This document shows positions 1-64,000 of a stretch of 64,000 nt of DNA, piece after piece. This DNA comes from Salinimicrobium sediminilitoris (GTDB lineage: Bacteria > Bacteroidota > Bacteroidia > Flavobacteriales > Flavobacteriaceae), in the NCBI RefSeq assembly GCF_020866905.1, contig NZ_JAIVCC010000002.1, positions 434,001 through 498,000 of the forward strand, in the 5' to 3' direction. Each line of letters starts with the position of its first letter. Within the stretch, counting starts at the first letter, position 1. Below the pieces are notes generated by a model. That model was not told the DNA's origin. It saw only the letters and a list, made by a program, of their open reading frames with translations, and searched no databases. A program made the translations under genes and the position numbers.

Positions 1-2
1 CT

Positions 3-308
3 CCTACTCACATTGTCACAGCCGCTATTCCCATTAACAGGATGAAGCATATCGAAAATAAGGCAGAGCGCCTTTTAAAGGAAAATATGTTCTTCAAAGA
101 AAATCTCTCCAAATACCTTTGCCTTGGAAAAAGGGCAAAAGAAGTTTTAAGATTGGTCGCACTTGGAAAGAGTTCAGCCGAAATAGCCGAGGAACTCAGT
201 ATCTCCATTGATACTGTAAATACTCATCGCAAGAACATCAAAAAAAAACTGGAGATCTCTTCCAGTTTTGAGTTTACAGAATACGCCAGGGCCTATGACC
301 TCATATAA
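3..308 (+). CDS. LuxR-type DNA-binding regulator, C-terminal part (partial at window edge)
   Basis: The reading frame is open to the left edge, so the gene begins outside the window; the first visible ATG (42) need not be its start. The visible 100 or so residues end in a LuxR/FixJ helix-turn-helix: the segment running from GKRAKEVLRL through SAEIAEELSI and TVNTHRKNIKKKL matches the family's DNA-contacting helices and the conserved V-x-T/N-H pattern. The N-terminal sensory part is not visible, so the signal is unknown. The gene is followed at once by a strong hairpin terminator, so it is transcribed separately from the next gene. DNA-binding role is confident; target unknown. Confidence 0.8.
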   Translation, partial: PTHIVTAAIPINRMKHIENKAERLLKENMFFKENLSKYLCLGKRAKEVLRLVALGKSSAEIAEELSISIDTVNTHRKNIKKKLEISSSFEFTEYARAYDLI

Positions 309-312
309 AAAC

Positions 313-347
313 AAAAAAATCGGGGCCCCCTACTTCCCCGATTTTTT
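313..347 (+). terminator. Rho-independent terminator after the LuxR-type gene
   Basis: A 12-bp stem (314-325 with 336-347, AATCGGGG against CCCCGATT plus flanking A/T pairs) with a 10-nt loop and a run of six T starts 5 nt after the stop codon. Confidence 0.85.
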
Positions 348-465
348 ACTCATTGTATCTAATTCATTCCAGAATTAATTGCAATACAATTTCATAGGGT
401 AAAAATAAGCGTTCATATTACTTCCTCCAATACCCACTTCTGGGGATTTTTTAGTTTATCCTATT

Positions 466-494
466 AAAAAAGGGACGAAACTTAATTTCGTCCC
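466..494 (-). terminator. Hairpin with T-run on the minus strand, no minus gene upstream
   Basis: GGGACGAAA (472-480) pairs perfectly with TTTCGTCCC (486-494), loop CTTAA. Read on the minus strand the stem is followed by TTTTTTA, as in an intrinsic terminator; read on the plus strand there is no T-run. No minus-strand gene lies to its right. Confidence 0.5.
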
Positions 495-509
495 CGAGCA
501 CTTAAGTTT

Positions 510-517
510 TATCTTTG
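510..517 (+). promoter_or_regulatory. TAnnTTTG (-7) promoter element for the pseudouridine synthase gene
   Basis: TATCTTTG matches the Bacteroidota -7 consensus and ends 9 nt before the ATG at 527, so the mRNA leader would be only a few nucleotides. No TTG -33 element at the expected distance was found. Confidence 0.45.
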
Positions 518-526
518 TAATATTTT

Positions 527-1099
527 ATGCACAGACACTTCAGGATATATAAGCCTTACGGATTTCTAAGTCAGTTTATCACCAATCAGCGAACCCGCAG
601 GAATAAAAGAATGCTTGGTGAGCTCCACGATTTTCCGGAGGATACCATGTCTATTGGTCGCCTTGATGAAGATTCCGAAGGGCTTCTATTACTAACCACA
701 GATGGGAAGATTAGCGCAGAAATCACCGGAAATAGTGTGGAAAAAGAATATTATGTACAGGTGGACGGGGAAATAGACAGTAGTGCCATTGCAGGAATGA
801 GAGAGGGAGTGGAGATAGGAATAAATGGCAATAAATATCTCACCCAACCTTGTGAGGCTGAAATCTTATTAGCTCCTCCAGCCTTTCCGCCACGTTCAAA
901 ACCAATAAGGGACGCCAGGCATGGACCAACGAGTTGGATCTCGGTGACACTCACAGAAGGAAAATTCCGCCAGGTTAAAAAAATGACTGCTGCAGTAGGA
1001 TTCCCCACCCTGAGGTTAGTGCGGGTAAGAATTGGAGATGAGTTTTTAAATAATATGCAGCCCGGAGAGGTACAGGAAGTTTCCAGTTTCAAGTGTTGA
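527..1099 (+). CDS. rluE: RluE/RsuA-family rRNA pseudouridine synthase
   Basis: 190 residues. The protein converts a specific uridine to pseudouridine in rRNA; E. coli RluE acts on 23S rRNA. The catalytic aspartate lies in GRLDEDSEGLLLLT (about residues 45-58), the hallmark of the RsuA/RluE/RluB/RluF group. The start MHRHFRIYKPYGFLSQ leads straight into the catalytic domain, so there is no N-terminal S4 RNA-binding domain, as in RluE. The K-x-R-Q-V-K/R-K-M segment near residue 150 (GKFRQVKKM) is also family-typical. Free-standing gene with its own promoter element. The family is certain; the exact target uridine is inferred from RluE-like architecture. Confidence 0.88.
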   Translation: MHRHFRIYKPYGFLSQFITNQRTRRNKRMLGELHDFPEDTMSIGRLDEDSEGLLLLTTDGKISAEITGNSVEKEYYVQVDGEIDSSAIAGMREGVEIGINGNKYLTQPCEAEILLAPPAFPPRSKPIRDARHGPTSWISVTLTEGKFRQVKKMTAAVGFPTLRLVRVRIGDEFLNNMQPGEVQEVSSFKC

Positions 1100-1164
1100 A
1101 CAAATCATAATTTTCATCTTTCCCACGAGGTTTTTTCGTAACTTAACAGAGAAAAGATTGGGCC

Positions 1165-2022
1165 ATGAAAAATGTGATTATTCCAATGGATTTTTCATCA
1201 TCATCTACCCGGGTGATCCTTTATGCACTTGGTTTGATGAGAGAAGAGGAATGCACATTCTTCATGTTAAACCTTCCTGAAGCTGCCGCTTATAGCTCCA
1301 CAAAATTTGAGGATAAAGAATGGATCAACTGTATCCAGAATGAAGCCGTTCAAAGACTTCAAAAACTTCAGAGAGAAATTACAAAAGTCTACCCTTCTAA
1401 AAAGATCAAAATACAACTTCTTTTTCCGGGAAAAGTCCTGGAAGAGCAGGTAGATCCAGATTCCTTAATTATTGGAAGTACAGCCGTTTTGAAAAAAACA
1501 TTGCAGTTGCCTTATGACTTCTTCCGAAATTTAAAATCACCTCTACTTTTTATTCCGAAGGAGCAGAAGTTCAGCCTTCCCAAAAAGATCCTGATTACAC
1601 TGGAACCTCATGTGGAAATAAGACAGGCCACTCTAACTCCCTTTAAAAAGCTTTTTGGAAACCATGACCTAAATGTGGAGATTATCAAAATGTATTCGGG
1701 CAAAATTGATCATTCCCTGGTAGCGAGAGATGAATATGAACTAAATCAATTGTTTGAAGTTTATCATCCTAAAGTTGGTACATTGATTACAGGTCACGTT
1801 GCCAGCTATTTAGGCAGAACTATGCAGAAGGACAATTATGATTTGCATATAGTCCCTCTTTCTCAATCAATTTTTCCTGCCGGGCCAACTACTTCCCAAA
1901 TAACTAATGCAATCGCCGACAGTAAAATTCCGGTAATGATTTTACAGGGAACCCCACAAGAGCAGCAAATACCATTGAGAAGCCCCGGAAGAACCAGGAA
2001 TAAAACTGCTATAGTTCAATGA
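1165..2022 (+). CDS. Divergent tandem universal stress protein (UspA family)
   Basis: 285 residues, the length of the two-domain Usp proteins found again at 22.2-24.8 kb. The opening MKNVIIPMDFSSSSTRVILYALGL matches the Usp start (I-P-T-D-F-S, then an Ala-rich helix). The ATP-binding loop is degenerate: where active Usps have G-2x-G-9x-G-S/T this one has GSTAVLKKTLQLPYDF, lacking the glycines, so nucleotide binding is doubtful. It overlaps the next small membrane-protein gene by 4 nt (ATGA), suggesting translational coupling. Usp proteins are cytoplasmic stress and energy-limitation factors; the exact role here is unknown. Confidence 0.75.
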   Translation: MKNVIIPMDFSSSSTRVILYALGLMREEECTFFMLNLPEAAAYSSTKFEDKEWINCIQNEAVQRLQKLQREITKVYPSKKIKIQLLFPGKVLEEQVDPDSLIIGSTAVLKKTLQLPYDFFRNLKSPLLFIPKEQKFSLPKKILITLEPHVEIRQATLTPFKKLFGNHDLNVEIIKMYSGKIDHSLVARDEYELNQLFEVYHPKVGTLITGHVASYLGRTMQKDNYDLHIVPLSQSIFPAGPTTSQITNAIADSKIPVMILQGTPQEQQIPLRSPGRTRNKTAIVQ

Positions 2023-2339
2023 AAATTTTAATCTCCCTCTTATTATTATTACACGCTATTCTACACCTTATGGGGCTCGTCAAAGCTTTTTACACAGACT
2101 TCCTTCCCACAATTTCCAGAAAGATAAGCATTTCTGAAGGGGCTCTTTGGTTCGCATGCGCTGTACTTCTCATTTTAGCTAATGTTTATTTCCTCAACGA
2201 TTACCCCTTCTGGCCTGTTTTATCTATAAGTGGAGCTTTGCTTTCACAGTTTTTGATTACCCTTAATTGGGAAGATGCAAAATATGGCACAATAATAAAC
2301 CTGTTGATCCTGGCGGTGAGTTTTCCCGCTTTAACTTAA
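2019..2339 (+). CDS. Small four-helix membrane protein, unknown function
   Basis: 106 residues, almost entirely hydrophobic. Four probable membrane segments can be seen: about residues 3-22, 39-58, 65-82 and 88-104. It starts inside the stop codon of the Usp gene (ATGA overlap), so the two are probably made together. I recognise no family. The short loops and lack of conserved polar residues argue against an enzyme. Confidence 0.6.
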   Translation: MKILISLLLLLHAILHLMGLVKAFYTDFLPTISRKISISEGALWFACAVLLILANVYFLNDYPFWPVLSISGALLSQFLITLNWEDAKYGTIINLLILAVSFPALT

Positions 2340-2468
2340 TTATTGGGTAAGGGCTTCAAAGGTTTTTCCCATTGAAAGATCCCCGGTTTGATATCTTGAA
2401 GACCTTTCCATACGCATAAATTTCATAAATGTTTACTGAAGCATTCGATCTTCACAATTTAAAAGAGT

Positions 2469-3158
2469 TTAATTTTTTGCATTATGATCAATGATCCTAC
2501 CGTCTTCCATTTTTATAATTCGATCTGTACGCTTTGCAAAATCACTATCATGGGTAACTACCAATAAAGATAGCCCCTGTTCATCACTTAATTGCCTGAA
2601 AATCCTAAGCACATTTTCTGAATTATGACTGTCGAGATTCCCGGTGGGTTCATCCCCCATGATTATTGCAGGATCATTTATAAGAGCTCTGGCGATAGCA
2701 ACCCGCTGCTTCTCGCCACCCGAAATTTTAGATGCTTTTTTATCCGCGAGATTTTCAATACCGAGCATATCAAGTTTGTAGAGGGCATTTTTCCTAATCT
2801 CTTCAATAGATCGTTCTCCAAGCTTGCGGGCAGGTAGCATCACGTTTTCAAGCACAGTAAATTCGGGCAGGAGGTAATGGAACTGGAATACAAAGCCAAT
2901 ATGCTTATTTCTTACATAAGCCAGCTTATTGGGATGTTGACCTGTAAGCAAATCGCCGTTAAGGAAAAGCTTCCCCTCATAATCTCTGTCCATTGTTGAC
3001 AAGATATAGAGAAGAGTAGATTTTCCGCAGCCCGACTTTCCCATGATGGAAACAAATTCTCCGGAATTTACGCTGAAATTTATATCCTTAAGCACATGAA
3101 ATTCCACAGGTTTCCAAAAATGTTTGTCGATATGACTGGCTTCGAGAATTGGCTTCAT
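2469..3158 (-). CDS. ABC transporter ATP-binding protein (MacB/LolD type)
   Basis: 229 residues. Walker A GKSGCGKST (about 41-49), Q-loop in FQFHYLLPEF, signature SGGEKQR, Walker B IIMGDEPTGNLD and the switch histidine in VVTHDSD are all intact, so it should hydrolyse ATP. The sequence between Q-loop and signature is that of the LolD/MacB/FtsE group, which powers FtsX-like permeases. It is the last gene of an adaptor-permease-ATPase operon, 2 nt after the permease. The substrate cannot be read from the sequence. Confidence 0.92.
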   Translation of the reverse strand: MKPILEASHIDKHFWKPVEFHVLKDINFSVNSGEFVSIMGKSGCGKSTLLYILSTMDRDYEGKLFLNGDLLTGQHPNKLAYVRNKHIGFVFQFHYLLPEFTVLENVMLPARKLGERSIEEIRKNALYKLDMLGIENLADKKASKISGGEKQRVAIARALINDPAIIMGDEPTGNLDSHNSENVLRIFRQLSDEQGLSLLVVTHDSDFAKRTDRIIKMEDGRIIDHNAKN

Positions 3159-3160
3159 AA

Positions 3161-4423
3161 CTATATACCTGTTATGATCTTCACAGGATCGATTTTTTTG
3201 GCTTTACGCGAAGGGAGATAGCCCGCAAGAAAGGTAAAAAGCATTGCGAAACTAATCCCAAATATGTAAAAGCGGATATCAAAATTCACAGGATAGGTTT
3301 CTACTGTTGGCAGTGCCTCGGTATTAAAGGGAGTATGGCTAATTAAAACCGAAAGGCCATACCCAAGCAGAAGTCCTAAGATACCACCTAAAAATCCTAT
3401 AATTAACGCCTGACTCATAAAAATAAGCTGTACATCCCTGCCCGAAAAACCAGTTGCCTTCAAAATAGCGATATCGTTCATCTTTTCATAGATCAACATG
3501 TTGAGAATGTTGTAGATCCCGAAACCGGCCACTACCAGCAGCGTAATTGAAACGGCATATGTAATAAGATTTCGTACAGTGGTTCCCGTTTCAAACTGGG
3601 CATTGGCTGTTCTTACGTCAATTGCAGTAAGATCGAACTGCTCCTCAACAAATTCTGCTATGGAAACTGCCTCTTCAATATCATTCAGCTTTACATTTAT
3701 ATCTGTAATATAGCTCCCGGGTTCTCCAAGGATACGTTGGACTGTGTGAAGATTTGTAAAGCTTTGAACATTATCTATTTCTACGATCCCGCTTTGATAT
3801 ATCCCCACGATCTTTAATGGGAAAACATCCCCTTTTACAGTGGTTACCTGCACGCGATCTCCTACTTCCAAAGACAATTTATCTGCCACCCCTGCCCCAA
3901 GGATAATTCCGTTGGAGGTGTTATGAAGATCCCTGGCGCTTCCCTCTACTATATAATCGCCAAGATTAAAAAGCTCTTCTTCTTTCAAGATCTCTACCCC
4001 CAAAAGATTCCCTCCCAGCTCTATAGAACCTGAAATGTAAAAAACCTGTGTCTTCACCTGCGGAATAGCTCCTCTTACCCTGGGATCCTCCTCAAGGTAC
4101 TCCATTAATGGTTGTGCATTATGGATCTTCTTTTGAGTAAGCTGGGGCCTAACTGAATGTATTACCGTTAAGGATTCATCCATACCCTCATAAAGTGTTG
4201 CAGGCTGGTCCCGGGTAGGCTTGATCTCATTGAAGATATGAACATGAGGAGTTTGATTTAAGATGAGATCATCCAGCATCTGGTTAAGGCCCGTCATAAA
4301 GCTTACAAGAGTAATATATGAACCTATCCCAAAAGTAACCCCGAGAGCAGCAATAAGGGTTTGCCGCATTTTGCTCACCAGGTGTGTTTTTGCAATGCTC
4401 AATATTACCCGGTAGTTTCTCAT
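3161..4423 (-). CDS. ABC transporter permease, FtsX/MacB/DevC family
   Basis: 420 residues with the topology of FtsX-like permeases: one N-terminal membrane helix (about 20-42), a large periplasmic domain (about 45-285), then three C-terminal helices. The C-terminal stretch with NDIAILKATGFSGRDVQLIF is the conserved cytoplasmic coupling region of MacB/LolC proteins, and the ending PSRKAKKIDPVKIITG is typical. The start overlaps the stop of the upstream adaptor gene by 4 nt. With an HlyD-like adaptor it resembles DevBCA/MacAB exporters, which move lipids, peptides or small molecules out of the inner membrane. Confidence 0.88.
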   Translation of the reverse strand: MRNYRVILSIAKTHLVSKMRQTLIAALGVTFGIGSYITLVSFMTGLNQMLDDLILNQTPHVHIFNEIKPTRDQPATLYEGMDESLTVIHSVRPQLTQKKIHNAQPLMEYLEEDPRVRGAIPQVKTQVFYISGSIELGGNLLGVEILKEEELFNLGDYIVEGSARDLHNTSNGIILGAGVADKLSLEVGDRVQVTTVKGDVFPLKIVGIYQSGIVEIDNVQSFTNLHTVQRILGEPGSYITDINVKLNDIEEAVSIAEFVEEQFDLTAIDVRTANAQFETGTTVRNLITYAVSITLLVVAGFGIYNILNMLIYEKMNDIAILKATGFSGRDVQLIFMSQALIIGFLGGILGLLLGYGLSVLISHTPFNTEALPTVETYPVNFDIRFYIFGISFAMLFTFLAGYLPSRKAKKIDPVKIITGI

Positions 4424-5505
4424 TCTTCTGGTGGAAATAATTTGGTGTTTGCTGTAATTCCTTCTTTAACCTCAACGGAGTCAATACTCTCCAGGCCGGT
4501 GACAACCTCAACAATCCCGTCTTCTGTTCTTACACGGTTATTTCCAATTAAAAATTTCCGCGGAATAACTAGTGCTTTTTCCCGTTGTGCCACCACAATG
4601 TTTCCTTCTCCAGAAAGTCCCGGCAAAAGTACTTCGGGTGCATCTTCAAAGAGAGCTTCCACTAAAAAAGTCTGATTCCTTTCATCCTTCTTTGGATATA
4701 TCTTGTAAACTTCAGCCTTAAATATCTTTTTAGGATAGGCATCAAGGGTTAAATAAACTGTTAATCCCGGCCTTACTCTTACGATATCCTCTTCATCCAC
4801 CAGCATCTCGACAAGAAACCTGTCTGCACTGCCTAAAGTTACCAGTGGCTGGGAGGCATTGACTATCTCCCCCGGCTCTTTATGAATGGCATATACTTTT
4901 CCGTTGATTTTACTGGTAACAGAAAAATCGGTAGTATTGATTAAAGAGGATCTATAAGTATTCTCTGCCTGTTTTAGCTGGGTTTCCAACTCGTTTTGAG
5001 TGCGTTGGTATTTGTTTTGAAGTATCTCAAGGGCAGCTTCAGATTTTTCATAGCCCAGTTTTCTGCTTTCCAGGGTTGACCGGGAACCAATTTGCTGCTC
5101 CCAAAGCCGCTCCTGCCTTCTATAGTTGACGGAGTCATTGAGAAACTGAAGTTTTGCAGTTTTAATTTCTTCCTCCAGGCCCGAAAGGATTGCCGCGCCT
5201 CCCTCAAAATTTTCCCGTGCCAGCTGCAGGGCCAAAAATGCGTTTTTTGAAGCCAGTTCGGGATTGGTTTTAATAATCTGTACCAGTACATCGCCTTTTT
5301 GCACCACATCCCCCTCCTCCACCAGGTTCTCATCCAGAAGACCATTTACCACTGCAAATGCCTGATAAAGACTATCGGGCTGCACAGTGACCGAAGCATA
5401 AACAGCTTCGGTGATCGAGGTCTCCACCGGAAATACCGAAGCTTCCTGCTGGTCACAGGAAATAAGGCTAAAAAGAGCTACAGCCGGTAAAAAATATTTC
5501 AACAT
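4420..5505 (-). CDS. HlyD/MacA-type periplasmic adaptor lipoprotein
   Basis: 361 residues. A lipoprotein signal is visible (hydrophobic stretch, then lipobox LISC with Cys17). Two half-lipoyl regions (EEGDVVQKGDVLVQI and INGKVYAIHKEPGEIV) flank a long coiled-coil hairpin (about 85-185) rich in Glu, Lys and Gln, followed by a beta-barrel domain. This is the architecture of membrane-fusion adaptors that link an inner-membrane ABC transporter to an outer-membrane channel. It is the first gene of the exporter operon. No TolC homologue is present in the window, so the outer-membrane partner is encoded elsewhere. Confidence 0.88.
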   Translation of the reverse strand: MLKYFLPAVALFSLISCDQQEASVFPVETSITEAVYASVTVQPDSLYQAFAVVNGLLDENLVEEGDVVQKGDVLVQIIKTNPELASKNAFLALQLARENFEGGAAILSGLEEEIKTAKLQFLNDSVNYRRQERLWEQQIGSRSTLESRKLGYEKSEAALEILQNKYQRTQNELETQLKQAENTYRSSLINTTDFSVTSKINGKVYAIHKEPGEIVNASQPLVTLGSADRFLVEMLVDEEDIVRVRPGLTVYLTLDAYPKKIFKAEVYKIYPKKDERNQTFLVEALFEDAPEVLLPGLSGEGNIVVAQREKALVIPRKFLIGNNRVRTEDGIVEVVTGLESIDSVEVKEGITANTKLFPPEE

Positions 5506-5552
5506 GGGTAATACTTTTAACCAAATTTAGCTGAAAACCCCGGTCCTGTTAA

Positions 5553-5564
5553 TGATATTCATCA
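5553..5564. promoter_or_regulatory. FNR-box-like palindrome TGAT-N4-ATCA upstream of the exporter operon
   Basis: TGATATTCATCA lies 48-60 nt upstream of the adaptor start, in the 78-nt gap after the GH65 gene. It has the half-site spacing of CRP/FNR-family operators. A short palindrome like this can arise by chance. Confidence 0.3.
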
Positions 5565-5583
5565 GGTCATAAGAACCAGTAAT

Positions 5584-8001
5584 TTACTGAGCTTCTTTCT
5601 TCCGGTAGGTAAAACTTCTCTCCTCCCCTTTTCTCATGACAAACTCCTCTTCATTTACCACTATTTTTATAAGGTCCTGCCAGCCACCATGGCTTTTAAG
5701 GAATAGAACATCCTGTGTGAGTTTTACCTCGAGCCAATGCCGCCGGTATCTACATCTAAAACTTATTTCTTCAACATTTTGAGGTAATCCCGGATTAAAA
5801 TAAAGGGCTTCTTTTTTAAATTCTATTCCCGTGTAGCAGCGGTGAATGAGATCTACAGTGCCCGCCATGGCTCCCATATGTACACCTTCGGCTGTAGTCC
5901 CTCCCTGCACGTCTGAAAAATCGCTAATAAGAGCTTTTTTGAAATCATGCCAGGATTGTTCCCGGTGAGACCTGGCATAAACCCAGGAGTAAACCACTTT
6001 ACTTAAGGTAGAACCATGAGAGGTGATCGCCTCGTAATAATCAATATTTGCGGGAATTTGCTCTTTCGGGTCAAAGTGGTAATTCATAAGATCAAAGAGT
6101 TCTTTAAGCTCTTCGGAAGAAAACAGAAAAAAAAGCATTAATACATCAGGTTGTTTTACCGCCTTGTAATTTTTGACATCATCGCCCTCCTTCTCAAGGA
6201 TACGGTCCAGTCTCATGGTCTCCCCATATTTTTCGTGGTACCGTTTCCAGTCTAACTCCTTCAGCTTATCAAAACCTTCAAATTGTTCAATTATCTTTCC
6301 ATCCTCCAGAAAAGGAATGAACATGTTTTCACAAATGTTCTGCCAGCGGGAAAGTTCTTCCTCATTTATTTCCATTAACCTCAACAGGTCACTTGCTCTG
6401 CGATCATTAAGTTTTTGAATGGCGAGGAGCGCGTGCTTTAGCGTCCACACCGTCATGATATTTGTATACGCATTGTTTCGAAGACCGGGCTCTGAAGAAT
6501 TGGGATAAGAGGTATGATACTCATCTGGGCCCACCACTTCATGTATCTCATATTTTCCTCTCTCCTCATTGTACTTCACTTTGCTGGCCCAGAATTTTGC
6601 AATATCGAGCAGCAGTTCTGCACCATAAAAGGCCAGGAACTGCAGGTCACCGCTCACCTGGAAATACTGCCACACATTATAGGCTATAGCTGAATTAACA
6701 TGCCGCTGCAAATGAGTATTATCTGGCAACCAGTTTCCTGATTCGGGGTTAAGGTGAATAATTTGAGTTTCTTCCCTCCCGTTGCTCCCACTCTGCCAGG
6801 GAAACATAGCCCCTTTGTAGCCTTCGCTACTGGCTGCAAACCGTGCTTCGGGTAATCTCCTGTAGCGGTACATAAGCAAGGCCCGGGTGAGTTCGGGAAT
6901 AGTAATATTGTAAAAAGGAAAAATAAAAAGCTCATCCCAGAATATATGTCCGCGATAGGCTTCCCCATGCCATCCTCTTGCGGGTATACCTACATCTTCA
7001 TCAATGGTTTTCAAGCTGAAGGTTTGAAAAAGGTGAAAAATGTGCAGCCTTAACAACAATTGGTCATTATTCCCATCAGCTTTTAAAAGGATATCACTCT
7101 GCCCCCAAAGTTCTTCCCAGGCCATTTTGTGAAACCGCAGAAGCTCCCCAAATCCCGGGATTCTTGTTACCAGCTTCTTTGCCTCGCACAGAGGATCGGC
7201 AATGGCCATGTCCCTGGAAGTATACACTGCTACCAGCTTTTCAACAGTTATGGCCTTGTTTTCCCGGGCTTCAAAAATGAGTTCCTGGGCCACGTAATCC
7301 TTTTCGATGATACTTCTCCTTTCCACGGAAGGCTCATAAAGTTCAAAACTTACCCCGGTTTTACAGGCCTGGACCATCACAATTTCAGACTGGCTGCTTC
7401 TCACCTTAAGATACATACCGTCTTCATCAAAACTACCCGTATCAAGCGGAACAAGATGTTGTCCATTAAGGTCTCTATACCTTGCAACACCTGCATTTGA
7501 CACTTTACCGTTCAAAGCTGAATGAATGGTTATTGAACCTTCCCAGTTTAGAGGTTTTAATTCCCACTCGATTGCTGCCAGATGCATTTTTGACATACTT
7601 ACCACCCTACGACTGCTAAGCTGTGTTTCCCTGCCCTCCTTGTCCCGAAATTTCATTCTACGCTCCAGGATCGCTTCCCGAAGGTTAAGAGACTGTTCAA
7701 ACTCAAGGATCTCTACAGCATCTATGTTAAACCAGTCGCCATTTTCCAGCCTAAACCTTAGCAGCGTCCAGTCGGGCCAGTTCACCAGGTCCTCATTTTC
7801 AATGACCCTGCCAGCTATGGTGGTTTCGAGACGGTTGTAACCCCCGGCGAGGTAAGTGCCGGGATAATGATTTTCTCCCGCTACTGAACCCTCTGCAGCT
7901 GCCCTGGTAGCGAAATAACCGTTCCCGAGGGTGCAAAGCGATTCGCGCAGCAACTCCTCCTGGGGGGAATAATTATCATATTTTAAGATCCAGTCTTTCA
8001 T
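5584..8001 (-). CDS. Glycoside hydrolase family 65 (disaccharide phosphorylase/hydrolase)
   Basis: 805 residues, full length for GH65. The (alpha/alpha)6 barrel motif GWHGEAYRGHIFWDELF (about residues 350-370) and the catalytic acid motif VVGPDEYH are present, the glutamate falling at about residue 494, equivalent to the general acid of maltose phosphorylase. GH65 enzymes cleave alpha-glucosidic disaccharides (maltose, trehalose, kojibiose, nigerose), usually with phosphate, giving beta-glucose 1-phosphate. The gene starts 10 nt after a fused HAD/trehalose-phosphatase gene. The beta-phosphoglucomutase-like half of that neighbour would use beta-glucose 1-phosphate, so a phosphorylase acting on trehalose or its 6-phosphate is the favoured inference; the substrate is not proven. 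Confidence 0.9.
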   Translation of the reverse strand: MKDWILKYDNYSPQEELLRESLCTLGNGYFATRAAAEGSVAGENHYPGTYLAGGYNRLETTIAGRVIENEDLVNWPDWTLLRFRLENGDWFNIDAVEILEFEQSLNLREAILERRMKFRDKEGRETQLSSRRVVSMSKMHLAAIEWELKPLNWEGSITIHSALNGKVSNAGVARYRDLNGQHLVPLDTGSFDEDGMYLKVRSSQSEIVMVQACKTGVSFELYEPSVERRSIIEKDYVAQELIFEARENKAITVEKLVAVYTSRDMAIADPLCEAKKLVTRIPGFGELLRFHKMAWEELWGQSDILLKADGNNDQLLLRLHIFHLFQTFSLKTIDEDVGIPARGWHGEAYRGHIFWDELFIFPFYNITIPELTRALLMYRYRRLPEARFAASSEGYKGAMFPWQSGSNGREETQIIHLNPESGNWLPDNTHLQRHVNSAIAYNVWQYFQVSGDLQFLAFYGAELLLDIAKFWASKVKYNEERGKYEIHEVVGPDEYHTSYPNSSEPGLRNNAYTNIMTVWTLKHALLAIQKLNDRRASDLLRLMEINEEELSRWQNICENMFIPFLEDGKIIEQFEGFDKLKELDWKRYHEKYGETMRLDRILEKEGDDVKNYKAVKQPDVLMLFFLFSSEELKELFDLMNYHFDPKEQIPANIDYYEAITSHGSTLSKVVYSWVYARSHREQSWHDFKKALISDFSDVQGGTTAEGVHMGAMAGTVDLIHRCYTGIEFKKEALYFNPGLPQNVEEISFRCRYRRHWLEVKLTQDVLFLKSHGGWQDLIKIVVNEEEFVMRKGEERSFTYRKKEAQ

Positions 8002-8011
8002 TTTTCACACC

Positions 8012-9535
8012 TCAGATTTTGATAAGTTCTCTAAAAAAGGTTTTTACTTCCTCCAGGTCCTGCAGAGAATAATCGGCGAAGGTGGCCTGGCTGTGTTCTC
8101 CCACAAGAATCCCCAGCCCATGATCCACTTCTCTAAAAGCATCTTCATCTGTGACATCGTCACCCACATAAATCGAAAAAGAATTCTCCTGACTTGAAAG
8201 TTCCCGCTTCAGGAATTCAACTGCTTTTCCTTTGTGCCAGTCAATATTGGGTCGTATTTCAATCACTTTTTTCCCCCCTGCTGCGGTAAGTCCGGGGTAA
8301 TCTTTCAGCACCCCATTCACCCTGTCATGCACTTCCTGCTCGAATTCGGGCTTTACCTGGCGATAGTGAATAGCAAGGGTAAATTTCTTACGTTCAAAAT
8401 CCACTCCTTTAATATTCTGAAGCTGCTCCCTAAGGATAGGTTCAATCTCGTCAAAAAGCGGAAGGACTTTTTGAGCTTCTTCATTTTCTTTAAAAAAACC
8501 GTCTGGGCCGGAGATCTCATAACCATGACTCCCGGCATAGTAAAGCCCCTGAAGGTTGACCCGCTGCTTAACATCGGCCATTCCCCGCCCGCTTATCACC
8601 GCCACCGGATAAACTTCTGCCAATTCCCTCACCAGTTCCCTCATTTCTTCAGAAATAGCTGCGTCTGCATGATGTTCTACTATAGGTGCAAGAGTTCCGT
8701 CAAAGTCGAGAAACAGCAAAGGTTTATTCTGCAGGTATTGTTGCTTTATCTCCGGAAAATTCTCAATTGCCGAGGGTAGTTTTTTTGGTTCCCGACCTTT
8801 CTTAAACTCCAGATCTAATTCCTGAAGATTCTTCACTGCCAAATGCGCCCCATGTTCCAGTAATTCCTCTTTGGAAGAAGCATTTTCAATTCCTATTACC
8901 AACCTGAAATTTCCTTTTCTACCTGCTTCTACTCCGGCCTGTGCATCTTCAATGATCATGGCGAGATCGGGTTTTATACCCAACTCTTTTACTGCTTCAA
9001 GGAAAATATCGGGCGCCGGTTTCTCCGGAATGTTCCTTTCTGCGGAAGTAATGCCATCTACTACAGTGTCAAAAAGGCCATTTTCAAGACCCGCTATTTT
9101 TAGGATCTCCCTGCAGTTCCTACTGGAAGAAATGAGTCCGATTTTAAGCCCCTGTTTTTTCCAGTCTCTTAACTGCTGAACGTTTTTTTCATAAATATCA
9201 ACTCCTTCTTCATCGATCACCTTCCTGAAGTTTTGGTTTTTAAGATTCCCAAGCCCACAGACAGTTTGGGATCCCGCGGCATCTTCGGGGGTGCCAAAAG
9301 GGAGTTCCAGCCCTCTGGAAACAAGAAAATTATTTACTCCGTCGTAGCGCGGAATCCCATCTATGTGCCGGGCATAATCTTTTTCAGAAAAAGAAAGAAA
9401 TTCTTTTTTCCCCTCTTTTTTCCGCCGCTCATTATAATCATTAAATGTTTTCCTCCAGGCTTTTTCATGTTGCCGCGCGGTACTTGTGATCACGCCGTCA
9501 AGATCTGTGATTATAGCTTTTAGGTAGTATTTCAT
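8012..9535 (-). CDS. Fusion of beta-phosphoglucomutase-like HAD and trehalose-6-phosphate phosphatase (OtsB)
   Basis: 507 residues in two HAD units. Residues 1-230 form a beta-PGM-like HAD: ITDLDGVITST gives the nucleophile and acid Asp11/Asp13, and later come ISSSRN and IEDAQAGVEAG. Residues about 265-507 form a trehalose-phosphatase: LLFLDFDGTLAPI, VISGRG, and YVGDDVTDEDAF with the Mg-binding aspartates. Both catalytic sets look intact. Known M. tuberculosis OtsB1 (Rv2006) joins HAD, TPP and GH65 in one chain; here the GH65 part is the next gene, 10 nt downstream. No trehalose-phosphate synthase (OtsA) lies in the window. Likely role: trehalose/alpha-glucoside turnover under stress (inference). 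Confidence 0.88.
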   Translation of the reverse strand: MKYYLKAIITDLDGVITSTARQHEKAWRKTFNDYNERRKKEGKKEFLSFSEKDYARHIDGIPRYDGVNNFLVSRGLELPFGTPEDAAGSQTVCGLGNLKNQNFRKVIDEEGVDIYEKNVQQLRDWKKQGLKIGLISSSRNCREILKIAGLENGLFDTVVDGITSAERNIPEKPAPDIFLEAVKELGIKPDLAMIIEDAQAGVEAGRKGNFRLVIGIENASSKEELLEHGAHLAVKNLQELDLEFKKGREPKKLPSAIENFPEIKQQYLQNKPLLFLDFDGTLAPIVEHHADAAISEEMRELVRELAEVYPVAVISGRGMADVKQRVNLQGLYYAGSHGYEISGPDGFFKENEEAQKVLPLFDEIEPILREQLQNIKGVDFERKKFTLAIHYRQVKPEFEQEVHDRVNGVLKDYPGLTAAGGKKVIEIRPNIDWHKGKAVEFLKRELSSQENSFSIYVGDDVTDEDAFREVDHGLGILVGEHSQATFADYSLQDLEEVKTFFRELIKI

Positions 9536-9544
9536 ATGAATGAT

Positions 9545-12355
9545 TTAAAAATCTTTTTTAATAAGTTTGATTGTTTGAATGACCAGGGTAGGTAAAATAC
9601 TGGCAATGGCTATTAGTCCCCAATGTTTTGCCTCTAAAGGTTGTAAGTTAAGAACCTCGGCCACTACAGGAATGAAGTAGGCTGCAAACACAGCAGCTAT
9701 ACAAAAGATCACCGCCATCCACACATACTTGTTACGGGTAACCTGGTTATTGAAAACCGGTTCCCAGCCCTCACGCATATTCAAAACGTGCAGAAACTGG
9801 GAAAAAGCCAGACTTAAAAAAGCAATATTATTGTTGATCCCTTCTGTCTCATCCCAATAAAAGTGGGAATAAAAATAAGCCCCTGTTACACTTATTGCTA
9901 TAATTACCCCGTACACTACAATTTGCAGCCAGTTCTTTCGGGTGATAATAGGTTCTTTGGGATCTTTGGGCGGCATCTTCATTACATTAGGTGTACCTTC
10001 CCCAATTCCCAGTGCCAGGGCCGGAAAAACATCTGAAAGCAGGTTAAGGAAAAGTAACTGCAAAGGCAGGATAGGCAGAATAAATAAGGAGAAACTTACA
10101 AGGGCAATAAGGATGATCTCGGCCAGGTGATAGGAAAGTTGATAAAGAACAAACCTTCTTATATTTCCGAAAATGATGCGCCCCTGTTCGACAGCAGTGA
10201 CAATAGAATTGAACGAATCATCTTTTAGCACCACATCTGCCACTTCCTGGGCCACCTGTGTGCCCCGTTTTCCCATAGCGATCCCGATATTGGCTTTTTT
10301 GAGAGCCGGGGCATCGTTGACTCCGTCTCCCGTCATGGCCACTATTTCCCCCAGTTCCTGAAAATGGCTTATAAGGTTTAACTTCTGCTCTGGATCCACG
10401 CGTGAAAATATAGGGGTGTTCACCAGTTTTTCAGGGTTCTCCCGCTCAAATTCTTTATCCAGATCCTTTCCATGCAGTACGGCTTCCCCTTGTTTTTCTT
10501 CTCCTTTTGAAAAGATCTTTACCTCCCGCCCCACGTTTGTGGCTGTTCCGGGATGATCTCCGGTTACCATCACCACCTTTATGCCGGCAGCTTTACAGGT
10601 TTCTATGGCCGCGGTAACTTCTTTACGGGGAGGATCCAGGAATCCCAGCAGCCCCACAAATATTAGTTCATGCAAAAAATCTTCAGCCTCTTCCCCGGTG
10701 GGCAGATCTTTTATTTTTTTATAAGCAAAGCCCAGCACCCGTAGACCATCTTCTGCCATTTCATTATTCCTGTTCTTCCATGTTTCTTTTTCCTCTTCAT
10801 TCAATTCTTCGGATTTTCCATTTTTTAAGATCTTTTTGGAACGGGCCAAAATAGCATCTGTAGACCCTTTTCCGGCGACATATAAATCTCCGTCATCTCC
10901 ATAAATAGTTCCCATGACCATAGATTCTGAATCAAAAGGATCGTGTAGTTCCCGCTGCAATTGTTGCAGTTCCCCATATACTTCCGGATCAAATTTGCTG
11001 ACAAAATCAAGCAGGGCAATCTCCAGCGGATCTCCTTTGGCAGATATTTCCCCGTCCTCCGCTTCAGATTTGTCATCTGAACCTTCGGTGGCTTTAGGAT
11101 TACTATCCATCTCTGACTTCTCTTTACCTTCAGCCCTTTCCGAAGCATTTTTTTCCGGTTCCTTTAGGGAGGCATCATTGGCCAGAACAGCAATTTTTAG
11201 CATCTCCTTAAAATTGGCTTCGCTGCTTTGTTGCTTCTCGCCATCCAGCTCCGGTTTACTCCCGTGCCAGTCAACCTTTAACAGCTGTTCCTGAGGCAGG
11301 CAAAAGCTATGGACGGTGAGCTCATTCTTGGTAAGAGTTCCGGTTTTATCGGTGAAGATCACCGTAGTCTCTCCCAGCGTTTCAACAGCACCAAGGCTTT
11401 TTATCAAAACGCTCTTTTTGGAAAGTCTTACCATTCCCCGGGCCAGGGCGATGCTTGCAACTATGGGTAAACCTTCAGGAATGGCAGCAATAGACCAGGC
11501 AATAGAAGTTTGTACCAGTTGATACAGGTCTTTTCCAGCGAGCCAGCCAAAGAAGAAAAAAGCGGCTGCCATAGCAAGGATTACCCAAATAAGCTTTTTG
11601 GTGAGTTTGTTTAGTTTGCTGTTAAGCGGGGTCTCCTCCTTGTCCTGCTCCTCTACCAGGGAACAGATGTTTCCAACTTCGGTATCCATACCGGTAGCGA
11701 AGACAAGGGCGATTGCAGTTCCTGCTGTTACGGCGGTACCTTTATAAAGGATGTTCAGGCGGTCGGCTACCTGCAGCTCCTCCTGAATTACTTCCGGATT
11801 TTTCTCTACAGGAACAGATTCTCCGGTTAATGGGGATTCGTCTACCTTAAGCTCTGTAGCTTCAAGAATTCTGGCATCTGCGGGAATAAGATCCCCGGCT
11901 TCTATTTTAATAATATCCCCTGGCGCTATTTTTTCTGCATTGATTTCCTTTTCTTCAGAATTCCGAATGACTGTGGCCATTATCTTATCAAGTTTCTTAA
12001 GCGCCTTCATGGACTTTTGTGCCTGAAATTCCATCCAGAATCCAATAATGGTATTGACCAGAAGCACGATAAAAATTGCTATCCCCTCTGGAATATCACC
12101 GAAAATAAGTGCTAGGGCAGCGGCTGCAAAGAGCAGGTAAATTACCGGATTGTTAATTTGTGATAGAATAAGGTCCCAAATACTGCGCTCCTCACCCTCC
12201 TTTAATTTGTTCAGACCATGATTTTTCAGCCGCTTTTCTGCTTCCTCTTCTGTAATCCCTTTTTCAAGGTGTGATGAAAGGTCGCCAGCCACTTCATCCC
12301 TCGTTTTGCGGTAAGCGTCTTCGCTTTTATGTTTCCGGTCTGTACTTTCTTCCAT
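9545..12355 (-). CDS. P-type cation ATPase, type II (Ca2+/PMR1-SERCA like)
   Basis: 936 residues. In order: an N-terminal cation ATPase segment with EEEAEKRLKNHGLNKL, the actuator motif TGES, membrane helix 4 with IPEGLP, phosphorylation site DKTGTLT, hinge TGDGVNDAPALKKA, and helix 6 with LNLLSDVFPAL. This is the type II layout, nearest the Ca2+ or CtpF-like pumps. The nucleotide-binding domain has an unusual insert (about bases 11040-11160) of mostly Glu, Lys, Ser and Asp, a low-complexity charged stretch. It sits 9 nt upstream of the HAD/TPP gene and 48 nt downstream of pfkB in one operon. Ca2+ is the likeliest ion, but Mn2+ or Na+ cannot be excluded. Confidence 0.9.
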   Translation of the reverse strand: MEESTDRKHKSEDAYRKTRDEVAGDLSSHLEKGITEEEAEKRLKNHGLNKLKEGEERSIWDLILSQINNPVIYLLFAAAALALIFGDIPEGIAIFIVLLVNTIIGFWMEFQAQKSMKALKKLDKIMATVIRNSEEKEINAEKIAPGDIIKIEAGDLIPADARILEATELKVDESPLTGESVPVEKNPEVIQEELQVADRLNILYKGTAVTAGTAIALVFATGMDTEVGNICSLVEEQDKEETPLNSKLNKLTKKLIWVILAMAAAFFFFGWLAGKDLYQLVQTSIAWSIAAIPEGLPIVASIALARGMVRLSKKSVLIKSLGAVETLGETTVIFTDKTGTLTKNELTVHSFCLPQEQLLKVDWHGSKPELDGEKQQSSEANFKEMLKIAVLANDASLKEPEKNASERAEGKEKSEMDSNPKATEGSDDKSEAEDGEISAKGDPLEIALLDFVSKFDPEVYGELQQLQRELHDPFDSESMVMGTIYGDDGDLYVAGKGSTDAILARSKKILKNGKSEELNEEEKETWKNRNNEMAEDGLRVLGFAYKKIKDLPTGEEAEDFLHELIFVGLLGFLDPPRKEVTAAIETCKAAGIKVVMVTGDHPGTATNVGREVKIFSKGEEKQGEAVLHGKDLDKEFERENPEKLVNTPIFSRVDPEQKLNLISHFQELGEIVAMTGDGVNDAPALKKANIGIAMGKRGTQVAQEVADVVLKDDSFNSIVTAVEQGRIIFGNIRRFVLYQLSYHLAEIILIALVSFSLFILPILPLQLLFLNLLSDVFPALALGIGEGTPNVMKMPPKDPKEPIITRKNWLQIVVYGVIIAISVTGAYFYSHFYWDETEGINNNIAFLSLAFSQFLHVLNMREGWEPVFNNQVTRNKYVWMAVIFCIAAVFAAYFIPVVAEVLNLQPLEAKHWGLIAIASILPTLVIQTIKLIKKDF

Positions 12356-12403
12356 GATCCCTTATTTTTTTGATTTTATTCTCAAAGCGGAAAGTTTTCC
12401 ATT

Positions 12404-13351
12404 TCAGATCTTTTTACCCTTTCCCATAGTTTTTTTGAGCAGCTTCTCATGAAGAACCTCCACATCTTTTTTCTTAAGTAACTCGGTACCCGGGGATTTT
12501 ATAGTAGCACTGCCACAGGCTAACCCGTATAAAATAGCTGCTTCCACGGGATGTCCTTCCGCAAGGCTGTAGACCATCCCCGCAACCATACTGTCCCCTG
12601 CCCCAATGGAACTTACATGCTCTACTTTTGGTGCAGGATAATGCCACACCTCACCCTTTGTAGCCAAAAGCGCTCCTTCTCCTCCCAAAGAGAGAACAAT
12701 GATCTCCACAGGATATTCGGTAAGAATGTGCAGTAAAGCTTTTTTTTGTTGCTCTAAACTCTCTGCTGCTTCCCCCGTGATATCCTTAAGTTCTTTTTTA
12801 TTAGGTTTTAAAAGGAAAGCTCCCTGCTCCAGTACGCCCTTATAAGATTTTCCGGAAGTATCAAGCACAAAATTAAGTCCGCAGTTATTTGCTCTTGCCG
12901 CTGCTCTGGCGTAGAAATCAGATGGTGCACCGGGCGGAAGGCTTCCACTGGCCACAAGGAATGATCCTTTTTCGCACTTATCTACTTTTTCCAGTAAAGC
13001 TTCATATTCAGAATTCTCCAGTTCGGCTCCGGGAAAACCGAAACGGTAAAGATTCCCGGTGGAGGTTTCGGTAATGGCAAAGTTCTGTCTCAGGTCATTC
13101 TTCACCTTTACGGGATCCTCATTTACACCCTCTTTTTTTAGCAGATCGGAGAAAAGCTTACCTGTATGTCCACCTTTAGTATAAACAGCTATTGATTCCC
13201 CTCCCAGTCTTTTGATGACCCGGGAAACATTCACTCCGCCTCCTCCCGGATCAATAAGTGGTTTTTCGCAACGGAGTTTTTCATTTGGCTCAAATTTCTC
13301 TGTTGTCGAATAAATATCAAGGGCAGGATTTACAGTTAGAGTGATAATCAT
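12404..13351 (-). CDS. pfkB: PfkB-type 6-phosphofructokinase (ribokinase family)
   Basis: 315 residues, the length of E. coli Pfk-2. The N-terminus TLTVNPALDIY, the substrate loop PGGGGVNVSRVIKRLGG and the C-terminal anion-hole/ATP motif SIGAGDSMVAGM with the catalytic aspartate define the PfkB family. The GGGG-NV-R-I loop and preceding LRCEKPLIDP closely resemble E. coli PfkB, favouring fructose 6-phosphate over fructose 1-phosphate or tagatose 6-phosphate. It is the first gene of the minus-strand run that continues with the P-type ATPase. DosR-regulated Rv2029c of M. tuberculosis is also a PfkB. A role in sustaining glycolysis when respiration stops is inferred. Confidence 0.88.
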   Translation of the reverse strand: MIITLTVNPALDIYSTTEKFEPNEKLRCEKPLIDPGGGGVNVSRVIKRLGGESIAVYTKGGHTGKLFSDLLKKEGVNEDPVKVKNDLRQNFAITETSTGNLYRFGFPGAELENSEYEALLEKVDKCEKGSFLVASGSLPPGAPSDFYARAAARANNCGLNFVLDTSGKSYKGVLEQGAFLLKPNKKELKDITGEAAESLEQQKKALLHILTEYPVEIIVLSLGGEGALLATKGEVWHYPAPKVEHVSSIGAGDSMVAGMVYSLAEGHPVEAAILYGLACGSATIKSPGTELLKKKDVEVLHEKLLKKTMGKGKKI

Positions 13352-13608
13352 TGCTGGTTAAATAAATTAATAAAACATTCTCTCTAATTTACTGATTAGT
13401 TTTACATCTGTATAGCTATTATGCTAATTACTGTCTTTTTAAAAAGGCTTATATAAGAACAAAAGGATGCTTTTATAGCTTCCAATTTTTCAAAGAAAGT
13501 TCCTGACTCGGCCGGAATTTGGGATCTTTTGCTTTTCAACTGAAGAGGAATCTGGTTAAATTGAAACCGTATTTATTCCATTAATGTTCTCCCTCCAGAG
13601 AACGTTCA
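13352..13608. other. Intergenic gap between pfkB and the P-loop gene
   Basis: About 257 nt without a credible gene. It must hold the pfkB promoter, but I see no TAnnTTTG element on the minus strand. A short hairpin (GTTCTC/GAGAAC around 13583-13604) follows the P-loop gene and could be its weak terminator, although no T-run follows. Confidence 0.4.
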
Positions 13609-14628
13609 TCAAATATCCTTACCCAGGCGTTGTCTCAAAATGCTCTTTACCCGTGGGATACTCTCCACATCAAGCAGGTTTAATGCCGGAACTCCGCAAA
13701 GTTTTTCTACCAGCTCCCTTCCTCCAAGTGTATTTGAAGAGATCCCTGTAACTATATCTGGTTTTAGATGAAATGCATCCATTATTCCCATAACAGCATA
13801 GGGATCTGACGCGCTGAGAACAACACATTTCACCTGGGCTTTTATTCCCTGATATGCCAGTTCGCCATTATAAGGCTCCAGCGGAGAGGCGCCAATTTCG
13901 ATCACAGCGACATCTGGAGCCTCTGCACTTATCCTGTCCAGCATATACTCAAGTTTTTTTGAATATTCTTCGGGAGGACAAATCGAAGATGGCAGACCAG
14001 CATCCACGAAATCGAAAACAGCATCGGCTCCTACATCCTTAACGGCAAGAATATCTTTTTGTCTACCAGTGCCGGTGATTTTTGCTCCTACAACTTTTAA
14101 TCCTGCCGCTTTAAGGATACCTGTCACTATACGGGCACTTGTGGTCTTGCCGGAGGACATGGAAGTACCAATAAACAATATAACGGGAGTTTCAAACTTC
14201 TTGTGTTCTACAGGTTTTACAAAATCCTCCATTGTAAGATTTTTTCCTCCTCTGCATGCATGACCCAAATATCGTATTTCCATAAATCTAGGCATGAATA
14301 TCGACCTGGAGGTGAGTTTACCCAATAGACCTCCCCAGCTAAGAACATGAAGTATACCGTCCTCGCCCACCTCTTTCCAGGTTCCGGTAGCCTCCAGGGT
14401 CGCATGTCTTATTCCCAAAGCCCCTACCAATACATCCCCTTCCATTACTCCGCGTAACCTTCCATTGGTGAGTTCAAGTTTCGCATCGTTGGTACCTACA
14501 TCTGTCAACTTACAGACCACATAGTCGCCCGTGGCCCATTTCTCTTTATCTAATTTTTTAACCTCAAATGGATTATCTGCAAGATCTGAAGTTCGGGTAA
14601 GGGCGGTATAAATATATTTATAATCCAT
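13609..14628 (-). CDS. P-loop NTPase of DUF1611/BioD-like fold, unknown function
   Basis: 339 residues. A Walker A motif GTSMSSGKTTSARI (about residues 152-165) opens a C-terminal Rossmann-like P-loop domain containing KITGTGRQ, DFVDAGLP and VIEIGASPLEPYNG. This arrangement recalls DUF1611 and dethiobiotin-synthetase-type proteins, but the match is from memory and the family call is tentative. The first 140 residues look like a separate beta-rich domain. It ends an operon with a flavin reductase-like protein and an M20 peptidase (12-nt gap). DUF1611 proteins often sit beside amino-acid or peptide enzymes, which fits the peptidase neighbour. The substrate is unknown. Confidence 0.6.
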   Translation of the reverse strand: MDYKYIYTALTRTSDLADNPFEVKKLDKEKWATGDYVVCKLTDVGTNDAKLELTNGRLRGVMEGDVLVGALGIRHATLEATGTWKEVGEDGILHVLSWGGLLGKLTSRSIFMPRFMEIRYLGHACRGGKNLTMEDFVKPVEHKKFETPVILFIGTSMSSGKTTSARIVTGILKAAGLKVVGAKITGTGRQKDILAVKDVGADAVFDFVDAGLPSSICPPEEYSKKLEYMLDRISAEAPDVAVIEIGASPLEPYNGELAYQGIKAQVKCVVLSASDPYAVMGIMDAFHLKPDIVTGISSNTLGGRELVEKLCGVPALNLLDVESIPRVKSILRQRLGKDI

Positions 14629-14640
14629 TTTTTTAGTTTT

Positions 14641-15807
14641 TCAGGTTAAAGGTTCCTCCAGCAACAGCAATGTAAGCAGTGCGGTTCGCTCGGGAAGTTG
14701 TTTAGTAAAGATGAATTCATGTTGTGCATGCGCACCATCCCCGGTTGTTCCCAAACCGTCAAGGGTAGCAGTATAGAGACTGGTTGTGTTTCCATCAGAT
14801 CCTCCACCGGCAGTCGCCTCCTCTAGTTTGAGATCGAGGAGTTCTCCTCCCGCCTTTGCACGATCCCAAAGAACCCGGTTTCTTTCGGTCTTTTCCATAG
14901 GTATACGTCTTATTCCTCCCTCGATCTTCATCACAACCTCCTTATGGGAAGGCTTAAGGGATAAAATCTTGCGGGATATATAATCGGCATCTTCCTGGTT
15001 GTAAACCCGTACATCTACGACGGCACTACTTTCAGAAGCTACTACGTTGGCTGAGGTCCCTCCCTCGATCTTCCCTACATTTATAGTTATTCCTTTTTCG
15101 GGATCGTTCATTGCATATAACTTCTGTACTTGTTTGGAGAGTTCTACAATGGCATTAATCCCTTTTTCAGGATCCAGACCGGCATGTGCTGCACGTCCCT
15201 GAACTTTAACGGTAAACTTCCCGATTCCTTTTCTTCCAGTCTTTAATTTCCCTTGCAACCCGAGGGGAGGCTCAAGAATAAATGCACGATTCGCAATGGC
15301 AGCCAATCGGGCGATAGCAGCAGTCGATTCCAGGCTCCCAATCTCCTCATCTGCATTGATAAGGACCGCTGGCATTACCTTATGGGCCAGTCCAAGGTCT
15401 CTTATGCATTGAAGGGCAAAATATATTTGTGTAAGTCCGGCTTTCATATCGTAAATTCCCGGCCCCATAAATTTTTCATTTTCTTCATGCACCGGCATTT
15501 TCTTCAAACTATCGAGTTCCCAAACAGTATCACAATGACCTACTAACAACTGTATAGGAGCATGCTTTTCGCGGTTTTTCGGCCTCGCATACAGGTAGCC
15601 TCCTGTCTCCTTACCCGGAACCCGCAGCGTGTAATAACCTAGTTTACTGAAAACCGATTCGAGGAAATGCATTATTTTCTCCAATGCATTTAGATCCCGC
15701 GAGGGTGATTCCATACTTACCAGCTCCCTAAGAAATTCTTTCATTGGTCCTTCTTCCGACTCCAGATGGTCCCGGATCTCTTTTGCTGTATGGGCGGTAG
15801 TCGTCAT
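14641..15807 (-). CDS. M20-family metallopeptidase, carboxypeptidase G2-like
   Basis: 388 residues. The zinc-site motifs are GHCDTVWE (His and catalytic Asp), GIYDMKAG (bridging Asp) and the general-base pair in NADEEIGS; a dimerisation domain (about 190-300) with GRAAHAGLDPEKGINAI lies between. The spacing resembles Pseudomonas carboxypeptidase G2, which removes C-terminal glutamate from folates and peptides; other M20 members cut dipeptides or N-acyl amino acids. No signal peptide is visible, so it is probably cytoplasmic. Its start overlaps the end of the flavin reductase gene by 4 nt. Family certain, substrate not. Confidence 0.87.
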   Translation of the reverse strand: MTTTAHTAKEIRDHLESEEGPMKEFLRELVSMESPSRDLNALEKIMHFLESVFSKLGYYTLRVPGKETGGYLYARPKNREKHAPIQLLVGHCDTVWELDSLKKMPVHEENEKFMGPGIYDMKAGLTQIYFALQCIRDLGLAHKVMPAVLINADEEIGSLESTAAIARLAAIANRAFILEPPLGLQGKLKTGRKGIGKFTVKVQGRAAHAGLDPEKGINAIVELSKQVQKLYAMNDPEKGITINVGKIEGGTSANVVASESSAVVDVRVYNQEDADYISRKILSLKPSHKEVVMKIEGGIRRIPMEKTERNRVLWDRAKAGGELLDLKLEEATAGGGSDGNTTSLYTATLDGLGTTGDGAHAQHEFIFTKQLPERTALLTLLLLEEPLT

Positions 15808-16415
15808 TTTCTAAAATCTTTAGGATAGGGAAATTGATAGGTTTCACTTATCCGGGAAAAGCGGTCGGGAGCTATAAATGCCAGAAGATTATGTTCTACC
15901 AACTGGTTTTGGGCATCACTATCTGAAACCCTTCTATAATCCTTTTTTACAAAAGCAGCTTTGATCTCGCCGGTGATGATACTATTCTCTCCAAAGCCGT
16001 CCACGACCTTAAATGCCGAACATTCAAATATGAGGTAAGAATCACGAAGCACCGGCAGATTCATTGTTTCAGCCTGTACAACAGGAAGATTGCTTACCAC
16101 CTCGTGATATTTTGAAATAATTTCTTCTCTTGATGTGGCGCTAAGAGCTACTGGAATCACATCATCGGGCAAGGGAAAACTCACTGTGAATTCCTTGGTT
16201 GTCTTAATATTTTGATAAGTACCGTGTTTGGGAGTACAGACAAAACCAAAGTAATTATCAAACCCTGCGGGAAAGGCCATGTGTTTGGGTGCCATATCAT
16301 ATTCTGTTCCTTCACGGGTTCCCACTACAATGAGAGGAGCAACCATAAATATCCGATCCCACACAGCAGTTGAAAGATCGAGAGAGGTGTATTCATTATT
16401 GTCCATAGTTTCCAT
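15804..16415 (-). CDS. Flavin reductase-like FMN-binding protein
   Basis: 203 residues, one split-barrel domain. The features APLIVVGTREGTEYDMAPKH (FMN-phosphate contact region), a central FTVSFPLPD strand and LIFECSAFKV match the flavin reductase-like family, which reduces FMN/FAD with NAD(P)H or acts as a flavin-dependent oxygenase partner. It leads the three-gene operon with the M20 peptidase (4-nt overlap) and the P-loop protein. That association is unusual and suggests a small-molecule or peptide catabolic pathway, but no monooxygenase partner is present. Confidence 0.78.
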   Translation of the reverse strand: METMDNNEYTSLDLSTAVWDRIFMVAPLIVVGTREGTEYDMAPKHMAFPAGFDNYFGFVCTPKHGTYQNIKTTKEFTVSFPLPDDVIPVALSATSREEIISKYHEVVSNLPVVQAETMNLPVLRDSYLIFECSAFKVVDGFGENSIITGEIKAAFVKKDYRRVSDSDAQNQLVEHNLLAFIAPDRFSRISETYQFPYPKDFRK

Positions 16416-16468
16416 AACGGCCTGCTCATATTTCCCTACAATTTACTGATATAAAAGAGTTTAATTAA

Positions 16469-16480
16469 TGACAATAATCA
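16469..16480. promoter_or_regulatory. Imperfect TGAC-N4-ATCA site between divergent operons
   Basis: TGACAATAATCA lies between the flavin reductase and mlaE-like genes. One half is TGAC as in the island's palindromes, the other is ATCA in place of GTCA. Weak candidate only. Confidence 0.2.
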
Positions 16481-16549
16481 GTTTCCTATGTTTTCAAAAA
16501 TGAATATTTGTATATTACATTGTTCATAAAATTTTTAAAAGGAGCTTTT

Positions 16550-16624
16550 ATGGCCATAGGGTTTCCGGGGAAACCTGAGAGATATCATAGTTCACTCAAT
16601 AAATATGAAGTAGTTTTAACATAG
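16550..16624 (+). promoter_or_regulatory. mla leader with a 24-codon reading frame and hairpin
   Basis: About 12 nt before the mlaE-like start ends a short open frame (ATG at 16550, TAG at 16622-16624) preceded by AAAAGGAGC, a rare Shine-Dalgarno-like string here. Inside it GGTTTCC (16560-16566) pairs with GGAAACC (16569-16575). It may be a leader peptide or only a structured leader; coding is unproven. Confidence 0.25.
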
Positions 16625-16636
16625 AAATTTTGCGGT

Positions 16637-17416
16637 ATGACCCGAAATTTTCCCATGTTCGCTAACATTTCCTCCTTTTTTACGGAAACAGGAGCACTGG
16701 CACGTTTTGCCGGAAGATTCTTCAGGGAATTGGTTAGTCCTCCCATCGAATTCCGGGAATTTTTGAGACAGTGTTACCAAATGGGCAACAAGTCCCTGCT
16801 ATTGGTTGCAGTTACAGGCTTCATACTCGGACTTGTTTTTACACTGCAATCCAGGCCTACTCTGGAAGAATTTGGAGCCTCTTCCTGGATTCCCAACATG
16901 ATAAGTATTTCAATTGTTCGGGAAATAGGACCGGTGATCATAGCTCTTATTTGTGCAGGACGTATAGGTTCAAGTATAGGTGCTGAACTGGGGTCTATGA
17001 AAGTTACCGAGCAAATTGACGCCATGGAAGTTTCGGGAACCAATCCATTTAAATTTCTTGTCGTAACACGTATTCTTGCAGCAACACTCATGCTGCCCCT
17101 GCTCATACTTTTTGGAGATTTTGTTGCACTTATTGGTTCGGCCATTGTGGAAAATGTAAAGGGGCAGGTTTCTTTCATCCTGTACTTTAATCAGGTGTTT
17201 GAGGCGCTGTCCTTCAGCGATCTCCTTCCGGCAACTGCCAAATCTTTCTTTTTTGGTTTTGCGATTGGATTGGTAGGGTGTTTTAAAGGCTATAACAGCA
17301 GTAAAGGAACAGCCGGCGTGGGCCGGGCTTCCAATTCGGCTGTGGTATATACAAGTATGCTGCTTTTCATTATAGATTTTATAGCAGTTTTTCTTACAGA
17401 CCTTATATACGGATGA
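16637..17416 (+). CDS. mlaE: MlaE/YrbE-family ABC transporter permease
   Basis: 259 residues with five or so membrane helices. The signature of MlaE permeases is visible: SIVREIGPVIIALICAGR, then GAELGSMKVTEQIDAMEVSG, then a conserved GxxxG-rich end (KSFFFGFAIGLVGCFKGYNS). These permeases hold the MCE hexamer and, with MlaF, move phospholipids between the inner and outer membranes. First gene of the mlaE-F-D-like operon, 1 nt before the ATPase gene. No mlaB or mlaC gene is present here, as is common outside Proteobacteria. Confidence 0.93.
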   Translation: MTRNFPMFANISSFFTETGALARFAGRFFRELVSPPIEFREFLRQCYQMGNKSLLLVAVTGFILGLVFTLQSRPTLEEFGASSWIPNMISISIVREIGPVIIALICAGRIGSSIGAELGSMKVTEQIDAMEVSGTNPFKFLVVTRILAATLMLPLLILFGDFVALIGSAIVENVKGQVSFILYFNQVFEALSFSDLLPATAKSFFFGFAIGLVGCFKGYNSSKGTAGVGRASNSAVVYTSMLLFIIDFIAVFLTDLIYG

Positions 17417-17417
17417 T

Positions 17418-18182
17418 ATGAAGGAAGAAAATACATATTCCTCCTCTAATAAAGGAAAGCCGGTAATACGAATTCATAACCTGCAGAAGCAATTTGGAGA
17501 TCAGGTTGTTTTGAACAACTTCAATCTTGAAATGTATGAAAACGAAAACCTGGTCCTTATGGGGAAATCAGGTTCCGGAAAATCGGTTATGATCAAATGT
17601 CTTGTAGGATTAATGGAACCAGATAGCGGCACAATAGAAGTCCTGGACGAGGATATTAGCAAGCTGGACCAAACTAAAATGGATGAGTTACGGGCGGAGA
17701 TAGGATTTTTGTTTCAGGGAAGCGCATTATATGATTCCATGACCGTGAGGGAAAACCTGGAATTTCCGCTAAGACGTCATACCAAGAGAATGAATATTGA
17801 AAATACTGAGGAACTTGTACTGGAAGCGTTAAATAATGTGGGATTGGCTAAGACGATCGATCTCATGCCCGAAGAGCTTTCAGGCGGCATGCAACGAAGG
17901 ATCGCCCTGGCACGTGCCCTTATTCTTAAACCCAGGATAATTTTATATGATGAGCCTACAACAGGGCTCGATCCTATAACCGCAAAAGAAATTATTAAAT
18001 TGATGATGGATATTCAGAAAAAATACAAGACTTCATCCTTGATCATTACTCATGATGTGGACTGCGCCAGGGTGATCTCAGACCGAATGATCCTGTTACT
18101 GGAGGGAACCAATTACGCAGAAGGAACTTTTAAGGAACTATCAACTTCTGAAGACCCGAAAATTCAGGCCTTCTTTAAATGA
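17418..18182 (+). CDS. mlaF: MlaF-type ABC ATP-binding protein
   Basis: 254 residues. Walker A GKSGSGKSV, signature LSGGMQRR (the M-Q-R-R form is typical of MlaF/Ttg2A), Walker B IILYDEPTTGLDP and the switch histidine ITHD are intact. Its N-terminal 15 residues are polar and probably disordered. It lies between the permease (1-nt gap) and the MCE gene (6-nt gap), the usual order for lipid-trafficking MCE transporters. Confidence 0.93.
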   Translation: MKEENTYSSSNKGKPVIRIHNLQKQFGDQVVLNNFNLEMYENENLVLMGKSGSGKSVMIKCLVGLMEPDSGTIEVLDEDISKLDQTKMDELRAEIGFLFQGSALYDSMTVRENLEFPLRRHTKRMNIENTEELVLEALNNVGLAKTIDLMPEELSGGMQRRIALARALILKPRIILYDEPTTGLDPITAKEIIKLMMDIQKKYKTSSLIITHDVDCARVISDRMILLLEGTNYAEGTFKELSTSEDPKIQAFFK

Positions 18183-18188
18183 AAAAAG

Positions 18189-19187
18189 ATGAAAAATTCA
18201 AATACACAAAACCTGAGATTAGGAATCTTTGTGATCCTTGGAATCGCCATCTTTGTTGCTGCGGTTTATTTTATTGGGAACCGCCAGAACCTGTTTGGAG
18301 ATAATAGTGTCATCATTTCGGTCTTTAAAGATGTTAGTGGCCTGCAACGTGGAAACAACGTGCGGTTTGCCGGAGTCAATGTAGGAACAGTAAAAGATAT
18401 TGAAATAATCAATGATACCAGTATAGCAGTGAGTATGAGGGTGGATGAACGCACTATGAACCTCATTCGAAAAAATTCTCTTGCCACCATTAGTTCCGAT
18501 GGATTAGTGGGCAGTATGGTGGTTAATCTCCTGCCGGGGGAAGATAATTCGGCCCCGTCGCCTCCGGTAGAGTTTGGAGATACTATTACTTCTATAAGCA
18601 AAATTGCCACTGCCGATATGCTCACCACTTTAAATACTACAAATGAAAATGCGGCGCTCCTAACTGCTGATCTTCTAAAGATCACCAATAGCATAAATAA
18701 AGGAGAAGGCACCCTCGGGGCTTTAATTAAGGATGAGGAGATGGCGGGAAATTTTAAAAAGAGCATAGAAGGCCTGCGGCAATCCACTCAAAATGTTTCT
18801 GCGATGGTCAACCGTATCAATGCTATCATTAATGAAGTAAGTTACAAAGAAAGTGTTGCAGGGGTATTACTTAGCGATACCACAGCTGCTAAACAAATTG
18901 AGGGGGTCATTACCAACCTGGAAATTTCTGCTCTGCAAATAAGCAACATGACTACTAATCTTGAACAGATATCTTATGATTTAAGAAAAGGTGAAGGCAC
19001 TCTCGATTATTTACTCAATGATCCCGGGGCAGTGGATAAACTCGATTCCACCCTGGAGAATATTGAAAAAGCTACCAAAAAATTCGATGAAAGCATGGAA
19101 GCGCTGCAGCACAATATTTTATTCAGAAGGTACTTTGAGAGGCAGGCGAGAATAAAGCAAAGGGAGGAAGCAAAAATTGATGAATAA
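18189..19187 (+). CDS. mlaD: MCE-family lipid-binding protein (MlaD-like)
   Basis: 332 residues: one N-terminal membrane anchor (about 10-29), then a single MCE domain (about 38-115) with the marker FKDVSGLQRGNNVRFAGVNV, then a long helical tail (about 130-320) with repeated Leu/Ile/Asn heptad-like spacing. A long helical tail in a single-domain MCE protein suggests an extended needle-like tube rather than the short E. coli MlaD ring; that is inference. The segment GEGTLGALIKDEE recurs as GEGTLDYLLNDPG, an internal duplication. Last gene of the operon, followed by a terminator. Confidence 0.92.
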   Translation: MKNSNTQNLRLGIFVILGIAIFVAAVYFIGNRQNLFGDNSVIISVFKDVSGLQRGNNVRFAGVNVGTVKDIEIINDTSIAVSMRVDERTMNLIRKNSLATISSDGLVGSMVVNLLPGEDNSAPSPPVEFGDTITSISKIATADMLTTLNTTNENAALLTADLLKITNSINKGEGTLGALIKDEEMAGNFKKSIEGLRQSTQNVSAMVNRINAIINEVSYKESVAGVLLSDTTAAKQIEGVITNLEISALQISNMTTNLEQISYDLRKGEGTLDYLLNDPGAVDKLDSTLENIEKATKKFDESMEALQHNILFRRYFERQARIKQREEAKIDE

Positions 19188-19188
19188 A

Positions 19189-19217
19189 AAAAGGCTTCCT
19201 GTGAGGAAAGCCTTTTA
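19189..19217. terminator. Bidirectional terminator between mlaD and the azurin gene
   Basis: AAAAGGCTTCC pairs with GGAAAGCCTTTT with a one-base bulge. T-runs lie on both strands, so it can serve both convergent genes. Confidence 0.8.
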
Positions 19218-19238
19218 CATTTTTGAGGAACGTAATAT

Positions 19239-19805
19239 TTATTCTACAATAAAATTCCCGCGCATTTGGATATAATGTCCAGGGAAGCTACAGATATATT
19301 CATAAGTTCCCGGCTCTGGAGCAGTAAATTCAATAGTAGTCTCTTCTCCACCGCCAATCATCTCTGTATGGACAATTACTGCGTCTGTTCCTTCAGGAAT
19401 ATAATCATTACCTGAAGCGGTAGCAGCTTTTTGAGCAAAATCCACTACATCTGTTCCTTGCTTTAGTAGCACAAAATTATGTCCCATAGCATTTTCGGGC
19501 AGTTGTCCCACATGAGTAAGGGTAAGACGTACTTTCTCTCCTGCCTTCACCTTGATTTCATTGAGGTTGTACTGCATTTGGTCGTTACCGGTGAGGTTCA
19601 CCTGTACTATCCCATCCTGGCGTACTACAGCCTCTCCAGATTGAGCATCTTCGGAAGTTGTCTCTACAGTGTTTTCACGCATGTCAACTTCTTCTAAACT
19701 ACCTTCTTCTCCAATAGTTATTGTTTCCTGTTCTTTCTTTTCATCACCACAGCTTACTAAAACTATAGTCAAAAAAAGCGCAAGAAATTTCATAAGATCT
19801 TTCAT
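19239..19805 (-). CDS. Azurin-like blue copper lipoprotein
   Basis: About 188 residues from the chosen ATG; starts at 19826 or 19793 are also possible. The start MKDLMKFLALFL followed by lipobox LVSC marks a lipoprotein. About 60 acidic residues form a linker, then comes a cupredoxin domain. All four type-1 copper ligands are present: His in MGHNFVLL, and Cys, His and Met in CSFPGHYIQM with the azurin spacing of 5 and 4. The paired phenylalanine and glycine positions fit azurin rather than plastocyanin. It should carry electrons in the periplasm, to or from cytochromes or a peroxidase. A 17-bp palindrome lies just upstream. Confidence 0.88.
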   Translation of the reverse strand: MKDLMKFLALFLTIVLVSCGDEKKEQETITIGEEGSLEEVDMRENTVETTSEDAQSGEAVVRQDGIVQVNLTGNDQMQYNLNEIKVKAGEKVRLTLTHVGQLPENAMGHNFVLLKQGTDVVDFAQKAATASGNDYIPEGTDAVIVHTEMIGGGEETTIEFTAPEPGTYEYICSFPGHYIQMRGNFIVE

Positions 19806-19832
19806 TCTAATCGTTTTTTGGTTCATAATTTC

Positions 19833-19849
19833 ATCTCATTTCTTGAGAT
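19833..19849. promoter_or_regulatory. Palindrome ATCTCA-N5-TGAGAT upstream of the azurin gene
   Basis: A perfect 6-bp inverted repeat with a 5-nt spacer lies 7-45 nt upstream of the possible azurin starts. It could bind a dimeric regulator; no match to a named operator is claimed. Confidence 0.3.
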
Positions 19850-19921
19850 AATAGTCAAAGGTAGATAATTAAACGATTTTTTCTAAAAAGCTTAAGTTAA
19901 GGAAAGTCTAAAGTGAGGATA

Positions 19922-20188
19922 CTATAGAATGTGAGTCATTTTCCACCTTTTAAGATCTGGGAGGATTTGAATTACCTGATGGGCTTCTTCAATGCTCATT
20001 TCGTCATGGTGTCTGGCCATATCCAGTAGCCTTTTCTTCATATCCTGTATAGTGATGTGATGATCTGTATATTCTCCATTTTTAAAACACCCCAGGCAAT
20101 AATCTGAATTTTTACTTTGATCCCTGTTTGTACCTCTCATCTTTTCTGAAAAAGGAAGTCCGCAGGATTGACAAATAAGTGGTTTCAT
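19922..20188 (-). CDS. Small zinc-ribbon protein
   Basis: About 88 residues from the chosen ATG (MKPLICQSCG); an ATG 6 codons earlier is also in frame. Two CxxC knuckles, CQSCGLPF and CLGCFKNG, form a zinc ribbon in the first 45 residues; the rest is helical with an acidic and histidine-containing stretch. It matches the short putative zinc-ribbon family (PF12674-like) found in many bacteria, with no proven function. The gene is divergent from the response-regulator gene. Confidence 0.7.
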   Translation of the reverse strand: MKPLICQSCGLPFSEKMRGTNRDQSKNSDYCLGCFKNGEYTDHHITIQDMKKRLLDMARHHDEMSIEEAHQVIQILPDLKRWKMTHIL

Positions 20189-20401
20189 AGCAACTTTTTT
20201 AAACAACTACTGTTCAGTTTGTTAGGTTAAAATAGGGTTCCTTTAAAGATAAAAACTGTGAACAAAAAAAAGAGATTTTAAGGTCTTAAATATTTCCTAA
20301 ATAAACTTTTCTAATGTATCTTTATTAAGGTTATTAACTAGCTGATAATGAGATGTGTTTTCACCAAAACTCCTCCTGTATTAGACTGTAAATCAACACC
20401 A

Positions 20402-21439
20402 ATGGAAAGTTCGGTCCTCCTTATAGAAGATGATCTTGTGCTTGCTGAAAATATTCAGGAATTGTTGGAGCTTTCCGGTTACCGGGTTATGCTTGCTCAC
20501 GAAGGAAAATCTGGATTAATAAAGGCATTTAAAGAACTTCCCGATGTCATAATTTCAGATATCATGATGCCTAATGTTAATGGTTATGAAGTATATCAGG
20601 CTCTTCAGCAAAACCGTTACACCAGGAATATTCCTTTCATCTTTCTCTCTGCTAAAGCAGATCCAGCTGATGTTCGGCGGGGTATGAATCTTGGGGCAGA
20701 TGACTACATCACGAAACCTTTTAATGAAGAAGACCTTATTCTTGCCCTGGAAAGGCGCATAGCTAAACGAACACAAATACTAAGGGAGGAAGAAGAAGAA
20801 AGAAGAAAGAAGCCACAATTTCATCTGGAAGAATTTAAAGAATATATTCGAACTTACGGGGAACAGATACAGGTAGAGAAAAATGAAGAAATCTATATGG
20901 AGAACAGGATGGCTTCAAACGTATTACTTCTTGAGCACGGCCTGGTAAAAACCTTTAAGCTGGATGAACATGGAAAAGAACTTATAACGAGTATACCTCA
21001 AAAAGGAGATTTTCTGGGCTTCTACAGTTTTAAATTCTCCCGGTATCCCGAGAGTGCCCATGCCCTGGAAAGGAGTATTCTTTATAGGATTTCGCTTGAA
21101 GAATTCATCCAGTTACTAAAGAAAAATCACGAATTGACCCTGGAGTTTGCCGAAGTACTTTCTCACAATCTTGATGTTCTAAAAACACATCTCCTGGAGA
21201 TGGCTTATAGTTCAGTACTTAAGAAGACTGCCAGCACTTTGCTGGAATTTGCTGAAAAAGTAAAAAATGATGCCACTCCAATAATCAAAGTTTCCCGAAG
21301 TGACATGGCAAGTGTAGCCGGGATATCTACAGAAAGTTTTATAAGAAGTTTGTCCTGTCTAAAAAGGGATGGATTAATCGACATAATAGGACGAAATATT
21401 AAGATCCTTCAGCTTGAAAAATTAAGAGAAATACATTAG
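20402..21439 (+). CDS. Response regulator receiver fused to CRP/FNR-type DNA-binding protein
   Basis: About 345 residues from ATG 20402 (MESSVLLIEDD); an upstream ATG at 20348 would add 18 residues of no recognisable type. Residues 1-120 are a receiver: acidic pair in LIEDD, phospho-acceptor Asp in VIISDIMMP, Thr/Ser in FLSAKA, Lys in ITKPF. A linker helix rich in Glu/Arg follows, then a cyclic-nucleotide-like beta-roll (about 160-260) and a CRP/FNR helix-turn-helix with ASVAGISTESFIRSLSCLKRDG. FNR-type cysteine clusters are absent, so oxygen sensing by an Fe-S centre is unlikely. No histidine kinase is nearby, so it is an orphan. It directly precedes the Hsp20 and Usp genes and is the best candidate for their regulator. 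Confidence 0.87.
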   Translation: MESSVLLIEDDLVLAENIQELLELSGYRVMLAHEGKSGLIKAFKELPDVIISDIMMPNVNGYEVYQALQQNRYTRNIPFIFLSAKADPADVRRGMNLGADDYITKPFNEEDLILALERRIAKRTQILREEEEERRKKPQFHLEEFKEYIRTYGEQIQVEKNEEIYMENRMASNVLLLEHGLVKTFKLDEHGKELITSIPQKGDFLGFYSFKFSRYPESAHALERSILYRISLEEFIQLLKKNHELTLEFAEVLSHNLDVLKTHLLEMAYSSVLKKTASTLLEFAEKVKNDATPIIKVSRSDMASVAGISTESFIRSLSCLKRDGLIDIIGRNIKILQLEKLREIH

Positions 21440-21468
21440 GATTTTTCGCACTTTATTTTTTACCAAAC

Positions 21469-21482
21469 ATGACAATTCTCAT
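21469..21482. promoter_or_regulatory. Near-palindrome ATGAC-N4-CTCAT upstream of hsp20
   Basis: ATGACAATTCTCAT differs by one base from the perfect ATGAC-N4-GTCAT upstream of the first island Usp gene. It lies about 63 nt before the Hsp20 ATG. Confidence 0.35.
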
Positions 21483-21544
21483 TCTATTTAGAGCTAATGC
21501 TCTGTAAATTAGAAAGAAAAATTACTAACAAAAAACCTAGAGTT

Positions 21545-22012
21545 ATGTCATTAGTAACCACAAAAAAGCGCAGGACTCCAATGTTGAGTAATGCCTTTAT
21601 CAACGATCCTTTCTTTTCAAATTTCTTTGACCGTAGCGGAATGATGAAGAACTTCCTTAAAACAAACGGAGATTTGGATTTTAGTCCGGCAATGAACGTA
21701 AAAGAAAAAGAAAAAGAATTTGAAGTAGAGCTTGCCGCACCCGGTCTTAAAAAAGATGATTTCAAGATCACTCTTGACAACGGTATTCTTACTGTTTCAG
21801 CTGAAAAAGAAGAAAAAAAAGAAGAAGAAAAAGAAGGTTATGTGAGCAGGGAGTTTAGTTATAATTCCTTCTCAAGATCTGTAAGCATTCCGGAATCTGT
21901 AGATGAGGATAAAGATGTTTCTGCCCGTTACGAAGATGGAGTTCTTAAGCTTAAATTGAACAAAAGAGAAGGTTCGGAAGCCAAAAAGCCAAAAACCATT
22001 AAGGTTTCCTAA
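21545..22012 (+). CDS. Small heat-shock protein (Hsp20/alpha-crystallin)
   Basis: 155 residues from ATG 21545 (MSLVTTKKRRTPM), preferred over an ATG 16 codons upstream because the latter adds an atypical tail. The alpha-crystallin domain spans about 50-145, including FEVELAAPGLKKDDFKI and the dimer-groove motif GVLKLKL. The C-terminal I-x-V motif (TIKVS) used for oligomer assembly is present. These chaperones bind unfolding proteins without ATP. An internal Glu/Lys-rich loop is unusually long. In M. tuberculosis the Hsp20 HspX is a DosR target beside Usp and PfkB genes, which this neighbourhood resembles. Confidence 0.93.
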   Translation: MSLVTTKKRRTPMLSNAFINDPFFSNFFDRSGMMKNFLKTNGDLDFSPAMNVKEKEKEFEVELAAPGLKKDDFKITLDNGILTVSAEKEEKKEEEKEGYVSREFSYNSFSRSVSIPESVDEDKDVSARYEDGVLKLKLNKREGSEAKKPKTIKVS

Positions 22013-22020
22013 CCTGGGGG

Positions 22021-22136
22021 AGAGACTGCCATACTGGTAAAGAGTCGTCATTATAATAATTTGCATCCTAAACAGAAGCAAATTGCTCACCGAACAAGGT
22101 TTGGTTTGACGAGAACTTATCACTAGGACAGTCTCT
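22021..22136. repeat. Inverted-repeat-bounded intergenic element with branched fold, copy 1
   Basis: The ends AGAGACTG and CAGTCTCT form a perfect 8-bp inverted repeat around about 100 nt. Nested inside are 6-bp (22045-22050/22107-22112), 7-bp (22058-22064/22078-22084) and 6-bp (22090-22095/22099-22104) helices, a branched fold. A T-run follows (22136-22140), so the element could also end the hsp20 transcript. Its ends resemble those of the elements at 28437 and 50634. Confidence 0.5.
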
Positions 22137-22146
22137 TTTTCTTTAA

Positions 22147-22160
22147 ATGACACCCGTCAT
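22147..22160. promoter_or_regulatory. Perfect palindrome ATGAC-N4-GTCAT upstream of the Usp operon
   Basis: ATGACACCCGTCAT lies 46 nt before the start of the first Usp gene, a promoter-proximal place. The half-site length and spacing are those of CRP/FNR-family operators. The adjacent receiver-CRP protein is the natural candidate to bind it. Confidence 0.45.
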
Positions 22161-22206
22161 GTTTCTTTTAGGAAACTTTCTCTAACTTTAATCAAAACAC
22201 CAGGAA

Positions 22207-23055
22207 ATGAGAAAGATAATTATTCCTACCGACTTTTCAGAAAATGCATTTAATGCATTAAGATATGCTGCAGAACTCTTTAAATATGAGAGAAGCGAAT
22301 TTTATGTGCTGCACGCTTATGCCGATGAAGTTTACAATTTTGAAGGAGTAATTACACAGGATTTTCTGGAGGAATATAAAGCAACCGTAAAAGAAAAATG
22401 TAGCCGGGAGCTGGAGAACGTTATCTCCCGGATAAAAGAATTGTATTCCAACCCCAAACATTCCTTTCATCCCATCCCGGCTTTCGGACTTTTAATAGAT
22501 GAAGTGAATGATCTTGCCGAAAAAGAAAATGCCGATCTAATTATTACTTCCACCCGTGGGGCAACCAATGACCGGAAGCTAACTTTTGGCAGCAACACCC
22601 TGCAAATCATTAAATATGTGCAATGTCCTGTATTAAGTATCCCCGAAAATTACCAATTTTCAGATCCCAAACGGATTTTGTTTCCCACAAATTACCTTCT
22701 GCCCTATCAACGCCGAGAACTCAAATTAGTGGGTGGAATAGCACGCTCTTTTTGTTCAGAGATTCACATGCTGTATGTTTCTCGCTTTGCCGAGGAGACA
22801 TTAAGACAGAGAGACAATAAAGAAGCCATATTGCAGCAATTCTATGATTTAAAGTTGCATGATCATCATGAAAAGGAAATGGAAAAAACACAGGCCATTG
22901 AAAAAATGATTGATAACCTCCACATTGACCTGCTTATCCTGGTTAATTCCCGCCACAGCTATCTTGAAAACATTTTATATACCTCAACAATCGATAAAAT
23001 TGGGCTTCATCCAAAAATCCCCTTTCTGGTACTCCAAAATTTTTATCGTCTTTAA
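22207..23055 (+). CDS. Tandem universal stress protein (first of three)
   Basis: 282 residues, two Usp-like domains (about 1-145 and 155-282). The start MRKIIIPTDFSENAFNALRYA is canonical. The ATP loop of the first domain reads STRGATNDRKLTFGSNT: the first glycine of G-2x-G-9x-G-S/T is replaced by Ser, so ATP binding may be weaker than in the next two copies. The second domain has lost the motif. It heads a run of five genes reaching the beta-CASP nuclease, with an 11-nt gap to the next Usp. Confidence 0.87.
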   Translation: MRKIIIPTDFSENAFNALRYAAELFKYERSEFYVLHAYADEVYNFEGVITQDFLEEYKATVKEKCSRELENVISRIKELYSNPKHSFHPIPAFGLLIDEVNDLAEKENADLIITSTRGATNDRKLTFGSNTLQIIKYVQCPVLSIPENYQFSDPKRILFPTNYLLPYQRRELKLVGGIARSFCSEIHMLYVSRFAEETLRQRDNKEAILQQFYDLKLHDHHEKEMEKTQAIEKMIDNLHIDLLILVNSRHSYLENILYTSTIDKIGLHPKIPFLVLQNFYRL

Positions 23056-23066
23056 ATTATTAGGCC

Positions 23067-23912
23067 ATGAAAAAGATCCTGTTGCCAACCGACTTTTCAG
23101 AAAATGCATACAATGCAGCGAAATACGCCGTTCAGCTTTTCAATGGGGAGGAGTGTACTTTTTACTTACTCAACACCTACACCCCGGTGCTCTATGACAA
23201 CGAGTACCTGGTCTACAGTGCTACTCAACCCACTCTGACTGAGATCTACCAAAACAAATCCATGGAAGGACTGGAAAGGGTGCGAAGAAGGATCAAGCGA
23301 AATTTCAAGAATGAAAAACATCACTTTGAGAAGATTTCCTCCTTCAATCTTTTAAATGATGAAATAAAAGACGTGGTTTTAGAGAAAGAAATAGATCTTA
23401 TTGTGATGGGAACGAAAGGAGCTACTGGAGCTCAAGAGATTCTTTTTGGCACCCATACGGTGCACGCAATAAAAAAAGCCCGCTGCCCATTAATGGCAAT
23501 TCCGGCACATTATGATTACAAGGCTCCCAGAGAAATACTTTTTCCAACAGATTATGAAGTGGAAATCCCTAAGCTCCTGAACATTTTAAAGGAGATTGCA
23601 TTAAGTCACTCCTCTAAGGTGCATATTCTTCATGTCTATTTTGGAGTAAACCTTTCCTCTACCCAAACCAGTAGAAAAAAAGCTTTGGGAAGAGCATTTA
23701 AAGATATTGGTCATCACTTTTACAGCATAACCGAAAAAAGTGTCACCAGGGCTATTTATGATTTTCAGGAAGAAAATGAAATTGACATGCTGGTGATGAT
23801 AAATAATAAGCATTCTTTCTTTGAGAATCTTTTATTTACACCTGTTGTAAACGAAATAGGTTTTAACGTTAAAGTACCATTCCTGGTCATTCCGTCTAAA
23901 AAAAGGAAATAA
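23067..23912 (+). CDS. Tandem universal stress protein (second of three)
   Basis: 281 residues. The start MKKILLPTDFSENAYNAAKYA and a complete ATP motif GTKGATGAQEILFGT, matching G-2x-G-9x-G-T, predict an ATP-binding first domain. The second domain (about 155-281) keeps the fold pattern (PREILFPTDYEVEIPKLL) but not the glycine motif. Its stop and the next gene's start share a base (TAATG), indicating translational coupling. It is a paralogue of both flanking genes, so the trio arose by duplication. Confidence 0.88.
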   Translation: MKKILLPTDFSENAYNAAKYAVQLFNGEECTFYLLNTYTPVLYDNEYLVYSATQPTLTEIYQNKSMEGLERVRRRIKRNFKNEKHHFEKISSFNLLNDEIKDVVLEKEIDLIVMGTKGATGAQEILFGTHTVHAIKKARCPLMAIPAHYDYKAPREILFPTDYEVEIPKLLNILKEIALSHSSKVHILHVYFGVNLSSTQTSRKKALGRAFKDIGHHFYSITEKSVTRAIYDFQEENEIDMLVMINNKHSFFENLLFTPVVNEIGFNVKVPFLVIPSKKRK

Positions 23913-24763
23913 TGAAAAAAGTGCTTTTGCCAACAGATTTTTCTGTCAATTCCCTGAATGCGGCAAGATATGCCCTGGATATGTACAAGGAAGAAAAAAT
24001 GGATTTTATCTTAATTCATGCATACAGGGTTTTCGATTACCATGAAAAAAGTCAGTTATCTGCTACACCGGGTAAAGCTGTACTGGAAAAAGCCCGACAG
24101 GAAGCAAATTCTAAGCTTAATAAGGTAGTCGAAGAATTAAAAATCACTGCGGGAAAGGACCATTCTTTTGAAATAGCAGCTCACAATTTATTACTTACAG
24201 ATGCCATTTTAAAAGAATTACGAAAAAGGAAAATAGAGTTGATCATTATAGGAAATCAGGGCCATACAGGAGCAAAAGAAGTTATCTATGGAACAAATAC
24301 TCTAAATATTATGGAGGAGATTGAAAATTGTCCGGTATTATCGGTCCCTTCCAATATGGTATTTCAACCTCCAAATGAAATTGTTCTTGCCAACAGCTTC
24401 AAAGCAGAACTAACGCCCGATGATCTTGATTTTCTGATTTCCCTGGCAACAAAATTTAAAGCTGCTCTAAGGATCCTTCACATAGCCGAAGAAGGTGGCC
24501 TCAACAGGTCTCAGCATCATAACAGGAAATTGCTTAGTGAAAAGCTTGAGGACGTAAAGCACTCCTTTCATTCCCTGGAATATCTTAGTGTACCTCTGGG
24601 CATCTATTCCTTTTTAGAAAGCCGGGGAAGTGGATTAGTCGCATTTATCAATAAAAAACATACGTTTTTAGAAAACCTGCTCCTAAACCCATTATATAAG
24701 AATTTGGCGCACTATTCAAAAGTACCGGTTTTGGTACTCCACCAGCCTCCAAGGGCAGATTAA
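23912..24763 (+). CDS. Tandem universal stress protein (third of three)
   Basis: 283 residues. The start MKKVLLPTDFSVNSLNAARYA and the complete motif GNQGHTGAKEVIYGT predict ATP binding in domain one. The second domain is degenerate and ends in VPVLVLHQPPRAD. It is followed after 10 nt by the ATP-cone nuclease-like gene, so the Usp proteins and the nuclease are probably made from one message. Confidence 0.88.
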   Translation: MKKVLLPTDFSVNSLNAARYALDMYKEEKMDFILIHAYRVFDYHEKSQLSATPGKAVLEKARQEANSKLNKVVEELKITAGKDHSFEIAAHNLLLTDAILKELRKRKIELIIIGNQGHTGAKEVIYGTNTLNIMEEIENCPVLSVPSNMVFQPPNEIVLANSFKAELTPDDLDFLISLATKFKAALRILHIAEEGGLNRSQHHNRKLLSEKLEDVKHSFHSLEYLSVPLGIYSFLESRGSGLVAFINKKHTFLENLLLNPLYKNLAHYSKVPVLVLHQPPRAD

Positions 24764-24773
24764 AGAAAATGTC

Positions 24774-25619
24774 ATGAAAGTTATTACCGCCTCGGGGGAA
24801 AGATCAGAGTTTTCGGAAACAAAAGTGGCATCTTCCCTAAGAAGAGCCGGTGCACATGAGCCCGTTATCGATGATATTCTAAAAAGCCTGCGCGGGCGAT
24901 TACATCCCGATATTTCCACTAAAGAAATATACAAACAGGCTTTTGATCTCCTGCGAAAGCAGGACGGCCTCACTGCCTCCCGTTTTAAACTTAAAAAAGC
25001 AATTTACGAACTGGGGCCTACAGGATTCCCTTTTGAGAAATTTGTAGCTGCCATTTTTGAAAATAGCGGTTATAAAGTAGAAGTTGGGAAAATTCTCCAG
25101 GGTTCATGTGTTAGTCATGAAGTAGATGTAGTAGCCGGGCTAAAGGACCTCAAGATGTTCATGGAATGTAAATTCCATAGTGAACAGGGAAAAAAATGCG
25201 ATGTAAAGGTTCCGCTTTATATCAACTCCCGTTTTTTGGATCTGGAAAGTTTTCATCTAAAAATGCACAAAAATGGAGGAATTCGCCATGAGGGTTGGGT
25301 TGTTACAAATACCAGGTTTACACAGGATGCTATCACCTATGGTAAATGTGTAGGTTTAAAACTTTTAAGCTGGGACTATCCTAAAGGGAATGCGTTAAAA
25401 GAAAGAATAGACAAATTAGGGCTTTACCCCATTACCGTTTCCACTCTTTTGTCTGCCAGGGAGAAACAATTTCTCCTAAGCAGGGATGTAGTGCTGTGCA
25501 GACAATTAATAAAAGACGACTTTTTTCTCGACCAGCTGGAGATAAAAGAAAATAGAAAGAGAAGAATTCTTCGGGAAATGGAAGAACTAGTGGTGCCCTT
25601 AAAAAAAGCAAATGGCTGA
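24774..25619 (+). CDS. ATP-cone plus PD-(D/E)xK restriction-endonuclease-like protein
   Basis: 281 residues. Residues 1-90 resemble an ATP-cone, the nucleotide-sensing domain of ribonucleotide reductases and NrdR: VITASGERSEFSETKVASSLRRAGA and the following helices. Residues about 95-205 look like an Mrr/RecB-type nuclease: FEKFVAAIFENSGYKVEVG, then the catalytic HEVDVVAG (Asp) and MFMECKFH (Glu-x-Lys). The last 75 residues are helical. A nuclease controlled by adenine-nucleotide level is the obvious inference. It lies between the three Usp genes and the beta-CASP gene, whose start overlaps its end by 8 nt. No methylase is nearby, so it is not part of a classic restriction-modification pair. 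Confidence 0.75.
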   Translation: MKVITASGERSEFSETKVASSLRRAGAHEPVIDDILKSLRGRLHPDISTKEIYKQAFDLLRKQDGLTASRFKLKKAIYELGPTGFPFEKFVAAIFENSGYKVEVGKILQGSCVSHEVDVVAGLKDLKMFMECKFHSEQGKKCDVKVPLYINSRFLDLESFHLKMHKNGGIRHEGWVVTNTRFTQDAITYGKCVGLKLLSWDYPKGNALKERIDKLGLYPITVSTLLSAREKQFLLSRDVVLCRQLIKDDFFLDQLEIKENRKRRILREMEELVVPLKKANG

Positions 25620-26985
25620 AAAAGTAAATATCCGTTTTCTAGGTGCCGCAGGTACAGTAACAGGCTCAAAGTTCCTGCTTGAGACTCCCTGGATGAATAT
25701 CCTCATTGATTGCGGATTATTTCAGGGGCTCAAGGAATTAAGAGAACTCAATTGGAAACCTTTTCCTTTTCCTCCTGAAAAAATTGACCTGGTACTTCTC
25801 ACTCATGGTCACCTGGACCACACCGGTTACCTGCCAAAGTTAGTCAAGGGTGGCTTTAGCCGGGAAATTCTGGGCACCTCCCCCACGCTGGCTATAGCCG
25901 AAATCATCCTTACAGACAGTGCTAAAATTCAGCAGGAAGATGCAAAAAGGGCTAATGAAGAACATTTTTCAATACATGAGCCGGCATTGCCACTTTATAC
26001 CGAAGAAGATGTTGAAGAAACTGTAAAATTATTCAAATCTGTTAGGACAGATGAATGGATGGAGGTCTCAGAAAAGATTAAATTTCGTTTCCTTCGGAAC
26101 GGGCACATCCTGGGAGCTACGTTCATCGAATTGGATATAAACGGTAAGATCTTTGTATTTTCAGGAGATATTGGTCGAAACTCAGACACGCTTCTGGAAG
26201 CCCCACACAAACCGGGGCATGCAGACTTCCTGTTTCTGGAGAGCACCTATGGGGATAGAATACATCCGGAGGAAGACGTTGATGAGATCCTGGATTCCTG
26301 CATCACAAAAACTATTGAAAATAATGGAACCTTAATTATCCCTAGTTTTGCAGTAGAGCGTCTTCAAACTTTGATGTACAGGATCTATCTACTTTATCAA
26401 AAGAACCAGAACCTAACAATTCCCGTTTATATTGACAGTCCCATGGGCAATGAGGTGCTTAAGGTCTTTAGCAGTTTTATGTCCTGGCACAAATTAAATA
26501 CCGAAGAATTTAAAAAAATGAAAAGATTCTTCAGGATCATTACACAATATAAGGACACCTGGAAGGTAATTGACGATCCTCAACCCAAAGTTGTTATAGC
26601 GGGTAGCGGGATGGTCACTGGAGGCAGGGTTTTAACTTATTTGAGATTTCACCTTAAAGATCCCAATACCACCATTCTTTTGGTTGGTTTCCAGGCCGAA
26701 GGAACAAGAGGAAGACAACTTCAGGAAGGGGTGGCCGATGTAAAGATCTTTGGAAATTACTATGAGGTAAAAGCCGCAGTAAAGAATATAAACAGCCTTT
26801 CTGCTCATGCAGATCAACATGAATTACTGGACTGGTTAGTCGACCTCGACAATAACCCGGATCGGATTTTCCTTATCCACGGCGAGAAAAAAGCTTCAGA
26901 TGTTCTTAGGGTTAAAATTAAAGACCGTTACGGCTGGCATGCCGAGATTCCACACCTGGGAGATACGGTAACGGTAGAAGTTTAA
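25612..26985 (+). CDS. Beta-CASP metallo-beta-lactamase RNase-like protein
   Basis: 457 residues. The metallo-beta-lactamase metal motif THGHLDHTGYLP (HxHxDH) and the later metal aspartate SGDIGRN are intact. The beta-CASP domain includes motif A (FLESTYGDR), motif B (SGMVTGGRVLTYL) and motif C (SAHADQHELLDW). This layout is that of archaeal/bacterial CPSF-like RNA nucleases rather than RNase J, which carries an extra C-terminal domain. It overlaps the ATP-cone gene by 8 nt and ends the five-gene operon. RNA is the likely substrate; DNA is less likely. Confidence 0.9.
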   Translation: MAEKVNIRFLGAAGTVTGSKFLLETPWMNILIDCGLFQGLKELRELNWKPFPFPPEKIDLVLLTHGHLDHTGYLPKLVKGGFSREILGTSPTLAIAEIILTDSAKIQQEDAKRANEEHFSIHEPALPLYTEEDVEETVKLFKSVRTDEWMEVSEKIKFRFLRNGHILGATFIELDINGKIFVFSGDIGRNSDTLLEAPHKPGHADFLFLESTYGDRIHPEEDVDEILDSCITKTIENNGTLIIPSFAVERLQTLMYRIYLLYQKNQNLTIPVYIDSPMGNEVLKVFSSFMSWHKLNTEEFKKMKRFFRIITQYKDTWKVIDDPQPKVVIAGSGMVTGGRVLTYLRFHLKDPNTTILLVGFQAEGTRGRQLQEGVADVKIFGNYYEVKAAVKNINSLSAHADQHELLDWLVDLDNNPDRIFLIHGEKKASDVLRVKIKDRYGWHAEIPHLGDTVTVEV

Positions 26986-26993
26986 ACAAAAAA

Positions 26994-27017
26994 AATCCGT
27001 GGCTCTCACCACGGATT
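26994..27017. terminator. Bidirectional terminator after the nuclease operon
   Basis: AATCCGTGG (26994-27002) pairs perfectly with CCACGGATT (27009-27017), loop of 6 nt. The minus strand has a run of eight T after the stem, the plus strand a shorter one. Confidence 0.8.
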
Positions 27018-27060
27018 CTTGTTTGGACATTTTTAGATGCCCGGATTTCTTTAGAATTAA

Positions 27061-27288
27061 TTATTCTACAGAAGGAGTATTTGTAATGTCTTCTACTACA
27101 GTAACGCCAGTGCTTGTTGTATCAACAACAACTTCTTCAGTCTCAACAGCCTCAACCTCAACAGGAGCCTCAGGAGTTTCGATAACTTCTACTGTAGTGT
27201 CTTCAGTTGTTTCAGTAGTTGTTTCTTTACAAGAAGTAAATGAGAATACTAATGCGATAGCAGCAAAAGTCAAAAAGGATTTTTTCAT
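27061..27288 (-). CDS. Small acidic Thr/Glu/Val-rich lipoprotein
   Basis: 75 residues from ATG 27288 (MKKSFLTFAAIALVFSF); a longer frame to 27342 is unlikely because the signal peptide begins at 27288. The lipobox is FTSC. The mature part is almost wholly Thr, Glu, Val and Pro with TTTETTEDTTVEVIETPEAP-like low-complexity repeats, so it is probably an extended outer-membrane or periplasmic tether. No family is recognised. Confidence 0.65.
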   Translation of the reverse strand: MKKSFLTFAAIALVFSFTSCKETTTETTEDTTVEVIETPEAPVEVEAVETEEVVVDTTSTGVTVVEDITNTPSVE

Positions 27289-27437
27289 TTTTAATGAATT
27301 ATTAATTGTTTGAGGGGTCAAATGTATATCATTTTTTGACACTCAATACAACAGCCAAAAATATTTTTAGTTAAATTTTATAAGTCTTTTAAAATACGGG
27401 GTTTTTTCTTCTTTTACTCCCAAAAAAAGTTTCTTAT

Positions 27438-27451
27438 CTGACATTTGTCAG
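27438..27451. promoter_or_regulatory. Perfect palindrome CTGAC-N4-GTCAG upstream of the coiled-coil pair
   Basis: CTGACATTTGTCAG has the same TGAC-N4-GTCA core as the site before the Usp operon and lies 50 nt before the start at 27502. Confidence 0.45.
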
Positions 27452-27501
27452 TTTGATGAACAGTTTTTATTCTTACCTTAATAACTTAAATACAGTAGAT
27501 T

Positions 27502-27933
27502 ATGAGCCGGAACACATCCAGAAGTTTTTCCGCAAATGAAAAGGACATAGACCGCCTGTTAAAAGAAAACAGCAGGTGGAAAGAAAGATTAGCCTACTTC
27601 AATGAGGAAATCAACTTCTTAAACCTGTACCTGGGTGCAGATATCTTTCAAAAGAATATACTAAATCTATATGAGCGGCTTCAGCTTTTCTATGATGCCC
27701 TGCAAAATTTTAAACAGGAGAACCTGGAGCTTACCAGGGAAGTTCATAACCACCGGTATGACATTGAGGGAATACTAGAATGCGAGGATATAAGCTGTGA
27801 AGTCTTTTACCACGATGAACATTTAAAACTCGAACGAAGGATCCTGGATTTTGCCCACAAATTCAGGGAATTCAAACTGGAAATTTTTTCCTATACCGGG
27901 CCCCTGTTACGCCGAACCAGTAAGGAGCATTAA
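27502..27933 (+). CDS. Coiled-coil protein of unknown function, paralogue A
   Basis: 143 residues, highly charged and helical with no Walker, HTH or signal peptide. The core ENSRWKERLAYFNEEINFL is followed by long heptad-like helices rich in Leu, Glu and Lys. The next gene has the same W-K-x-x-L-x-F/Y pattern and length, so the two are likely diverged duplicates. It lies downstream of a TGAC-N4-GTCA palindrome, inside the stress island. Function unknown; a helical scaffold or regulatory partner is possible. Confidence 0.6.
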   Translation: MSRNTSRSFSANEKDIDRLLKENSRWKERLAYFNEEINFLNLYLGADIFQKNILNLYERLQLFYDALQNFKQENLELTREVHNHRYDIEGILECEDISCEVFYHDEHLKLERRILDFAHKFREFKLEIFSYTGPLLRRTSKEH

Positions 27934-27952
27934 CAAGTATAATTTTTTTGCC

Positions 27953-28396
27953 ATGAAAAATAAAGCACATAATTACAGGTACATCGAGTGGAAAACACCC
28001 GACGAAATGCATTTCTCCTCTTTACAGTGGAAATCTGAACTCAGCTTCATTAAAGATGAACATCGCTTTTTTGAAGATATGCTTAAAGAATACACTTTGC
28101 CCATAATTGAATCCCAACTTTTTAACCGGGTGAAGGAACTTATTGACCAGTTAGGTCTTTCGGTTAAAGAACTAAAGGTTTTAGAAAAAAGGGTTTCCGA
28201 ACATATTAACAGGCTTCGCAGCTTGATTGAAAGCCTGGATGAACCAAGAGAAGGACGTGTATATCGCAAAGAACATAAGGAAATCCTTAATGATGTCAAT
28301 CACTTTTCCAGACAATACAAACGACTTAAAAAGGAAATTTTTGAAATCGTTAGTCAAGCAATGAAACAACAAAAACAGAAAAGGCTACTGGCCTAA
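27953..28396 (+). CDS. Coiled-coil protein of unknown function, paralogue B
   Basis: 147 residues from ATG 27953; the open frame runs further upstream but that part overlaps paralogue A out of frame. Helical and charged throughout: LQWKSELSFIKDEHRFFEDM near residues 24-43 aligns with the corresponding W-K-x-x-L stretch of paralogue A. It ends in a Lys/Gln-rich tail. The 19-nt gap to paralogue A suggests one transcript. No enzyme motif seen. Confidence 0.6.
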   Translation: MKNKAHNYRYIEWKTPDEMHFSSLQWKSELSFIKDEHRFFEDMLKEYTLPIIESQLFNRVKELIDQLGLSVKELKVLEKRVSEHINRLRSLIESLDEPREGRVYRKEHKEILNDVNHFSRQYKRLKKEIFEIVSQAMKQQKQKRLLA

Positions 28397-28436
28397 TTCA
28401 ACCAGAATTTAAAGAGCACATTGTTTTATTTGAAAT

Positions 28437-28569
28437 GGAGGCTGTCTAAATTGCTATTGATCGTTGATCTGAATTTATTCTGAAGCTTATTAACCTAATT
28501 CTCAGAAAGAAACAGAACCTAAAACTCCTGAAATTTTAGGTGGACGTAAAATGGCTTTTAACAGTCTCC
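28437..28569. repeat. Inverted-repeat-bounded intergenic element, copy 2
   Basis: Left end GGAGGCTGTC and right end AACAGTCTCC form a near-perfect terminal inverted repeat around 133 nt. Its right part GACGTAAAATGGCTTTTAAC resembles the right part of the element at 50634, and it holds a similar CTGAATTTATTCTGA core. This lies in the 327-nt gap between the coiled-coil gene and the HMCES gene. Confidence 0.6.
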
Positions 28570-28700
28570 TTTTGGTAAGCCTCATAAAGTTTTAAAGCCT
28601 ATTGAAGAACTACTGAAAAAACAACTGCCAGATAATGTTTCCGATAAGACATCCAAAAAAGCTATTTTGGAATAGCTCTTTGGAACATTTTTTTCTGAAG
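28562..28700 (+). pseudogene. Possible degraded gene remnant upstream of the HMCES gene
   Basis: A coding-like stretch reads QSPFGKPHKVLKPIEELL and then KKQLPDNVSDKTSKKAILE before an in-frame TAG at 28673-28675. The same frame continues as LFGTFFSEENLSLEKSYVL. No start codon is visible, and the repeat ends in the same place, so this may be the tail of a gene broken by the repeat. It could also be coincidental. Family not recognised. Confidence 0.25.
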
Positions 28701-28724
28701 AAAATTTATCTTTAGAAAAAAGTT

Positions 28725-29342
28725 ATGTGCTTCAGGACAAAATTAAACTCAAAGATCATAGAGATAGAAAAAGCTTTTAATGCAACATTCGTGGAACCGG
28801 AGCTTTATACCCCTCAAGAGGGGATCAATGGCTTCGACTTTTTATCCAATCCTGTGGTCACAAATGATGCACCCGGAGAGCTCCTTTTTTTTAACTGGGG
28901 CCTTGTCCCCTTTTGGGCAAAAAATGACAGCCTGAAGAAATCCACCCTCAACGCAAGAATAGAAACCCTGGACGAAAAACCTGCTTTTCGGAATTCGGTA
29001 GAGAATAGATGCCTTATAATCGCTAATGGATATTATGAGTGGCAGTGGCTGGACGAAAAAGGAAAAACCAAGCAAAAGTACCTCATAACATCATCTGAAG
29101 AAGATATTTTTGCCTTCGCCGGAATATATTCTCACTGGCAGGATCCTGCAACAGGCAAGTCTATTGGCTCTTACAGCATCACCACCACCCAGGCGAATGA
29201 ATTGATGAGCGAGATTCACAACAACAAGCAACGAATGCCGGTGGTGCTTCACCACAGGGATCACTCTGCCTGGCTTGAAGGAGCCTCACATAAGGAATTT
29301 GCTTTTCCTTATGAAGTAAACCTGAAGGCCCAAAAAGTGTAA
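28725..29342 (+). CDS. HMCES/YedK-family abasic-site protein (SRAP domain)
   Basis: 205 residues, standard SRAP length. The catalytic Cys2 follows the start Met directly (MCFRTK), and the other site residues are visible: Asn in NARIETL, Glu in NGYYEW and His in MPVVLHH. The family covalently caps abasic sites in single-stranded DNA, protecting the genome during replication. Start at 28725 is fixed by Cys2. Upstream is a repeat element and a possible gene remnant. Confidence 0.92.
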   Translation: MCFRTKLNSKIIEIEKAFNATFVEPELYTPQEGINGFDFLSNPVVTNDAPGELLFFNWGLVPFWAKNDSLKKSTLNARIETLDEKPAFRNSVENRCLIIANGYYEWQWLDEKGKTKQKYLITSSEEDIFAFAGIYSHWQDPATGKSIGSYSITTTQANELMSEIHNNKQRMPVVLHHRDHSAWLEGASHKEFAFPYEVNLKAQKV

Positions 29343-29427
29343 AAACCTTTTATATTTCAGGAATAATCCTGTGACTCTGCCGAAGAATCTTAAATTTGTT
29401 TCAGAAAATGCCATTTTTAAACCTTCT

Positions 29428-30222
29428 ATGGGAGAAATAATAGATATACGCACGGTGACCGTTTGCCGTTATATCACCGCTTTACGGGAGGGTGGCTCTC
29501 TCCCTGCACTAGCCGAGGCCGATGACGATTTCAAGTACGTCCTGAAGTTTCGCGGTGCCGGACATGGGGTTAAAGCATTAATAGCCGAATTCCTTGGCGG
29601 AGAAATTGCAAGGGTTATTGGACTTAGAGTTCCCGAGCTGGTATTCGCTAATCTTGATGAAGCCTTTGGGAGGACCGAAGGGGATGAAGAAATTCAGGAT
29701 TTGCTTCAGGGCAGTAAAGGGCTCAATCTTGCCCTGCATTTTCTTTCTGGGGCAATTAATTTTGATCCGGCAGTGACTGTTGTAGATGAAATAACTGCCT
29801 CTAAAATTGTATGGCTGGATGCTTTTATCACGAATGTGGACCGCACCTTCAGGAACACAAATATGCTTATGTGGCACCAGGATCTTTGGCTAATTGACCA
29901 TGGAGCTTCCTTTTATTTCCACCATTCCTGGAACAACATGGAGAAGCATGCACAAAGCCCTTTCAGCTTAATAAAAGATCACGTATTGCTTCCCCAGGCT
30001 GCTCAACTCAATGAAATAGATGAACAGATCAAACAGCTGCTGAAAATTGAAAAAATCAGGGAGATCGTAGAATGTCTTCCCGATGAATGGTTGCAATGGA
30101 GGGAGACCGATCTTTCCCCGGCAGAGATTAGAGCAGCATATATCCAGTTTCTTGAAATTCGCCTTAGGAATTCAAATATTTTTATAAAAGAAGCACAAAA
30201 TGCAAGACAGGCACTTATATGA
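29428..30222 (+). CDS. HipA-family kinase (HipA/DUF3037 pair)
   Basis: About 264 residues from ATG 29428, which precedes the conserved IRTVTVCRYITALREGGSLP opening; a GTG at 29371 would add a non-conserved tail. The nucleotide region KFRGAGHGVKALIAEFLGGE and kinase motifs FITNVDRTFRN (catalytic Asp) and LIDHGASFYF (metal Asp) are present. It is shorter than E. coli HipA (440 residues) and belongs to the stand-alone HipA_2-type family that occurs with DUF3037. It overlaps the DUF3037 gene by 23 nt. Substrate unknown; toxin activity is not established for this family. Confidence 0.85.
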   Translation: MGEIIDIRTVTVCRYITALREGGSLPALAEADDDFKYVLKFRGAGHGVKALIAEFLGGEIARVIGLRVPELVFANLDEAFGRTEGDEEIQDLLQGSKGLNLALHFLSGAINFDPAVTVVDEITASKIVWLDAFITNVDRTFRNTNMLMWHQDLWLIDHGASFYFHHSWNNMEKHAQSPFSLIKDHVLLPQAAQLNEIDEQIKQLLKIEKIREIVECLPDEWLQWRETDLSPAEIRAAYIQFLEIRLRNSNIFIKEAQNARQALI

Positions 30223-30583
30223 ATATGCTACCATAAGGGTGGTACCACGGGTGGAACGGGAAGAGTTCCTCAATGTGGGGGTTGTGGTGTTTTGTAAAAA
30301 AGAGAAATACCTGCAGGTAAGGTATGAAGTGGATTCAGAAAAGTTGCACATGCTTTGCAAAGATCTCGACCTGGACCAGCTGGGAAAGAATCTGGAATCT
30401 TTTGAAAAGATCTGCCTTGGTTCCAAAGATGGAGGCCCAATTGCCCAAATGGATATACCCTCGCGGTTTCGATGGCTCACAGCAATACGAAGTTCTGTAA
30501 TCCAGACTTCGAGGCCTCACCCGGGCTTGTGTTTTGATTTGGACAAAACTCTTGACAGGCTATTCTCTGAGTTGGTATTATAA
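30200..30583 (+). CDS. DUF3037 protein, partner of the HipA-family kinase
   Basis: 127 residues. The opening EYATIRVVPRVEREEFLNVGVV is the DUF3037 hallmark, followed by an F-C-K/R strand and a helical C-terminus. This family is nearly always adjacent to a HipA_2-type kinase gene, as here with a 23-nt overlap. It may be the substrate, an inhibitor or a subunit; nothing in the sequence decides. A terminator follows. Confidence 0.82.
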   Translation: MQDRHLYEYATIRVVPRVEREEFLNVGVVVFCKKEKYLQVRYEVDSEKLHMLCKDLDLDQLGKNLESFEKICLGSKDGGPIAQMDIPSRFRWLTAIRSSVIQTSRPHPGLCFDLDKTLDRLFSELVL

Positions 30584-30584
30584 A

Positions 30585-30606
30585 AAAAGCTGCCAAAGCA
30601 GCTTTT
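30585..30606 (+). terminator. Terminator after the HipA/DUF3037 pair
   Basis: AAAAGCTGC pairs perfectly with GCAGCTTTT around a 4-nt loop, with flanking A and T runs on both strands. Confidence 0.8.
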
Positions 30607-30630
30607 GTAACTTACCTTTTAAAAAAGGTA

Positions 30631-31239
30631 TTATTTACTTCCCTTTTTCACCCAACTTCCCATGGTCATGGTTCTCTTTACCTGATGGGCAACCGCTTTT
30701 TTAACCTTATCCCCTAATTCTTCCTTACCTGCCGTTATACTTACTCCATAAGGATTTCCTCCGGCATTGAATATGGCTTCATTGGTATATCCCGGTGCGG
30801 CAACTATTGCTCCCCAGTGAAACATGGTCTTATACAAAGAAAGTAAGGTGGATTCCTGCCCCCCGTGAACATTACTCGCACTGGTCATTCCACTAACCAC
30901 TTTATTGGCCAGTTTCCCGTTAAACCAAAGTCCGCCGGTCATATCGAGGAACTGCTTGAACTGTGATGGCAAATTTCCATAACGGGTTGGAGCACTAAAA
31001 ATATAACAGTCTGCCCAATCCAGGTCATCCATGGAAGCTTCCTGAACATCTTGTGTGGCTTCCAGATGCTTCTTCCAGTCCTTATTGGCCTCAATTGCCT
31101 CTTTTGGTGCCAGCTCCTTAACTTTTCTAAAGCGCACCTCTGCTCCATTTTCTTTGGCTGTTTCTTCCGCCCACTTTGCGAGTTGATAATTTGTTCCTGT
31201 CGAACTGTAATAGATCACAGCTACTTTTAAATCTTCCAT
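30631..31239 (-). CDS. wrbA: NAD(P)H:quinone oxidoreductase WrbA
   Basis: 202 residues. The flavodoxin-like FMN-binding start IYYSSTGTNYQLAKW, then SAPTRYGNLPSQFKQFLDM and the FMN loop TSASNVHGGQESTLL define WrbA. The enzyme reduces quinones by two electrons, protecting against redox cycling, and forms tetramers. It is a single gene, convergent with the HipA/DUF3037 genes and separated from them by a terminator. Confidence 0.92.
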   Translation of the reverse strand: MEDLKVAVIYYSSTGTNYQLAKWAEETAKENGAEVRFRKVKELAPKEAIEANKDWKKHLEATQDVQEASMDDLDWADCYIFSAPTRYGNLPSQFKQFLDMTGGLWFNGKLANKVVSGMTSASNVHGGQESTLLSLYKTMFHWGAIVAAPGYTNEAIFNAGGNPYGVSITAGKEELGDKVKKAVAHQVKRTMTMGSWVKKGSK

Positions 31240-31344
31240 AGTCTATCTTGTTTTATAGTTGTTAATTCATTTTCAATAAGATAACCTGAAAATATCTACT
31301 TTTCTGCTAAACAAATTATAAAAGTTAATACGCAGCGGAACAAA

Positions 31345-31369
31345 AAATCCCCTTTTAAAAAGGGGATTT
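31345..31369 (-). terminator. Terminator after the alpha-oxoamine synthase gene
   Basis: On the minus strand TAAATCCCC pairs with GGGGATTT and a T-run (TTTTTTG) follows. It lies 22-47 nt past the stop of the minus-strand synthase gene. Confidence 0.8.
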
Positions 31370-31391
31370 ATAAGTTAATTTTTTAAAAAGA

Positions 31392-32651
31392 CTATTTTTC
31401 CATTGCCTCAGCAACTCCTGCGGAAAGTCTTTTGTAAGTCCCATTTTCCAGGCGTTCACGAATTGCTGAAAAAGCAGTCAAAGTAATTTCCACATCCTCT
31501 AAGGTATGAGTAGCTGTTGGAATTAATCTTAAAAGTATCATTCCTTTAGGAATAACCGGATAAACTACGATAGAACAGAAGATCCCGTGATTTTCCCTAA
31601 GGTCGTTGACCAGGGCCATAGCTTCAGGAATACTTCCCTTGAGATAAACCGGAGTCACACAACTTTGAGTTGTTCCTATGTCAAATCCACGATCTTTAAG
31701 ACCATTTTGAAGCGCATTTACATTCTCCCAAAGCTTCTCTTTAAGTTCGGGCATTGTTTTAAGCATCTCAAGACGTTTAAGTGCACCAATTACCAGCTGC
31801 ATTTGCAGAGATTTGGCAAACATTTGAGAACGAAGATTGTACTTCAGGTAATCCATGATCTCCTGGTCTCCGGCGATAAAAGCCCCTGTACTGGCAAGAG
31901 ATTTTGCGAAGGTTGCAAAATAAACATCGATTTGATCCTGCACTCCCTGCTCCTCACCTGCTCCTGCTCCTGTTTTACCAAGAGTACCAAAGCCGTGAGC
32001 ATCATCTACAAGTAACCTGAAGTTATATTTCTCTTTAAGAGCAACGATCTCTTTAAGTTTTCCCTGCTCTCCCCTCATTCCAAAAACACCTTCAGAAATT
32101 ACAAGGATTCCGCCACCGGTTTGCTCTGCGATCTTCTCGGCACGCTGGAGGTTCTTTTCAATGCTCTCCATGTCATTGTGCTTGTAAGTAAAGCGCTGAC
32201 CTAAGTGCAGGCGCACCCCGTCAATAATACATGCATGAGCATCTACGTCATAAACAATAACGTCTTTTTTAGAAACAAGGGCATCAATGGTAGAAACCAT
32301 TCCCTGGTAACCAAAGTTAAGAAGGTATGCAGCCTCTTTATCCACAAAAGAAGCAAGTTCCTCCTGCAATTTTTCATGTAGAGAGGTGTGACCACTCATC
32401 ATCCTGGCGCCCATTGGATAGGCAGAGCCCCATTCTGCAGCGGCTTCAGCATCTACTTTCCGCACTTCGGGATGATTTGCAAGTCCCAGGTAATCGTTGA
32501 CACTCCAGGTAATTACATCCTGCCCACGGAATTTCATACGATTGGAAATAGGTCCTTCCAGTTTGGGAAAAACAAAATAACCTTCAGCTACTTCACTCCA
32601 CTTCCCTAAAGGCCCCTTGTCCTTATATATTTTATCGAATAAATCTGCCAT
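31392..32651 (-). CDS. Alpha-oxoamine synthase (PLP), likely cysteate fatty-acyltransferase
   Basis: 419 residues. PLP-binding features of the AONS/KBL/SPT family are present: SVNDYLGLANHPEV, DDAHGFGTLG and the Schiff-base lysine in TFAKSLASTGAF. Members condense an amino acid with an acyl-CoA or acyl-ACP with loss of CO2. In Flavobacterium johnsoniae such an enzyme makes capnine from cysteate for sulfonolipids. The adjacent cysteine-synthase-like gene, a candidate cysteate synthase, favours the same role here over biotin or threonine metabolism or sphingolipid SPT. Substrate is inference. Confidence 0.82.
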   Translation of the reverse strand: MADLFDKIYKDKGPLGKWSEVAEGYFVFPKLEGPISNRMKFRGQDVITWSVNDYLGLANHPEVRKVDAEAAAEWGSAYPMGARMMSGHTSLHEKLQEELASFVDKEAAYLLNFGYQGMVSTIDALVSKKDVIVYDVDAHACIIDGVRLHLGQRFTYKHNDMESIEKNLQRAEKIAEQTGGGILVISEGVFGMRGEQGKLKEIVALKEKYNFRLLVDDAHGFGTLGKTGAGAGEEQGVQDQIDVYFATFAKSLASTGAFIAGDQEIMDYLKYNLRSQMFAKSLQMQLVIGALKRLEMLKTMPELKEKLWENVNALQNGLKDRGFDIGTTQSCVTPVYLKGSIPEAMALVNDLRENHGIFCSIVVYPVIPKGMILLRLIPTATHTLEDVEITLTAFSAIRERLENGTYKRLSAGVAEAMEK

Positions 32652-32672
32652 TTTATATATTTTTCACTTCAG

Positions 32673-32680
32673 CAAAAGTA
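32673..32680 (-). promoter_or_regulatory. TAnnTTTG (-7) element for the alpha-oxoamine synthase gene
   Basis: TACTTTTG on the minus strand lies about 22 nt before the ATG, in the 189-nt gap. The two neighbouring genes could therefore be separately transcribed. Confidence 0.4.
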
Positions 32681-32840
32681 ACAAATAAATAGCAACTGCA
32701 GAATCTAGGCCGGTCAACTGCATTGAAAAACATGCACTTTTCAGCTTTCTTTATAGGAGCAGCTGCTCCCGGTCGCTATTTAATCCGAAATTACTTAGAA
32801 GAAAATTAGTATACAGCAGCCTAACAAAGGCTTCCTGTCG

Positions 32841-33881
32841 TTACTTTATAAATTCAATTTGATTTTCTGCCTTTTCGTTCTTGCTGTCGAAGAACCCCTG
32901 CTCATTCATCCAGTCATCACTAAAGACTTTGCTCATGTAACGGGAACCATGATCGGGGAAAATTATCACAATTTTGCTATTTTCGTTAAATTCACCTTCT
33001 TCGGCCAACTGTCGCACTCCCTGTAAAGCGGCACCGCTGGTGTAGCCTACAAAAAGACCTTCGGTACGGGCAAGTTCACGTGCAGCATGTGCGCTGTCCT
33101 CATCACTTACTTTAACGAATTTATCAATGCTTTCAAAATCTGTAGCTGTTGGAATAAGGTTTTTTCCTAATCCTTCAATACGATAAGGATAGATCTCTGC
33201 AGCATCGAATTCTTTGGTTTCATGATATTTTTTGAGAACAGAGCCATAGGCATCAATTCCGAGGATCCTGATGTCAGGATTTTGTTCCTTTAGGAATCTT
33301 GCAGTTCCCGAGATCGTTCCCCCGGTACCGCTGCAGGCTACCAGATGTGTGATCTTTCCTTCGGTCTGTTTCCATATCTCCGGCCCGGTAGAACGGTAAT
33401 GAGCTTCTATATTGAGCTCATTAAAATATTGATTGATATAAACCGAACCTTTGATCTCGTCATGCATTCTTTTTGCAACCTGGTAATAAGATCTTGGATC
33501 ATCGGCAGTCACATTAGCAGGACATACATACACCTTTGCACCCATAGAGCGCAGCATATCGATCTTGTCTCTGGAAGATTTTGAGCTCACCGCAAGGATG
33601 CACTCGTAACCTTTTATAACGCTAACCATAGCAATACTAAAGCCGGTGTTCCCCGAGGTAGTCTCAATAATAGTATCTCCCGGTTTAAGAATTCCTTTTC
33701 TTTCGGCTTCTTCTATAATATGTAGTGCTATTCTATCTTTGGTGGAGTGCCCGGGATTAAAGGCTTCTACTTTTGCGAAATAGTCTCCTTTAAGATCCTG
33801 AGTAATACGGTTTAAGTGAATTAGAGGGGTATTACCTATTAGTTGTAATACATTATCGAAAACCTGTAAATCTTCTCTCAT
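32841..33881 (-). CDS. Cysteine synthase/CBS-type PLP enzyme, candidate cysteate synthase
   Basis: 346 residues, no CBS domain. The fold-type II motif is present but altered: [13 protein letters not shown] in place of the usual NPGGSVKDR, with the PLP lysine kept. Also present are [11 protein letters not shown] (substrate loop) and the phosphate loop [15 protein letters not shown]. The upstream member of a two-gene set with the alpha-oxoamine synthase. Known in the family: cysteine synthase, CBS and bacterial cysteate synthase. The GHS-T change and the neighbour argue for a sulfonate-forming enzyme, but this is inference. Confidence 0.8.
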
Positions 33882-33945
33882 AAATTGAAGTTATTTACAA
33901 TAATCGCATCCAGAAATTTTATCCCGAATGCGATCACAAACGAAG

Positions 33946-33953
33946 CAAATTTA
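33946..33953 (-). promoter_or_regulatory. TAnnTTTG (-7) element before the cysteine-synthase-like gene
   Basis: TAAATTTG on the minus strand lies about 65 nt before the start. No TTG -33 element was found at standard spacing. Confidence 0.35.
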
Positions 33954-33968
33954 AGTCAAATATTTTAA

Positions 33969-36047
33969 TTATTCGCGGATTCCCTCTAAATCGAGGAGAA
34001 AAGCATACTCTTCAGCTACTTCTCTCAAAGCCTCAAATCGTCCTGATGCTCCTCCATGGCCCGCCTCCATATTGGTATGAAAAAGTAATTTATTCGAATC
34101 GGTTTTTAACTCCCTCAATTTCGCCACCCACTTCGCCGGCTCCCAATACTGCACCTGCGAGTCATGTAATCCTGTGGTAACCAACATGTGCGGATACTCC
34201 TGAGCACTGACGTTATCATAAGGCGAGTAAGATTTCATATAAAAATAGTACTTAGGATCATTTGGATTTCCCCATTCATCATATTCCCCGGTGGTCAAAG
34301 GAATGGTTTCATCCAGCATTGTCGTTACGACATCTACAAATGGGACCGACGCAATAATACCTTTATATAGCTGCGGAGCCATGTTGGCTATTGCTCCCAT
34401 TAACAATCCGCCGGCCGAACCTCCACTTGCGTACATATGTTCACTGGAAGTATAATTCTCCTGAAGCAAATGCCTGGTACAATCTATAAAATCTGTAAAG
34501 GTGTTCTTCTTTTTCAAGAGTTTACCGTTATCATACCACTGCCGGCCCAGATATTCCCCACCTCTCACATGAGCTATGACAAAGATAAAACCGCGATCCA
34601 GAAGACTTAATCGAACATTAGAGAAGTATGGATCAATGGTAGAACCATAAGAGCCATAAGCATATTGTAAAACAGGATTTGTCCCGTCCCTTTTAAGATC
34701 CTTTTTATACACCAGGGTCATCGGGATCTTAGTTCCATCCTGGGCAGTTGCCCAAATACGATCGGAAAGGTAATTCTCTTTTTTAAACTTCCCGCCCAGG
34801 ACCTCAAGTTCCTTCTTGACATCTTTTTCTTTGGTGCGCATATTGAAATCAACCACCTGGGTAGGCGTTGTCAAAGAATTGTACATGTACCTAAGGATCT
34901 CTGTATCAAAGTCGGGGTTGGTACCGGTAAGTGCGGTATAAGTTTCGTTGTCGAACGGCAAAAAATAAGAATCTGTGCCATCCCACCTGCGAATATGGAT
35001 CTTGTTCAATCCCTCACTTCTTTCGCTTACCACCAGGTATTCCCTAAACAAGTCTATATCTTCCAGAAGTACATCTTCGCGGTGCGGGATCACCTCTTGC
35101 CAGTTCTCCATTCCCGGATTATGAACAGGAGCTTTCATTAATTTAAAATTGGTAGCCCCATCCAAGTTGGTAAGGATATAAAAACAATCCCTGTAGTGGG
35201 CGATACTATATTCCACCCCTCTCATTCTTGGCTGCACAATTTGCACTTCCCCATCGGGATCATCGGCAGCAATAAAGCGGTATTCCGAAGTTAAAGTGCT
35301 ATCAGATCCAATTATTATGTAACGATGAGATTTGGATTTGTAAACATAAGTGTGGAAGGTTTCATCCTCCTCAAAGAACACAAGCTCATCATCTTTAGCT
35401 TTTGTTCCAAAATGGTGCTTAAAGATCTTGTTACTGCGCAGGGTTTCTTCATCCTTCCGGGCATAAAAAAGGGTTTTATTGTCATTTGCCCATGTAGCGC
35501 CACCGGTAGTATTGTGTATCCTTTCGGGATAAATTTCGCCTGTCTCCAGGTTCTTAATATAGATGGTATATTTTCTTCGGCTAACTGTATCTACCGCATA
35601 GGAGATCAGTTTATTATTAGGGCTTACGCTTAGGCCGCTTAACCTGTAATAGTCATGACCTTTGGCCATTTCATTTACATCAAAGAGTATTTCTTCGGGG
35701 GCATCCAGGCTTTCCTTTTTGCGTGAATAGATAGGATAATCTTTCCCTTTTTCGAAACGCGTAATATACCAGTAGCCATTCAGTTTATATGGAACAGAAG
35801 AGTCATCCTCTTTTATCCTTTTCTTTACCTCCTGAAAAAGGTTCTCCTGCAGCTCCTTGGTATGAGCTGTCATTTCATCATTATAAATATTTTCCCGCGT
35901 TAGGTAATCCAGAACTTCGGGGTTGTCACGTTCGCGCAGCCAGAAGTAGTCATCTGTACGCACATCTCCATGTTTTTCAAGCTTTACCGGAACTTTTTTT
36001 ATCCGCGGAGCAATTATTTCTTTAGCAGCAACTTTCATTTTTCCCAT
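33969..36047 (-). CDS. ptrB: Oligopeptidase B (S9 family)
   Basis: 692 residues. An N-terminal seven-bladed propeller precedes the hydrolase domain (about 430-690). The catalytic serine lies in ASGGSAGGLLMG, the histidine in MEAGHGGASGRF and the aspartate in a TGLHDSQVQYWEP segment. The latter and the YAYGSYG stretch are typical of oligopeptidase B, which cuts after Arg or Lys in short peptides. No signal peptide is visible. The start MGKMKVAAKEIIAPRI is preferred over ATG 4 codons later but both fit. Confidence 0.92.
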   Translation of the reverse strand: MGKMKVAAKEIIAPRIKKVPVKLEKHGDVRTDDYFWLRERDNPEVLDYLTRENIYNDEMTAHTKELQENLFQEVKKRIKEDDSSVPYKLNGYWYITRFEKGKDYPIYSRKKESLDAPEEILFDVNEMAKGHDYYRLSGLSVSPNNKLISYAVDTVSRRKYTIYIKNLETGEIYPERIHNTTGGATWANDNKTLFYARKDEETLRSNKIFKHHFGTKAKDDELVFFEEDETFHTYVYKSKSHRYIIIGSDSTLTSEYRFIAADDPDGEVQIVQPRMRGVEYSIAHYRDCFYILTNLDGATNFKLMKAPVHNPGMENWQEVIPHREDVLLEDIDLFREYLVVSERSEGLNKIHIRRWDGTDSYFLPFDNETYTALTGTNPDFDTEILRYMYNSLTTPTQVVDFNMRTKEKDVKKELEVLGGKFKKENYLSDRIWATAQDGTKIPMTLVYKKDLKRDGTNPVLQYAYGSYGSTIDPYFSNVRLSLLDRGFIFVIAHVRGGEYLGRQWYDNGKLLKKKNTFTDFIDCTRHLLQENYTSSEHMYASGGSAGGLLMGAIANMAPQLYKGIIASVPFVDVVTTMLDETIPLTTGEYDEWGNPNDPKYYFYMKSYSPYDNVSAQEYPHMLVTTGLHDSQVQYWEPAKWVAKLRELKTDSNKLLFHTNMEAGHGGASGRFEALREVAEEYAFLLDLEGIRE

Positions 36048-36064
36048 CTTAATTTTACCGGCTG

Positions 36065-36072
36065 CAAAGTTA
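36065..36072 (-). promoter_or_regulatory. TAnnTTTG (-7) element before oligopeptidase B
   Basis: TAACTTTG on the minus strand lies 17 nt before the start codon, leaving a leader of about 10 nt. Confidence 0.45.
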
Positions 36073-36134
36073 CGATTTCTAATAAAGAAAACTTAAAACT
36101 GTATCTATAAGTTCTCTAATATGACCTTTTTAGG

Positions 36135-36142
36135 TAATTTTG
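36135..36142 (+). promoter_or_regulatory. TAnnTTTG (-7) element before ybaB
   Basis: TAATTTTG lies 22 nt before the ATG at 36165. Confidence 0.45.
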
Positions 36143-36164
36143 TTATAACTATAAAAATGAGAAT

Positions 36165-36494
36165 ATGTTTGGAGATATGATGGGCATGATGAACAAGATC
36201 AAAGAGACCCAGAAAAAAGTTGAAGAAACTAAAGAAAGATTAAAAACAGTGATGCTCGATGAGCAGTCAGCCGACGGACTTTTGAAAGTAACAATTACCG
36301 CAAGCCGTGAGATCAAGAACATCGAAATTGCCGATGAACTTCTTGAAGATAAGGAACAGCTGGAAGATTACCTGGTGCTAACCATTAATAAAGCCGTTGC
36401 CCGTGCCACCGAGGTAAATGAAGCCGAACTTGCAGCCGTTGCGAAAGAAGGAATGCCCGATATTCCAGGGATGAATGATATGCTTGGTCAATAG
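36165..36494 (+). CDS. ybaB: YbaB/EbfC nucleoid-associated protein
   Basis: 109 residues, the usual length. The helix [18 protein letters not shown], the central beta strands with [23 protein letters not shown], and the helical C-terminus match the YbaB dimer that binds DNA non-specifically. It stands alone with its own promoter element; in many bacteria ybaB follows dnaX and recR, but not here. An AT-rich repeat and a terminator follow. Confidence 0.93.
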
Positions 36495-36496
36495 AT

Positions 36497-36556
36497 GCTA
36501 GATATGAGACGGGAGATTTGAGACGACTCTTGAACAACTCTACCGTCTAAAGATTA
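36497..36556. repeat. GAGATTTGAGA-type intergenic repeat, first copy
   Basis: The stretch holds AGATATGAGACGGGAGATTT and GAGACG, resembling the GAGATTTGAGATA sequence at 38874. It is a short, low-complexity dispersed repeat. Confidence 0.4.
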
Positions 36557-36565
36557 CATTTTAAA

Positions 36566-36605
36566 AATATACCCTCCAAAATGACATTTTGGAAGGGTAT
36601 ATTTT
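36566..36605. terminator. Bidirectional terminator between ybaB and the threonine aldolase gene
   Basis: ATACCCTCCAAAATG pairs with CATTTTGGAAGGGTAT with one base bulged; T-runs on both strands. Confidence 0.8.
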
Positions 36606-37634
36606 TTACAATTCAATTCCTCTCAATACCTCCAGAAATCTTTGATGCATTTCTTCGGAATAATCCAGGTGAGTTACTACTCTTAGTTTCCCCTGTCCCA
36701 TATTGCTGATCCTTATATTCTCCTTCTGAAGAGCTTTCATAAAAACAGCTTCATCTGAAGCATTTTTTAAATAGAAAATGACAATATTGGTTTCAACAGG
36801 CTCTACTTCCCCAATATAACTTTGCTCTTTTAGGGTTCTGCCAATTTCTGAAGCTCTTTTGTGATCTTCGGCCAAACGCTCCACGTGGTTATCAAGAGCA
36901 TAGATTCCGGCAGCGGCCATAAAACCTATCTGGCGCATTCCACCACCAAGAACTTTTCTCACCCGCATGGCATTCTTCATAACTTTTTTGTCCCCTATAA
37001 GAACAGTTCCCAGCGGAGTTCCGAGCCCCTTTGAAAGACAGACAGAAACTGTATCAAACACCTTCCCGTACTCCTTAGGATCTTCTTTTTTGGCAACAAG
37101 AGCATTAAAAAGTCGTGCGCCATCGAGGTGGAAACCAAGATTGTGCTCATCACACACCTTTCTAATCCTTTTGATCTCTTCAAAATCATAACAGGCTCCG
37201 CCACCCTTATTTGTTGTGTTTTCCAGACATACGAGTGTGGTAAGCGGACTATGATAAAAGTCGGGAGGATTGATATTTTCCTCCACCTGGGCTGCAGTGA
37301 TCATTCCGCGGTGGCCGTCCACCAATTTGCAGGAAACTCCGCTGTTGAAGGAAGCGCCACCGCCTTCGTAATTATAAACATGGGCCCATTTATCGCAAAT
37401 AAGCTGATCGGCGGGCTGGGTGTGTAGCTTAATGGCCGCCTGGTTGGCCATACTTCCGGTTGGAAAAAAAAGTGCTTCATCCATTCCGAACATATCGGCC
37501 AGTTTTCTTTCCAGCTTATTTACTGTGGGATCTTCTTTATAAACATCATCGCCTACTTCGGCGTTGATAATTGCCTGCATCATACCTTCAGTAGGTTTAG
37601 TGACTGTGTCACTTCTAAGATCTATTTCTTTCAT
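36606..37634 (-). CDS. ltaE: Low-specificity L-threonine aldolase
   Basis: 342 residues. PLP fold-type I features of threonine aldolases: start IDLRSDTVTKPTEGM, PTGSMANQAAIKLH, HLDGARLFNA, and the Schiff-base lysine in SVCLSKGLGTPLG. The enzyme splits threonine or allo-threonine to glycine and acetaldehyde. Glycine production fits the nearby glycine cleavage protein gcvT only loosely, being 10 kb away. Single gene. Confidence 0.92.
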   Translation of the reverse strand: MKEIDLRSDTVTKPTEGMMQAIINAEVGDDVYKEDPTVNKLERKLADMFGMDEALFFPTGSMANQAAIKLHTQPADQLICDKWAHVYNYEGGGASFNSGVSCKLVDGHRGMITAAQVEENINPPDFYHSPLTTLVCLENTTNKGGGACYDFEEIKRIRKVCDEHNLGFHLDGARLFNALVAKKEDPKEYGKVFDTVSVCLSKGLGTPLGTVLIGDKKVMKNAMRVRKVLGGGMRQIGFMAAAGIYALDNHVERLAEDHKRASEIGRTLKEQSYIGEVEPVETNIVIFYLKNASDEAVFMKALQKENIRISNMGQGKLRVVTHLDYSEEMHQRFLEVLRGIEL

Positions 37635-37747
37635 GATTTAATTTTAAACGTTTGACCTTCAGAAATAGAGCCAGAAAGCGGCATTTTTGAAGGTGCATAA
37701 AACTATAAAATATTCGTAAAATAGTTTCCGGGAACCCTCATAAATTC

Positions 37748-37755
37748 TATTTTTG
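37748..37755 (+). promoter_or_regulatory. TAnnTTTG (-7) element before prfB
   Basis: TATTTTTG lies 14 nt before the prfB ATG, giving a very short leader. No TTG -33 element is at standard distance. Confidence 0.45.
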
Positions 37756-37769
37756 TTGAAAATTCAAGT

Positions 37770-38868
37770 ATGCTTACTATAGATACTATTAAAGATCTCA
37801 AAGATCGCCTGGTTGCGTTAAGGAGGTATCTTTGACGTTGATGCCAAAAAAATAGAGATATCCAATCTCCAGGAAAAAACCCTGGCACCCGATTTCTGGA
37901 ACGATCCAAAAAAGGCTGAACTTCTTTTAAAAGAACTCAATTCCCAAAAAAAATGGGTTGATGACTATGAAGAGGCGGTCACTCTTGTGGATGACCTCGA
38001 AGTGATTTTTGAATTCTACAAAGAAGGGGAAGCCACCGCCGAAGACGTCGAGGAAAGACATGAGAAATCCAGAACCCTAATTGAGGACCTGGAATTTAAG
38101 AACATGCTTTCGGAAGAAGGGGACAATTTGAGTGCGGTTCTTCAGGTAACTGCCGGTGCCGGTGGTACCGAGAGTTGCGACTGGGCAGAAATGCTTATGC
38201 GAATGTACCTGCGCTGGGCCGAAGATCGCGGCTACTCTGTGCGCGAGCTCAATTACCAGGCCGGGGAAGTTGCGGGAATAAAAACCGTCACCATTGAAAT
38301 AGAAGGAGAATTTGCCTTTGGGTGGCTAAAAGGGGAGAACGGGGTGCACCGCCTGGTGAGGATCTCTCCTTTTGACAGTAATGCCAAAAGACATACTTCC
38401 TTTGCCAGCGTCTATGTTTATCCTTTAGCCGATGACACTATCGAAATTGACATCAATCCTGCAGATATTTCCTGGGAAACCATGAGATCATCTGGTGCGG
38501 GAGGACAAAATGTAAACAAGGTCGAAACCGCCGTAAGGCTTCGTCACGCCCCGTCGGGAATTGTCGTAGAAAATTCTGAAACAAGGTCTCAATTAGATAA
38601 CAAGACCAAGGCGATGCAGTTGCTTAAGAGTCAGCTTTATGAAATTGAACTTCAGAAGCAACAGGCACAGCGAAGGGAAATTGAGGATTCAAAAATGAAA
38701 ATTGAATGGGGATCGCAAATTAGAAATTACGTAATGCACCCGTATAAACTGGTGAAGGATGTTCGAACCGGCGAAGAAACCGGAAATGTAGATGCGGTAA
38801 TGGACGGCGATATCAACCAGTTCCTTAAAGCGTTCCTTATGATGATGGGACAAAAAGTAGAAGAGTAA
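37770..38868 (+). CDS. prfB: Peptide chain release factor 2 with programmed +1 frameshift
   Basis: The first frame starts at ATG 37770 (MLTIDTIKDLKDRL) and meets TGA at 37833-37835 after 21 codons. Continuing one base later, GAC GTT GAT leads without stops to 38868; the later frame alone would appear to begin at an internal Met at 37987. The slip site reads AGGAGG TAT CTT TGA C, the classical RF2 site: a Shine-Dalgarno-like AGGAGG three bases before CTT, then TGA C. The class I motif GAGGQNVNK gives the GGQ that triggers hydrolysis. RF2 reads TGA, so low RF2 makes the shift more frequent: autoregulation. Confidence 0.95.
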
Positions 38869-38871
38869 CAA

Positions 38872-38964
38872 GACTTGAGATCTGAGATTTGAGATAAATG
38901 GAAGAATTTCTTTCATCCAACAACAAGTCTACTATCTCACGTCTAACATCTAATATCTATTAAA
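38872..38964. repeat. GAGATTTGAGA-type intergenic repeat, second copy
   Basis: Contains ACTTGAGATCTGAGATTT on one side and TATCTCACGTCTAACATCT on the other, so the two ends are roughly inverted. It fills the gap between prfB and the ArsC-like gene. Confidence 0.45.
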
Positions 38965-38965
38965 C

Positions 38966-39310
38966 ATGATTACAATTTACCACAACACCAGATGCAGAAA
39001 ATCCAGGGAAGGGCTGGAAATCCTGAAAGCATCTGGAAAGGATTTTGAGATTAGAGAATACCTGAAGCAACCACTTAGTGAAAAAGAACTTGCAGCTCTT
39101 CTTCAGAAATTAAACATGGCTCCTATTGAACTGGTGCGGACTGAAGAAAAGATCTGGAAGGAAAATTATCGCGACCGGGACCTCAGCGACAATGAATTGA
39201 TAAGGATAATGGCGGAGCATCCTAAACTTATTCAGCGCCCGGTGGTAAAAACCGATACCAAAGCCGTAGTTGGACGACCGGCCTCCAATATTGAAGATCT
39301 TATTGCTTAA
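38966..39310 (+). CDS. ArsC/Spx-family thioredoxin-fold protein
   Basis: 114 residues. The start ITIYHNTRCRKSREGLEIL holds the single active-site cysteine (about residue 10) and the conserved Arg-Lys-Ser. The C-terminal RPVVKTD is family-typical. It resembles glutaredoxin-dependent arsenate reductases and the YffB/Spx group, which cannot be told apart by sequence here. No ars operon neighbours, so arsenate reduction is not assured. Confidence 0.82.
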   Translation: MITIYHNTRCRKSREGLEILKASGKDFEIREYLKQPLSEKELAALLQKLNMAPIELVRTEEKIWKENYRDRDLSDNELIRIMAEHPKLIQRPVVKTDTKAVVGRPASNIEDLIA

Positions 39311-39353
39311 AAGCAAATTCACTTTAGCAGAAGGTATAATTTCCTGCAGAGGT

Positions 39354-39361
39354 TACTTTTG
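39354..39361 (+). promoter_or_regulatory. TAnnTTTG (-7) element upstream of the TonB receptor
   Basis: TACTTTTG lies about 134 nt before the ATG at 39495, giving a leader that contains the inverted repeat at 39381-39424. Confidence 0.4.
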
Positions 39362-39380
39362 AGCCCTTCGTTTTTCCCAC

Positions 39381-39424
39381 TTGATAACTGCATTGTAAAA
39401 TATTGACAATCATTCAGTTATCAA
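39381..39424 (+). promoter_or_regulatory. Hairpin in the TonB-receptor leader
   Basis: TTGATAACTG (39381-39390) pairs perfectly with CAGTTATCAA (39415-39424), and ATTGT pairs with ACAAT inside. A T-rich stretch follows at 39428-39439. It might end the upstream arsC transcript or act as an attenuator of the receptor. Confidence 0.5.
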
Positions 39425-39494
39425 AAATGTTTATTTTTTTAGAGAAAAAATTAAACCATTTGGTTTTTTAGCTGTCAAAGAATAAAAACCAAAT

Positions 39495-42035
39495 ATGATT
39501 GCGAGCATAAGCCGGCACCGCTGCAGTGCCTTATTTTTTTCCTTCTTTTTTCTACTTTCTTTTTCAGCCTTTGCACAAGGCGCCCAGTATGAGGTTTCGG
39601 GAAAAGTGACCGATGAGCAGGGAACACCCCTGGAATACGCCACCATTTCTTTTCAAAGCACCAATGATCCTGATAAACTAACGGGAGGGATCACAGATGC
39701 GCAGGGAAATTTTGCTATTGAAGTACCGGAAGGAAATTATGTTATCACTGCAGAATTTATTGGTTTTAGTCCAAAGAAATTTCCCGCCCGCCAGATCAAT
39801 TCGGATATCGAAATGGGCCGAATAGTATTGGGAATGGCCGCAGGAGAATTGGAAGAGGTTGTGGTCACTGCAGAAACCACGCAGGTTGAAGTCAGACTTG
39901 ACAAAAAAATATACAACATAGGAAAAGACCTTACCACGGCAGGAGGTACAGTGGCCGATGCACTTAATAATGTACCCTCTGTAGCTGTAGATATCGAAGG
40001 CGGGATTAGTTTGAGAGGAAATGAGAACGTTCGCATCCTTATTAATGGAAAACCTTCAGCCATGGCGGGGTTTGGAAATACAGATGTTCTTTCTCAACTT
40101 CCGGCAGATGCTATTGAGCGCGTCGAGGTCATCACCTCCCCTTCAGCAAGATATGATGCAGAAGGTACAGCAGGTATCCTAAATATCATTCTGAAGAAAG
40201 AAAAGACCCTTGGCTTCAATGGATCTGTTACAGCACAGGTAGGACACCCCGACCAGGTGGGACTTTCAGCCAATGTCAACTACAGGACAGATAAATTCAA
40301 CTTTTTTAATACTACAGGATTCAGATATTTTGATGCTCCCGGTAATGCTTTTTCCGACACTTATTATTTTGCAAGAAACGAAGCAGATCCATATCGACTC
40401 ATTGAGGACAGGGATATGCAGCGGTTAAACAGAAATTTCAACACTAACTTTGGAGTTGAATATTATATTACAGATATGTCTTCTATAACTGCCACAGCTT
40501 TTTTGAGGTATGGAGAAGATGAAGATCTCACTACAAATATGAGCCGAAGATTTGACACATCAGACCCCGAAAACAGGGGAATCCTGGTGCGTAGAACTGA
40601 GCGGGTCGAAGCTGAAATGGAAGAAGATAACAGTTATCAATTTTCGATAAATTACATCAATAAATTCAACAACAGTGGACATCAACTCACGGCAGATCTT
40701 CAATATGAAAACGATGCGGAAACACAGACCAGTGTTGTAAATGAGAAGTTGCTCCTGAACGAGCTGCCCGATGAGCCCGATTTCTTTGACGAGGAAGCAG
40801 TTACTGAAGAGACGCAAGAGGAATACCTGATACAGGCAGATTATGTACTTCCCATTGGGGAAGAATCTCAGTTCGAAGCTGGTTTCCGTGGGAATTTTGA
40901 AGAGGAGTTAACTGAGTACGTTCTAGAACTGGAAGATCCTATGACGGGGAATTTCGTAATTAATGATACTCTTTCGAATGACTTCACATATAATGAAAAT
41001 GTTCTTTCCTTATACTCCCAATATGGAACGAAGATCGGAGATTTCTCTTTCCTACTGGGACTAAGGCTTGAAAACACTCAGCTAAAAGGAAAAATTGAGT
41101 CGGAATTAACTGAAGCCGAACTACAAGATGCTTACGGTATCCCGATTGATACAGATTTTGACAACAATTATCTCGGACTCTTTCCAACTGTGAATATAAT
41201 TTATGAAATTGATGAAAGAGAAAATATAACCATTGGCTACAACAGAAGGATCAACAGGCCGCGTGGTTGGTATATGAACCCATTCCCATCGAGATCAAGC
41301 AGAATTAATATTTTCCAGGGAAATCCAAATCTTGAACCGGCTTTTTCAAATGCGTTCGATGTAGGTTATCTAAAGAGATGGGATGAAAAACTAACGCTTA
41401 CTTCCTCTGTCTATTACCAGCGGGAAACCAATTCTTTCCAGCGAATTGAGGAATCTACGGGAGAATTTACTGAAGAAGATGGAATCCTCATTATAAGAAC
41501 GATCCCGGTTAATTTCGCTACCAATACAAGGATTGGTGCGGAAGCCGGTGCTCTTTACAACCCTACCGACTGGTTAAGGCTTAACGGAAGTATTAACTTT
41601 TTTCAATTCGACACAGAAGGAGAATACAGAGGTGACTTCTACAGTGCTAAGAACACCAGCTGGTTTGCGCGATTTAGTTCTAAACTTACCTTACCGGCCG
41701 AAATACAGTGGCAGACTAACGCTTTCTATAGAGGTGCCTCCGAAGATATCCAGGGAACTCAAGATGGATTGCTTTCGATAGATATGGCCGTGGCCAAAGA
41801 GTTCTTTAATGAAACCCTTTCTCTATCACTTAACGTAAGAGACTTGTTAAACTCAAGAAAAAGGGAATCCATTTCGACCACCGACTTCTATACGAGAGAT
41901 AGTCGATTCCAGTGGAGACAGCGCAGTGTCACCCTTTCCCTTACCTACAGATTTAATCAGCAGAAAAGAGATCAGAGACGTAATGAGCGGGACTCTGGAA
42001 ATGGTGAAGACAATGGAGGGGAAGGAGAATTTTAG
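39495..42035 (+). CDS. TonB-dependent outer-membrane receptor
   Basis: 846 residues. A signal peptide (residues about 1-28, ending AFAQG) precedes a CarboxypepD_reg-like domain (about 32-110), a plug domain with VADALNNVPSVAVDIEGGISL, and a C-terminal barrel ending in SVTLSLTYRFNQQKR. The final 20 residues are polar, after the usual aromatic barrel end. No TonB box can be assigned with confidence. No SusD partner is adjacent, so this looks like a single siderophore-, metal- or peptide-type receptor, not a polysaccharide-utilisation pair. The ligand is unknown. Confidence 0.9.
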   Translation: MIASISRHRCSALFFSFFFLLSFSAFAQGAQYEVSGKVTDEQGTPLEYATISFQSTNDPDKLTGGITDAQGNFAIEVPEGNYVITAEFIGFSPKKFPARQINSDIEMGRIVLGMAAGELEEVVVTAETTQVEVRLDKKIYNIGKDLTTAGGTVADALNNVPSVAVDIEGGISLRGNENVRILINGKPSAMAGFGNTDVLSQLPADAIERVEVITSPSARYDAEGTAGILNIILKKEKTLGFNGSVTAQVGHPDQVGLSANVNYRTDKFNFFNTTGFRYFDAPGNAFSDTYYFARNEADPYRLIEDRDMQRLNRNFNTNFGVEYYITDMSSITATAFLRYGEDEDLTTNMSRRFDTSDPENRGILVRRTERVEAEMEEDNSYQFSINYINKFNNSGHQLTADLQYENDAETQTSVVNEKLLLNELPDEPDFFDEEAVTEETQEEYLIQADYVLPIGEESQFEAGFRGNFEEELTEYVLELEDPMTGNFVINDTLSNDFTYNENVLSLYSQYGTKIGDFSFLLGLRLENTQLKGKIESELTEAELQDAYGIPIDTDFDNNYLGLFPTVNIIYEIDERENITIGYNRRINRPRGWYMNPFPSRSSRINIFQGNPNLEPAFSNAFDVGYLKRWDEKLTLTSSVYYQRETNSFQRIEESTGEFTEEDGILIIRTIPVNFATNTRIGAEAGALYNPTDWLRLNGSINFFQFDTEGEYRGDFYSAKNTSWFARFSSKLTLPAEIQWQTNAFYRGASEDIQGTQDGLLSIDMAVAKEFFNETLSLSLNVRDLLNSRKRESISTTDFYTRDSRFQWRQRSVTLSLTYRFNQQKRDQRRNERDSGNGEDNGGEGEF

Positions 42036-42059
42036 GATCCCTAAAACTATATCAATAAG

Positions 42060-42084
42060 AAAAGCCGTCAAATTGACGGCTTTT
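42060..42084 (+). terminator. Terminator after the TonB receptor
   Basis: AAAAGCCGTC pairs with GACGGCTTTT around a 5-nt loop, followed by a T-rich stretch. Confidence 0.85.
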
Positions 42085-42123
42085 ATATTTTAATACGGTC
42101 TGAGAGTGCCAAAAAAATCCTTT

Positions 42124-42297
42124 TTAAGCTTTTTCTCTTTCCAGGCGTTTCTTTTCTTTCCTTTCATCGAGCATTTCTTTAACTGCTCCTCCAATCCAAT
42201 AAGGAATTATGGCTGTTAAGAACAACATTACCCAAAACCCGATGAGCAGTATAATAAGAAAAGCTAAAAAGCCCAGATATTGATCAAATTCAAACAT
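42124..42297 (-). CDS. Small membrane protein, unknown
   Basis: 57 residues from ATG 42297 (MFEFDQYLGFLAFL); the longer frame to 42351 is less likely because it adds a polar tail before the membrane part. One long membrane span or two short ones (about residues 8-40) and then a highly charged tail ending ERKEKKRLEREKA. No family recognised. It is convergent with the TonB receptor and divergent from fumC. Confidence 0.6.
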   Translation of the reverse strand: MFEFDQYLGFLAFLIILLIGFWVMLFLTAIIPYWIGGAVKEMLDERKEKKRLEREKA

Positions 42298-42464
42298 GTT
42301 TGCTATTTTATTGAATCTTTGCCAAAGATAGAAACTCTGAGAGGTAATCACAAAAGTTTTTATTTTATTTTTTGTTCACTGGACTTCAGAGAATTTGTGG
42401 GATATTTTTCTCTTGCGCCATCTAATTTTGTTCTTTTTAAAGTGCTTAAATTTTGGCGAAAATG

Positions 42465-42472
42465 TAAATTTG
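42465..42472 (+). promoter_or_regulatory. TAnnTTTG (-7) element before fumC
   Basis: TAAATTTG lies 19 nt before the fumC ATG at 42492. Confidence 0.45.
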
Positions 42473-42491
42473 TAATAAACCCAATACAATC

Positions 42492-43889
42492 ATGGAATAC
42501 AGAATAGAAAAAGATACAATGGGGGAAGTCAAAGTCCCTTCAGATAAACTGTGGGGAGCACAAACAGAACGCTCCCGAAATAACTTTAAAATTGGTGCTC
42601 CCGGTTCTATGCCTCTGGAGATCATTTACGGCTTTGCCTACCTTAAAAAAGCTGCAGCTTTTACCAACTGTGAACTTGGTGCTCTTACTGTAGACAAAAG
42701 AGATTATATCGCCCGGGTATGCGACGAGATCCTTGAAGGAAAGCATGATGATCAATTTCCTTTGGTGATATGGCAAACAGGAAGTGGGACTCAAAGTAAC
42801 ATGAACCTCAATGAGGTTATAGCAAATCGTGCCCAGCAAATTGCAGGCAAAGAGATTGGAGAGGGTGAAAAAGTACTTTCTCCCAATGATGATGTAAACA
42901 AATCCCAATCGTCCAATGACACTTTCCCTACAGGCATGCACATTGCGGTTTATAAGAAGATCGTGGAAACAACAATTCCCGGAGTTAAGAAACTGCGCAA
43001 TACTTTAAAGAAGAAGTCGGAAGAATTTAAGGACGTAGTAAAAATTGGTCGTACCCACTTCATGGATGCCACTCCCCTAACCCTGGGACAGGAATTCAGC
43101 GGCTATGTTTCCCAGCTTGACCACGGTCTAAATGCTCTTGAAAACACTTTGCCCCACCTTTCGGAACTGGCTTTGGGAGGAACAGCCGTTGGAACAGGAT
43201 TGAATACTCCAAAAGGTTACTCTAAACGTGTTGCAGAATTTATTGCGAAGTTCACAGAGCTCCCCTTTATTTCTGCACCAAATAAGTTCGAGGCTCTTGC
43301 TGCACATGACGCTTTTGTGGAGACCAGTGGCGCTTTAAAAACACTTGCAGTTTCTCTTAATAAAATTGCCAATGATGTTCGTATGCTGGCATCTGGTCCA
43401 AGAAGTGGTATTGGAGAGATCTTAATCCCCGCTAATGAACCGGGATCTTCTATTATGCCCGGTAAAGTAAACCCGACCCAGGTAGAAGCCCTAACCATGG
43501 TTTGCGCCCAGGTAATAGGAAATGATGTTACCATCAATGTTGGAGGGATGCAGGGACAGTTTGAACTCAATGTGTTTAAACCGGTAATGGCTGCTAATAT
43601 CCTTCAAAGTGCACAACTTCTTGGAGATGCCTGTGCATCTTTTGATGAACATTGTGCTGCGGGAATTGAACCTAACAAGCCGAGAATACAGGAGCTTCTT
43701 AACAATTCCCTCATGCTGGTAACTGCCCTAAACACAAAAATAGGATATTACAAAGCAGCCGAAATCGCAAATACTGCGCATAAAAACGGCACTACATTAA
43801 AAGAAGAAGCAGTGAATTTAGGATATGTCTCTGCCGAGGAATTTGATGAATGGGTCAAACCTCAGGATATGGTTGGTTCCCTAAAATAA
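42492..43889 (+). CDS. fumC: Class II fumarate hydratase
   Basis: 465 residues, standard length. The class II lyase signature [11 protein letters not shown] (about residues 318-328), the catalytic region [17 protein letters not shown] and the anion site [13 protein letters not shown] are present. It hydrates fumarate to malate in the TCA cycle and needs no iron. A terminator follows. Confidence 0.96.
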
Positions 43890-43904
43890 ATTTATAACTA
43901 CATC

Positions 43905-43946
43905 AAAAAGAGGGTCTTAAAATATAGGTTTTTAAGACTCTTTTTT
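43905..43946 (+). terminator. Terminator after fumC
   Basis: GTCTTAAAA (43914-43922) pairs with TTTTTAAGAC (43929-43938); a lower AAAAAGAG/CTCTTTTTT stem extends it and a T-run follows. Confidence 0.75.
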
Positions 43947-44024
43947 ATTTAAGAAAATCCTGTTTTTAGTCTCCTCATATTTCAGTAAAAAATCCTATTT
44001 TCACAGCCTTATTCCCTACACCTA

Positions 44025-44426
44025 ATGATAAAAAAAGTCGAACTCAACTGCGGAGTGATCTGGGTTCATGACAGGATACTTATAAATGAAATGAACGAAG
44101 GGGCTCTACTGGATGTGGAGACAAACAGGAAAATTTTGCAAATTGGTCACGATAGTTTTAATAATGACTTTTTTGGTTACATCTCCCACAGGATAAACTC
44201 TTACGCCGTAAATCCCATGGTATATAGAGAATCTGCAGAAAACCCTCAATTAAAAGCAATAGCTGTCGTTTCCAAAGATCCCGTGACCCGTCAAACTGCA
44301 CTTCTTGAACAGCAGTTTTATGCAAATAAGAACTGCTTTAAGATCTTCAGTTCACTCGAAGAAGCCACAGCATGGATGTTTGAATTGATCAATTCCTATT
44401 CAAATGCAAATTCTGTAAGGTTATAA
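44025..44426 (+). CDS. SpoIIAA/STAS-like protein, unknown function
   Basis: 133 residues, soluble, alternating short strands and helices. The fold pattern (a strand at VIWVHDRILIN, a helix, central LKAIAVVSKD strand and a C-terminal SLEEATAWMFELI helix) resembles STAS/SpoIIAA-like proteins, but no catalytic motif is seen and the family call is a guess. Its last 31 nt overlap the end of hutH on the other strand. Confidence 0.5.
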   Translation: MIKKVELNCGVIWVHDRILINEMNEGALLDVETNRKILQIGHDSFNNDFFGYISHRINSYAVNPMVYRESAENPQLKAIAVVSKDPVTRQTALLEQQFYANKNCFKIFSSLEEATAWMFELINSYSNANSVRL

Positions 44427-45901
44427 TTCTTTAGAAACTTCCTGGCTTTCTGGATATAAGGTGCCATCACAATATCCTCCTTGACTAAAGGAACTTCCTT
44501 TCGGAAATCCTCGATAAGTTTTTGCAGCATAGGAGAAGTTTTGTGCTTTCCTCTATAGGAAAGCGCCTGGGAGGCATTATAAAGCTCGATCGCCAGTACC
44601 GTAGCTACATTATCAATTACCTTCACAACTTTTGTAGCCGCATTAGCCCCCATACTTACGTGATCTTCCTGCCCGTTCGAAGACACAATCGAATCAATAC
44701 TTGCAGGGCTGCAAAGTTGTTTGTTCTGGCTAACTATGCTGGCAGCAGTGTATTGCGGAATCATGAATCCGCTGTTGAGACCGGGAGCATCCACCAGGAA
44801 AGCGGGCCCTCTCAAGCCCGAAACCAGTTGATATATCCTTCTTTCTGAAATATTTCCCAGCTCTGCCATTGCAATGGCAAGATAATCTAGAGGCAGGGCA
44901 ATTGGTTGTCCGTGAAAATTCCCTCCGGAAATGATCTTATCGGCATCCACAAAAATGTTCGGATTATCGGTAACCGAATTGATCTCTGTTTTAAAACTTT
45001 TATAGACAAAATCGAGAGTATCCTTGCTCGCACCATGTACCTGCGGAATACACCTAAAAGAATATGGATCCTGCACATTCTGTTTTACCTGTTCCGCAAT
45101 CTCACTACCCTCCAGGATCTTTCTTATTCTTTCGGCTGTTTTTATCTGTCCCCTGTGGGGTCTTACAAGATGTACCAACTCATTAAAAGGAGAAATATTA
45201 CAATCAAATGCATCCACAGACAGAGCTCCAATAATATCGGCCCACATAGAAAGCCGGTTAGCCTTAAGAAGGGCATAAACCCCGTGAGCACTCATGAACT
45301 GAGTTCCGTTGAGCAAGGCCAACCCTTCTTTTGATTGTAAAGTGATAGGTTCCCAACCGAATTTCTTCAGCATTTCTTCGGAAGGAATTATTTTTCCGTC
45401 GAGATAGACTTCTCCCTTTCCGATCAAAGGCAGCGACAAATGGGCCAGCGGAGCCAAATCGCCCGAAGCTCCCAACGAACCCTGGGAGTATACCACCGGC
45501 AGCACATCTTCGTTAAAAAAGTCTATCAACCTGTTAACCGTCTCCATTGACACCCCTGAATGTCCATAGTTAAGTGACTGAATTTTAAGCAGAAGCATTA
45601 ATCTTATGATAGGTTTTGATACTTTTTCCCCTGTTCCGCAGGCGTGAGACATTACAAGGTTCTCCTGAAGTTTAGTAAGATTTTCAGAAGAGATCTTTAC
45701 GTTACACAAAGATCCAAAACCGGTATTTATGCCATAAATGGGAGTTTTATTCTCCTTCATCTTATTGTCGAGATACTTTCTCGCCTTCTCGATATGATAA
45801 ATAGCCTCCTCACTTAAAGCAAGACTTTTTTTCTTTTCCAGTATCTCTCTTATTTCTTCAATATCAAGAACAGAAGAACTTATATAATGACAATCTCTCA
45901 T
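44396..45901 (-). CDS. hutH: Histidine ammonia-lyase
   Basis: 501 residues. The MIO prosthetic group forms from Ala-Ser-Gly in GSLGASGDLAPLAHLSL. The substrate-selecting pair is Ser-His in VMSHACGTG, the pattern of histidine ammonia-lyases; tyrosine and phenylalanine lyases have other residues there. It converts histidine to urocanate. hutU, hutI and hutG are not adjacent. It follows nnr with a shared base (TAATG), so they are co-translated, an unusual pairing. Confidence 0.9.
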   Translation of the reverse strand: MRDCHYISSSVLDIEEIREILEKKKSLALSEEAIYHIEKARKYLDNKMKENKTPIYGINTGFGSLCNVKISSENLTKLQENLVMSHACGTGEKVSKPIIRLMLLLKIQSLNYGHSGVSMETVNRLIDFFNEDVLPVVYSQGSLGASGDLAPLAHLSLPLIGKGEVYLDGKIIPSEEMLKKFGWEPITLQSKEGLALLNGTQFMSAHGVYALLKANRLSMWADIIGALSVDAFDCNISPFNELVHLVRPHRGQIKTAERIRKILEGSEIAEQVKQNVQDPYSFRCIPQVHGASKDTLDFVYKSFKTEINSVTDNPNIFVDADKIISGGNFHGQPIALPLDYLAIAMAELGNISERRIYQLVSGLRGPAFLVDAPGLNSGFMIPQYTAASIVSQNKQLCSPASIDSIVSSNGQEDHVSMGANAATKVVKVIDNVATVLAIELYNASQALSYRGKHKTSPMLQKLIEDFRKEVPLVKEDIVMAPYIQKARKFLKNYNLTEFAFE

Positions 45902-47430
45902 TAGGAATTGTTGGTTTGTTTGTTTTCAAAAAGGTCAAATATGGCCGCTCCTGTATTTTTAGCAATATCTCCTGCTATTACTCCTTCATAGCTAAGTTTT
46001 TCGGCTGCAAGATCGCCCGATTTCCCATGCAGATAAACTCCCAGTACCGCTGCACGTAAAGGTTCATAACCCTGGCCAATAAGGGCTGTAAGGATCCCCG
46101 TTAGGACATCGCCGCTACCTGCTGTTGCCATCCCGGGATTTCCTGTTGTGTTGATAAAAATATCATTTGGGGCCACAGTAAAGGTGTAAGTCCCTTTTAT
46201 CACCACCACAACCTTATATTTTGTAGCAAAGGATCTTACCTTCTCAAGTTTTTCAAAATCATCTTTCCAGGAACCAATTAATCTCTCCAGTTCTTTAGGG
46301 TGAGGAGTCAACAAACTGCCTTCGGGTAAATGATCAAGTAATTTATTATTTTTCGAAAGTATATTTAGTCCATCGGCGTCTATGACCATGGGTTTTCTGT
46401 AATTTTTCAGCAATTGCTCAAAAGCCTTCACTGTTTCTTCATTAGTCCCTACTCCTATTCCAAAACCTATCACATCTGGCTCAAGATCAAATTCCAGATT
46501 TGTAAGCATCTCATTATGAGAGTCGGTTAAGACCATAGCTTCAGGAAGGGACGTTTGAAGTATTTCATAACCGCATTTAGGCGCAAAAATAGTCACCAGC
46601 CCAGCACCCGCCCGCATTGCGGCAGTTGCAGAAAGACAAACGCTGCCTATTTTCCCGTAGCTCCCTCCAATAATGAGGGCATGGCCGTAAGTGCCTTTAT
46701 GGGAAAACCTTTTACGGGGAGTGTAAAGTGCTTTGGCTTCAGGTTTTGAAATTAACTGGGCTGCAGCCGGGGCATTCTGAAGAAAATCGGTGTCCAGACC
46801 AATATCCAGAATTTGAAGGTCCCCCACAAATGGCGCAGTACCGGGCATGTAAAATGCCATTTTTGGCACCTGAAAAGTAATGGTATAGCTTGCCTGAATG
46901 ATCGACTCCTCGTCTTCAACCGCGGCATCGGCCATAAGCCCCGACGGCATATCAATAGACAGAACAAAAGCACCTGAACCGTTAATGTGCCTTACCAGCG
47001 AAGCAACCCAATCGGGCAGCGGACGGTTTAGTCCTACTCCAAAGATGGCATCCACAACAAAATCTCCGTATTTTATTTCAGGGAAATCTTCTTCAGATTT
47101 TAAAAGTATGGGCCATTCTTTACTATGATTCTTAACCCGATCATAATTCAGCAAAAAGTCCTGGGAACGTTGGTCGCTGTAGTTTACGATATATATGGTA
47201 ACATCGTAACCTGCTTCTATCAACTGCCGGCCAACTACCAGGCCGTCCCCTCCATTATTACCTATTCCGCAAAAGATCTTGACAGGAATAGGAGCTCCCT
47301 CCAATCGCCTGTGGATCTCTTCGAACACCAGGCTGGCAGCTCTCTCCATAAGTTCGGTGGAGGATATCCCCTGCTTTTCAATGGTGAGCTTATCGGCCTC
47401 CTTTATTTGTTTGGCGCTAAGGATCTTCAT
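45901..47430 (-). CDS. nnr: Bifunctional NAD(P)H-hydrate epimerase/dehydratase
   Basis: 509 residues. The N-terminal YjeF epimerase (about 1-215) has CGIGNNGGDGLVVGR and VVDAIFGVGLNR; the C-terminal ribokinase-like dehydratase (about 225-505) has TPHPKELERLIG and GNPGMATAGSGDVLTG. Together they repair hydrated NADH and NADPH. The fused form matches E. coli Nnr. Upstream of hutH in one message. Confidence 0.94.
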   Translation of the reverse strand: MKILSAKQIKEADKLTIEKQGISSTELMERAASLVFEEIHRRLEGAPIPVKIFCGIGNNGGDGLVVGRQLIEAGYDVTIYIVNYSDQRSQDFLLNYDRVKNHSKEWPILLKSEEDFPEIKYGDFVVDAIFGVGLNRPLPDWVASLVRHINGSGAFVLSIDMPSGLMADAAVEDEESIIQASYTITFQVPKMAFYMPGTAPFVGDLQILDIGLDTDFLQNAPAAAQLISKPEAKALYTPRKRFSHKGTYGHALIIGGSYGKIGSVCLSATAAMRAGAGLVTIFAPKCGYEILQTSLPEAMVLTDSHNEMLTNLEFDLEPDVIGFGIGVGTNEETVKAFEQLLKNYRKPMVIDADGLNILSKNNKLLDHLPEGSLLTPHPKELERLIGSWKDDFEKLEKVRSFATKYKVVVVIKGTYTFTVAPNDIFINTTGNPGMATAGSGDVLTGILTALIGQGYEPLRAAVLGVYLHGKSGDLAAEKLSYEGVIAGDIAKNTGAAIFDLFENKQTNNS

Positions 47431-47546
47431 TGGTCTTTGCTTTTTGAAAAGTTATACAAATATAGAATTTCCATTGGCCCTATCCCTGCCTTATCTATTT
47501 CTGTTGAAAATTTCCTTAATAAACCCTCATTCTTTTCTGAAATTAA

Positions 47547-47554
47547 TAAATTTG
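47547..47554 (+). promoter_or_regulatory. TAnnTTTG (-7) element before gcvT
   Basis: TAAATTTG lies 17 nt before the gcvT ATG at 47572. Confidence 0.45.
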
Positions 47555-47571
47555 TGCAAAATAATTTTTAA

Positions 47572-48654
47572 ATGAAAAATACTGCCCTTACCTCTACCCA
47601 TATAGAACTTGGAGCCAAAATGGTTCCTTTCGCAGGTTATAACATGCCCGTTTCTTATGATGGTGTAAATATTGAACACGAAACCGTAAGAAAAGCGGTA
47701 GGTGTATTTGACGTTTCTCACATGGGAGAATTCCTCATCACCGGGGAAAATGCTCTCGCATTGATCCAGAAAATAAGCTCCAACGATGCTTCCAAACTTA
47801 CAGATGGCAAGGCCCAGTACAGCTGTATGCCCAACAACGAAGGGGGTATTGTAGATGACCTTATCATTTATCGCTTCAACGAAGAGAAATACCTTCTTGT
47901 AGTAAATGCTTCTAATATTGAGAAGGACTGGAACTGGATCTCTCAACACAATACTATGGATGCCACCATGCGCGATCTTTCAGATGAATATTCGCTGCTG
48001 GCTATCCAGGGACCTAAAGCTGCCGAAGCTATGCAGTCCCTTACAGATGTTGATCTTAAAGAAATAAAATTCTACACCTTTGAAGTGGCACCTTTTGGCG
48101 GAGCCGAAAATGTAATCATATCGGCTACGGGATATACCGGCAGCGGCGGATTTGAGATCTACGTAAAGAACGATGATGCCCAGCGGGTATGGGACAGGGT
48201 TTTTGAAGCAGGTGCAGACTATGGCATAAAACCGGTTGGTCTTGCTGCAAGAGATACTTTGCGACTGGAAATGGGCTTTTGTCTCTACGGAAATGACATT
48301 GATGACACTACTTCCCCAATAGAAGCAGGTCTTGGGTGGATCACGAAGTTCACAAAGGACTTTGTAAATTCTGAAGCTCTTAAGGAACAAAAAGAAAATG
48401 GTCCCGCCCGAAAGCTGATTGGTTTCGAACTTAACGAACGTGGTATTCCCCGCCAGGGCTATGACATCGTAGATGATAATGGCAAGGTTATTGGCAATGT
48501 AACTTCAGGAACCATGTCCCCATCTCTTGAAAAAGGTATTGGAATGGGCTATGTTCCTGTAGAGTTGGCCAAGCCGGGAAGTCGAATTAATATCCAGATA
48601 CGCAAAAAAACCCTTCCTGCTACAGTGGTCAAAATGCCATTTTATAAAGGATAG
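47572..48654 (+). CDS. gcvT: Glycine cleavage T protein (aminomethyltransferase)
   Basis: 360 residues. It transfers a methylene group from H-protein-bound aminomethyl to tetrahydrofolate. Motifs: [13 protein letters not shown] at the start, the folate-site aspartate in [26 protein letters not shown] and a C-terminal barrel with [12 protein letters not shown]. gcvH and gcvP are not in the window, as is common in Bacteroidota where these genes are scattered. It is followed 3 nt later by a reductase gene. Confidence 0.95.
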
Positions 48655-48657
48655 TTT

Positions 48658-49476
48658 TTGAAAAAAATATTGATCTTAGGGGGAAGCGGCTTTATCGGGA
48701 ATTCCCTGTATAAAGAGCTTTACCCCTATTTTGATACCCACGCTACTTACCGCACAGAAAATGCCTTTTTTGCAAAGAACCAAAAATTCCATCAGTTCGA
48801 CCTTGAGCGGGAAAGTGCAAGTATTATTCTGGAAAACCTGCGTCCTAATGTAATCGTTTCTGCTCTCCGCGGAAATTTCCTCGCACAGGTACATACCCAT
48901 TTTGAAATTATAGATTACATTCAAAAGAACAAGAACACGAAGCTTATTTTTCTTTCTTCGGCCAATGTTTTTGACGCTTTTACAAACTACCCTTCTTACG
49001 AATACGACAAAACACTTTCTCAAAGTGTTTACGGAAGGTTCAAGATCAAAATTGAAAATGCACTGCTGCGACTGCCCAACAATAAATATGTTATTGCCAG
49101 GCTGCCTATGGTTTTTGGAGCCAACTCCCCCCGCGTGAATGAGATCAAACGCCAGCTGAAGGAACATGAGGCTATTGAAGTTTTTTCCAATGTAGTTGTG
49201 AATGCTACTTACGAAGCTAAGGTAACCCAGCAACTGCACTATATCATCAATAGAAACAGGCAGGGCGTATTTCACCTTGGAAGCAATGATCTTATTCATC
49301 ACAATGATCTGGTAGGCGAAATTTGTGAAGCTCTGGGAGAAAAGAAGCCACTGCTTAAGAATGTTTACGACTCCAACTTTGACCGCTTTCTGGCCGTTAT
49401 TCCAAAAGATAACCTTCTTCCAAAGAATTTACAGATCTCCATCCAGGATGTAGTGGGCAGCACCCTGGTTTCCTAG
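48658..49476 (+). CDS. NAD-dependent sugar epimerase/reductase, RmlD-like, TTG start
   Basis: 272 residues. Rossmann start KKILILGGSGFIGNSLY, and the catalytic tyrosine-lysine pair in YGRFKIK. This is an extended SDR resembling dTDP-4-dehydrorhamnose reductases, but no sugar-nucleotide genes lie near. The start is TTG (48658), 3 nt after gcvT; no ATG is available before the nucleotide-binding motif, so TTG is required. Confidence 0.78.
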   Translation: MKKILILGGSGFIGNSLYKELYPYFDTHATYRTENAFFAKNQKFHQFDLERESASIILENLRPNVIVSALRGNFLAQVHTHFEIIDYIQKNKNTKLIFLSSANVFDAFTNYPSYEYDKTLSQSVYGRFKIKIENALLRLPNNKYVIARLPMVFGANSPRVNEIKRQLKEHEAIEVFSNVVVNATYEAKVTQQLHYIINRNRQGVFHLGSNDLIHHNDLVGEICEALGEKKPLLKNVYDSNFDRFLAVIPKDNLLPKNLQISIQDVVGSTLVS

Positions 49477-49550
49477 TTGTTAATCTTCTACTAATTCTAT
49501 TTTGCCCTCTGCGAGGTTATGTAACTTTAGTAAAACTAAAACCAGAAGCT

Positions 49551-49841
49551 ATGCAAATTCTAGACAAAAATGAGATCAACAAGAGACTGGAAGACCTTGA
49601 AGGATGGGAGTTTAAAGATGATGCCATTCATACCTCCTTTCAATTTGAAAATTTCAAAGAAGCATTTTCGGTTATGGTAAGGATCGCTTTTGAAGCCGAA
49701 GCCCAGCAACACCATCCCGACTGGTCAAATGTTTACAATGAACTACAAATTTCCCTCTCCACACACGATGCCGGCGGAGTGACCGAAAAGGATTTTAAAC
49801 TGGCGCGGAGCATTGAAAATATAGTAGATGCAGGGGAATAA
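49551..49841 (+). CDS. phhB: Pterin-4a-carbinolamine dehydratase
   Basis: 96 residues. The catalytic histidine motif QQHHPDWSNVYNEL (HHPDW) and the C-terminal HDAGGVTEKDFKLA define the family. It dehydrates 4a-hydroxytetrahydropterin, recycling the cofactor of aromatic amino-acid hydroxylases; no hydroxylase is present nearby. Confidence 0.93.
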   Translation: MQILDKNEINKRLEDLEGWEFKDDAIHTSFQFENFKEAFSVMVRIAFEAEAQQHHPDWSNVYNELQISLSTHDAGGVTEKDFKLARSIENIVDAGE

Positions 49842-49898
49842 TCTTTTTTAAGAGCTTGATGATTTTTCCTATTTTTACGCGACAATTAATACAAAGAA

Positions 49899-50627
49899 AT
49901 GGGAAGAGCATTCGAATTTAGGAAAGCACGCAAAATGAAACGTTGGTCTGCTATGGCCAAAGCTTTTACTCGCATTGGGAAAGATATTGTAATGGCCGTA
50001 AAAGAAGGCGGTCCAGATCCCGACACCAATTCCAGGTTGCGGGCCGTGATCCAAAATGCGAAGAGTGTCAACATGCCCAAAGATAATATCGAACGCGCTA
50101 TTAAACGGGCTTCAGATAAAAGTCAGGGTGACTATAAAATCGTGCTTTTTGAAGGTTATGCCCCACACGGGATCGCCGTGCTTGTAGAAACCGCTACAGA
50201 CAATAACAACCGCACAGTAGCCAATGTTCGGTCATATTTCAACAAATGCGACGGAAACCTTGGAACTTCAGGCTCTGTAGAATTCATGTTTGATCATTCC
50301 TGTAACTTCAGGATCCCAAAAGAGGGTCTTGATGCCGAAGAACTTGAACTGGAACTAATCGACTTTGGTGCCGAAGAAGTTTTCGAAGATGAAGATGGCA
50401 TTATTATTTATGCTCCTTTTGAAGCTTTTGGAGCCCTTCAGAAGGAATTGGAAAGTCGCGACATTGAGATCATTTCTTCAGGATTCGAATACATTCCGCA
50501 GGTAACTAAAAAATTATCTTCCGAAGAAGCAGCCGATGTTGAGAAACTTCTGGAAAAGCTGGAGGAGGACGATGATGTACAGCATGTATATCACACCATG
50601 GAAGAATCTACTGAAGAGGAAGAATAA
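49899..50627 (+). CDS. YebC/PmpR-family regulatory protein (TACO1 family)
   Basis: 242 residues. The start MGRAFEFRKARKMKRWSAMAK and the sequences MPKDNIERAIKRA and GYAPHGIAVLVETATDNNNRT match the family. YebC proteins have been described as DNA-binding regulators and, more recently, as translation factors for polyproline stretches. The acidic C-terminus (EEEE) is typical. Single gene. Confidence 0.94.
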   Translation: MGRAFEFRKARKMKRWSAMAKAFTRIGKDIVMAVKEGGPDPDTNSRLRAVIQNAKSVNMPKDNIERAIKRASDKSQGDYKIVLFEGYAPHGIAVLVETATDNNNRTVANVRSYFNKCDGNLGTSGSVEFMFDHSCNFRIPKEGLDAEELELELIDFGAEEVFEDEDGIIIYAPFEAFGALQKELESRDIEIISSGFEYIPQVTKKLSSEEAADVEKLLEKLEEDDDVQHVYHTMEESTEEEE

Positions 50628-50633
50628 CAATAA

Positions 50634-50766
50634 GGGCCTGTTTTAAAGGTCTGATTTTTTGTTAACCTGAACATGTTTCAGGTTCTCATCATTACTAAAA
50701 ATCAGATTAATGAGATTCTGAAATAAATTCAGAATGACGCTTAAATGGCTTTTCAGACAGTCTCTC
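50634..50766. repeat. Inverted-repeat-bounded intergenic element, copy 3
   Basis: The right end GGCTTTTCAGACAGTCTCTC resembles that of copy 2 (GGCTTTTAACAGTCTCC), and the left end GGGCCTGTTTTAAA resembles GAGGCTGTCTAAA. Inside, ATTCTGAA/TTCAGAAT (50715-50735) and AACCTGAA/TTCAGGTT (about 50664-50684) form hairpins. It fills the gap before the CDF gene. Confidence 0.6.
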
Positions 50767-50779
50767 TAGATTAAACTTC

Positions 50780-51667
50780 ATGAAAACCGACGCGCACCAA
50801 AAGGCAATCAAAGCCTCTTACTATAGCATTTTTGGAAATGCGGCTTTAGCCATAATAAAAGGTGTGACCGGTATCTTTGGAAACTCCTATGCACTTATCG
50901 CCGATGCCATAGAGTCTACCACCGATGTTTTTTCAAGCCTTCTCGTGCTTTTTGGCTTAAAATATTCTGCCCGCCCGGCAGATGAAAATCATCCTTATGG
51001 GCACGGTCGTGTAGAACCTCTTATCACATTTGCTGTGGTGGGTTTCCTGGTTGTTTCGGCTACCATTATTGTAATGGAAAGTATTGAAAACATTCAAACC
51101 CCGCACAAGGTACCGAAACCTTATACCCTGATAGTTCTGGCGGCAATAATCTTTACCAAAGAGATCTTTTACAGGTTCATCAATAAAAAAAGTGAGGAAA
51201 CAAAAAGCAGCTCTTTAAAAGCCGATGCCTGGCACCACCGTAGTGATGCTATCACCTCCCTAATGGCTTTTATTGGAATTTCCATTGCCCTATTTATGGG
51301 AAAAGGATACGAAACTGCCGATGATTGGGCGGCTCTGTTTGCTTCAGGATTTATTCTTTACAACGCCTATCTCATCTTAAGGCCTGCCCTGGGGGAAATC
51401 ATGGATGAACATCTTTATGATGACATGGTTGAAGAGATTCGGGAGATCTCTCAAAAGGAGCAGGGAGTAATTGAGACCGAAAAATGTTTTATCCGTAAAA
51501 CCGGAATGACTTTTCATGTAGATCTTCACGTAATTGTTGACGGTGAACTTTCGGTCAACCAGGGTCATGAAATTGCTCACAATCTTAAAGATCGCCTGTT
51601 GCATGAAATGCCCGAGGTGGCCGATATCCTCATCCACATCGAGCCGCACGACACAAACCACTCCTAA
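50780..51667 (+). CDS. Cation diffusion facilitator (CDF) family transporter
   Basis: 295 residues. The metal site of the first helices (ALIADAIESTTDVFS), HPYGHGR, and the second site ADAWHHRSDAITS in helix 5 are present, with six membrane helices and a cytoplasmic C-terminal domain (about 205-295) rich in His, Asp and Glu. The DxxxD-type residues fit Zn2+, Fe2+ or Cd2+ export; sequence does not decide. Single gene. Confidence 0.9.
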   Translation: MKTDAHQKAIKASYYSIFGNAALAIIKGVTGIFGNSYALIADAIESTTDVFSSLLVLFGLKYSARPADENHPYGHGRVEPLITFAVVGFLVVSATIIVMESIENIQTPHKVPKPYTLIVLAAIIFTKEIFYRFINKKSEETKSSSLKADAWHHRSDAITSLMAFIGISIALFMGKGYETADDWAALFASGFILYNAYLILRPALGEIMDEHLYDDMVEEIREISQKEQGVIETEKCFIRKTGMTFHVDLHVIVDGELSVNQGHEIAHNLKDRLLHEMPEVADILIHIEPHDTNHS

Positions 51668-51690
51668 AAAATGCCATTTTTGACATCCTT
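51667..51690. repeat. Short post-CDS repeat AAATGNCATTTTTGACA, first copy
   Basis: AAAAATGCCATTTTTGACATC follows the CDF stop codon. The same pattern AAATGACATTTTTGACACC follows the NYN gene at 52535. The AAAAATG/CATTTTT halves are self-complementary and T-rich, so they may weakly end transcription. Confidence 0.4.
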
Positions 51691-51797
51691 TTTTTTAGCC
51701 TTCCCCTCTGCTAAATAAATACTAATCCTGCTCCCCCGTCTGCAGGGTAGAAGTCAATTCCCTATCTTTATAGGATAATCAAGAAATTTTGAATTAA

Positions 51798-52526
51798 ATG
51801 GATGTAAAATTAGCGGTGTTAATAGACGGCGACAATATACCTTCGGCCTATGTCAAGGAAATGATGGAAGAGATCGCCAAATACGGCAACCCAACGATAA
51901 AAAGAATTTACGGTGACTGGACCAAACCCCATCTTGTAAAATGGAAAAATGTGCTGCTTGAAAATGCAGTCACTCCTATTCAGCAATATGGATATACACA
52001 AGGAAAAAATGCGACAGATTCGGCTATGATCATCGATGCCATGGATATTCTTTATTCACAAAAAGTAGATGGTTTTTGTCTGGTTTCCAGCGATAGTGAC
52101 TTTACCCGCCTCGCAACAAGATTACGGGAAGCAGGAATGAATGTGATTGGAATTGGAGAAAAGAAGACTCCCGATCCTTTTATCGTAGCCTGCGATAGAT
52201 TTATTTATATCGAGATCCTGAAAAATGAGTCCAAGGAATCCAGCAAGGAAAAGACAACCAAGAAAAGTGATTATGACAAGATCACCAATAAAGTGATCAA
52301 ATTGATAGCTTCCACGATCTCTGATGTTGCCGATGATGATGGCTGGGCATTTCTTGGAGATGTGGGAAGTTTACTGCAAAAAAAGCAACCAAACTTTGAT
52401 TCCCGTAACTACGGTTTCCAAAAACTAACCCCTATGATCAATTCCATCGACAAATTTGAAATTGAATCACGGGAAAATCAAGGCAGGGGAAAATATAAAC
52501 TTATCTACGTACGTAACAAGGAATAG
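51798..52526 (+). CDS. NYN-domain ribonuclease-like protein with LOTUS/OST-HTH domain
   Basis: 242 residues. An N-terminal NYN (PIN-like) domain: LAVLIDGDNIP gives the first acidic site, and NATDSAMIIDAMDILY and LVSSDSDFTRLATRLRE give the other acidic residues, so a metal-dependent RNase is expected. A Lys/Ser-rich linker precedes a LOTUS/OST-HTH domain (about 170-240) with FLGDVGSLLQKKQPNFDSRNYG, predicted to bind RNA. The pairing is known from LabA-like and MARF1-like proteins. No operon partner. Confidence 0.87.
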   Translation: MDVKLAVLIDGDNIPSAYVKEMMEEIAKYGNPTIKRIYGDWTKPHLVKWKNVLLENAVTPIQQYGYTQGKNATDSAMIIDAMDILYSQKVDGFCLVSSDSDFTRLATRLREAGMNVIGIGEKKTPDPFIVACDRFIYIEILKNESKESSKEKTTKKSDYDKITNKVIKLIASTISDVADDDGWAFLGDVGSLLQKKQPNFDSRNYGFQKLTPMINSIDKFEIESRENQGRGKYKLIYVRNKE

Positions 52527-52532
52527 GTCCAG

Positions 52533-52556
52533 AAATGACATTTTTGACACCTCTTA
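52533..52556. repeat. Short post-CDS repeat AAATGNCATTTTTGACA, second copy
   Basis: AGAAATGACATTTTTGACACC after the NYN gene shares 16 of 18 core positions with the copy at 51667. Confidence 0.4.
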
Positions 52557-52569
52557 AATATATTGCTTA

Positions 52570-53412
52570 ATGAGAACCATTAAAAGAACCTATAAAGCGG
52601 AATATCGTCCCATAGCCGACCTTATTACCTATTCTCCAATGCCCACAAGGTCATTAAGAATGATAGATCCATTTCTTTTCCTCAACCATCATGGGCCACA
52701 AAGGTATTCTCCGGGAAATAAAGGTTTGCCTTTTGGTCCTCATCCTCACCGCGGGATGGAAACTGTTACTTTCATACTGGATGGAGACATCGCTCATAAA
52801 GATTCCGGCGGAAACAATAGCGTGATCGAGAGCGGCGGCGTGCAGTGGATGACTGCCGGTAAAGGCTTAACTCATGCTGAAGTTTCTTCGGAAAAATTTA
52901 AAGCAGAAGGTGGACCACTGGAGATCCTGCAGCTGTGGGTTAACCTCCCGGCCCGACTTAAAATGACAGAGCCAAAGTATAAAGGCTTGCAAAAAGAGGA
53001 AATTCCATTTACAACTTTCAAGGATGGCAAGGTTAAAGCTCAGGTTGTTTCGGGATGTTTGAATGATACCCAAGGGGCCTTTGAAACCTCTACAGGTATT
53101 AACCTAAGCACAATATTCTTTGAACGCGAAGGTGTTTTTACCGCCACTGTTCCGAAGGACCACAACATCCTGTGTTATGTCATTAAAGGAGAAATAAAGA
53201 TCAATGGAGAAATCATCCAATCCTTACACCTGGTAGAATTCAATAATGATGATGAAGAGCTTCAAATAGAAGCCCTGGCAGAAAGTATAGTTTTATTTGG
53301 TCATGCAGAGCCCTTTAATGAACCCGTGATCGCACAGGGGCCATTCGTTATGAACACTGTAGAAGAGATAGAACAGGCCTATGCCGATTACCAGCAGGGG
53401 AAGTTTGAATAG
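52570..53412 (+). CDS. Pirin-family cupin protein
   Basis: 280 residues, two cupin domains. The metal motif GPHPHRGMETVTFIL (about 55-69) provides two His and one Glu, with a fourth His in GKGLTHAEVS. Pirins are iron-binding; some, like E. coli YhhW, are quercetin dioxygenases. No specific role can be assigned. It is followed by a broken transposase gene. Confidence 0.9.
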   Translation: MRTIKRTYKAEYRPIADLITYSPMPTRSLRMIDPFLFLNHHGPQRYSPGNKGLPFGPHPHRGMETVTFILDGDIAHKDSGGNNSVIESGGVQWMTAGKGLTHAEVSSEKFKAEGGPLEILQLWVNLPARLKMTEPKYKGLQKEEIPFTTFKDGKVKAQVVSGCLNDTQGAFETSTGINLSTIFFEREGVFTATVPKDHNILCYVIKGEIKINGEIIQSLHLVEFNNDDEELQIEALAESIVLFGHAEPFNEPVIAQGPFVMNTVEEIEQAYADYQQGKFE

Positions 53413-53491
53413 TTTCCGGTTCCAGTTGCCAGTTGCTAGTTGCCCTTATTTTAAATGTGAAATCTTAGAACCTGCCTCCCGAACCTTGACT

Positions 53492-54050
53492 ATGACAAAC
53501 AGGTTTCGGAACAAATATCGTATTACCACAACCAAACTGCAGCATTGGGATTATGCTTGGAATGCAGCATATTTCGTAACAATTTGTACAGCAGAAAGAA
53601 AACCATATTTTGGTTCAATATCATTTGTACAAAAGGAAATGATATTGTCAGATATTGGCCGCATTGTATTTGACCTATGGCAATTAATTCCTGAAAATTT
53701 CCCATTCGTCACATTAGATGAATTTGTTATAATGCCCGACCAATTCATTGAATTATTGTTATTAATAAAAATGGCGGTTGTAATGTTGGTAGAGACGTGA
53801 TTAATCGCCCCTCTATCATTAACAATACGAATTCGGGTGGGGTTACAGGAAATAAAATCCCATTTTGCACGACAATTTACCCCGGATCACTCGATGGTTC
53901 AAAGGGCGATCAACCTTTGAATGCAGAAAGAATAATGAACATTTTCCTTGGCAGCCCAGGTTTCATGACTATATTATTCGTAACCGGGAATCACATGAAC
54001 GGATAGCAAATTACATTCGGAATAATCCATTGAATTGGGACCAACACTAA
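53492..54050 (+). pseudogene. REP-associated tyrosine transposase (RAYT), frameshifted
   Basis: Three reading frames carry consecutive parts of one Y1_Tnp/RAYT protein. The first (from 53492) starts MTNRFRNKYRITTTKLQHWD; the second, around 53750-53855, contains GRDVINR and SGGVTGNK; the third, to 54050, contains DNLPRITRWFKGRSTFECRK and ends IANYIRNNPLNWDQ. At least two frameshifts separate them. The HUH motif expected in MPNHxHG reads MPDQFIEL, so the catalytic histidines are gone. RAYTs mobilise REP-type palindromes; this copy must be inactive. Confidence 0.85.
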
Positions 54051-54090
54051 CTAAAAAATCCTGCTTATTCAGCAGGATTTTTTAGTTAGT
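54046..54090. terminator. 20-bp perfect hairpin spanning two stop codons
   Basis: Bases 54046-54065 pair perfectly with 54071-54090 around a 5-nt loop. The arms contain the RAYT stop codon on one side and the ccsBA stop on the other, and A/T-runs on both strands make it a bidirectional terminator. Confidence 0.85.
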
Positions 54091-57000
54091 TCTTTTTCTT
54101 TTTCTTCTTCTTAATATAATCTGCAGTTAGCCTGCTTCGGTTACTCTTTTTATAATATTTGGTAAACCTCCAATAAGAGACTGCTCCTAAAAGTGCTACT
54201 ACAGCAACCGAATAATATATGAAATCTGGTGTAATTACTTTATCTCCGCTGGCATATGAGTGCAATCCGGAGAGGTAAAAATTCACTCCGAAATAAGTCA
54301 TCATAATACTTGCAAAGGAAATCACCGCCATAAAATTAAATAACCAACGGCTTCTCATTCCCGGCACCAGGCGCATATGGATTACAAATGCATAAACCAT
54401 GATACTAACCAAAGCCCAGGTTTCCTTTGGATCCCAACCCCAGTAACGACCCCAGCTTTCATTCGCCCATTGCCCTCCCAGGAAGTTACCAATGGTTAAC
54501 ATCACCAAACCAATAGTGAGAGCCATTTCAGTAATTATGGTTATCTCCTTAATAGTAAGATCCATTCTCTTCTTGTTCTTCTTTGTAGTGAAGATCATAA
54601 GAAGTAGTGCCACTGCTCCAAGTATCATCCCCAGGGTAAATGGACCATAACTACCAACGATCACCGATACGTGGATCATGAGCCAGTAGGAGTCCAGTAC
54701 CGGCTGTAGATTAGCTATTGAAGGATCCATCCAGTTCCAATGTGCTATCATAAGAATCATGGCAGTCACAAAGGCGGTAGATGCAATTGTAAGGTAGCTT
54801 TTTCTTCCAAAGAGCAACCCAAAGAGCATCGTCGCCCAGGCCACATAGATCATGGATTCGTACGCATCACTCATGGGAGCGTGCCCGGAAATATACCAAC
54901 GGGCAATAAGCCCCGCAGTATGTAAGGCAAAGAAGATAATTATAGATACTGTACTCAACTTAATTAAGGCCCGTATAATTTTACTGTCCTTAAATATCTG
55001 CACGATCACAAAAATTAACATAAGTACCCCTGCCAGCATATACATCCAGAAGAGATTCCTAAAGACGTCGTATTTATTGTAAAGGATCTCTGTCTCTATC
55101 TTTTTTTCTGAAGGGATAACTTCCTCTCCAAATTTCTTTTGAAAACCTTTGATACTGCTCAACAACTCGTTTGCCTGAGCATAATCTCCGGTTTCCTTAG
55201 CAATTTGCAGCGCATTAAAATACATTGGAAGGATCTGCCTCGTATATACTGAGTCCATTCCTTTAAAACCTGCTTCGGCAGCTTCGGGGTAGGAAACCCA
55301 TTTGTTGTTCTCATGCTCCGGGATTGGAAAAATTCTTAGGATCTTCCCCTGCAGGGCGTTATAGAGGAGATTCACCCGCCTGTCGGTCTCTATAAAGTCT
55401 TTTTCAAATTGATTGGGTACCGAAGCCATATAAGCTCTTTCCAGGTAAGGCCCCAGCTTGTAATTTCCTTCACGATCGAAGAAATTGGTAAGAGCAAGAT
55501 GTTTTTGATCTTCTGGAACTCCAACAATATGTCTAATACTATCGTTATCCTTCTTAACATTAATAATGGGGACATTGTACCAAACTGTAGGATTTTCTGT
55601 CATGGAGACCATTACCTGGTCTGATGTTAAACCTTCGTAATCATCGCTTTTGCTCAACTTCCGGAGTAACTCTGAAGAATAGGTATTAATTGGTTTCATC
55701 CTTCCGCCTGCATCCTGCACCACAAGACGTCCAAACGCTGCAGCATGTTCTTCAGAAACTACATTGGCTTTAATAATGGAATCTATTCGTGCTTTTGGAA
55801 CCGCCAGCGGATTTTCATGTGCGTGTTCATCTTCTTGTGCCAGGCCGGTGCCAGAGACAAAAAGAATCATTAAAACGCTAAGGAGTTTGGCTTTCTTTTT
55901 CTTCACCTTTTCAAGCATTTGTTTAAGCTCTCCAAAACGGGAACCTTTGGCAAACAAGATCCACATTAGACCTATATATAGTAGTGTATATCCGATATAA
56001 GTGATCCAGGTTCCCCAAAAATCATGGTTAACCGAAAGTACTGTACCTTTTTCATCGGGATCAAAAGAGGCCTGGAAAAAGCGGTAACCTTCATAGTCAA
56101 GCACATGATTCATGAAAATATCATAGTCAAAAGTCTCCTCTTCGTCAATAACTGTGACTTTACTTTTAAAAGATGAATAACTTTTTTCTGTTCCCGGATA
56201 TCTATCGGCAATAAAATCGTTCAACTTAATGGAGAATGGCAGTTCATATAGTTTGGACCCGTATTGAATATAAAATTCAAGTCCCCCAATGTTCAGTTTT
56301 TTAGGATCATTTACAATACCCTTACCCCCTAGTAACTTCACGGTTTCTGATTCTCCCGCAGTAGTGATACGCACAACCGCTGCGTCCTGCTGCCCTTCGG
56401 TCTTTTCCTCGGTAGGGACCACATCATATTTTCCCCGTATTACAGGATCTGGCAGAACAAATTGCATACCCGCCATATTGTACAGGGAGCGCAGTAGCAG
56501 GGTTTGAACAGAATCGGCCGCTACTTCACCCTGCAGTTGATCGGCCATTCTCATGTAGGTTCCTTCAAAAGGAGAAGAAATAGAATATTCTCCATTTTCA
56601 AGAGTAATATTTATTGCACCTTCGGTAGGTTTGTTCAAGGCAAAAAGCACGTTGTGGATATTACTCACCTCCCCTTCCTTAATGTAGTGGTCGTGCCTGT
56701 CTCCACCTCCCGCTTCTACAATTTTAAGATAATTTTCTCCCTCGGGATCCTCCACAAGACCTTCTTCGGCACCATGGATGTAATCTATGATCTCAAGCTT
56801 TACCGGCTGCCCGTTATAATCTGTATTAAAAGTAAACTCATTTGAAGCCCCAGGAGCCAAAAGAACATCCTCTTCAACCACCCTACGGCGGGGTTCACCA
56901 TCGATCTCCCCGTCTATAAAGGTGGTCAAAAATGTCTTTTCTGAAAGGAACGTATTTTCTGTTGCTCCTTCCCTTATGGGCATCATTCCTTCATAACTAA

Positions 57001-57295
57001 TATACCTTGTTACAAAGGCTCCCACCAGGATGAGAATAAAAGAAAGGTGCAGTAGTAGAGATGACCACTTTTCTTTTTTATGTAACCCGTATCTAAAGAT
57101 ATTTCCAACAAAATTGACGACAAAAAAAGCCATAATCACCTCAAACCAAAGGGCATTATAAATCCAGACTTTTGCTGTTGCTGTACTGTAATAATTTTCA
57201 ACGAAAGTTCCAATCCCAAGGGCCAGGGCAAAGACAATAAAAAGAAAGGCCATTAACCGGGTGGAAAAGATGATAGAAGCTATTTTTTTCTGCAT
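54086..57295 (-). CDS. ccsBA: Fused cytochrome c biogenesis protein ResB-CcsA (CcsBA)
   Basis: 1069 residues. The N-terminal ResB-like half (about 1-475) has three to four membrane helices around a large periplasmic domain. The C-terminal CcsA half (about 730-1040) has the heme-handling WWD-type stretch WANESWGRYWGWDPKETWAL and flanking histidines. A middle periplasmic domain (about 500-720) links them. The fused system II protein attaches heme to apocytochrome c at the outer face of the inner membrane; natural fusions are common in Bacteroidota. The tail is Lys-rich. Alone on the minus strand, with a terminator. Confidence 0.92.
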   Translation of the reverse strand: MQKKIASIIFSTRLMAFLFIVFALALGIGTFVENYYSTATAKVWIYNALWFEVIMAFFVVNFVGNIFRYGLHKKEKWSSLLLHLSFILILVGAFVTRYISYEGMMPIREGATENTFLSEKTFLTTFIDGEIDGEPRRRVVEEDVLLAPGASNEFTFNTDYNGQPVKLEIIDYIHGAEEGLVEDPEGENYLKIVEAGGGDRHDHYIKEGEVSNIHNVLFALNKPTEGAINITLENGEYSISSPFEGTYMRMADQLQGEVAADSVQTLLLRSLYNMAGMQFVLPDPVIRGKYDVVPTEEKTEGQQDAAVVRITTAGESETVKLLGGKGIVNDPKKLNIGGLEFYIQYGSKLYELPFSIKLNDFIADRYPGTEKSYSSFKSKVTVIDEEETFDYDIFMNHVLDYEGYRFFQASFDPDEKGTVLSVNHDFWGTWITYIGYTLLYIGLMWILFAKGSRFGELKQMLEKVKKKKAKLLSVLMILFVSGTGLAQEDEHAHENPLAVPKARIDSIIKANVVSEEHAAAFGRLVVQDAGGRMKPINTYSSELLRKLSKSDDYEGLTSDQVMVSMTENPTVWYNVPIINVKKDNDSIRHIVGVPEDQKHLALTNFFDREGNYKLGPYLERAYMASVPNQFEKDFIETDRRVNLLYNALQGKILRIFPIPEHENNKWVSYPEAAEAGFKGMDSVYTRQILPMYFNALQIAKETGDYAQANELLSSIKGFQKKFGEEVIPSEKKIETEILYNKYDVFRNLFWMYMLAGVLMLIFVIVQIFKDSKIIRALIKLSTVSIIIFFALHTAGLIARWYISGHAPMSDAYESMIYVAWATMLFGLLFGRKSYLTIASTAFVTAMILMIAHWNWMDPSIANLQPVLDSYWLMIHVSVIVGSYGPFTLGMILGAVALLLMIFTTKKNKKRMDLTIKEITIITEMALTIGLVMLTIGNFLGGQWANESWGRYWGWDPKETWALVSIMVYAFVIHMRLVPGMRSRWLFNFMAVISFASIMMTYFGVNFYLSGLHSYASGDKVITPDFIYYSVAVVALLGAVSYWRFTKYYKKSNRSRLTADYIKKKKKKKN

Positions 57296-57320
57296 CGAGG
57301 GGTTGTTTTTTTAAACCCTG

Positions 57321-57328
57321 CAAAAGTA
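57321..57328 (-). promoter_or_regulatory. TAnnTTTG (-7) element before ccsBA
   Basis: TACTTTTG on the minus strand lies about 25 nt before the ATG. Confidence 0.4.
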
Positions 57329-57410
57329 AGGAATTTATCAGGAATTAAGATTTTATTAATACTACATTTTCTCTCCTGCAGCAGCAGCCATCGGAGTTAA
57401 AGAAATTTGG

Positions 57411-57418
57411 TATTTTTG
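57411..57418 (+). promoter_or_regulatory. TAnnTTTG element at a probable leaderless start
   Basis: TATTTTTG ends only 4 nt before the ATG at 57423, so if used as a -7 box transcription would start at or next to the ATG. Confidence 0.4.
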
Positions 57419-57422
57419 CCGT

Positions 57423-58190
57423 ATGACAGAAATTGTACTTTTGGGAACAGGCAATGTTGCTACACATCTTTTTAAAGCTTTTACAGCTGCGGAAGAAATA
57501 CATGTCAAACAGGTCTACAATCATTCTGATAATACCCTCGACTTCTTCAGAAATAAAACTGAAGTGACCACAAAAATTTCTGAACTCACCTCTGCCCATA
57601 TTTATATACTGGCTCTTAAAGATGATGTCATTCCTGAAGTTGCCGCAAAACTTCAGCAAAAAGATGCACTGGTAGTTCATACTTCGGGTTCTGTTGCTAT
57701 TGATGCCCTGGTCGACTGCCCCCGAAGAGGAGTATTCTATCCGCTCCAGACCTTCTCTAAGGACAATGAAGTAAATTATTCGCAGATCCCGTTTTGCCTG
57801 GAGGCCAATTCTTCCAGTGACCTGGAGTTACTTAAACAGGTTGCGGGAATGATCTCAGGGAAAAGCTATGAGATCTCTTCAACACAAAGAAAAAAATTAC
57901 ATCTCTCGGCCGTTTTTGTGTGCAACTTTGTAAACCACCTGTACGCAGTTGGGGAACAGATCTGTCAAAAAAGTGAAATTCCGTTTGAAATTTTGAAGCC
58001 CCTCATTGCAGAAACTTCAAGGAAAGTCCAGCATGCATCCCCGGCAAAAGTACAAACGGGACCGGCCATAAGAAATGACCGCTCTACAATTGATGCTCAT
58101 TTACAACTCCTGGAATCTTCAGAAGAAAACCGGGAAATCTATAAACTCTTAACTTCAGCAATTCAAACCTTCCATGGAAAAAAGCTATAA
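57423..58190 (+). CDS. DUF2520 Rossmann-fold protein (NADP oxidoreductase-like)
   Basis: 255 residues. A GxGxxA-type nucleotide motif LGTGNVATHLFKAF opens the protein, followed by ALVVHTSGSVAIDAL and GVFYPLQTFSKD, typical of the DUF2520 and pyrroline-carboxylate-reductase-like group; a helical C-terminal dimer domain follows. The reaction is unknown. It heads a seven-gene plus-strand cluster and overlaps the KdsC-like gene by 17 nt. Confidence 0.82.
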   Translation: MTEIVLLGTGNVATHLFKAFTAAEEIHVKQVYNHSDNTLDFFRNKTEVTTKISELTSAHIYILALKDDVIPEVAAKLQQKDALVVHTSGSVAIDALVDCPRRGVFYPLQTFSKDNEVNYSQIPFCLEANSSSDLELLKQVAGMISGKSYEISSTQRKKLHLSAVFVCNFVNHLYAVGEQICQKSEIPFEILKPLIAETSRKVQHASPAKVQTGPAIRNDRSTIDAHLQLLESSEENREIYKLLTSAIQTFHGKKL

Positions 58191-58686
58191 AGAATTCCTT
58201 AGCCAGATAACAACATTCATTTTTGACGTAGACGGGGTCCTTACCGATGGATCCATTCAAATAAGCAGCAACGGCGATCTTCTTCGCACCATGGATATCA
58301 AAGATGGATACGCGATGAAATATGCGAGGGACAAAGGGTACACCATCTGCATCATCTCTGGCGGAAAAAATGAAGGCGTACGCCTCCGTCTTAAAGGTCT
58401 GGGAATTACAGACATTTATTTGGGCTGCCCAGACAAGGTGGAGCAAATGAAAGAATTTTTTGAGGTTTACGATATCAATCCCGAAGAAGTGCTATATATG
58501 GGAGATGACCTTCCGGACTTATATGCAATGAAGAAAGTAGGGCTCCCCTGCTGCCCACAGGATGCTGCGCCCGAGATAAAGGAAATTTCCCGCTATGTAT
58601 CTCACAAAAAAGGCGGAAAAGGCTGCGTAAGAGATGTCATAGAGCAGGTTTTAAAAGTACAGGGCAAATGGAATGACCACAAATGA
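58174..58686 (+). CDS. kdsC: KdsC-like HAD phosphatase
   Basis: 170 residues, the size of KdsC-type C0 HAD phosphatases. Nucleophile motif FIFDVDGVLTDGSI, then ISGGKNEGVR and GDDLPDLYAM (Mg-binding). It is expected to dephosphorylate KDO 8-phosphate or a similar sugar acid, but KDO genes are not adjacent, so the substrate is not proven. It overlaps the SMR gene by 4 nt. Confidence 0.85.
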   Translation: MEKSYKEFLSQITTFIFDVDGVLTDGSIQISSNGDLLRTMDIKDGYAMKYARDKGYTICIISGGKNEGVRLRLKGLGITDIYLGCPDKVEQMKEFFEVYDINPEEVLYMGDDLPDLYAMKKVGLPCCPQDAAPEIKEISRYVSHKKGGKGCVRDVIEQVLKVQGKWNDHK

Positions 58687-59009
58687 ATTGGTTCCTCCTC
58701 ATTATCGCAGGACTCTTTGAAGTAGGGTTTGCAACCTGCCTTGGAAAAGCCAGGGAAACAACCGGCAGCACCTCCTTATGGTGGATGGCAGGTTTCTTTG
58801 TCTGCCTTAGTGTAAGCATGGCCCTTTTATACAAAGCCACTCAAGCCCTTCCTATTGGTACTGCTTATGCTGTATGGACCGGAATTGGGGCTTTTGGTAC
58901 GGTTTTGATCGGGATCTTTGTTTTTAAAGAACCTGTTCATTTTTGGCGGCTGTTTTTCCTTTTTACACTTATAGCTTCGATCATAGGGCTTAAATTCGTT
59001 TCAGCTTAA
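58683..59009 (+). CDS. SMR-family transporter (SugE/Gdx-like)
   Basis: 108 residues with four membrane helices. The membrane glutamate in IIAGLFEVGFATCLGKA and the following polar/aromatic pattern match SMR; the length and helix-1 sequence resemble Gdx/SugE guanidinium exporters more than EmrE. It sits between KdsC and UbiA with a 4-nt overlap on one side and a 3-nt gap on the other. Confidence 0.88.
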   Translation: MNWFLLIIAGLFEVGFATCLGKARETTGSTSLWWMAGFFVCLSVSMALLYKATQALPIGTAYAVWTGIGAFGTVLIGIFVFKEPVHFWRLFFLFTLIASIIGLKFVSA

Positions 59010-59012
59010 TCC

Positions 59013-59933
59013 ATGCCTGTAGTTGCATTTTTGAAGCTGATTAGGCTTCCGAATCTTTTGATGATCATTCTCACGCAGGTACTGGTAAAGTATTTCCTGT
59101 TTGAGCCTTTTAATATTGAGACAGTCCTTGACCATTTTAGTTTTTCTCTGCTCGTTCTTTCCATGATCTCTCTGGCTGCCGCCGGGAATATCATCAATGA
59201 CATTCAGGACATAGCGGCCGATAAGATCAATAAGCCTCATAAGTTGATCATTGGACAAAAGATTTCAGAAAAAATTGCCTGGAACTGGTTTATAGCTTTG
59301 AATATCATTGGAGTGGGAATAGGTTTTTACCTTAGTAATATTGTTGGCAAACCTTCTTTCGTTGCACTTTTTATCCTGCCGTCTGCTTTCCTTTATTTCT
59401 ATGCTACCCAGATCAAGGGAACTGTCCTGGTTGGGAATCTTGTGGTAAGCGTGATGGTCGCCATGATCATTGTCATGGTGGGAATTTTTGATCTCGTGCC
59501 GGCAATCACCCCTAAAAATCTCTCTACTCAAAAAGTAATTTTCTTGATCCTTGTTGACTATGGCATTTTTGCTTTTTTAGTGAATTTTCTTCGGGAAATG
59601 GTGAAAGATCAGGAGGATATAACCGGCGACTACAATGCCGGTTACAACACCCTACCTGTACTGCTTGGCAGGGGCAGAACCAACTTTATCATTTTTATAA
59701 TTGCCCTGCTACCACTACTGGGAGTGCTTTATTATTTATATACGTACCTTTATGAAAGCCACGCTGCCATGCTTTACATCATGTTTGCCGTGGTAGGCCC
59801 ACTCCTTTATTTTCTGGTAAAAATACTGGGAGCCGAGACAAAAAAAGATTTCCACCACCTTAGCCTGGTGTTTAAATTAATCCTGGCCGCAGGTATATTA
59901 TCCATCGGCCTTTATAGATTTGTATTACTATAA
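59013..59933 (+). CDS. UbiA-type prenyltransferase (DGGGP-synthase-like)
   Basis: 306 residues with about eight membrane helices. The two aspartate motifs that bind prenyl diphosphate are NIINDIQDIAADKINKPH and KDQEDITGDYNAGYN. In Flavobacteria such genes are often named geranylgeranylglycerol-phosphate geranylgeranyltransferase because of likeness to archaeal lipid enzymes, but the true acceptor is not shown. It is not a menaquinone MenA by context, since no men genes adjoin. Confidence 0.85.
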   Translation: MPVVAFLKLIRLPNLLMIILTQVLVKYFLFEPFNIETVLDHFSFSLLVLSMISLAAAGNIINDIQDIAADKINKPHKLIIGQKISEKIAWNWFIALNIIGVGIGFYLSNIVGKPSFVALFILPSAFLYFYATQIKGTVLVGNLVVSVMVAMIIVMVGIFDLVPAITPKNLSTQKVIFLILVDYGIFAFLVNFLREMVKDQEDITGDYNAGYNTLPVLLGRGRTNFIIFIIALLPLLGVLYYLYTYLYESHAAMLYIMFAVVGPLLYFLVKILGAETKKDFHHLSLVFKLILAAGILSIGLYRFVLL

Positions 59934-59934
59934 T

Positions 59935-60522
59935 ATGTTACAGGAAAAACTAAAAGACCATCATATCATTCTTGCTTCAGGTTCTCCCCGCAGGCAACAA
60001 TTCTTTAAAGAACTGGAGATTGATTTTGAGATAAGACTAAAGCCGGTAAAAGAAGAATATCCTTCAGAATTAAAAGATGTAGAGATTACTAATTACCTGG
60101 CAGAACTCAAAGCTGCAGCTTTTGACGGGGAACTTTCTACCAGGGATATCCTTATTACCAGCGACACCATTGTGTGGCACGAAGGAAAAGCCCTGGAAAA
60201 GCCTACAGATCCTGCCCAGGCACTGGAAATGATCAAAGCTCTTTCGGGAAAATCGCATGAGGTCATTACCTCTGTTTGCTTTAAAACGATTGAAAAGCTA
60301 CGAACCGTCCATGCGATCACTCGAGTTACCTTCAGCAGCCTGGAAGAGGATGAGATCAAATATTACATAGATAAATACAGACCTTTTGATAAAGCCGGGG
60401 CTTATGGTATCCAGGAATGGATTGGCCTTATTGGTGTAGAACATCTTGAAGGCAGTTATTTCAATGTAGTAGGCCTGCCCACTCACCTGGTGCACCAGAC
60501 CCTGCGGGAGATCGCTGAATAA
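59935..60522 (+). CDS. maf: Maf-family nucleotide pyrophosphatase
   Basis: 195 residues from ATG 59935, 1 nt after the UbiA stop; a frame start 5 codons earlier overlaps UbiA and is less likely. ILASGSPRRQQFF (substrate loop), ITSDTIVWHEGKALEKP and YIDKYRPFDKAGAYGIQE define Maf. These enzymes hydrolyse dTTP/UTP or modified nucleotides, preventing misincorporation. Confidence 0.93.
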   Translation: MLQEKLKDHHIILASGSPRRQQFFKELEIDFEIRLKPVKEEYPSELKDVEITNYLAELKAAAFDGELSTRDILITSDTIVWHEGKALEKPTDPAQALEMIKALSGKSHEVITSVCFKTIEKLRTVHAITRVTFSSLEEDEIKYYIDKYRPFDKAGAYGIQEWIGLIGVEHLEGSYFNVVGLPTHLVHQTLREIAE

Positions 60523-60585
60523 TTTTCAGCTTAATTTCAGCATCCTAATCCTAAAAAGTATCTTTACAAAAATTCATTTTCAGGA

Positions 60586-61125
60586 ATGTTAGACATCTTT
60601 TTTTTCAGCCGGAATCAAATAATTACCACTATTGCCATTCTTTTGGGATTATGGATCCTGCAATTCATTATGAAAAAGGCAGCCCACCGTGTAGGCCACC
60701 GCAGTGAGATCCATATAACCCGTACCAGGCTTATGTTTAAGTACATCAATATCCTGGTCACAATAATCGCTATCTTTCTGCTTTCCCTTACCTGGGGCTA
60801 TAATGCGCAGGAAATTGCGCTTATTTTTTCCTCCCTGTTCGCGATAATTGGAGTGGCCATGTTTGCCATCTGGTCGATACTTAGTAATATCACAGCAGGT
60901 ATTATCCTGTTCTTTTCCTTTCCGTATAAAATTGGGAGCCGAATCAAGATCCATGATAAAGACATGCCTGTAGAAGCTATTATTGAAGACATTAAAGCTT
61001 TTCACCTGCACCTAAGGACTCTCGACGGGGAGTTGATCACCTATCCTAATAACCTCATCCTGCAAAAAGCAGTTTCTTTAGTTGAAAAAGAATATCATGC
61101 AGATGAAGGTAAAGATGCTCTCTAA
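60586..61125 (+). CDS. Small MscS-type mechanosensitive channel protein
   Basis: 179 residues, shorter than E. coli MscS (286). Two or three membrane helices precede the pore helix FAIIGVAMFAIWSILSNITAGI and the beta domain with GSRIKIHDKD and YPNNLILQKAV. The C-terminal alpha/beta domain is largely missing, a short form seen in many Bacteroidota. Opens under membrane tension to release solutes. Confidence 0.86.
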   Translation: MLDIFFFSRNQIITTIAILLGLWILQFIMKKAAHRVGHRSEIHITRTRLMFKYINILVTIIAIFLLSLTWGYNAQEIALIFSSLFAIIGVAMFAIWSILSNITAGIILFFSFPYKIGSRIKIHDKDMPVEAIIEDIKAFHLHLRTLDGELITYPNNLILQKAVSLVEKEYHADEGKDAL

Positions 61126-61148
61126 CATGGTTTGGTGAGGATTCTTGT

Positions 61149-61156
61149 TATATTTG
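61149..61156 (+). promoter_or_regulatory. TAnnTTTG (-7) element before the PIG-L gene
   Basis: TATATTTG lies 23 nt before the ATG at 61180. A TTG at 61132 is 14 nt further upstream, somewhat close for a -33 element. Confidence 0.4.
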
Positions 61157-61179
61157 AAAGCATATCAATAGAAAATCCT

Positions 61180-63708
61180 ATGCGAAAGCTTTTTTGTCTT
61201 TTCCTTTTTTTCATTACTGCTCTTGTTCAGGCTCAAAAACCTGAAAAATTAAGTTCTTCGGAAATCTATTCTGAAATTGAAAAACTCAATTTTCTTGGTT
61301 CTGTTCTATATGTAGCGGCCCATCCCGATGATGAGAATACGAAGCTCATCTCCTACTTTAGCAATGAACTCGACGCCCGCACCGCATACCTTTCTTTAAC
61401 TCGTGGGGATGGCGGACAGAATTTAATCGGCCCACAACTCAGGGAGCTGCTTGGAGTAATTCGCACCCAGGAACTTTTAGCCGCAAGAAAAATAGATGGC
61501 GGGGAACAATTCTTTACCCGCGCAAATGACTTTGGATACAGCAAAACACCGGAAGAAACCCTCAACATCTGGAATGAAGAAGAGGTCCTCAAAGATGTAG
61601 TTCGCACCATAAGATCTTTTAAACCCGACATAATCATCAACCGCTTTGATGCTAATTCGGCCGGGGAAACTCATGGACATCATACCTCATCGGCCATTTT
61701 AAGCAGCCGCGCATTTGATCTTGCCGGGAAAAAATCAGCTTATCCAATGCAGGCAGAGAAGCTGAGAACATGGCAGCCAAAAAAGCTCTTTTTCAACACC
61801 TCTCCCTGGTTCTATGATTCCCAGGAAGCATTTGATGCAGCCGATAAATCCCATTTCCTCACTTTTGACACCGGAGTTTATTTTCCGCTGAAAGGAATGT
61901 CTAATACAGAGATCGCTTCCCTTAGCCGAAGTCAGCATCAGTCCCAGGGCTTTGGAAGCACGGGGACTCGCGGAAGTGCTGCGGAATATATTGAACTCCT
62001 AAAAGGAGAACATCCAAAGAACAACAAAGATATATTTCACGGCATCAACACTACCTGGACCCGCGTACCAGGCGGAAAAGAGATTGGAGAAATCCTCGCC
62101 GGAGTGGAAAAGAACTTTGATTTTGAGAACCCCGCGGCCAGTGTACCTGACTTAGTAAAAGCTTACCGGCTAATCCAAAACCTGGAAGACCAGCACTGGA
62201 GAGAAATCAAGTCGGAGCAAATAAAAACTATAATTGCGGCTTCTCTGGGTCTGTACCTGGAAGCTGTGGCCGGTTCTTCCCTGGCTACTCCGGGAGAAGA
62301 AATAAAACTAAACCTGGAAGCCATTAACCGAAGTGATATTCCCGCAGAACTCGTCTCAATAAAACTATCGCCGACAGGAAGAGAAATCCCTGCGAATCTT
62401 TCCCTTACCAATAACACACCTTCGGCTGAAGAAGTGAATTTTACAATTCCTGAAAATATCAATTTTACAAGTCCTTATTGGCTTAATGAAGAAGGCAGCC
62501 TCGGGATGTATAAAGTCGAAAACAAGGATCTAACAGGTTTACCAGAAACTCCGCAGGAATTAAAGGTGGAATTTATGGTGAGGATCAACGATGAGCATAT
62601 TCCTTTTGAAAGAGATATTACCTATAAGTTCAATGATCCCGTTGCCGGGGAAACCTACAGGCCCTTCGAGGTGGTGCCGGCAGTTTCGGTCACAGTAGGA
62701 ACCGAAGTTATGGTCTTTGCAAACGGTGCCCCGGGAAAGATCCCGGTAACTGTGAAGGCCATGAAAAATAATATTTCGGGAATACTTGAACCCGGGAAAA
62801 TCAGCGGCTGGAAAATATCTCCCGAAAATCACATTTTTAACACCCTTCGAAAAGGTGAGGAACTGACTTTCACTTTTGAAGTGCATCCACCGGCTGTTCA
62901 GGATAAGGTGACATTTAATCCTGTAGCTGTAGTGAACGAAACAGAATATTCAAAAACTGTACTTCAAATGGATTATCCGCACATTCCACTGCAAACACTG
63001 GTGCTTCCAAATAAAACGCAACTTGTAAAACTGGATATCCAAAAAAGAGGAAATTTGATAGGGTATATTCCGGGGGCCGGTGACGTTGTTCCGCAGGCGC
63101 TGGAACAAATAGGTTATTCGGTAGATATGGTGGATCCCGCATATATTTCTGCTTCCTCATTAGCTAAATATGATGCTGTGGTTGTAGGAATACGCGCATA
63201 CAACACTGTGGAAGAACTTCGGCATAGACAGGCCGCACTTTTTGAGTTTGTAGAACAAGGCGGAAATTTGATCCTGCAGTACAACACCAGCCGCGGACTC
63301 GTAACCGAGGAACTCGCTCCCTATAAACTGCAACTTTCGAGGGACAGGGTGACCGATGAAAATGCTGAAGTTAGTTTTCTGGCGCCAAATCATCCTATCC
63401 TGAATACTCCCAATAAAATCACTTCAAAAGATTTCGAGAGATGGGTGCAGGAGCGCGGTCTTTACTTCCCAGATCGATGGGGAAAAGAATTTACTCCCAT
63501 TTTGGCGATGAATGACAAAGGTGAAACTTCAAAAAAGGGCAGTTTGCTTGTGGCGCCTTATGGAAAGGGCAACTTTATTTACACCGGACTCAGCTTTTTC
63601 AGGGAATTTCCCGCCGGTGTACCCGGGGCCTTCAGGCTTTTTGCCAATATGATCTCTTTGGGGAAGAACAAACCTGCTCCTTCAAAGGATAATCACAATT
63701 CGAACTAA
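61180..63708 (+). CDS. PIG-L family deacetylase with C-terminal GATase-like domain
   Basis: About 842 residues from ATG 61180 (MRKLFCLFLFFITALVQA), a signal peptide that fixes the start over a GTG-like frame at 61132. The zinc motif VAAHPDDENTK and later NRFDANSAGETHGHHTSS (His cluster) mark an N-acetylglucosaminyl deacetylase-type LmbE/PIG-L domain (about 30-290). Middle beta-rich regions follow, then a class I amidotransferase-like fold (about 640-830) with YDAVVVGIRAYNTVEEL. It likely acts on amino sugars or glycans in the periplasm. The stop overlaps the next start (TAATG). Confidence 0.87.
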   Translation: MRKLFCLFLFFITALVQAQKPEKLSSSEIYSEIEKLNFLGSVLYVAAHPDDENTKLISYFSNELDARTAYLSLTRGDGGQNLIGPQLRELLGVIRTQELLAARKIDGGEQFFTRANDFGYSKTPEETLNIWNEEEVLKDVVRTIRSFKPDIIINRFDANSAGETHGHHTSSAILSSRAFDLAGKKSAYPMQAEKLRTWQPKKLFFNTSPWFYDSQEAFDAADKSHFLTFDTGVYFPLKGMSNTEIASLSRSQHQSQGFGSTGTRGSAAEYIELLKGEHPKNNKDIFHGINTTWTRVPGGKEIGEILAGVEKNFDFENPAASVPDLVKAYRLIQNLEDQHWREIKSEQIKTIIAASLGLYLEAVAGSSLATPGEEIKLNLEAINRSDIPAELVSIKLSPTGREIPANLSLTNNTPSAEEVNFTIPENINFTSPYWLNEEGSLGMYKVENKDLTGLPETPQELKVEFMVRINDEHIPFERDITYKFNDPVAGETYRPFEVVPAVSVTVGTEVMVFANGAPGKIPVTVKAMKNNISGILEPGKISGWKISPENHIFNTLRKGEELTFTFEVHPPAVQDKVTFNPVAVVNETEYSKTVLQMDYPHIPLQTLVLPNKTQLVKLDIQKRGNLIGYIPGAGDVVPQALEQIGYSVDMVDPAYISASSLAKYDAVVVGIRAYNTVEELRHRQAALFEFVEQGGNLILQYNTSRGLVTEELAPYKLQLSRDRVTDENAEVSFLAPNHPILNTPNKITSKDFERWVQERGLYFPDRWGKEFTPILAMNDKGETSKKGSLLVAPYGKGNFIYTGLSFFREFPAGVPGAFRLFANMISLGKNKPAPSKDNHNSN

Positions 63709-63815
63709 TGGAAGGTCCGAAGAAATATCAGTGGAAAAGATCGTATACCGCAGTTCTTATTGCTAATGCCATCTATATTTTCCTGTTTTACGTACTCATG
63801 ACAATATTCTCCTGA
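63708..63815 (+). CDS. 35-residue membrane peptide before the symporter
   Basis: A short frame (ATG 63708, TGA 63813-63815) overlaps the PIG-L stop codon by one base. It reads MEGPKKYQWKRSYTAVLIAN and then a hydrophobic segment ending in FLFYVLMTIFS. One membrane helix after a positive N-terminus is typical of small transporter-associated subunits. The tight overlaps on both sides support translation. Confidence 0.55.
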   Translation: MEGPKKYQWKRSYTAVLIANAIYIFLFYVLMTIFS

Positions 63816-63816
63816 T

Positions 63817-64000
63817 ATGCAGCAAATCGACTGGATCATTTTAGCCGGTACTCTAGCTTTCATCGTAATCTACGGTGTCTATAAAACGCGCGGCAGCAAG
63901 AATGTTCAGGATTATATACGGGGAGGAAATGAAGCCAGGTGGTGGACGGTAGGACTTTCGGTCATGGCCACACAAGCCAGCGCCATTACTTTTCTTTCCA
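63817..64000 (+). CDS. Sodium:solute symporter, N-terminal part (cut by window end)
   Basis: The frame from ATG 63817 is open to the end of the window. It begins MQQIDWIILAGTLAFIVIYG, then DYIRGGNEARWWTVGLSVMA and SAITFLS, the SSS-family start with the conserved G-G helix and the substrate/Na+ region. It lies 1 nt after the small membrane peptide and downstream of the PIG-L gene, so it may import the deacetylase product or a related sugar. Confidence 0.85.
   Translation, partial: MQQIDWIILAGTLAFIVIYGVYKTRGSKNVQDYIRGGNEARWWTVGLSVMATQASAITFLS

Follow-up and report, generated by a model that had tools for sequence, protein, structure and literature searches.

Low-oxygen programmes are run by several kinds of regulator. 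The DosR regulator of M. tuberculosis joins a receiver to a LuxR/NarL-type HTH and works with the GAF-domain haem kinases DosS and DosT; its regulon is induced by hypoxia and NO. FNR and FixK regulons are recognised by a TTGAT-N4-ATCAA-like site, and their targets include cbb3, hemN and denitrification genes. FNR proper carries four Cys residues for an oxygen-labile FeS cluster, and the output domain of FixJ is a LuxR-type HTH.

Two further systems resemble the locus described here in gene content or in their targets. According to the available parts of two papers, the low-oxygen-activated (lxa) locus of Burkholderia cenocepacia comprises 50 genes, among them six Usps, an alpha-crystallin, a phosphofructokinase and a member of the metallo-beta-lactamase superfamily; the locus has been linked to persistence without oxygen, its proposed regulator is of FixK/FNR type, and its authors compare it with DosR (PMC6127331, PMC3759415). 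In Myxococcus xanthus, the haem-dependent kinase pathway NmpRSTU is described, in the portion of the paper available, as controlling cbb3, HemN, hemerythrin and a Usp, with one target rising in hypoxia (PMC11841059). Aerobic flavobacteria are common in seas and sediments, and their survival of oxygen loss is little described in the literature searched; the titles and abstract openings of open-licence PMC articles yielded no description of the present gene set in Flavobacteriaceae.

Here, we analyse a stretch of 64,000 nt from Salinimicrobium sediminilitoris (GCF_020866905.1, NZ_JAIVCC010000002.1, 434,001-498,000), hereafter the window, with an island at positions 1165-28396. The stress, RNA-processing and sugar-use genes grouped in this island probably constitute a survival programme for oxygen exhaustion, because part of the set recurs across the family beside a regulator and sites resembling the low-oxygen switches of other bacteria.

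Gene content of the island

An earlier note on this DNA had named four Usps, an Hsp20, a PfkB, a P-ATPase, a HAD-TPP fusion, a GH65 enzyme, a flavin reductase and an azurin, and all of these were recovered (Table 1), the fourth Usp in degenerate form. Usp1-3 match PF00582 (E 3e-20 to 8e-27). A Pfam search of ORF 1165-2022 gave no match, and this ORF is read as a degenerate Usp because of its profile alignment with Usp1-3 (hhalign, probability 98.2, E 5e-14); it lies at the far edge, and its role in the island is doubtful. Missing from the earlier list were the ATP-cone/Mrr_cat and beta-CASP RNase genes, h1/h2, MlaE/F/D, the HlyD/FtsX/ABC exporter, the M20 peptidase and the DUF1611-like protein. 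PfkB, P-ATPase, HAD-TPP and GH65 follow one another with only 48, 9 and 10 nt between successive genes, closer than chance grouping would lead one to expect. The receiver-CRP probably starts at 20399 rather than 20348, as its homologues begin near residue 18, and the h2 start was set by eye (27851 in the ORF list).

Table 1. Genes and predicted operator sites of the island, in window coordinates; labels beginning with L are regions of relatives.
Feature	Position	Strand	Basis or remark
Degenerate Usp (fourth Usp)	1165..2022	+	no Pfam match; hhalign to Usp1-3
HlyD/FtsX/ABC exporter operon	2469-5505
HlyD-type subunit, first gene of exporter operon, operator-like site upstream	4420..5505	-	PF13437
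Predicted operator TGAT-N4-ATCA, centre 53.5 nt before HlyD	5553..5564	.	same place in L034, L035, L142, L143
GH65 family enzyme, phosphorylase-like	5584..8001	-	PF03632; PDB neighbours
HAD (beta-phosphoglucomutase-like) + trehalose-phosphatase fusion	8012..9535	-	domain matches
Type II cation P-ATPase	9545..12355	-	family-level match, under equivalog cut-offs
PfkB-family hexose kinase, first gene of metabolic add-on	12404..13351	-	domain match
Flavin reductase-like, heads operon with M20 peptidase and DUF1611-like protein	15804..16415	-	domain match
Predicted operator TGAC-N4-ATCA, centre 59.5 nt before flavin reductase	16469..16480	.
Weaker predicted operator, centre 55.5 nt before MlaE	16576..16587	.	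weight matrix only
MlaE, ABC ATPase, MlaD (MlaE/F/D), neighbour, putative island member	16637..19187	+
Azurin/plastocyanin-type copper protein, neighbour in genus	19239..19826	-	domain match
Receiver-CRP: receiver + cNMP_binding + HTH_Crp_2	20348..21439	+	domain matches
Weak predicted operator before Hsp20	21470..21481	.	plain Hsp20 sites in L218, L220, L041, L104
Hsp20	21497..22012	+	domain match
Predicted operator TGAC-N4-GTCA, centre 53.5 nt before Usp1	22148..22159	.
Usp1	22207..23055	+	PF00582
Usp2	23067..23912	+	PF00582
Usp3	23912..24763	+	PF00582
ATP-cone + Mrr-type nuclease (Mrr_cat)	24774..25619	+	domain matches
Beta-CASP metallo-beta-lactamase RNase	25612..26985	+	domain matches
Predicted operator TGAC-N4-GTCA, centre 57.5 nt before h1	27439..27450	.	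kept in L216, L217, L218, L220, L104
h1, small protein conserved alongside core, no Pfam match	27502..27933	+
h2, small protein related to h1	27953..28396	+

Core and add-on in Flavobacteriaceae

The 27 kb is a composite of several parts rather than one unit. A core of receiver-CRP, Usps, ATP-cone/Mrr nuclease, beta-CASP RNase, h1/h2 and often Hsp20 (present in only 15 of 33 linked regions) recurs in Flavobacteriaceae genomes. The receiver-CRP and ATP-cone genes lie at most 15 kb apart in 36 of the 55 genomes having both, against 0.73 expected. As this gene order recurs family-wide, the grouping is more than chance, and scattering in most relatives, which the earlier note had named among the conditions that would refute its reading, is not what the core displays. 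The beta-CASP gene was not a selection criterion for the fetched regions; in every one of the 36 it is the ORF that directly follows the ATP-cone gene, and in 32 it lies within 200 nt on the same strand.

Of the 33 linked regions, 30 also contain a PAS kinase, and in 29 its gene immediately precedes that of the regulator. The linked kinases have a PAS + HisKA + HATPase_c architecture (two scanned for domains, 31 aligned), and 13 of 14 PDB sequences matched by the PAS domain are FixL/DosP oxygen sensors. At the position corresponding to the haem His, 28 of 30 kinases have His (two lack it), which may be compatible with haem-PAS sensing but is no proof of haem. In the window, no kinase adjoins the receiver-CRP; the one copy found in this species sits on a different contig near NO reductase, in a paralogous cluster whose kinase, receiver-CRP and Usp genes adjoin ScdA and NorB.

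The operon of PfkB, P-ATPase, HAD-TPP and GH65 is the most DosR-like part of the island and is found mostly within the genus. The HAD-TPP gene served as the only anchor for this metabolic part: of 149 family genomes, 3 gave a match (own genome counted; two full length), as did 8 of 12 genus genomes (own included; five full length, one TPP part alone, two PfkB-TPP frames), and nine Pontibacter loci with HAD-TPP, GH65 and PfkB had no core match within the fetched 21 kb. No operator-like site precedes PfkB in the window; among the relatives read, only G007 (region L142) has one upstream of PfkB, at ~93 nt. Azurin and Mla genes adjoin the core in Salinimicrobium, yet among the fetched regions and the window, azurin clusters in only three (L104, L143 and the window), and no operator-like site precedes it in the window. 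The family-wide core does not include the add-on, Mla, azurin and exporter genes. Given the rarity of HAD-TPP and the bare add-on promoter, the earlier claim of a low-oxygen or energy-limitation island is not supported for the whole 27 kb as a unit; it survives in the role inferred for the core and in the placing of a receiver-CRP where DosR would stand.

The operator-like palindrome and the genes behind it

Intergenic DNA holds 102 copies of the palindrome TGAT-N4-ATCA, against 2.35 in shuffles; the bases on either side of it are A or C. There are 115 sites in 84 kb outside ORFs against 25 in 571 kb inside. The window holds four TGAY-N4-RTCA sites and one weaker site, 53-60 nt ahead of start codons; the strict form shows no enrichment there (2 against 1.76). 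The Usp1 site is kept in five of six genus relatives read and absent in L041.

The host genome contains 77 motif sites, against 14 for a reversed control; of those read, 37 of 57 are intergenic and 20 coding. The motif-bearing genes are dispersed over the chromosome and include hemN, a narK-family gene, H+-PPase, POR/IOR ferredoxin oxidoreductases, ferredoxin, hemerythrin, a copper ATPase adjoining a CcoN-FixO fusion (the cbb3-oxidase locus) and the Usp beside NorB, while several intergenic sites precede genes without a plain oxygen tie. Across 149 genomes, the median ratio of motif to control is 2.52 in the 66 with receiver-CRP and 1.69 in the 83 without (p 1.6e-4), where some absences may be false because at most 13 candidates per genome were scored. 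A one-to-one tie between motif and receiver-CRP was rejected: the trend is significant but no rule, and the tie only moderate.

Proposed circuit, rival readings and known systems

From gene order, its conservation, the motif, its position and the genes behind it, we infer a signal, phosphotransfer, DNA binding, co-expression and pathway flux that would connect as follows. Low oxygen or rising NO would cause the FixL-like PAS histidine kinase to phosphorylate receiver-CRP proteins, which would then bind TGAY-N4-RTCA ~55 nt before start codons and activate the Usps, Hsp20, ATP-cone nuclease and beta-CASP RNase. The same switch would drive a dispersed FNR/FixK-type regulon (cbb3-oxidase maturation, HemN, NarK, NO reductase and ferredoxin oxidoreductases), and the genus add-on could convert trehalose phosphate to glycolytic sugar phosphates. 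We consider it probable that this circuit of kinase, receiver-CRP and operator, with its dispersed regulon and add-on, is correct as a whole, together with the reading of the window at ~20.3-28.4 kb as a conserved low-oxygen/energy-limitation module of Flavobacteriaceae.

The operator might instead belong to a stand-alone Crp/Fnr protein, leaving the receiver-CRP as a side regulator with a different site and the island as classical FNR-like regulon targets. Another regulator may indeed use or share the site, since the host encodes seven HTH_Crp_2 proteins (the receiver-CRP, its paralogue and five others); one 203-aa Crp gene is itself preceded by a site at 130 nt, and a motif excess of at least 30 is still seen in 26 of the 83 genomes where no receiver-CRP was detected. 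We regard this as possible but not probable: the intergenic DNA of the island has six times the site density of its flanks (93 in 34 kb against 22 in 50 kb), the motif ratio is higher where a receiver-CRP is present, and in 9 cases a site stands ahead of the kinase/regulator genes. That the island serves general stress or stationary-phase/energy needs and is not specific to oxygen, its kinase sensing redox or another cue and its Usps, Hsp20 and nucleases answering many stresses, seems unlikely. Usps and Hsp20 are general stress families, haem binding by the kinase is putative, and 9 fetched regions have S30AE ribosome-hibernation genes close to the core, but the identical motif stands ahead of hemN, narK, the cbb3 locus and the Usp beside NorB, and the PAS domain is nearest to FixL/DosP. 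Chance neighbours under unrelated control, with no functional island in Salinimicrobium, would suit the genes outside the core, yet the observed core linkage and a common operator-like site at a fixed distance make this highly improbable.

A bolder version of the circuit, to which we give little credence, would put the ATP-cone nuclease and beta-CASP RNase at the heart of an RNA-to-energy programme. An adenylate shift under oxygen loss would prompt an adenylate-gated nuclease and the RNase to dismantle RNA, and the nucleosides released would supply phosphorylases, the use of pentose phosphates and the making of ATP at substrate level; trehalose use would be a Salinimicrobium add-on. In distant phyla the pair is found on plasmids of Criblamydia and Pontibacter, next to PRPP synthetase and an enzyme of the thymidine-phosphorylase family; the Criblamydia pair also adjoins phosphoketolase, glycogen phosphorylase and acetate kinase. 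The S30AE genes of nine fetched relatives would fit this reading as well.

Core linkage, the FixL/DosP-like kinase, the FNR-box-like palindrome and the low-oxygen genes behind the motif thus point to a low-oxygen/energy-limitation island that would work like DosR, Burkholderia lxa or FixLJ-FixK, and that by the features tested is neither DosR nor FixLJ. DosR content is present as Usp, Hsp20 (alpha-crystallin), PfkB, P-ATPase, HAD-TPP and GH65, of which only Usp and, in 15 of 33 regions, Hsp20 fall in the family-wide core; the metabolic genes that recall DosR form an add-on separable from it, and the site is FNR-like. DosR membership was rejected because the island's own regulator is receiver + cNMP_binding + HTH_Crp_2 rather than NarL/FixJ-type, and the linked kinases examined carry PAS rather than GAF-haem domains. 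The HTH_Crp_2 output and the TGAT-N4-ATCA-type predicted site both agree with FNR/FixK-type regulons, as do the cbb3, hemN and denitrification targets, here by motif position. FNR proper was rejected, as none of the host HTH_Crp_2 proteins reaches four Cys: the receiver-CRP has 3, its paralogue has 1 and the remaining five have 0-3. FixL-FixJ-FixK shares the FixL-like PAS kinase; FixLJ membership was rejected on the output domain, which is not a LuxR-type HTH. Unlike FixL-FixJ-FixK, FNR and Anr, the present system joins receiver and Crp/Fnr output in one protein, in the phylum Bacteroidota. NmpRSTU, as far as the available text goes, shares the oxygen-utilisation target classes cbb3, HemN, hemerythrin and Usp, and differs in its NtrC-like regulator with sigma-54, its site GCGCA-N5-TGCGC and its protoglobin sensor.

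With lxa, whose partial accounts allow matching by name, the classes in common are Usps, alpha-crystallin/Hsp20, a metallo-beta-lactamase protein and phosphofructokinase; lxa differs in its beta-proteobacterial host and its 50 genes, and neither a receiver-CRP nor a PAS kinase is named for it in those accounts. The island offers a concrete, testable circuit (FixL-like kinase, fused receiver-CRP, operator at a near-fixed distance before start codons and predicted regulon), draws attention to the ATP-cone nuclease/beta-CASP RNase pair as a component that such islands regularly contain, and suggests that a DosR/lxa-like gene set exists in a further phylum under a different regulator.

Gene content of the island and distribution of its core

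All the genes that the earlier note had listed in describing a DosR-regulon-like stress/dormancy island are present in the window. Three of the four universal stress proteins (Usps) were recovered by Pfam and the fourth, which is degenerate, by profile alignment. Two central genes were absent from that list, encoding an ATP-cone plus Mrr-type nuclease and a beta-CASP RNase. Asp118, Glu131 and Lys133 of the nuclease are invariant in 20/20 aligned sequences, a pattern that we take to fit a PD-(D/E)xK site. The island-gene proteins are 90-99 percent identical to those of Salinimicrobium sp. TH3, the closest named genome.

Coordinates of features in the window and in fetched regions (L numbers)
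Feature	Location	Remarks
ATP-cone + Mrr-type nuclease	window 24774-25619	Pfam, both matches weak (E 1e-5 to 7e-5)
beta-CASP RNase	window 25612-26985	best PDB match ribonuclease TTHA0252
Plus-strand ORF, probably spurious	window 26999-27342	minus strand, by eye, resembles a small Thr/Glu-rich lipoprotein
SRAP peptidase, HipA-like kinase, small ORF	window 28725-30583	directly 3' of island; order kept in L216, L217, L218, L220
PfkB-TPP frame	L143:14953-16677	G152
PfkB-TPP frame	L041, from about 9596	S. nanhaiense

Among 149 Flavobacteriaceae genomes, including the window's own, the ATP-cone gene was found in 62 and the receiver-CRP regulator (receiver, cNMP_binding and HTH_Crp_2 domains) in at least 66 (E<=1e-40), absences of the latter being uncertain because the search scored at most 13 candidates per genome. 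Both occur in 55 genomes, less than 15 kb apart in 36 of these and on the same strand in 34 of the 36, whereas chance would link them in about 0.73 genomes (random places in a 3.5 Mb genome assumed); the neighbourhood analysis suggested in the earlier note, run in this family, thus bears out the linkage of core markers. Phylum-wide, 49/296 genomes carry the ATP-cone gene.

Regions were fetched from all other linked genomes except G069 and G129, in which the two genes are on opposite strands (33 of 35), and from three genomes whose ATP-cone gene is unlinked. The commonest order is PAS kinase, receiver-CRP, 2-8 Usps, ATP-cone nuclease, beta-CASP RNase and small proteins of the h1/h2 type. The beta-CASP gene is the next ORF in 36/36 ATP-cone regions (in 32, on the same strand and within 200 nt). 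The 33 linked regions include the PAS kinase in 30, immediately 5' of receiver-CRP in 29, and Hsp20 in 15; no PAS kinase was found in those of G007, G031 and G037. Neighbours in subsets of the fetched loci comprise thioredoxins (20), S30AE ribosome-hibernation proteins (9) and 2-hydroxyacid dehydrogenases (9), one member of each having been confirmed in Pfam.

The single 27 kb island of the earlier note is supported for its core, which is spread over the family, but not for its metabolic add-on: the HAD-TPP gene has matches in only 3/149 family genomes (two full length) and in 8/12 genus genomes (five full length), the window's own genome counted in both. Regions from seven Salinimicrobium genomes were read alongside the window. 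In six (G154, G156, G158, G152, G150 and G007), PfkB lies 4 to ~11 kb from receiver-CRP and three Usps, with Mla and azurin genes between; in G149, PfkB and TPP adjoin receiver-CRP and a few Usp matches. PfkB and TPP form a single open frame of ~575 aa in G152 and S. nanhaiense (G150), in place of the window's HAD-TPP fusion; the shared frame ties the two activities together. In G156 (L217), neither an ATP-cone nor a beta-CASP gene was matched between Usp3 and h1, and the Hsp20 match is partial; judging from this region, the nuclease pair can apparently be lost from the core.

Operator-like sites and the predicted regulon

Non-convergent intergenic stretches (312, together 49 kb) from 35 loci, including the window and a cluster on contig C10 of the host genome, were scanned for palindromes; TGAT-N4-ATCA was found 102 times versus 2.35 in single-base shuffles, with sites in 33/35 loci. 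The 33 relatives carry 115 sites outside ORFs (84 kb) and 25 within them (571 kb); of the former, 93 fall in intergenic DNA of the island (34 kb) and 22 in the flanks (50 kb). Most sites having a downstream gene (59/109) are 50-70 nt upstream of its start codon. Genes behind the 115 sites include Usp (50), Hsp20 (10), kinase (9), TerB-like/DUF302 (9), h1/h2 (8), WG-repeat (7) and others (11), with none for 6.

The strict palindrome is not enriched in the window (2 versus 1.76 expected). The looser TGAY-N4-RTCA has six matches there, two coding and four intergenic; these four all fall within 1-28.4 kb, where our gene list leaves 2.5 kb intergenic, with none in the remaining 4 kb of intergenic DNA past 28.4 kb. 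Counting also a weaker site at 16576, five sites are centred 53-60 nt upstream of HlyD, flavin reductase, MlaE, Usp1 and h1, the last two sites having TGAC half-sites. Of six genus relatives read at Usp1, five retain its site (L216, L217, L218, L220 and L104; absent in L041), and these five retain the h1 site as well; the HlyD site is kept in L034, L035, L142 and L143.

Across the host genome, MTGAYN4RTCAK has 77 occurrences and ATGAYN4RTCAT 33, versus 14 and 6 for their respective reversed controls. Intergenic positions account for 37 of the 57 sites listed (77 in all), the intergenic share of the window being ~10 percent. Genes behind sites were named by Pfam or NCBIfam, and the sequences of IOR, the copper ATPase and some others are partial, ending at the border of the fetched stretch. 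They include hemN (above its NCBIfam cut-off), H+-pyrophosphatase, phosphoribosyltransferase, NqrA, hemerythrin, glutamyl-tRNA reductase, malic enzyme, an Rrf2 regulator, a macro-domain protein, and a NarK-family transporter and IOR alpha (both below cut-off). Two sites accompany a 2-oxoacid:ferredoxin oxidoreductase and divergent ferredoxin. Several intergenic sites precede genes without a plain tie to oxygen, and one family scan assigned 5/10 target proteins either to a general family or to none. By our count the genome has 17 distinct Usp-matching genes, six of which have a site 44-59 nt upstream of the start codon (shifted by eye in two).

Another site precedes a copper P-ATPase, which has a CcoN-FixO fusion and a NirK-like copper oxidase/cytochrome c in its vicinity; we read this as a cbb3-type locus with CcoI and NirK. 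Here (L221:829-4838, contig C16), COX1 (CcoN-like) and FixO domains are fused in a 729-aa protein, whose gene is divergent from that of the NirK-like protein, with an operator-like site between. Elsewhere on C16 (L203, 100065-103065), a 197-aa Crp-family gene adjoins a gene reading by eye as thioredoxin, a frequent core neighbour in relatives, and a 96-aa protein has two operator-like sites upstream.

Receiver-CRP is one candidate for the protein that binds these sites. Over the 149 genomes, the motif-to-control ratio has a median of 2.52 with receiver-CRP (n=66) versus 1.69 without (n=83; Mann-Whitney p 1.6e-4, genomes treated as independent), and a motif excess of >=30 is seen in 41/66 versus 26/83. 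The host genome encodes seven HTH_Crp_2 proteins. The operator is likely shared among regulators, receiver-CRP being a putative binding protein.

Candidate sensor kinase

The single such PAS kinase of the host genome, on C10, has a close homologue in 12/12 genus genomes. Its PAS domain gave 14 PDB matches at E<1e-3, of which 13 are FixL or DosP, two entries named yddU and haem PAS sensor being assumed by us to belong with these. A relative's full-length kinase matched ordinary kinase catalytic domains best, its main PAS matches among the best 60 listed again being FixL and DosP. Of the 30 kinases with the PAS domain, 28 have His at the position that aligns to the haem histidine of FixL, and an aligned Arg is kept in 22; both residues have functional roles in FixL, the His with haem. 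On C10, the kinase is followed by another receiver-CRP (at 49 percent identity), then by a Usp, a ScdA/hemerythrin protein and NorB (by Pfam; unmatched in NCBIfam at the limit applied). The window receiver-CRP has no adjoining kinase, and we infer that it shares that of C10.

Metabolic add-on and comparison with known systems

A tight operon encodes PfkB, P-ATPase, HAD-TPP and GH65. In the fusion protein, the HAD half has beta-phosphoglucomutases as its closest matches and the TPP half has trehalose-phosphate phosphatases; those of GH65 are an entry named trehalose-6-phosphate hydrolase and kojibiose phosphorylase, which leaves more than one candidate substrate. An OtsA-family gene is present in 12/12 genus genomes. 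The enzymes could convert trehalose phosphate to trehalose, then to beta-glucose-1-phosphate and glucose, and onward through glucose-6-phosphate to fructose bisphosphate.

HAD-TPP, GH65 and PfkB are also grouped in nine Pontibacter loci and on a Croceicoccus plasmid, where their neighbours are DUF302, a PAS protein, a cNMP-binding protein and glycolytic genes. ATP-cone/MBL pairs adjoin thymidine-phosphorylase-family and PRPP-synthetase genes on two plasmids, one from Criblamydia and one from Pontibacter, which were the sole matches among 72,556 plasmid records. On the chlamydial plasmid (Criblamydia sequanensis, NZ_LK031773.1; L224), the row runs P-ATPase, phosphoketolase, glycogen phosphorylase, ATP-cone protein, MBL protein, thymidine-phosphorylase-family enzyme, PRPP synthetase and acetate kinase.

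From its sequence, the locus would be a real low-oxygen/energy-limitation island with a family-wide core and a genus-level trehalose add-on; the function put forward in the earlier note can thus be upheld by inference for the core, but the add-on is limited mostly to the genus. The closest described kind that we found is the Burkholderia lxa locus, which comprises 50 genes, among them six Usps, an alpha-crystallin, an MBL protein and a phosphofructokinase, with a FixK-type regulator proposed and a likeness to DosR drawn by its authors (PMC6127331). Myxococcus Nmp has a similar target set under an NtrC-like regulator (PMC11841059). The present system resembles both in its parts and probable function, and differs in regulator architecture and phylum.
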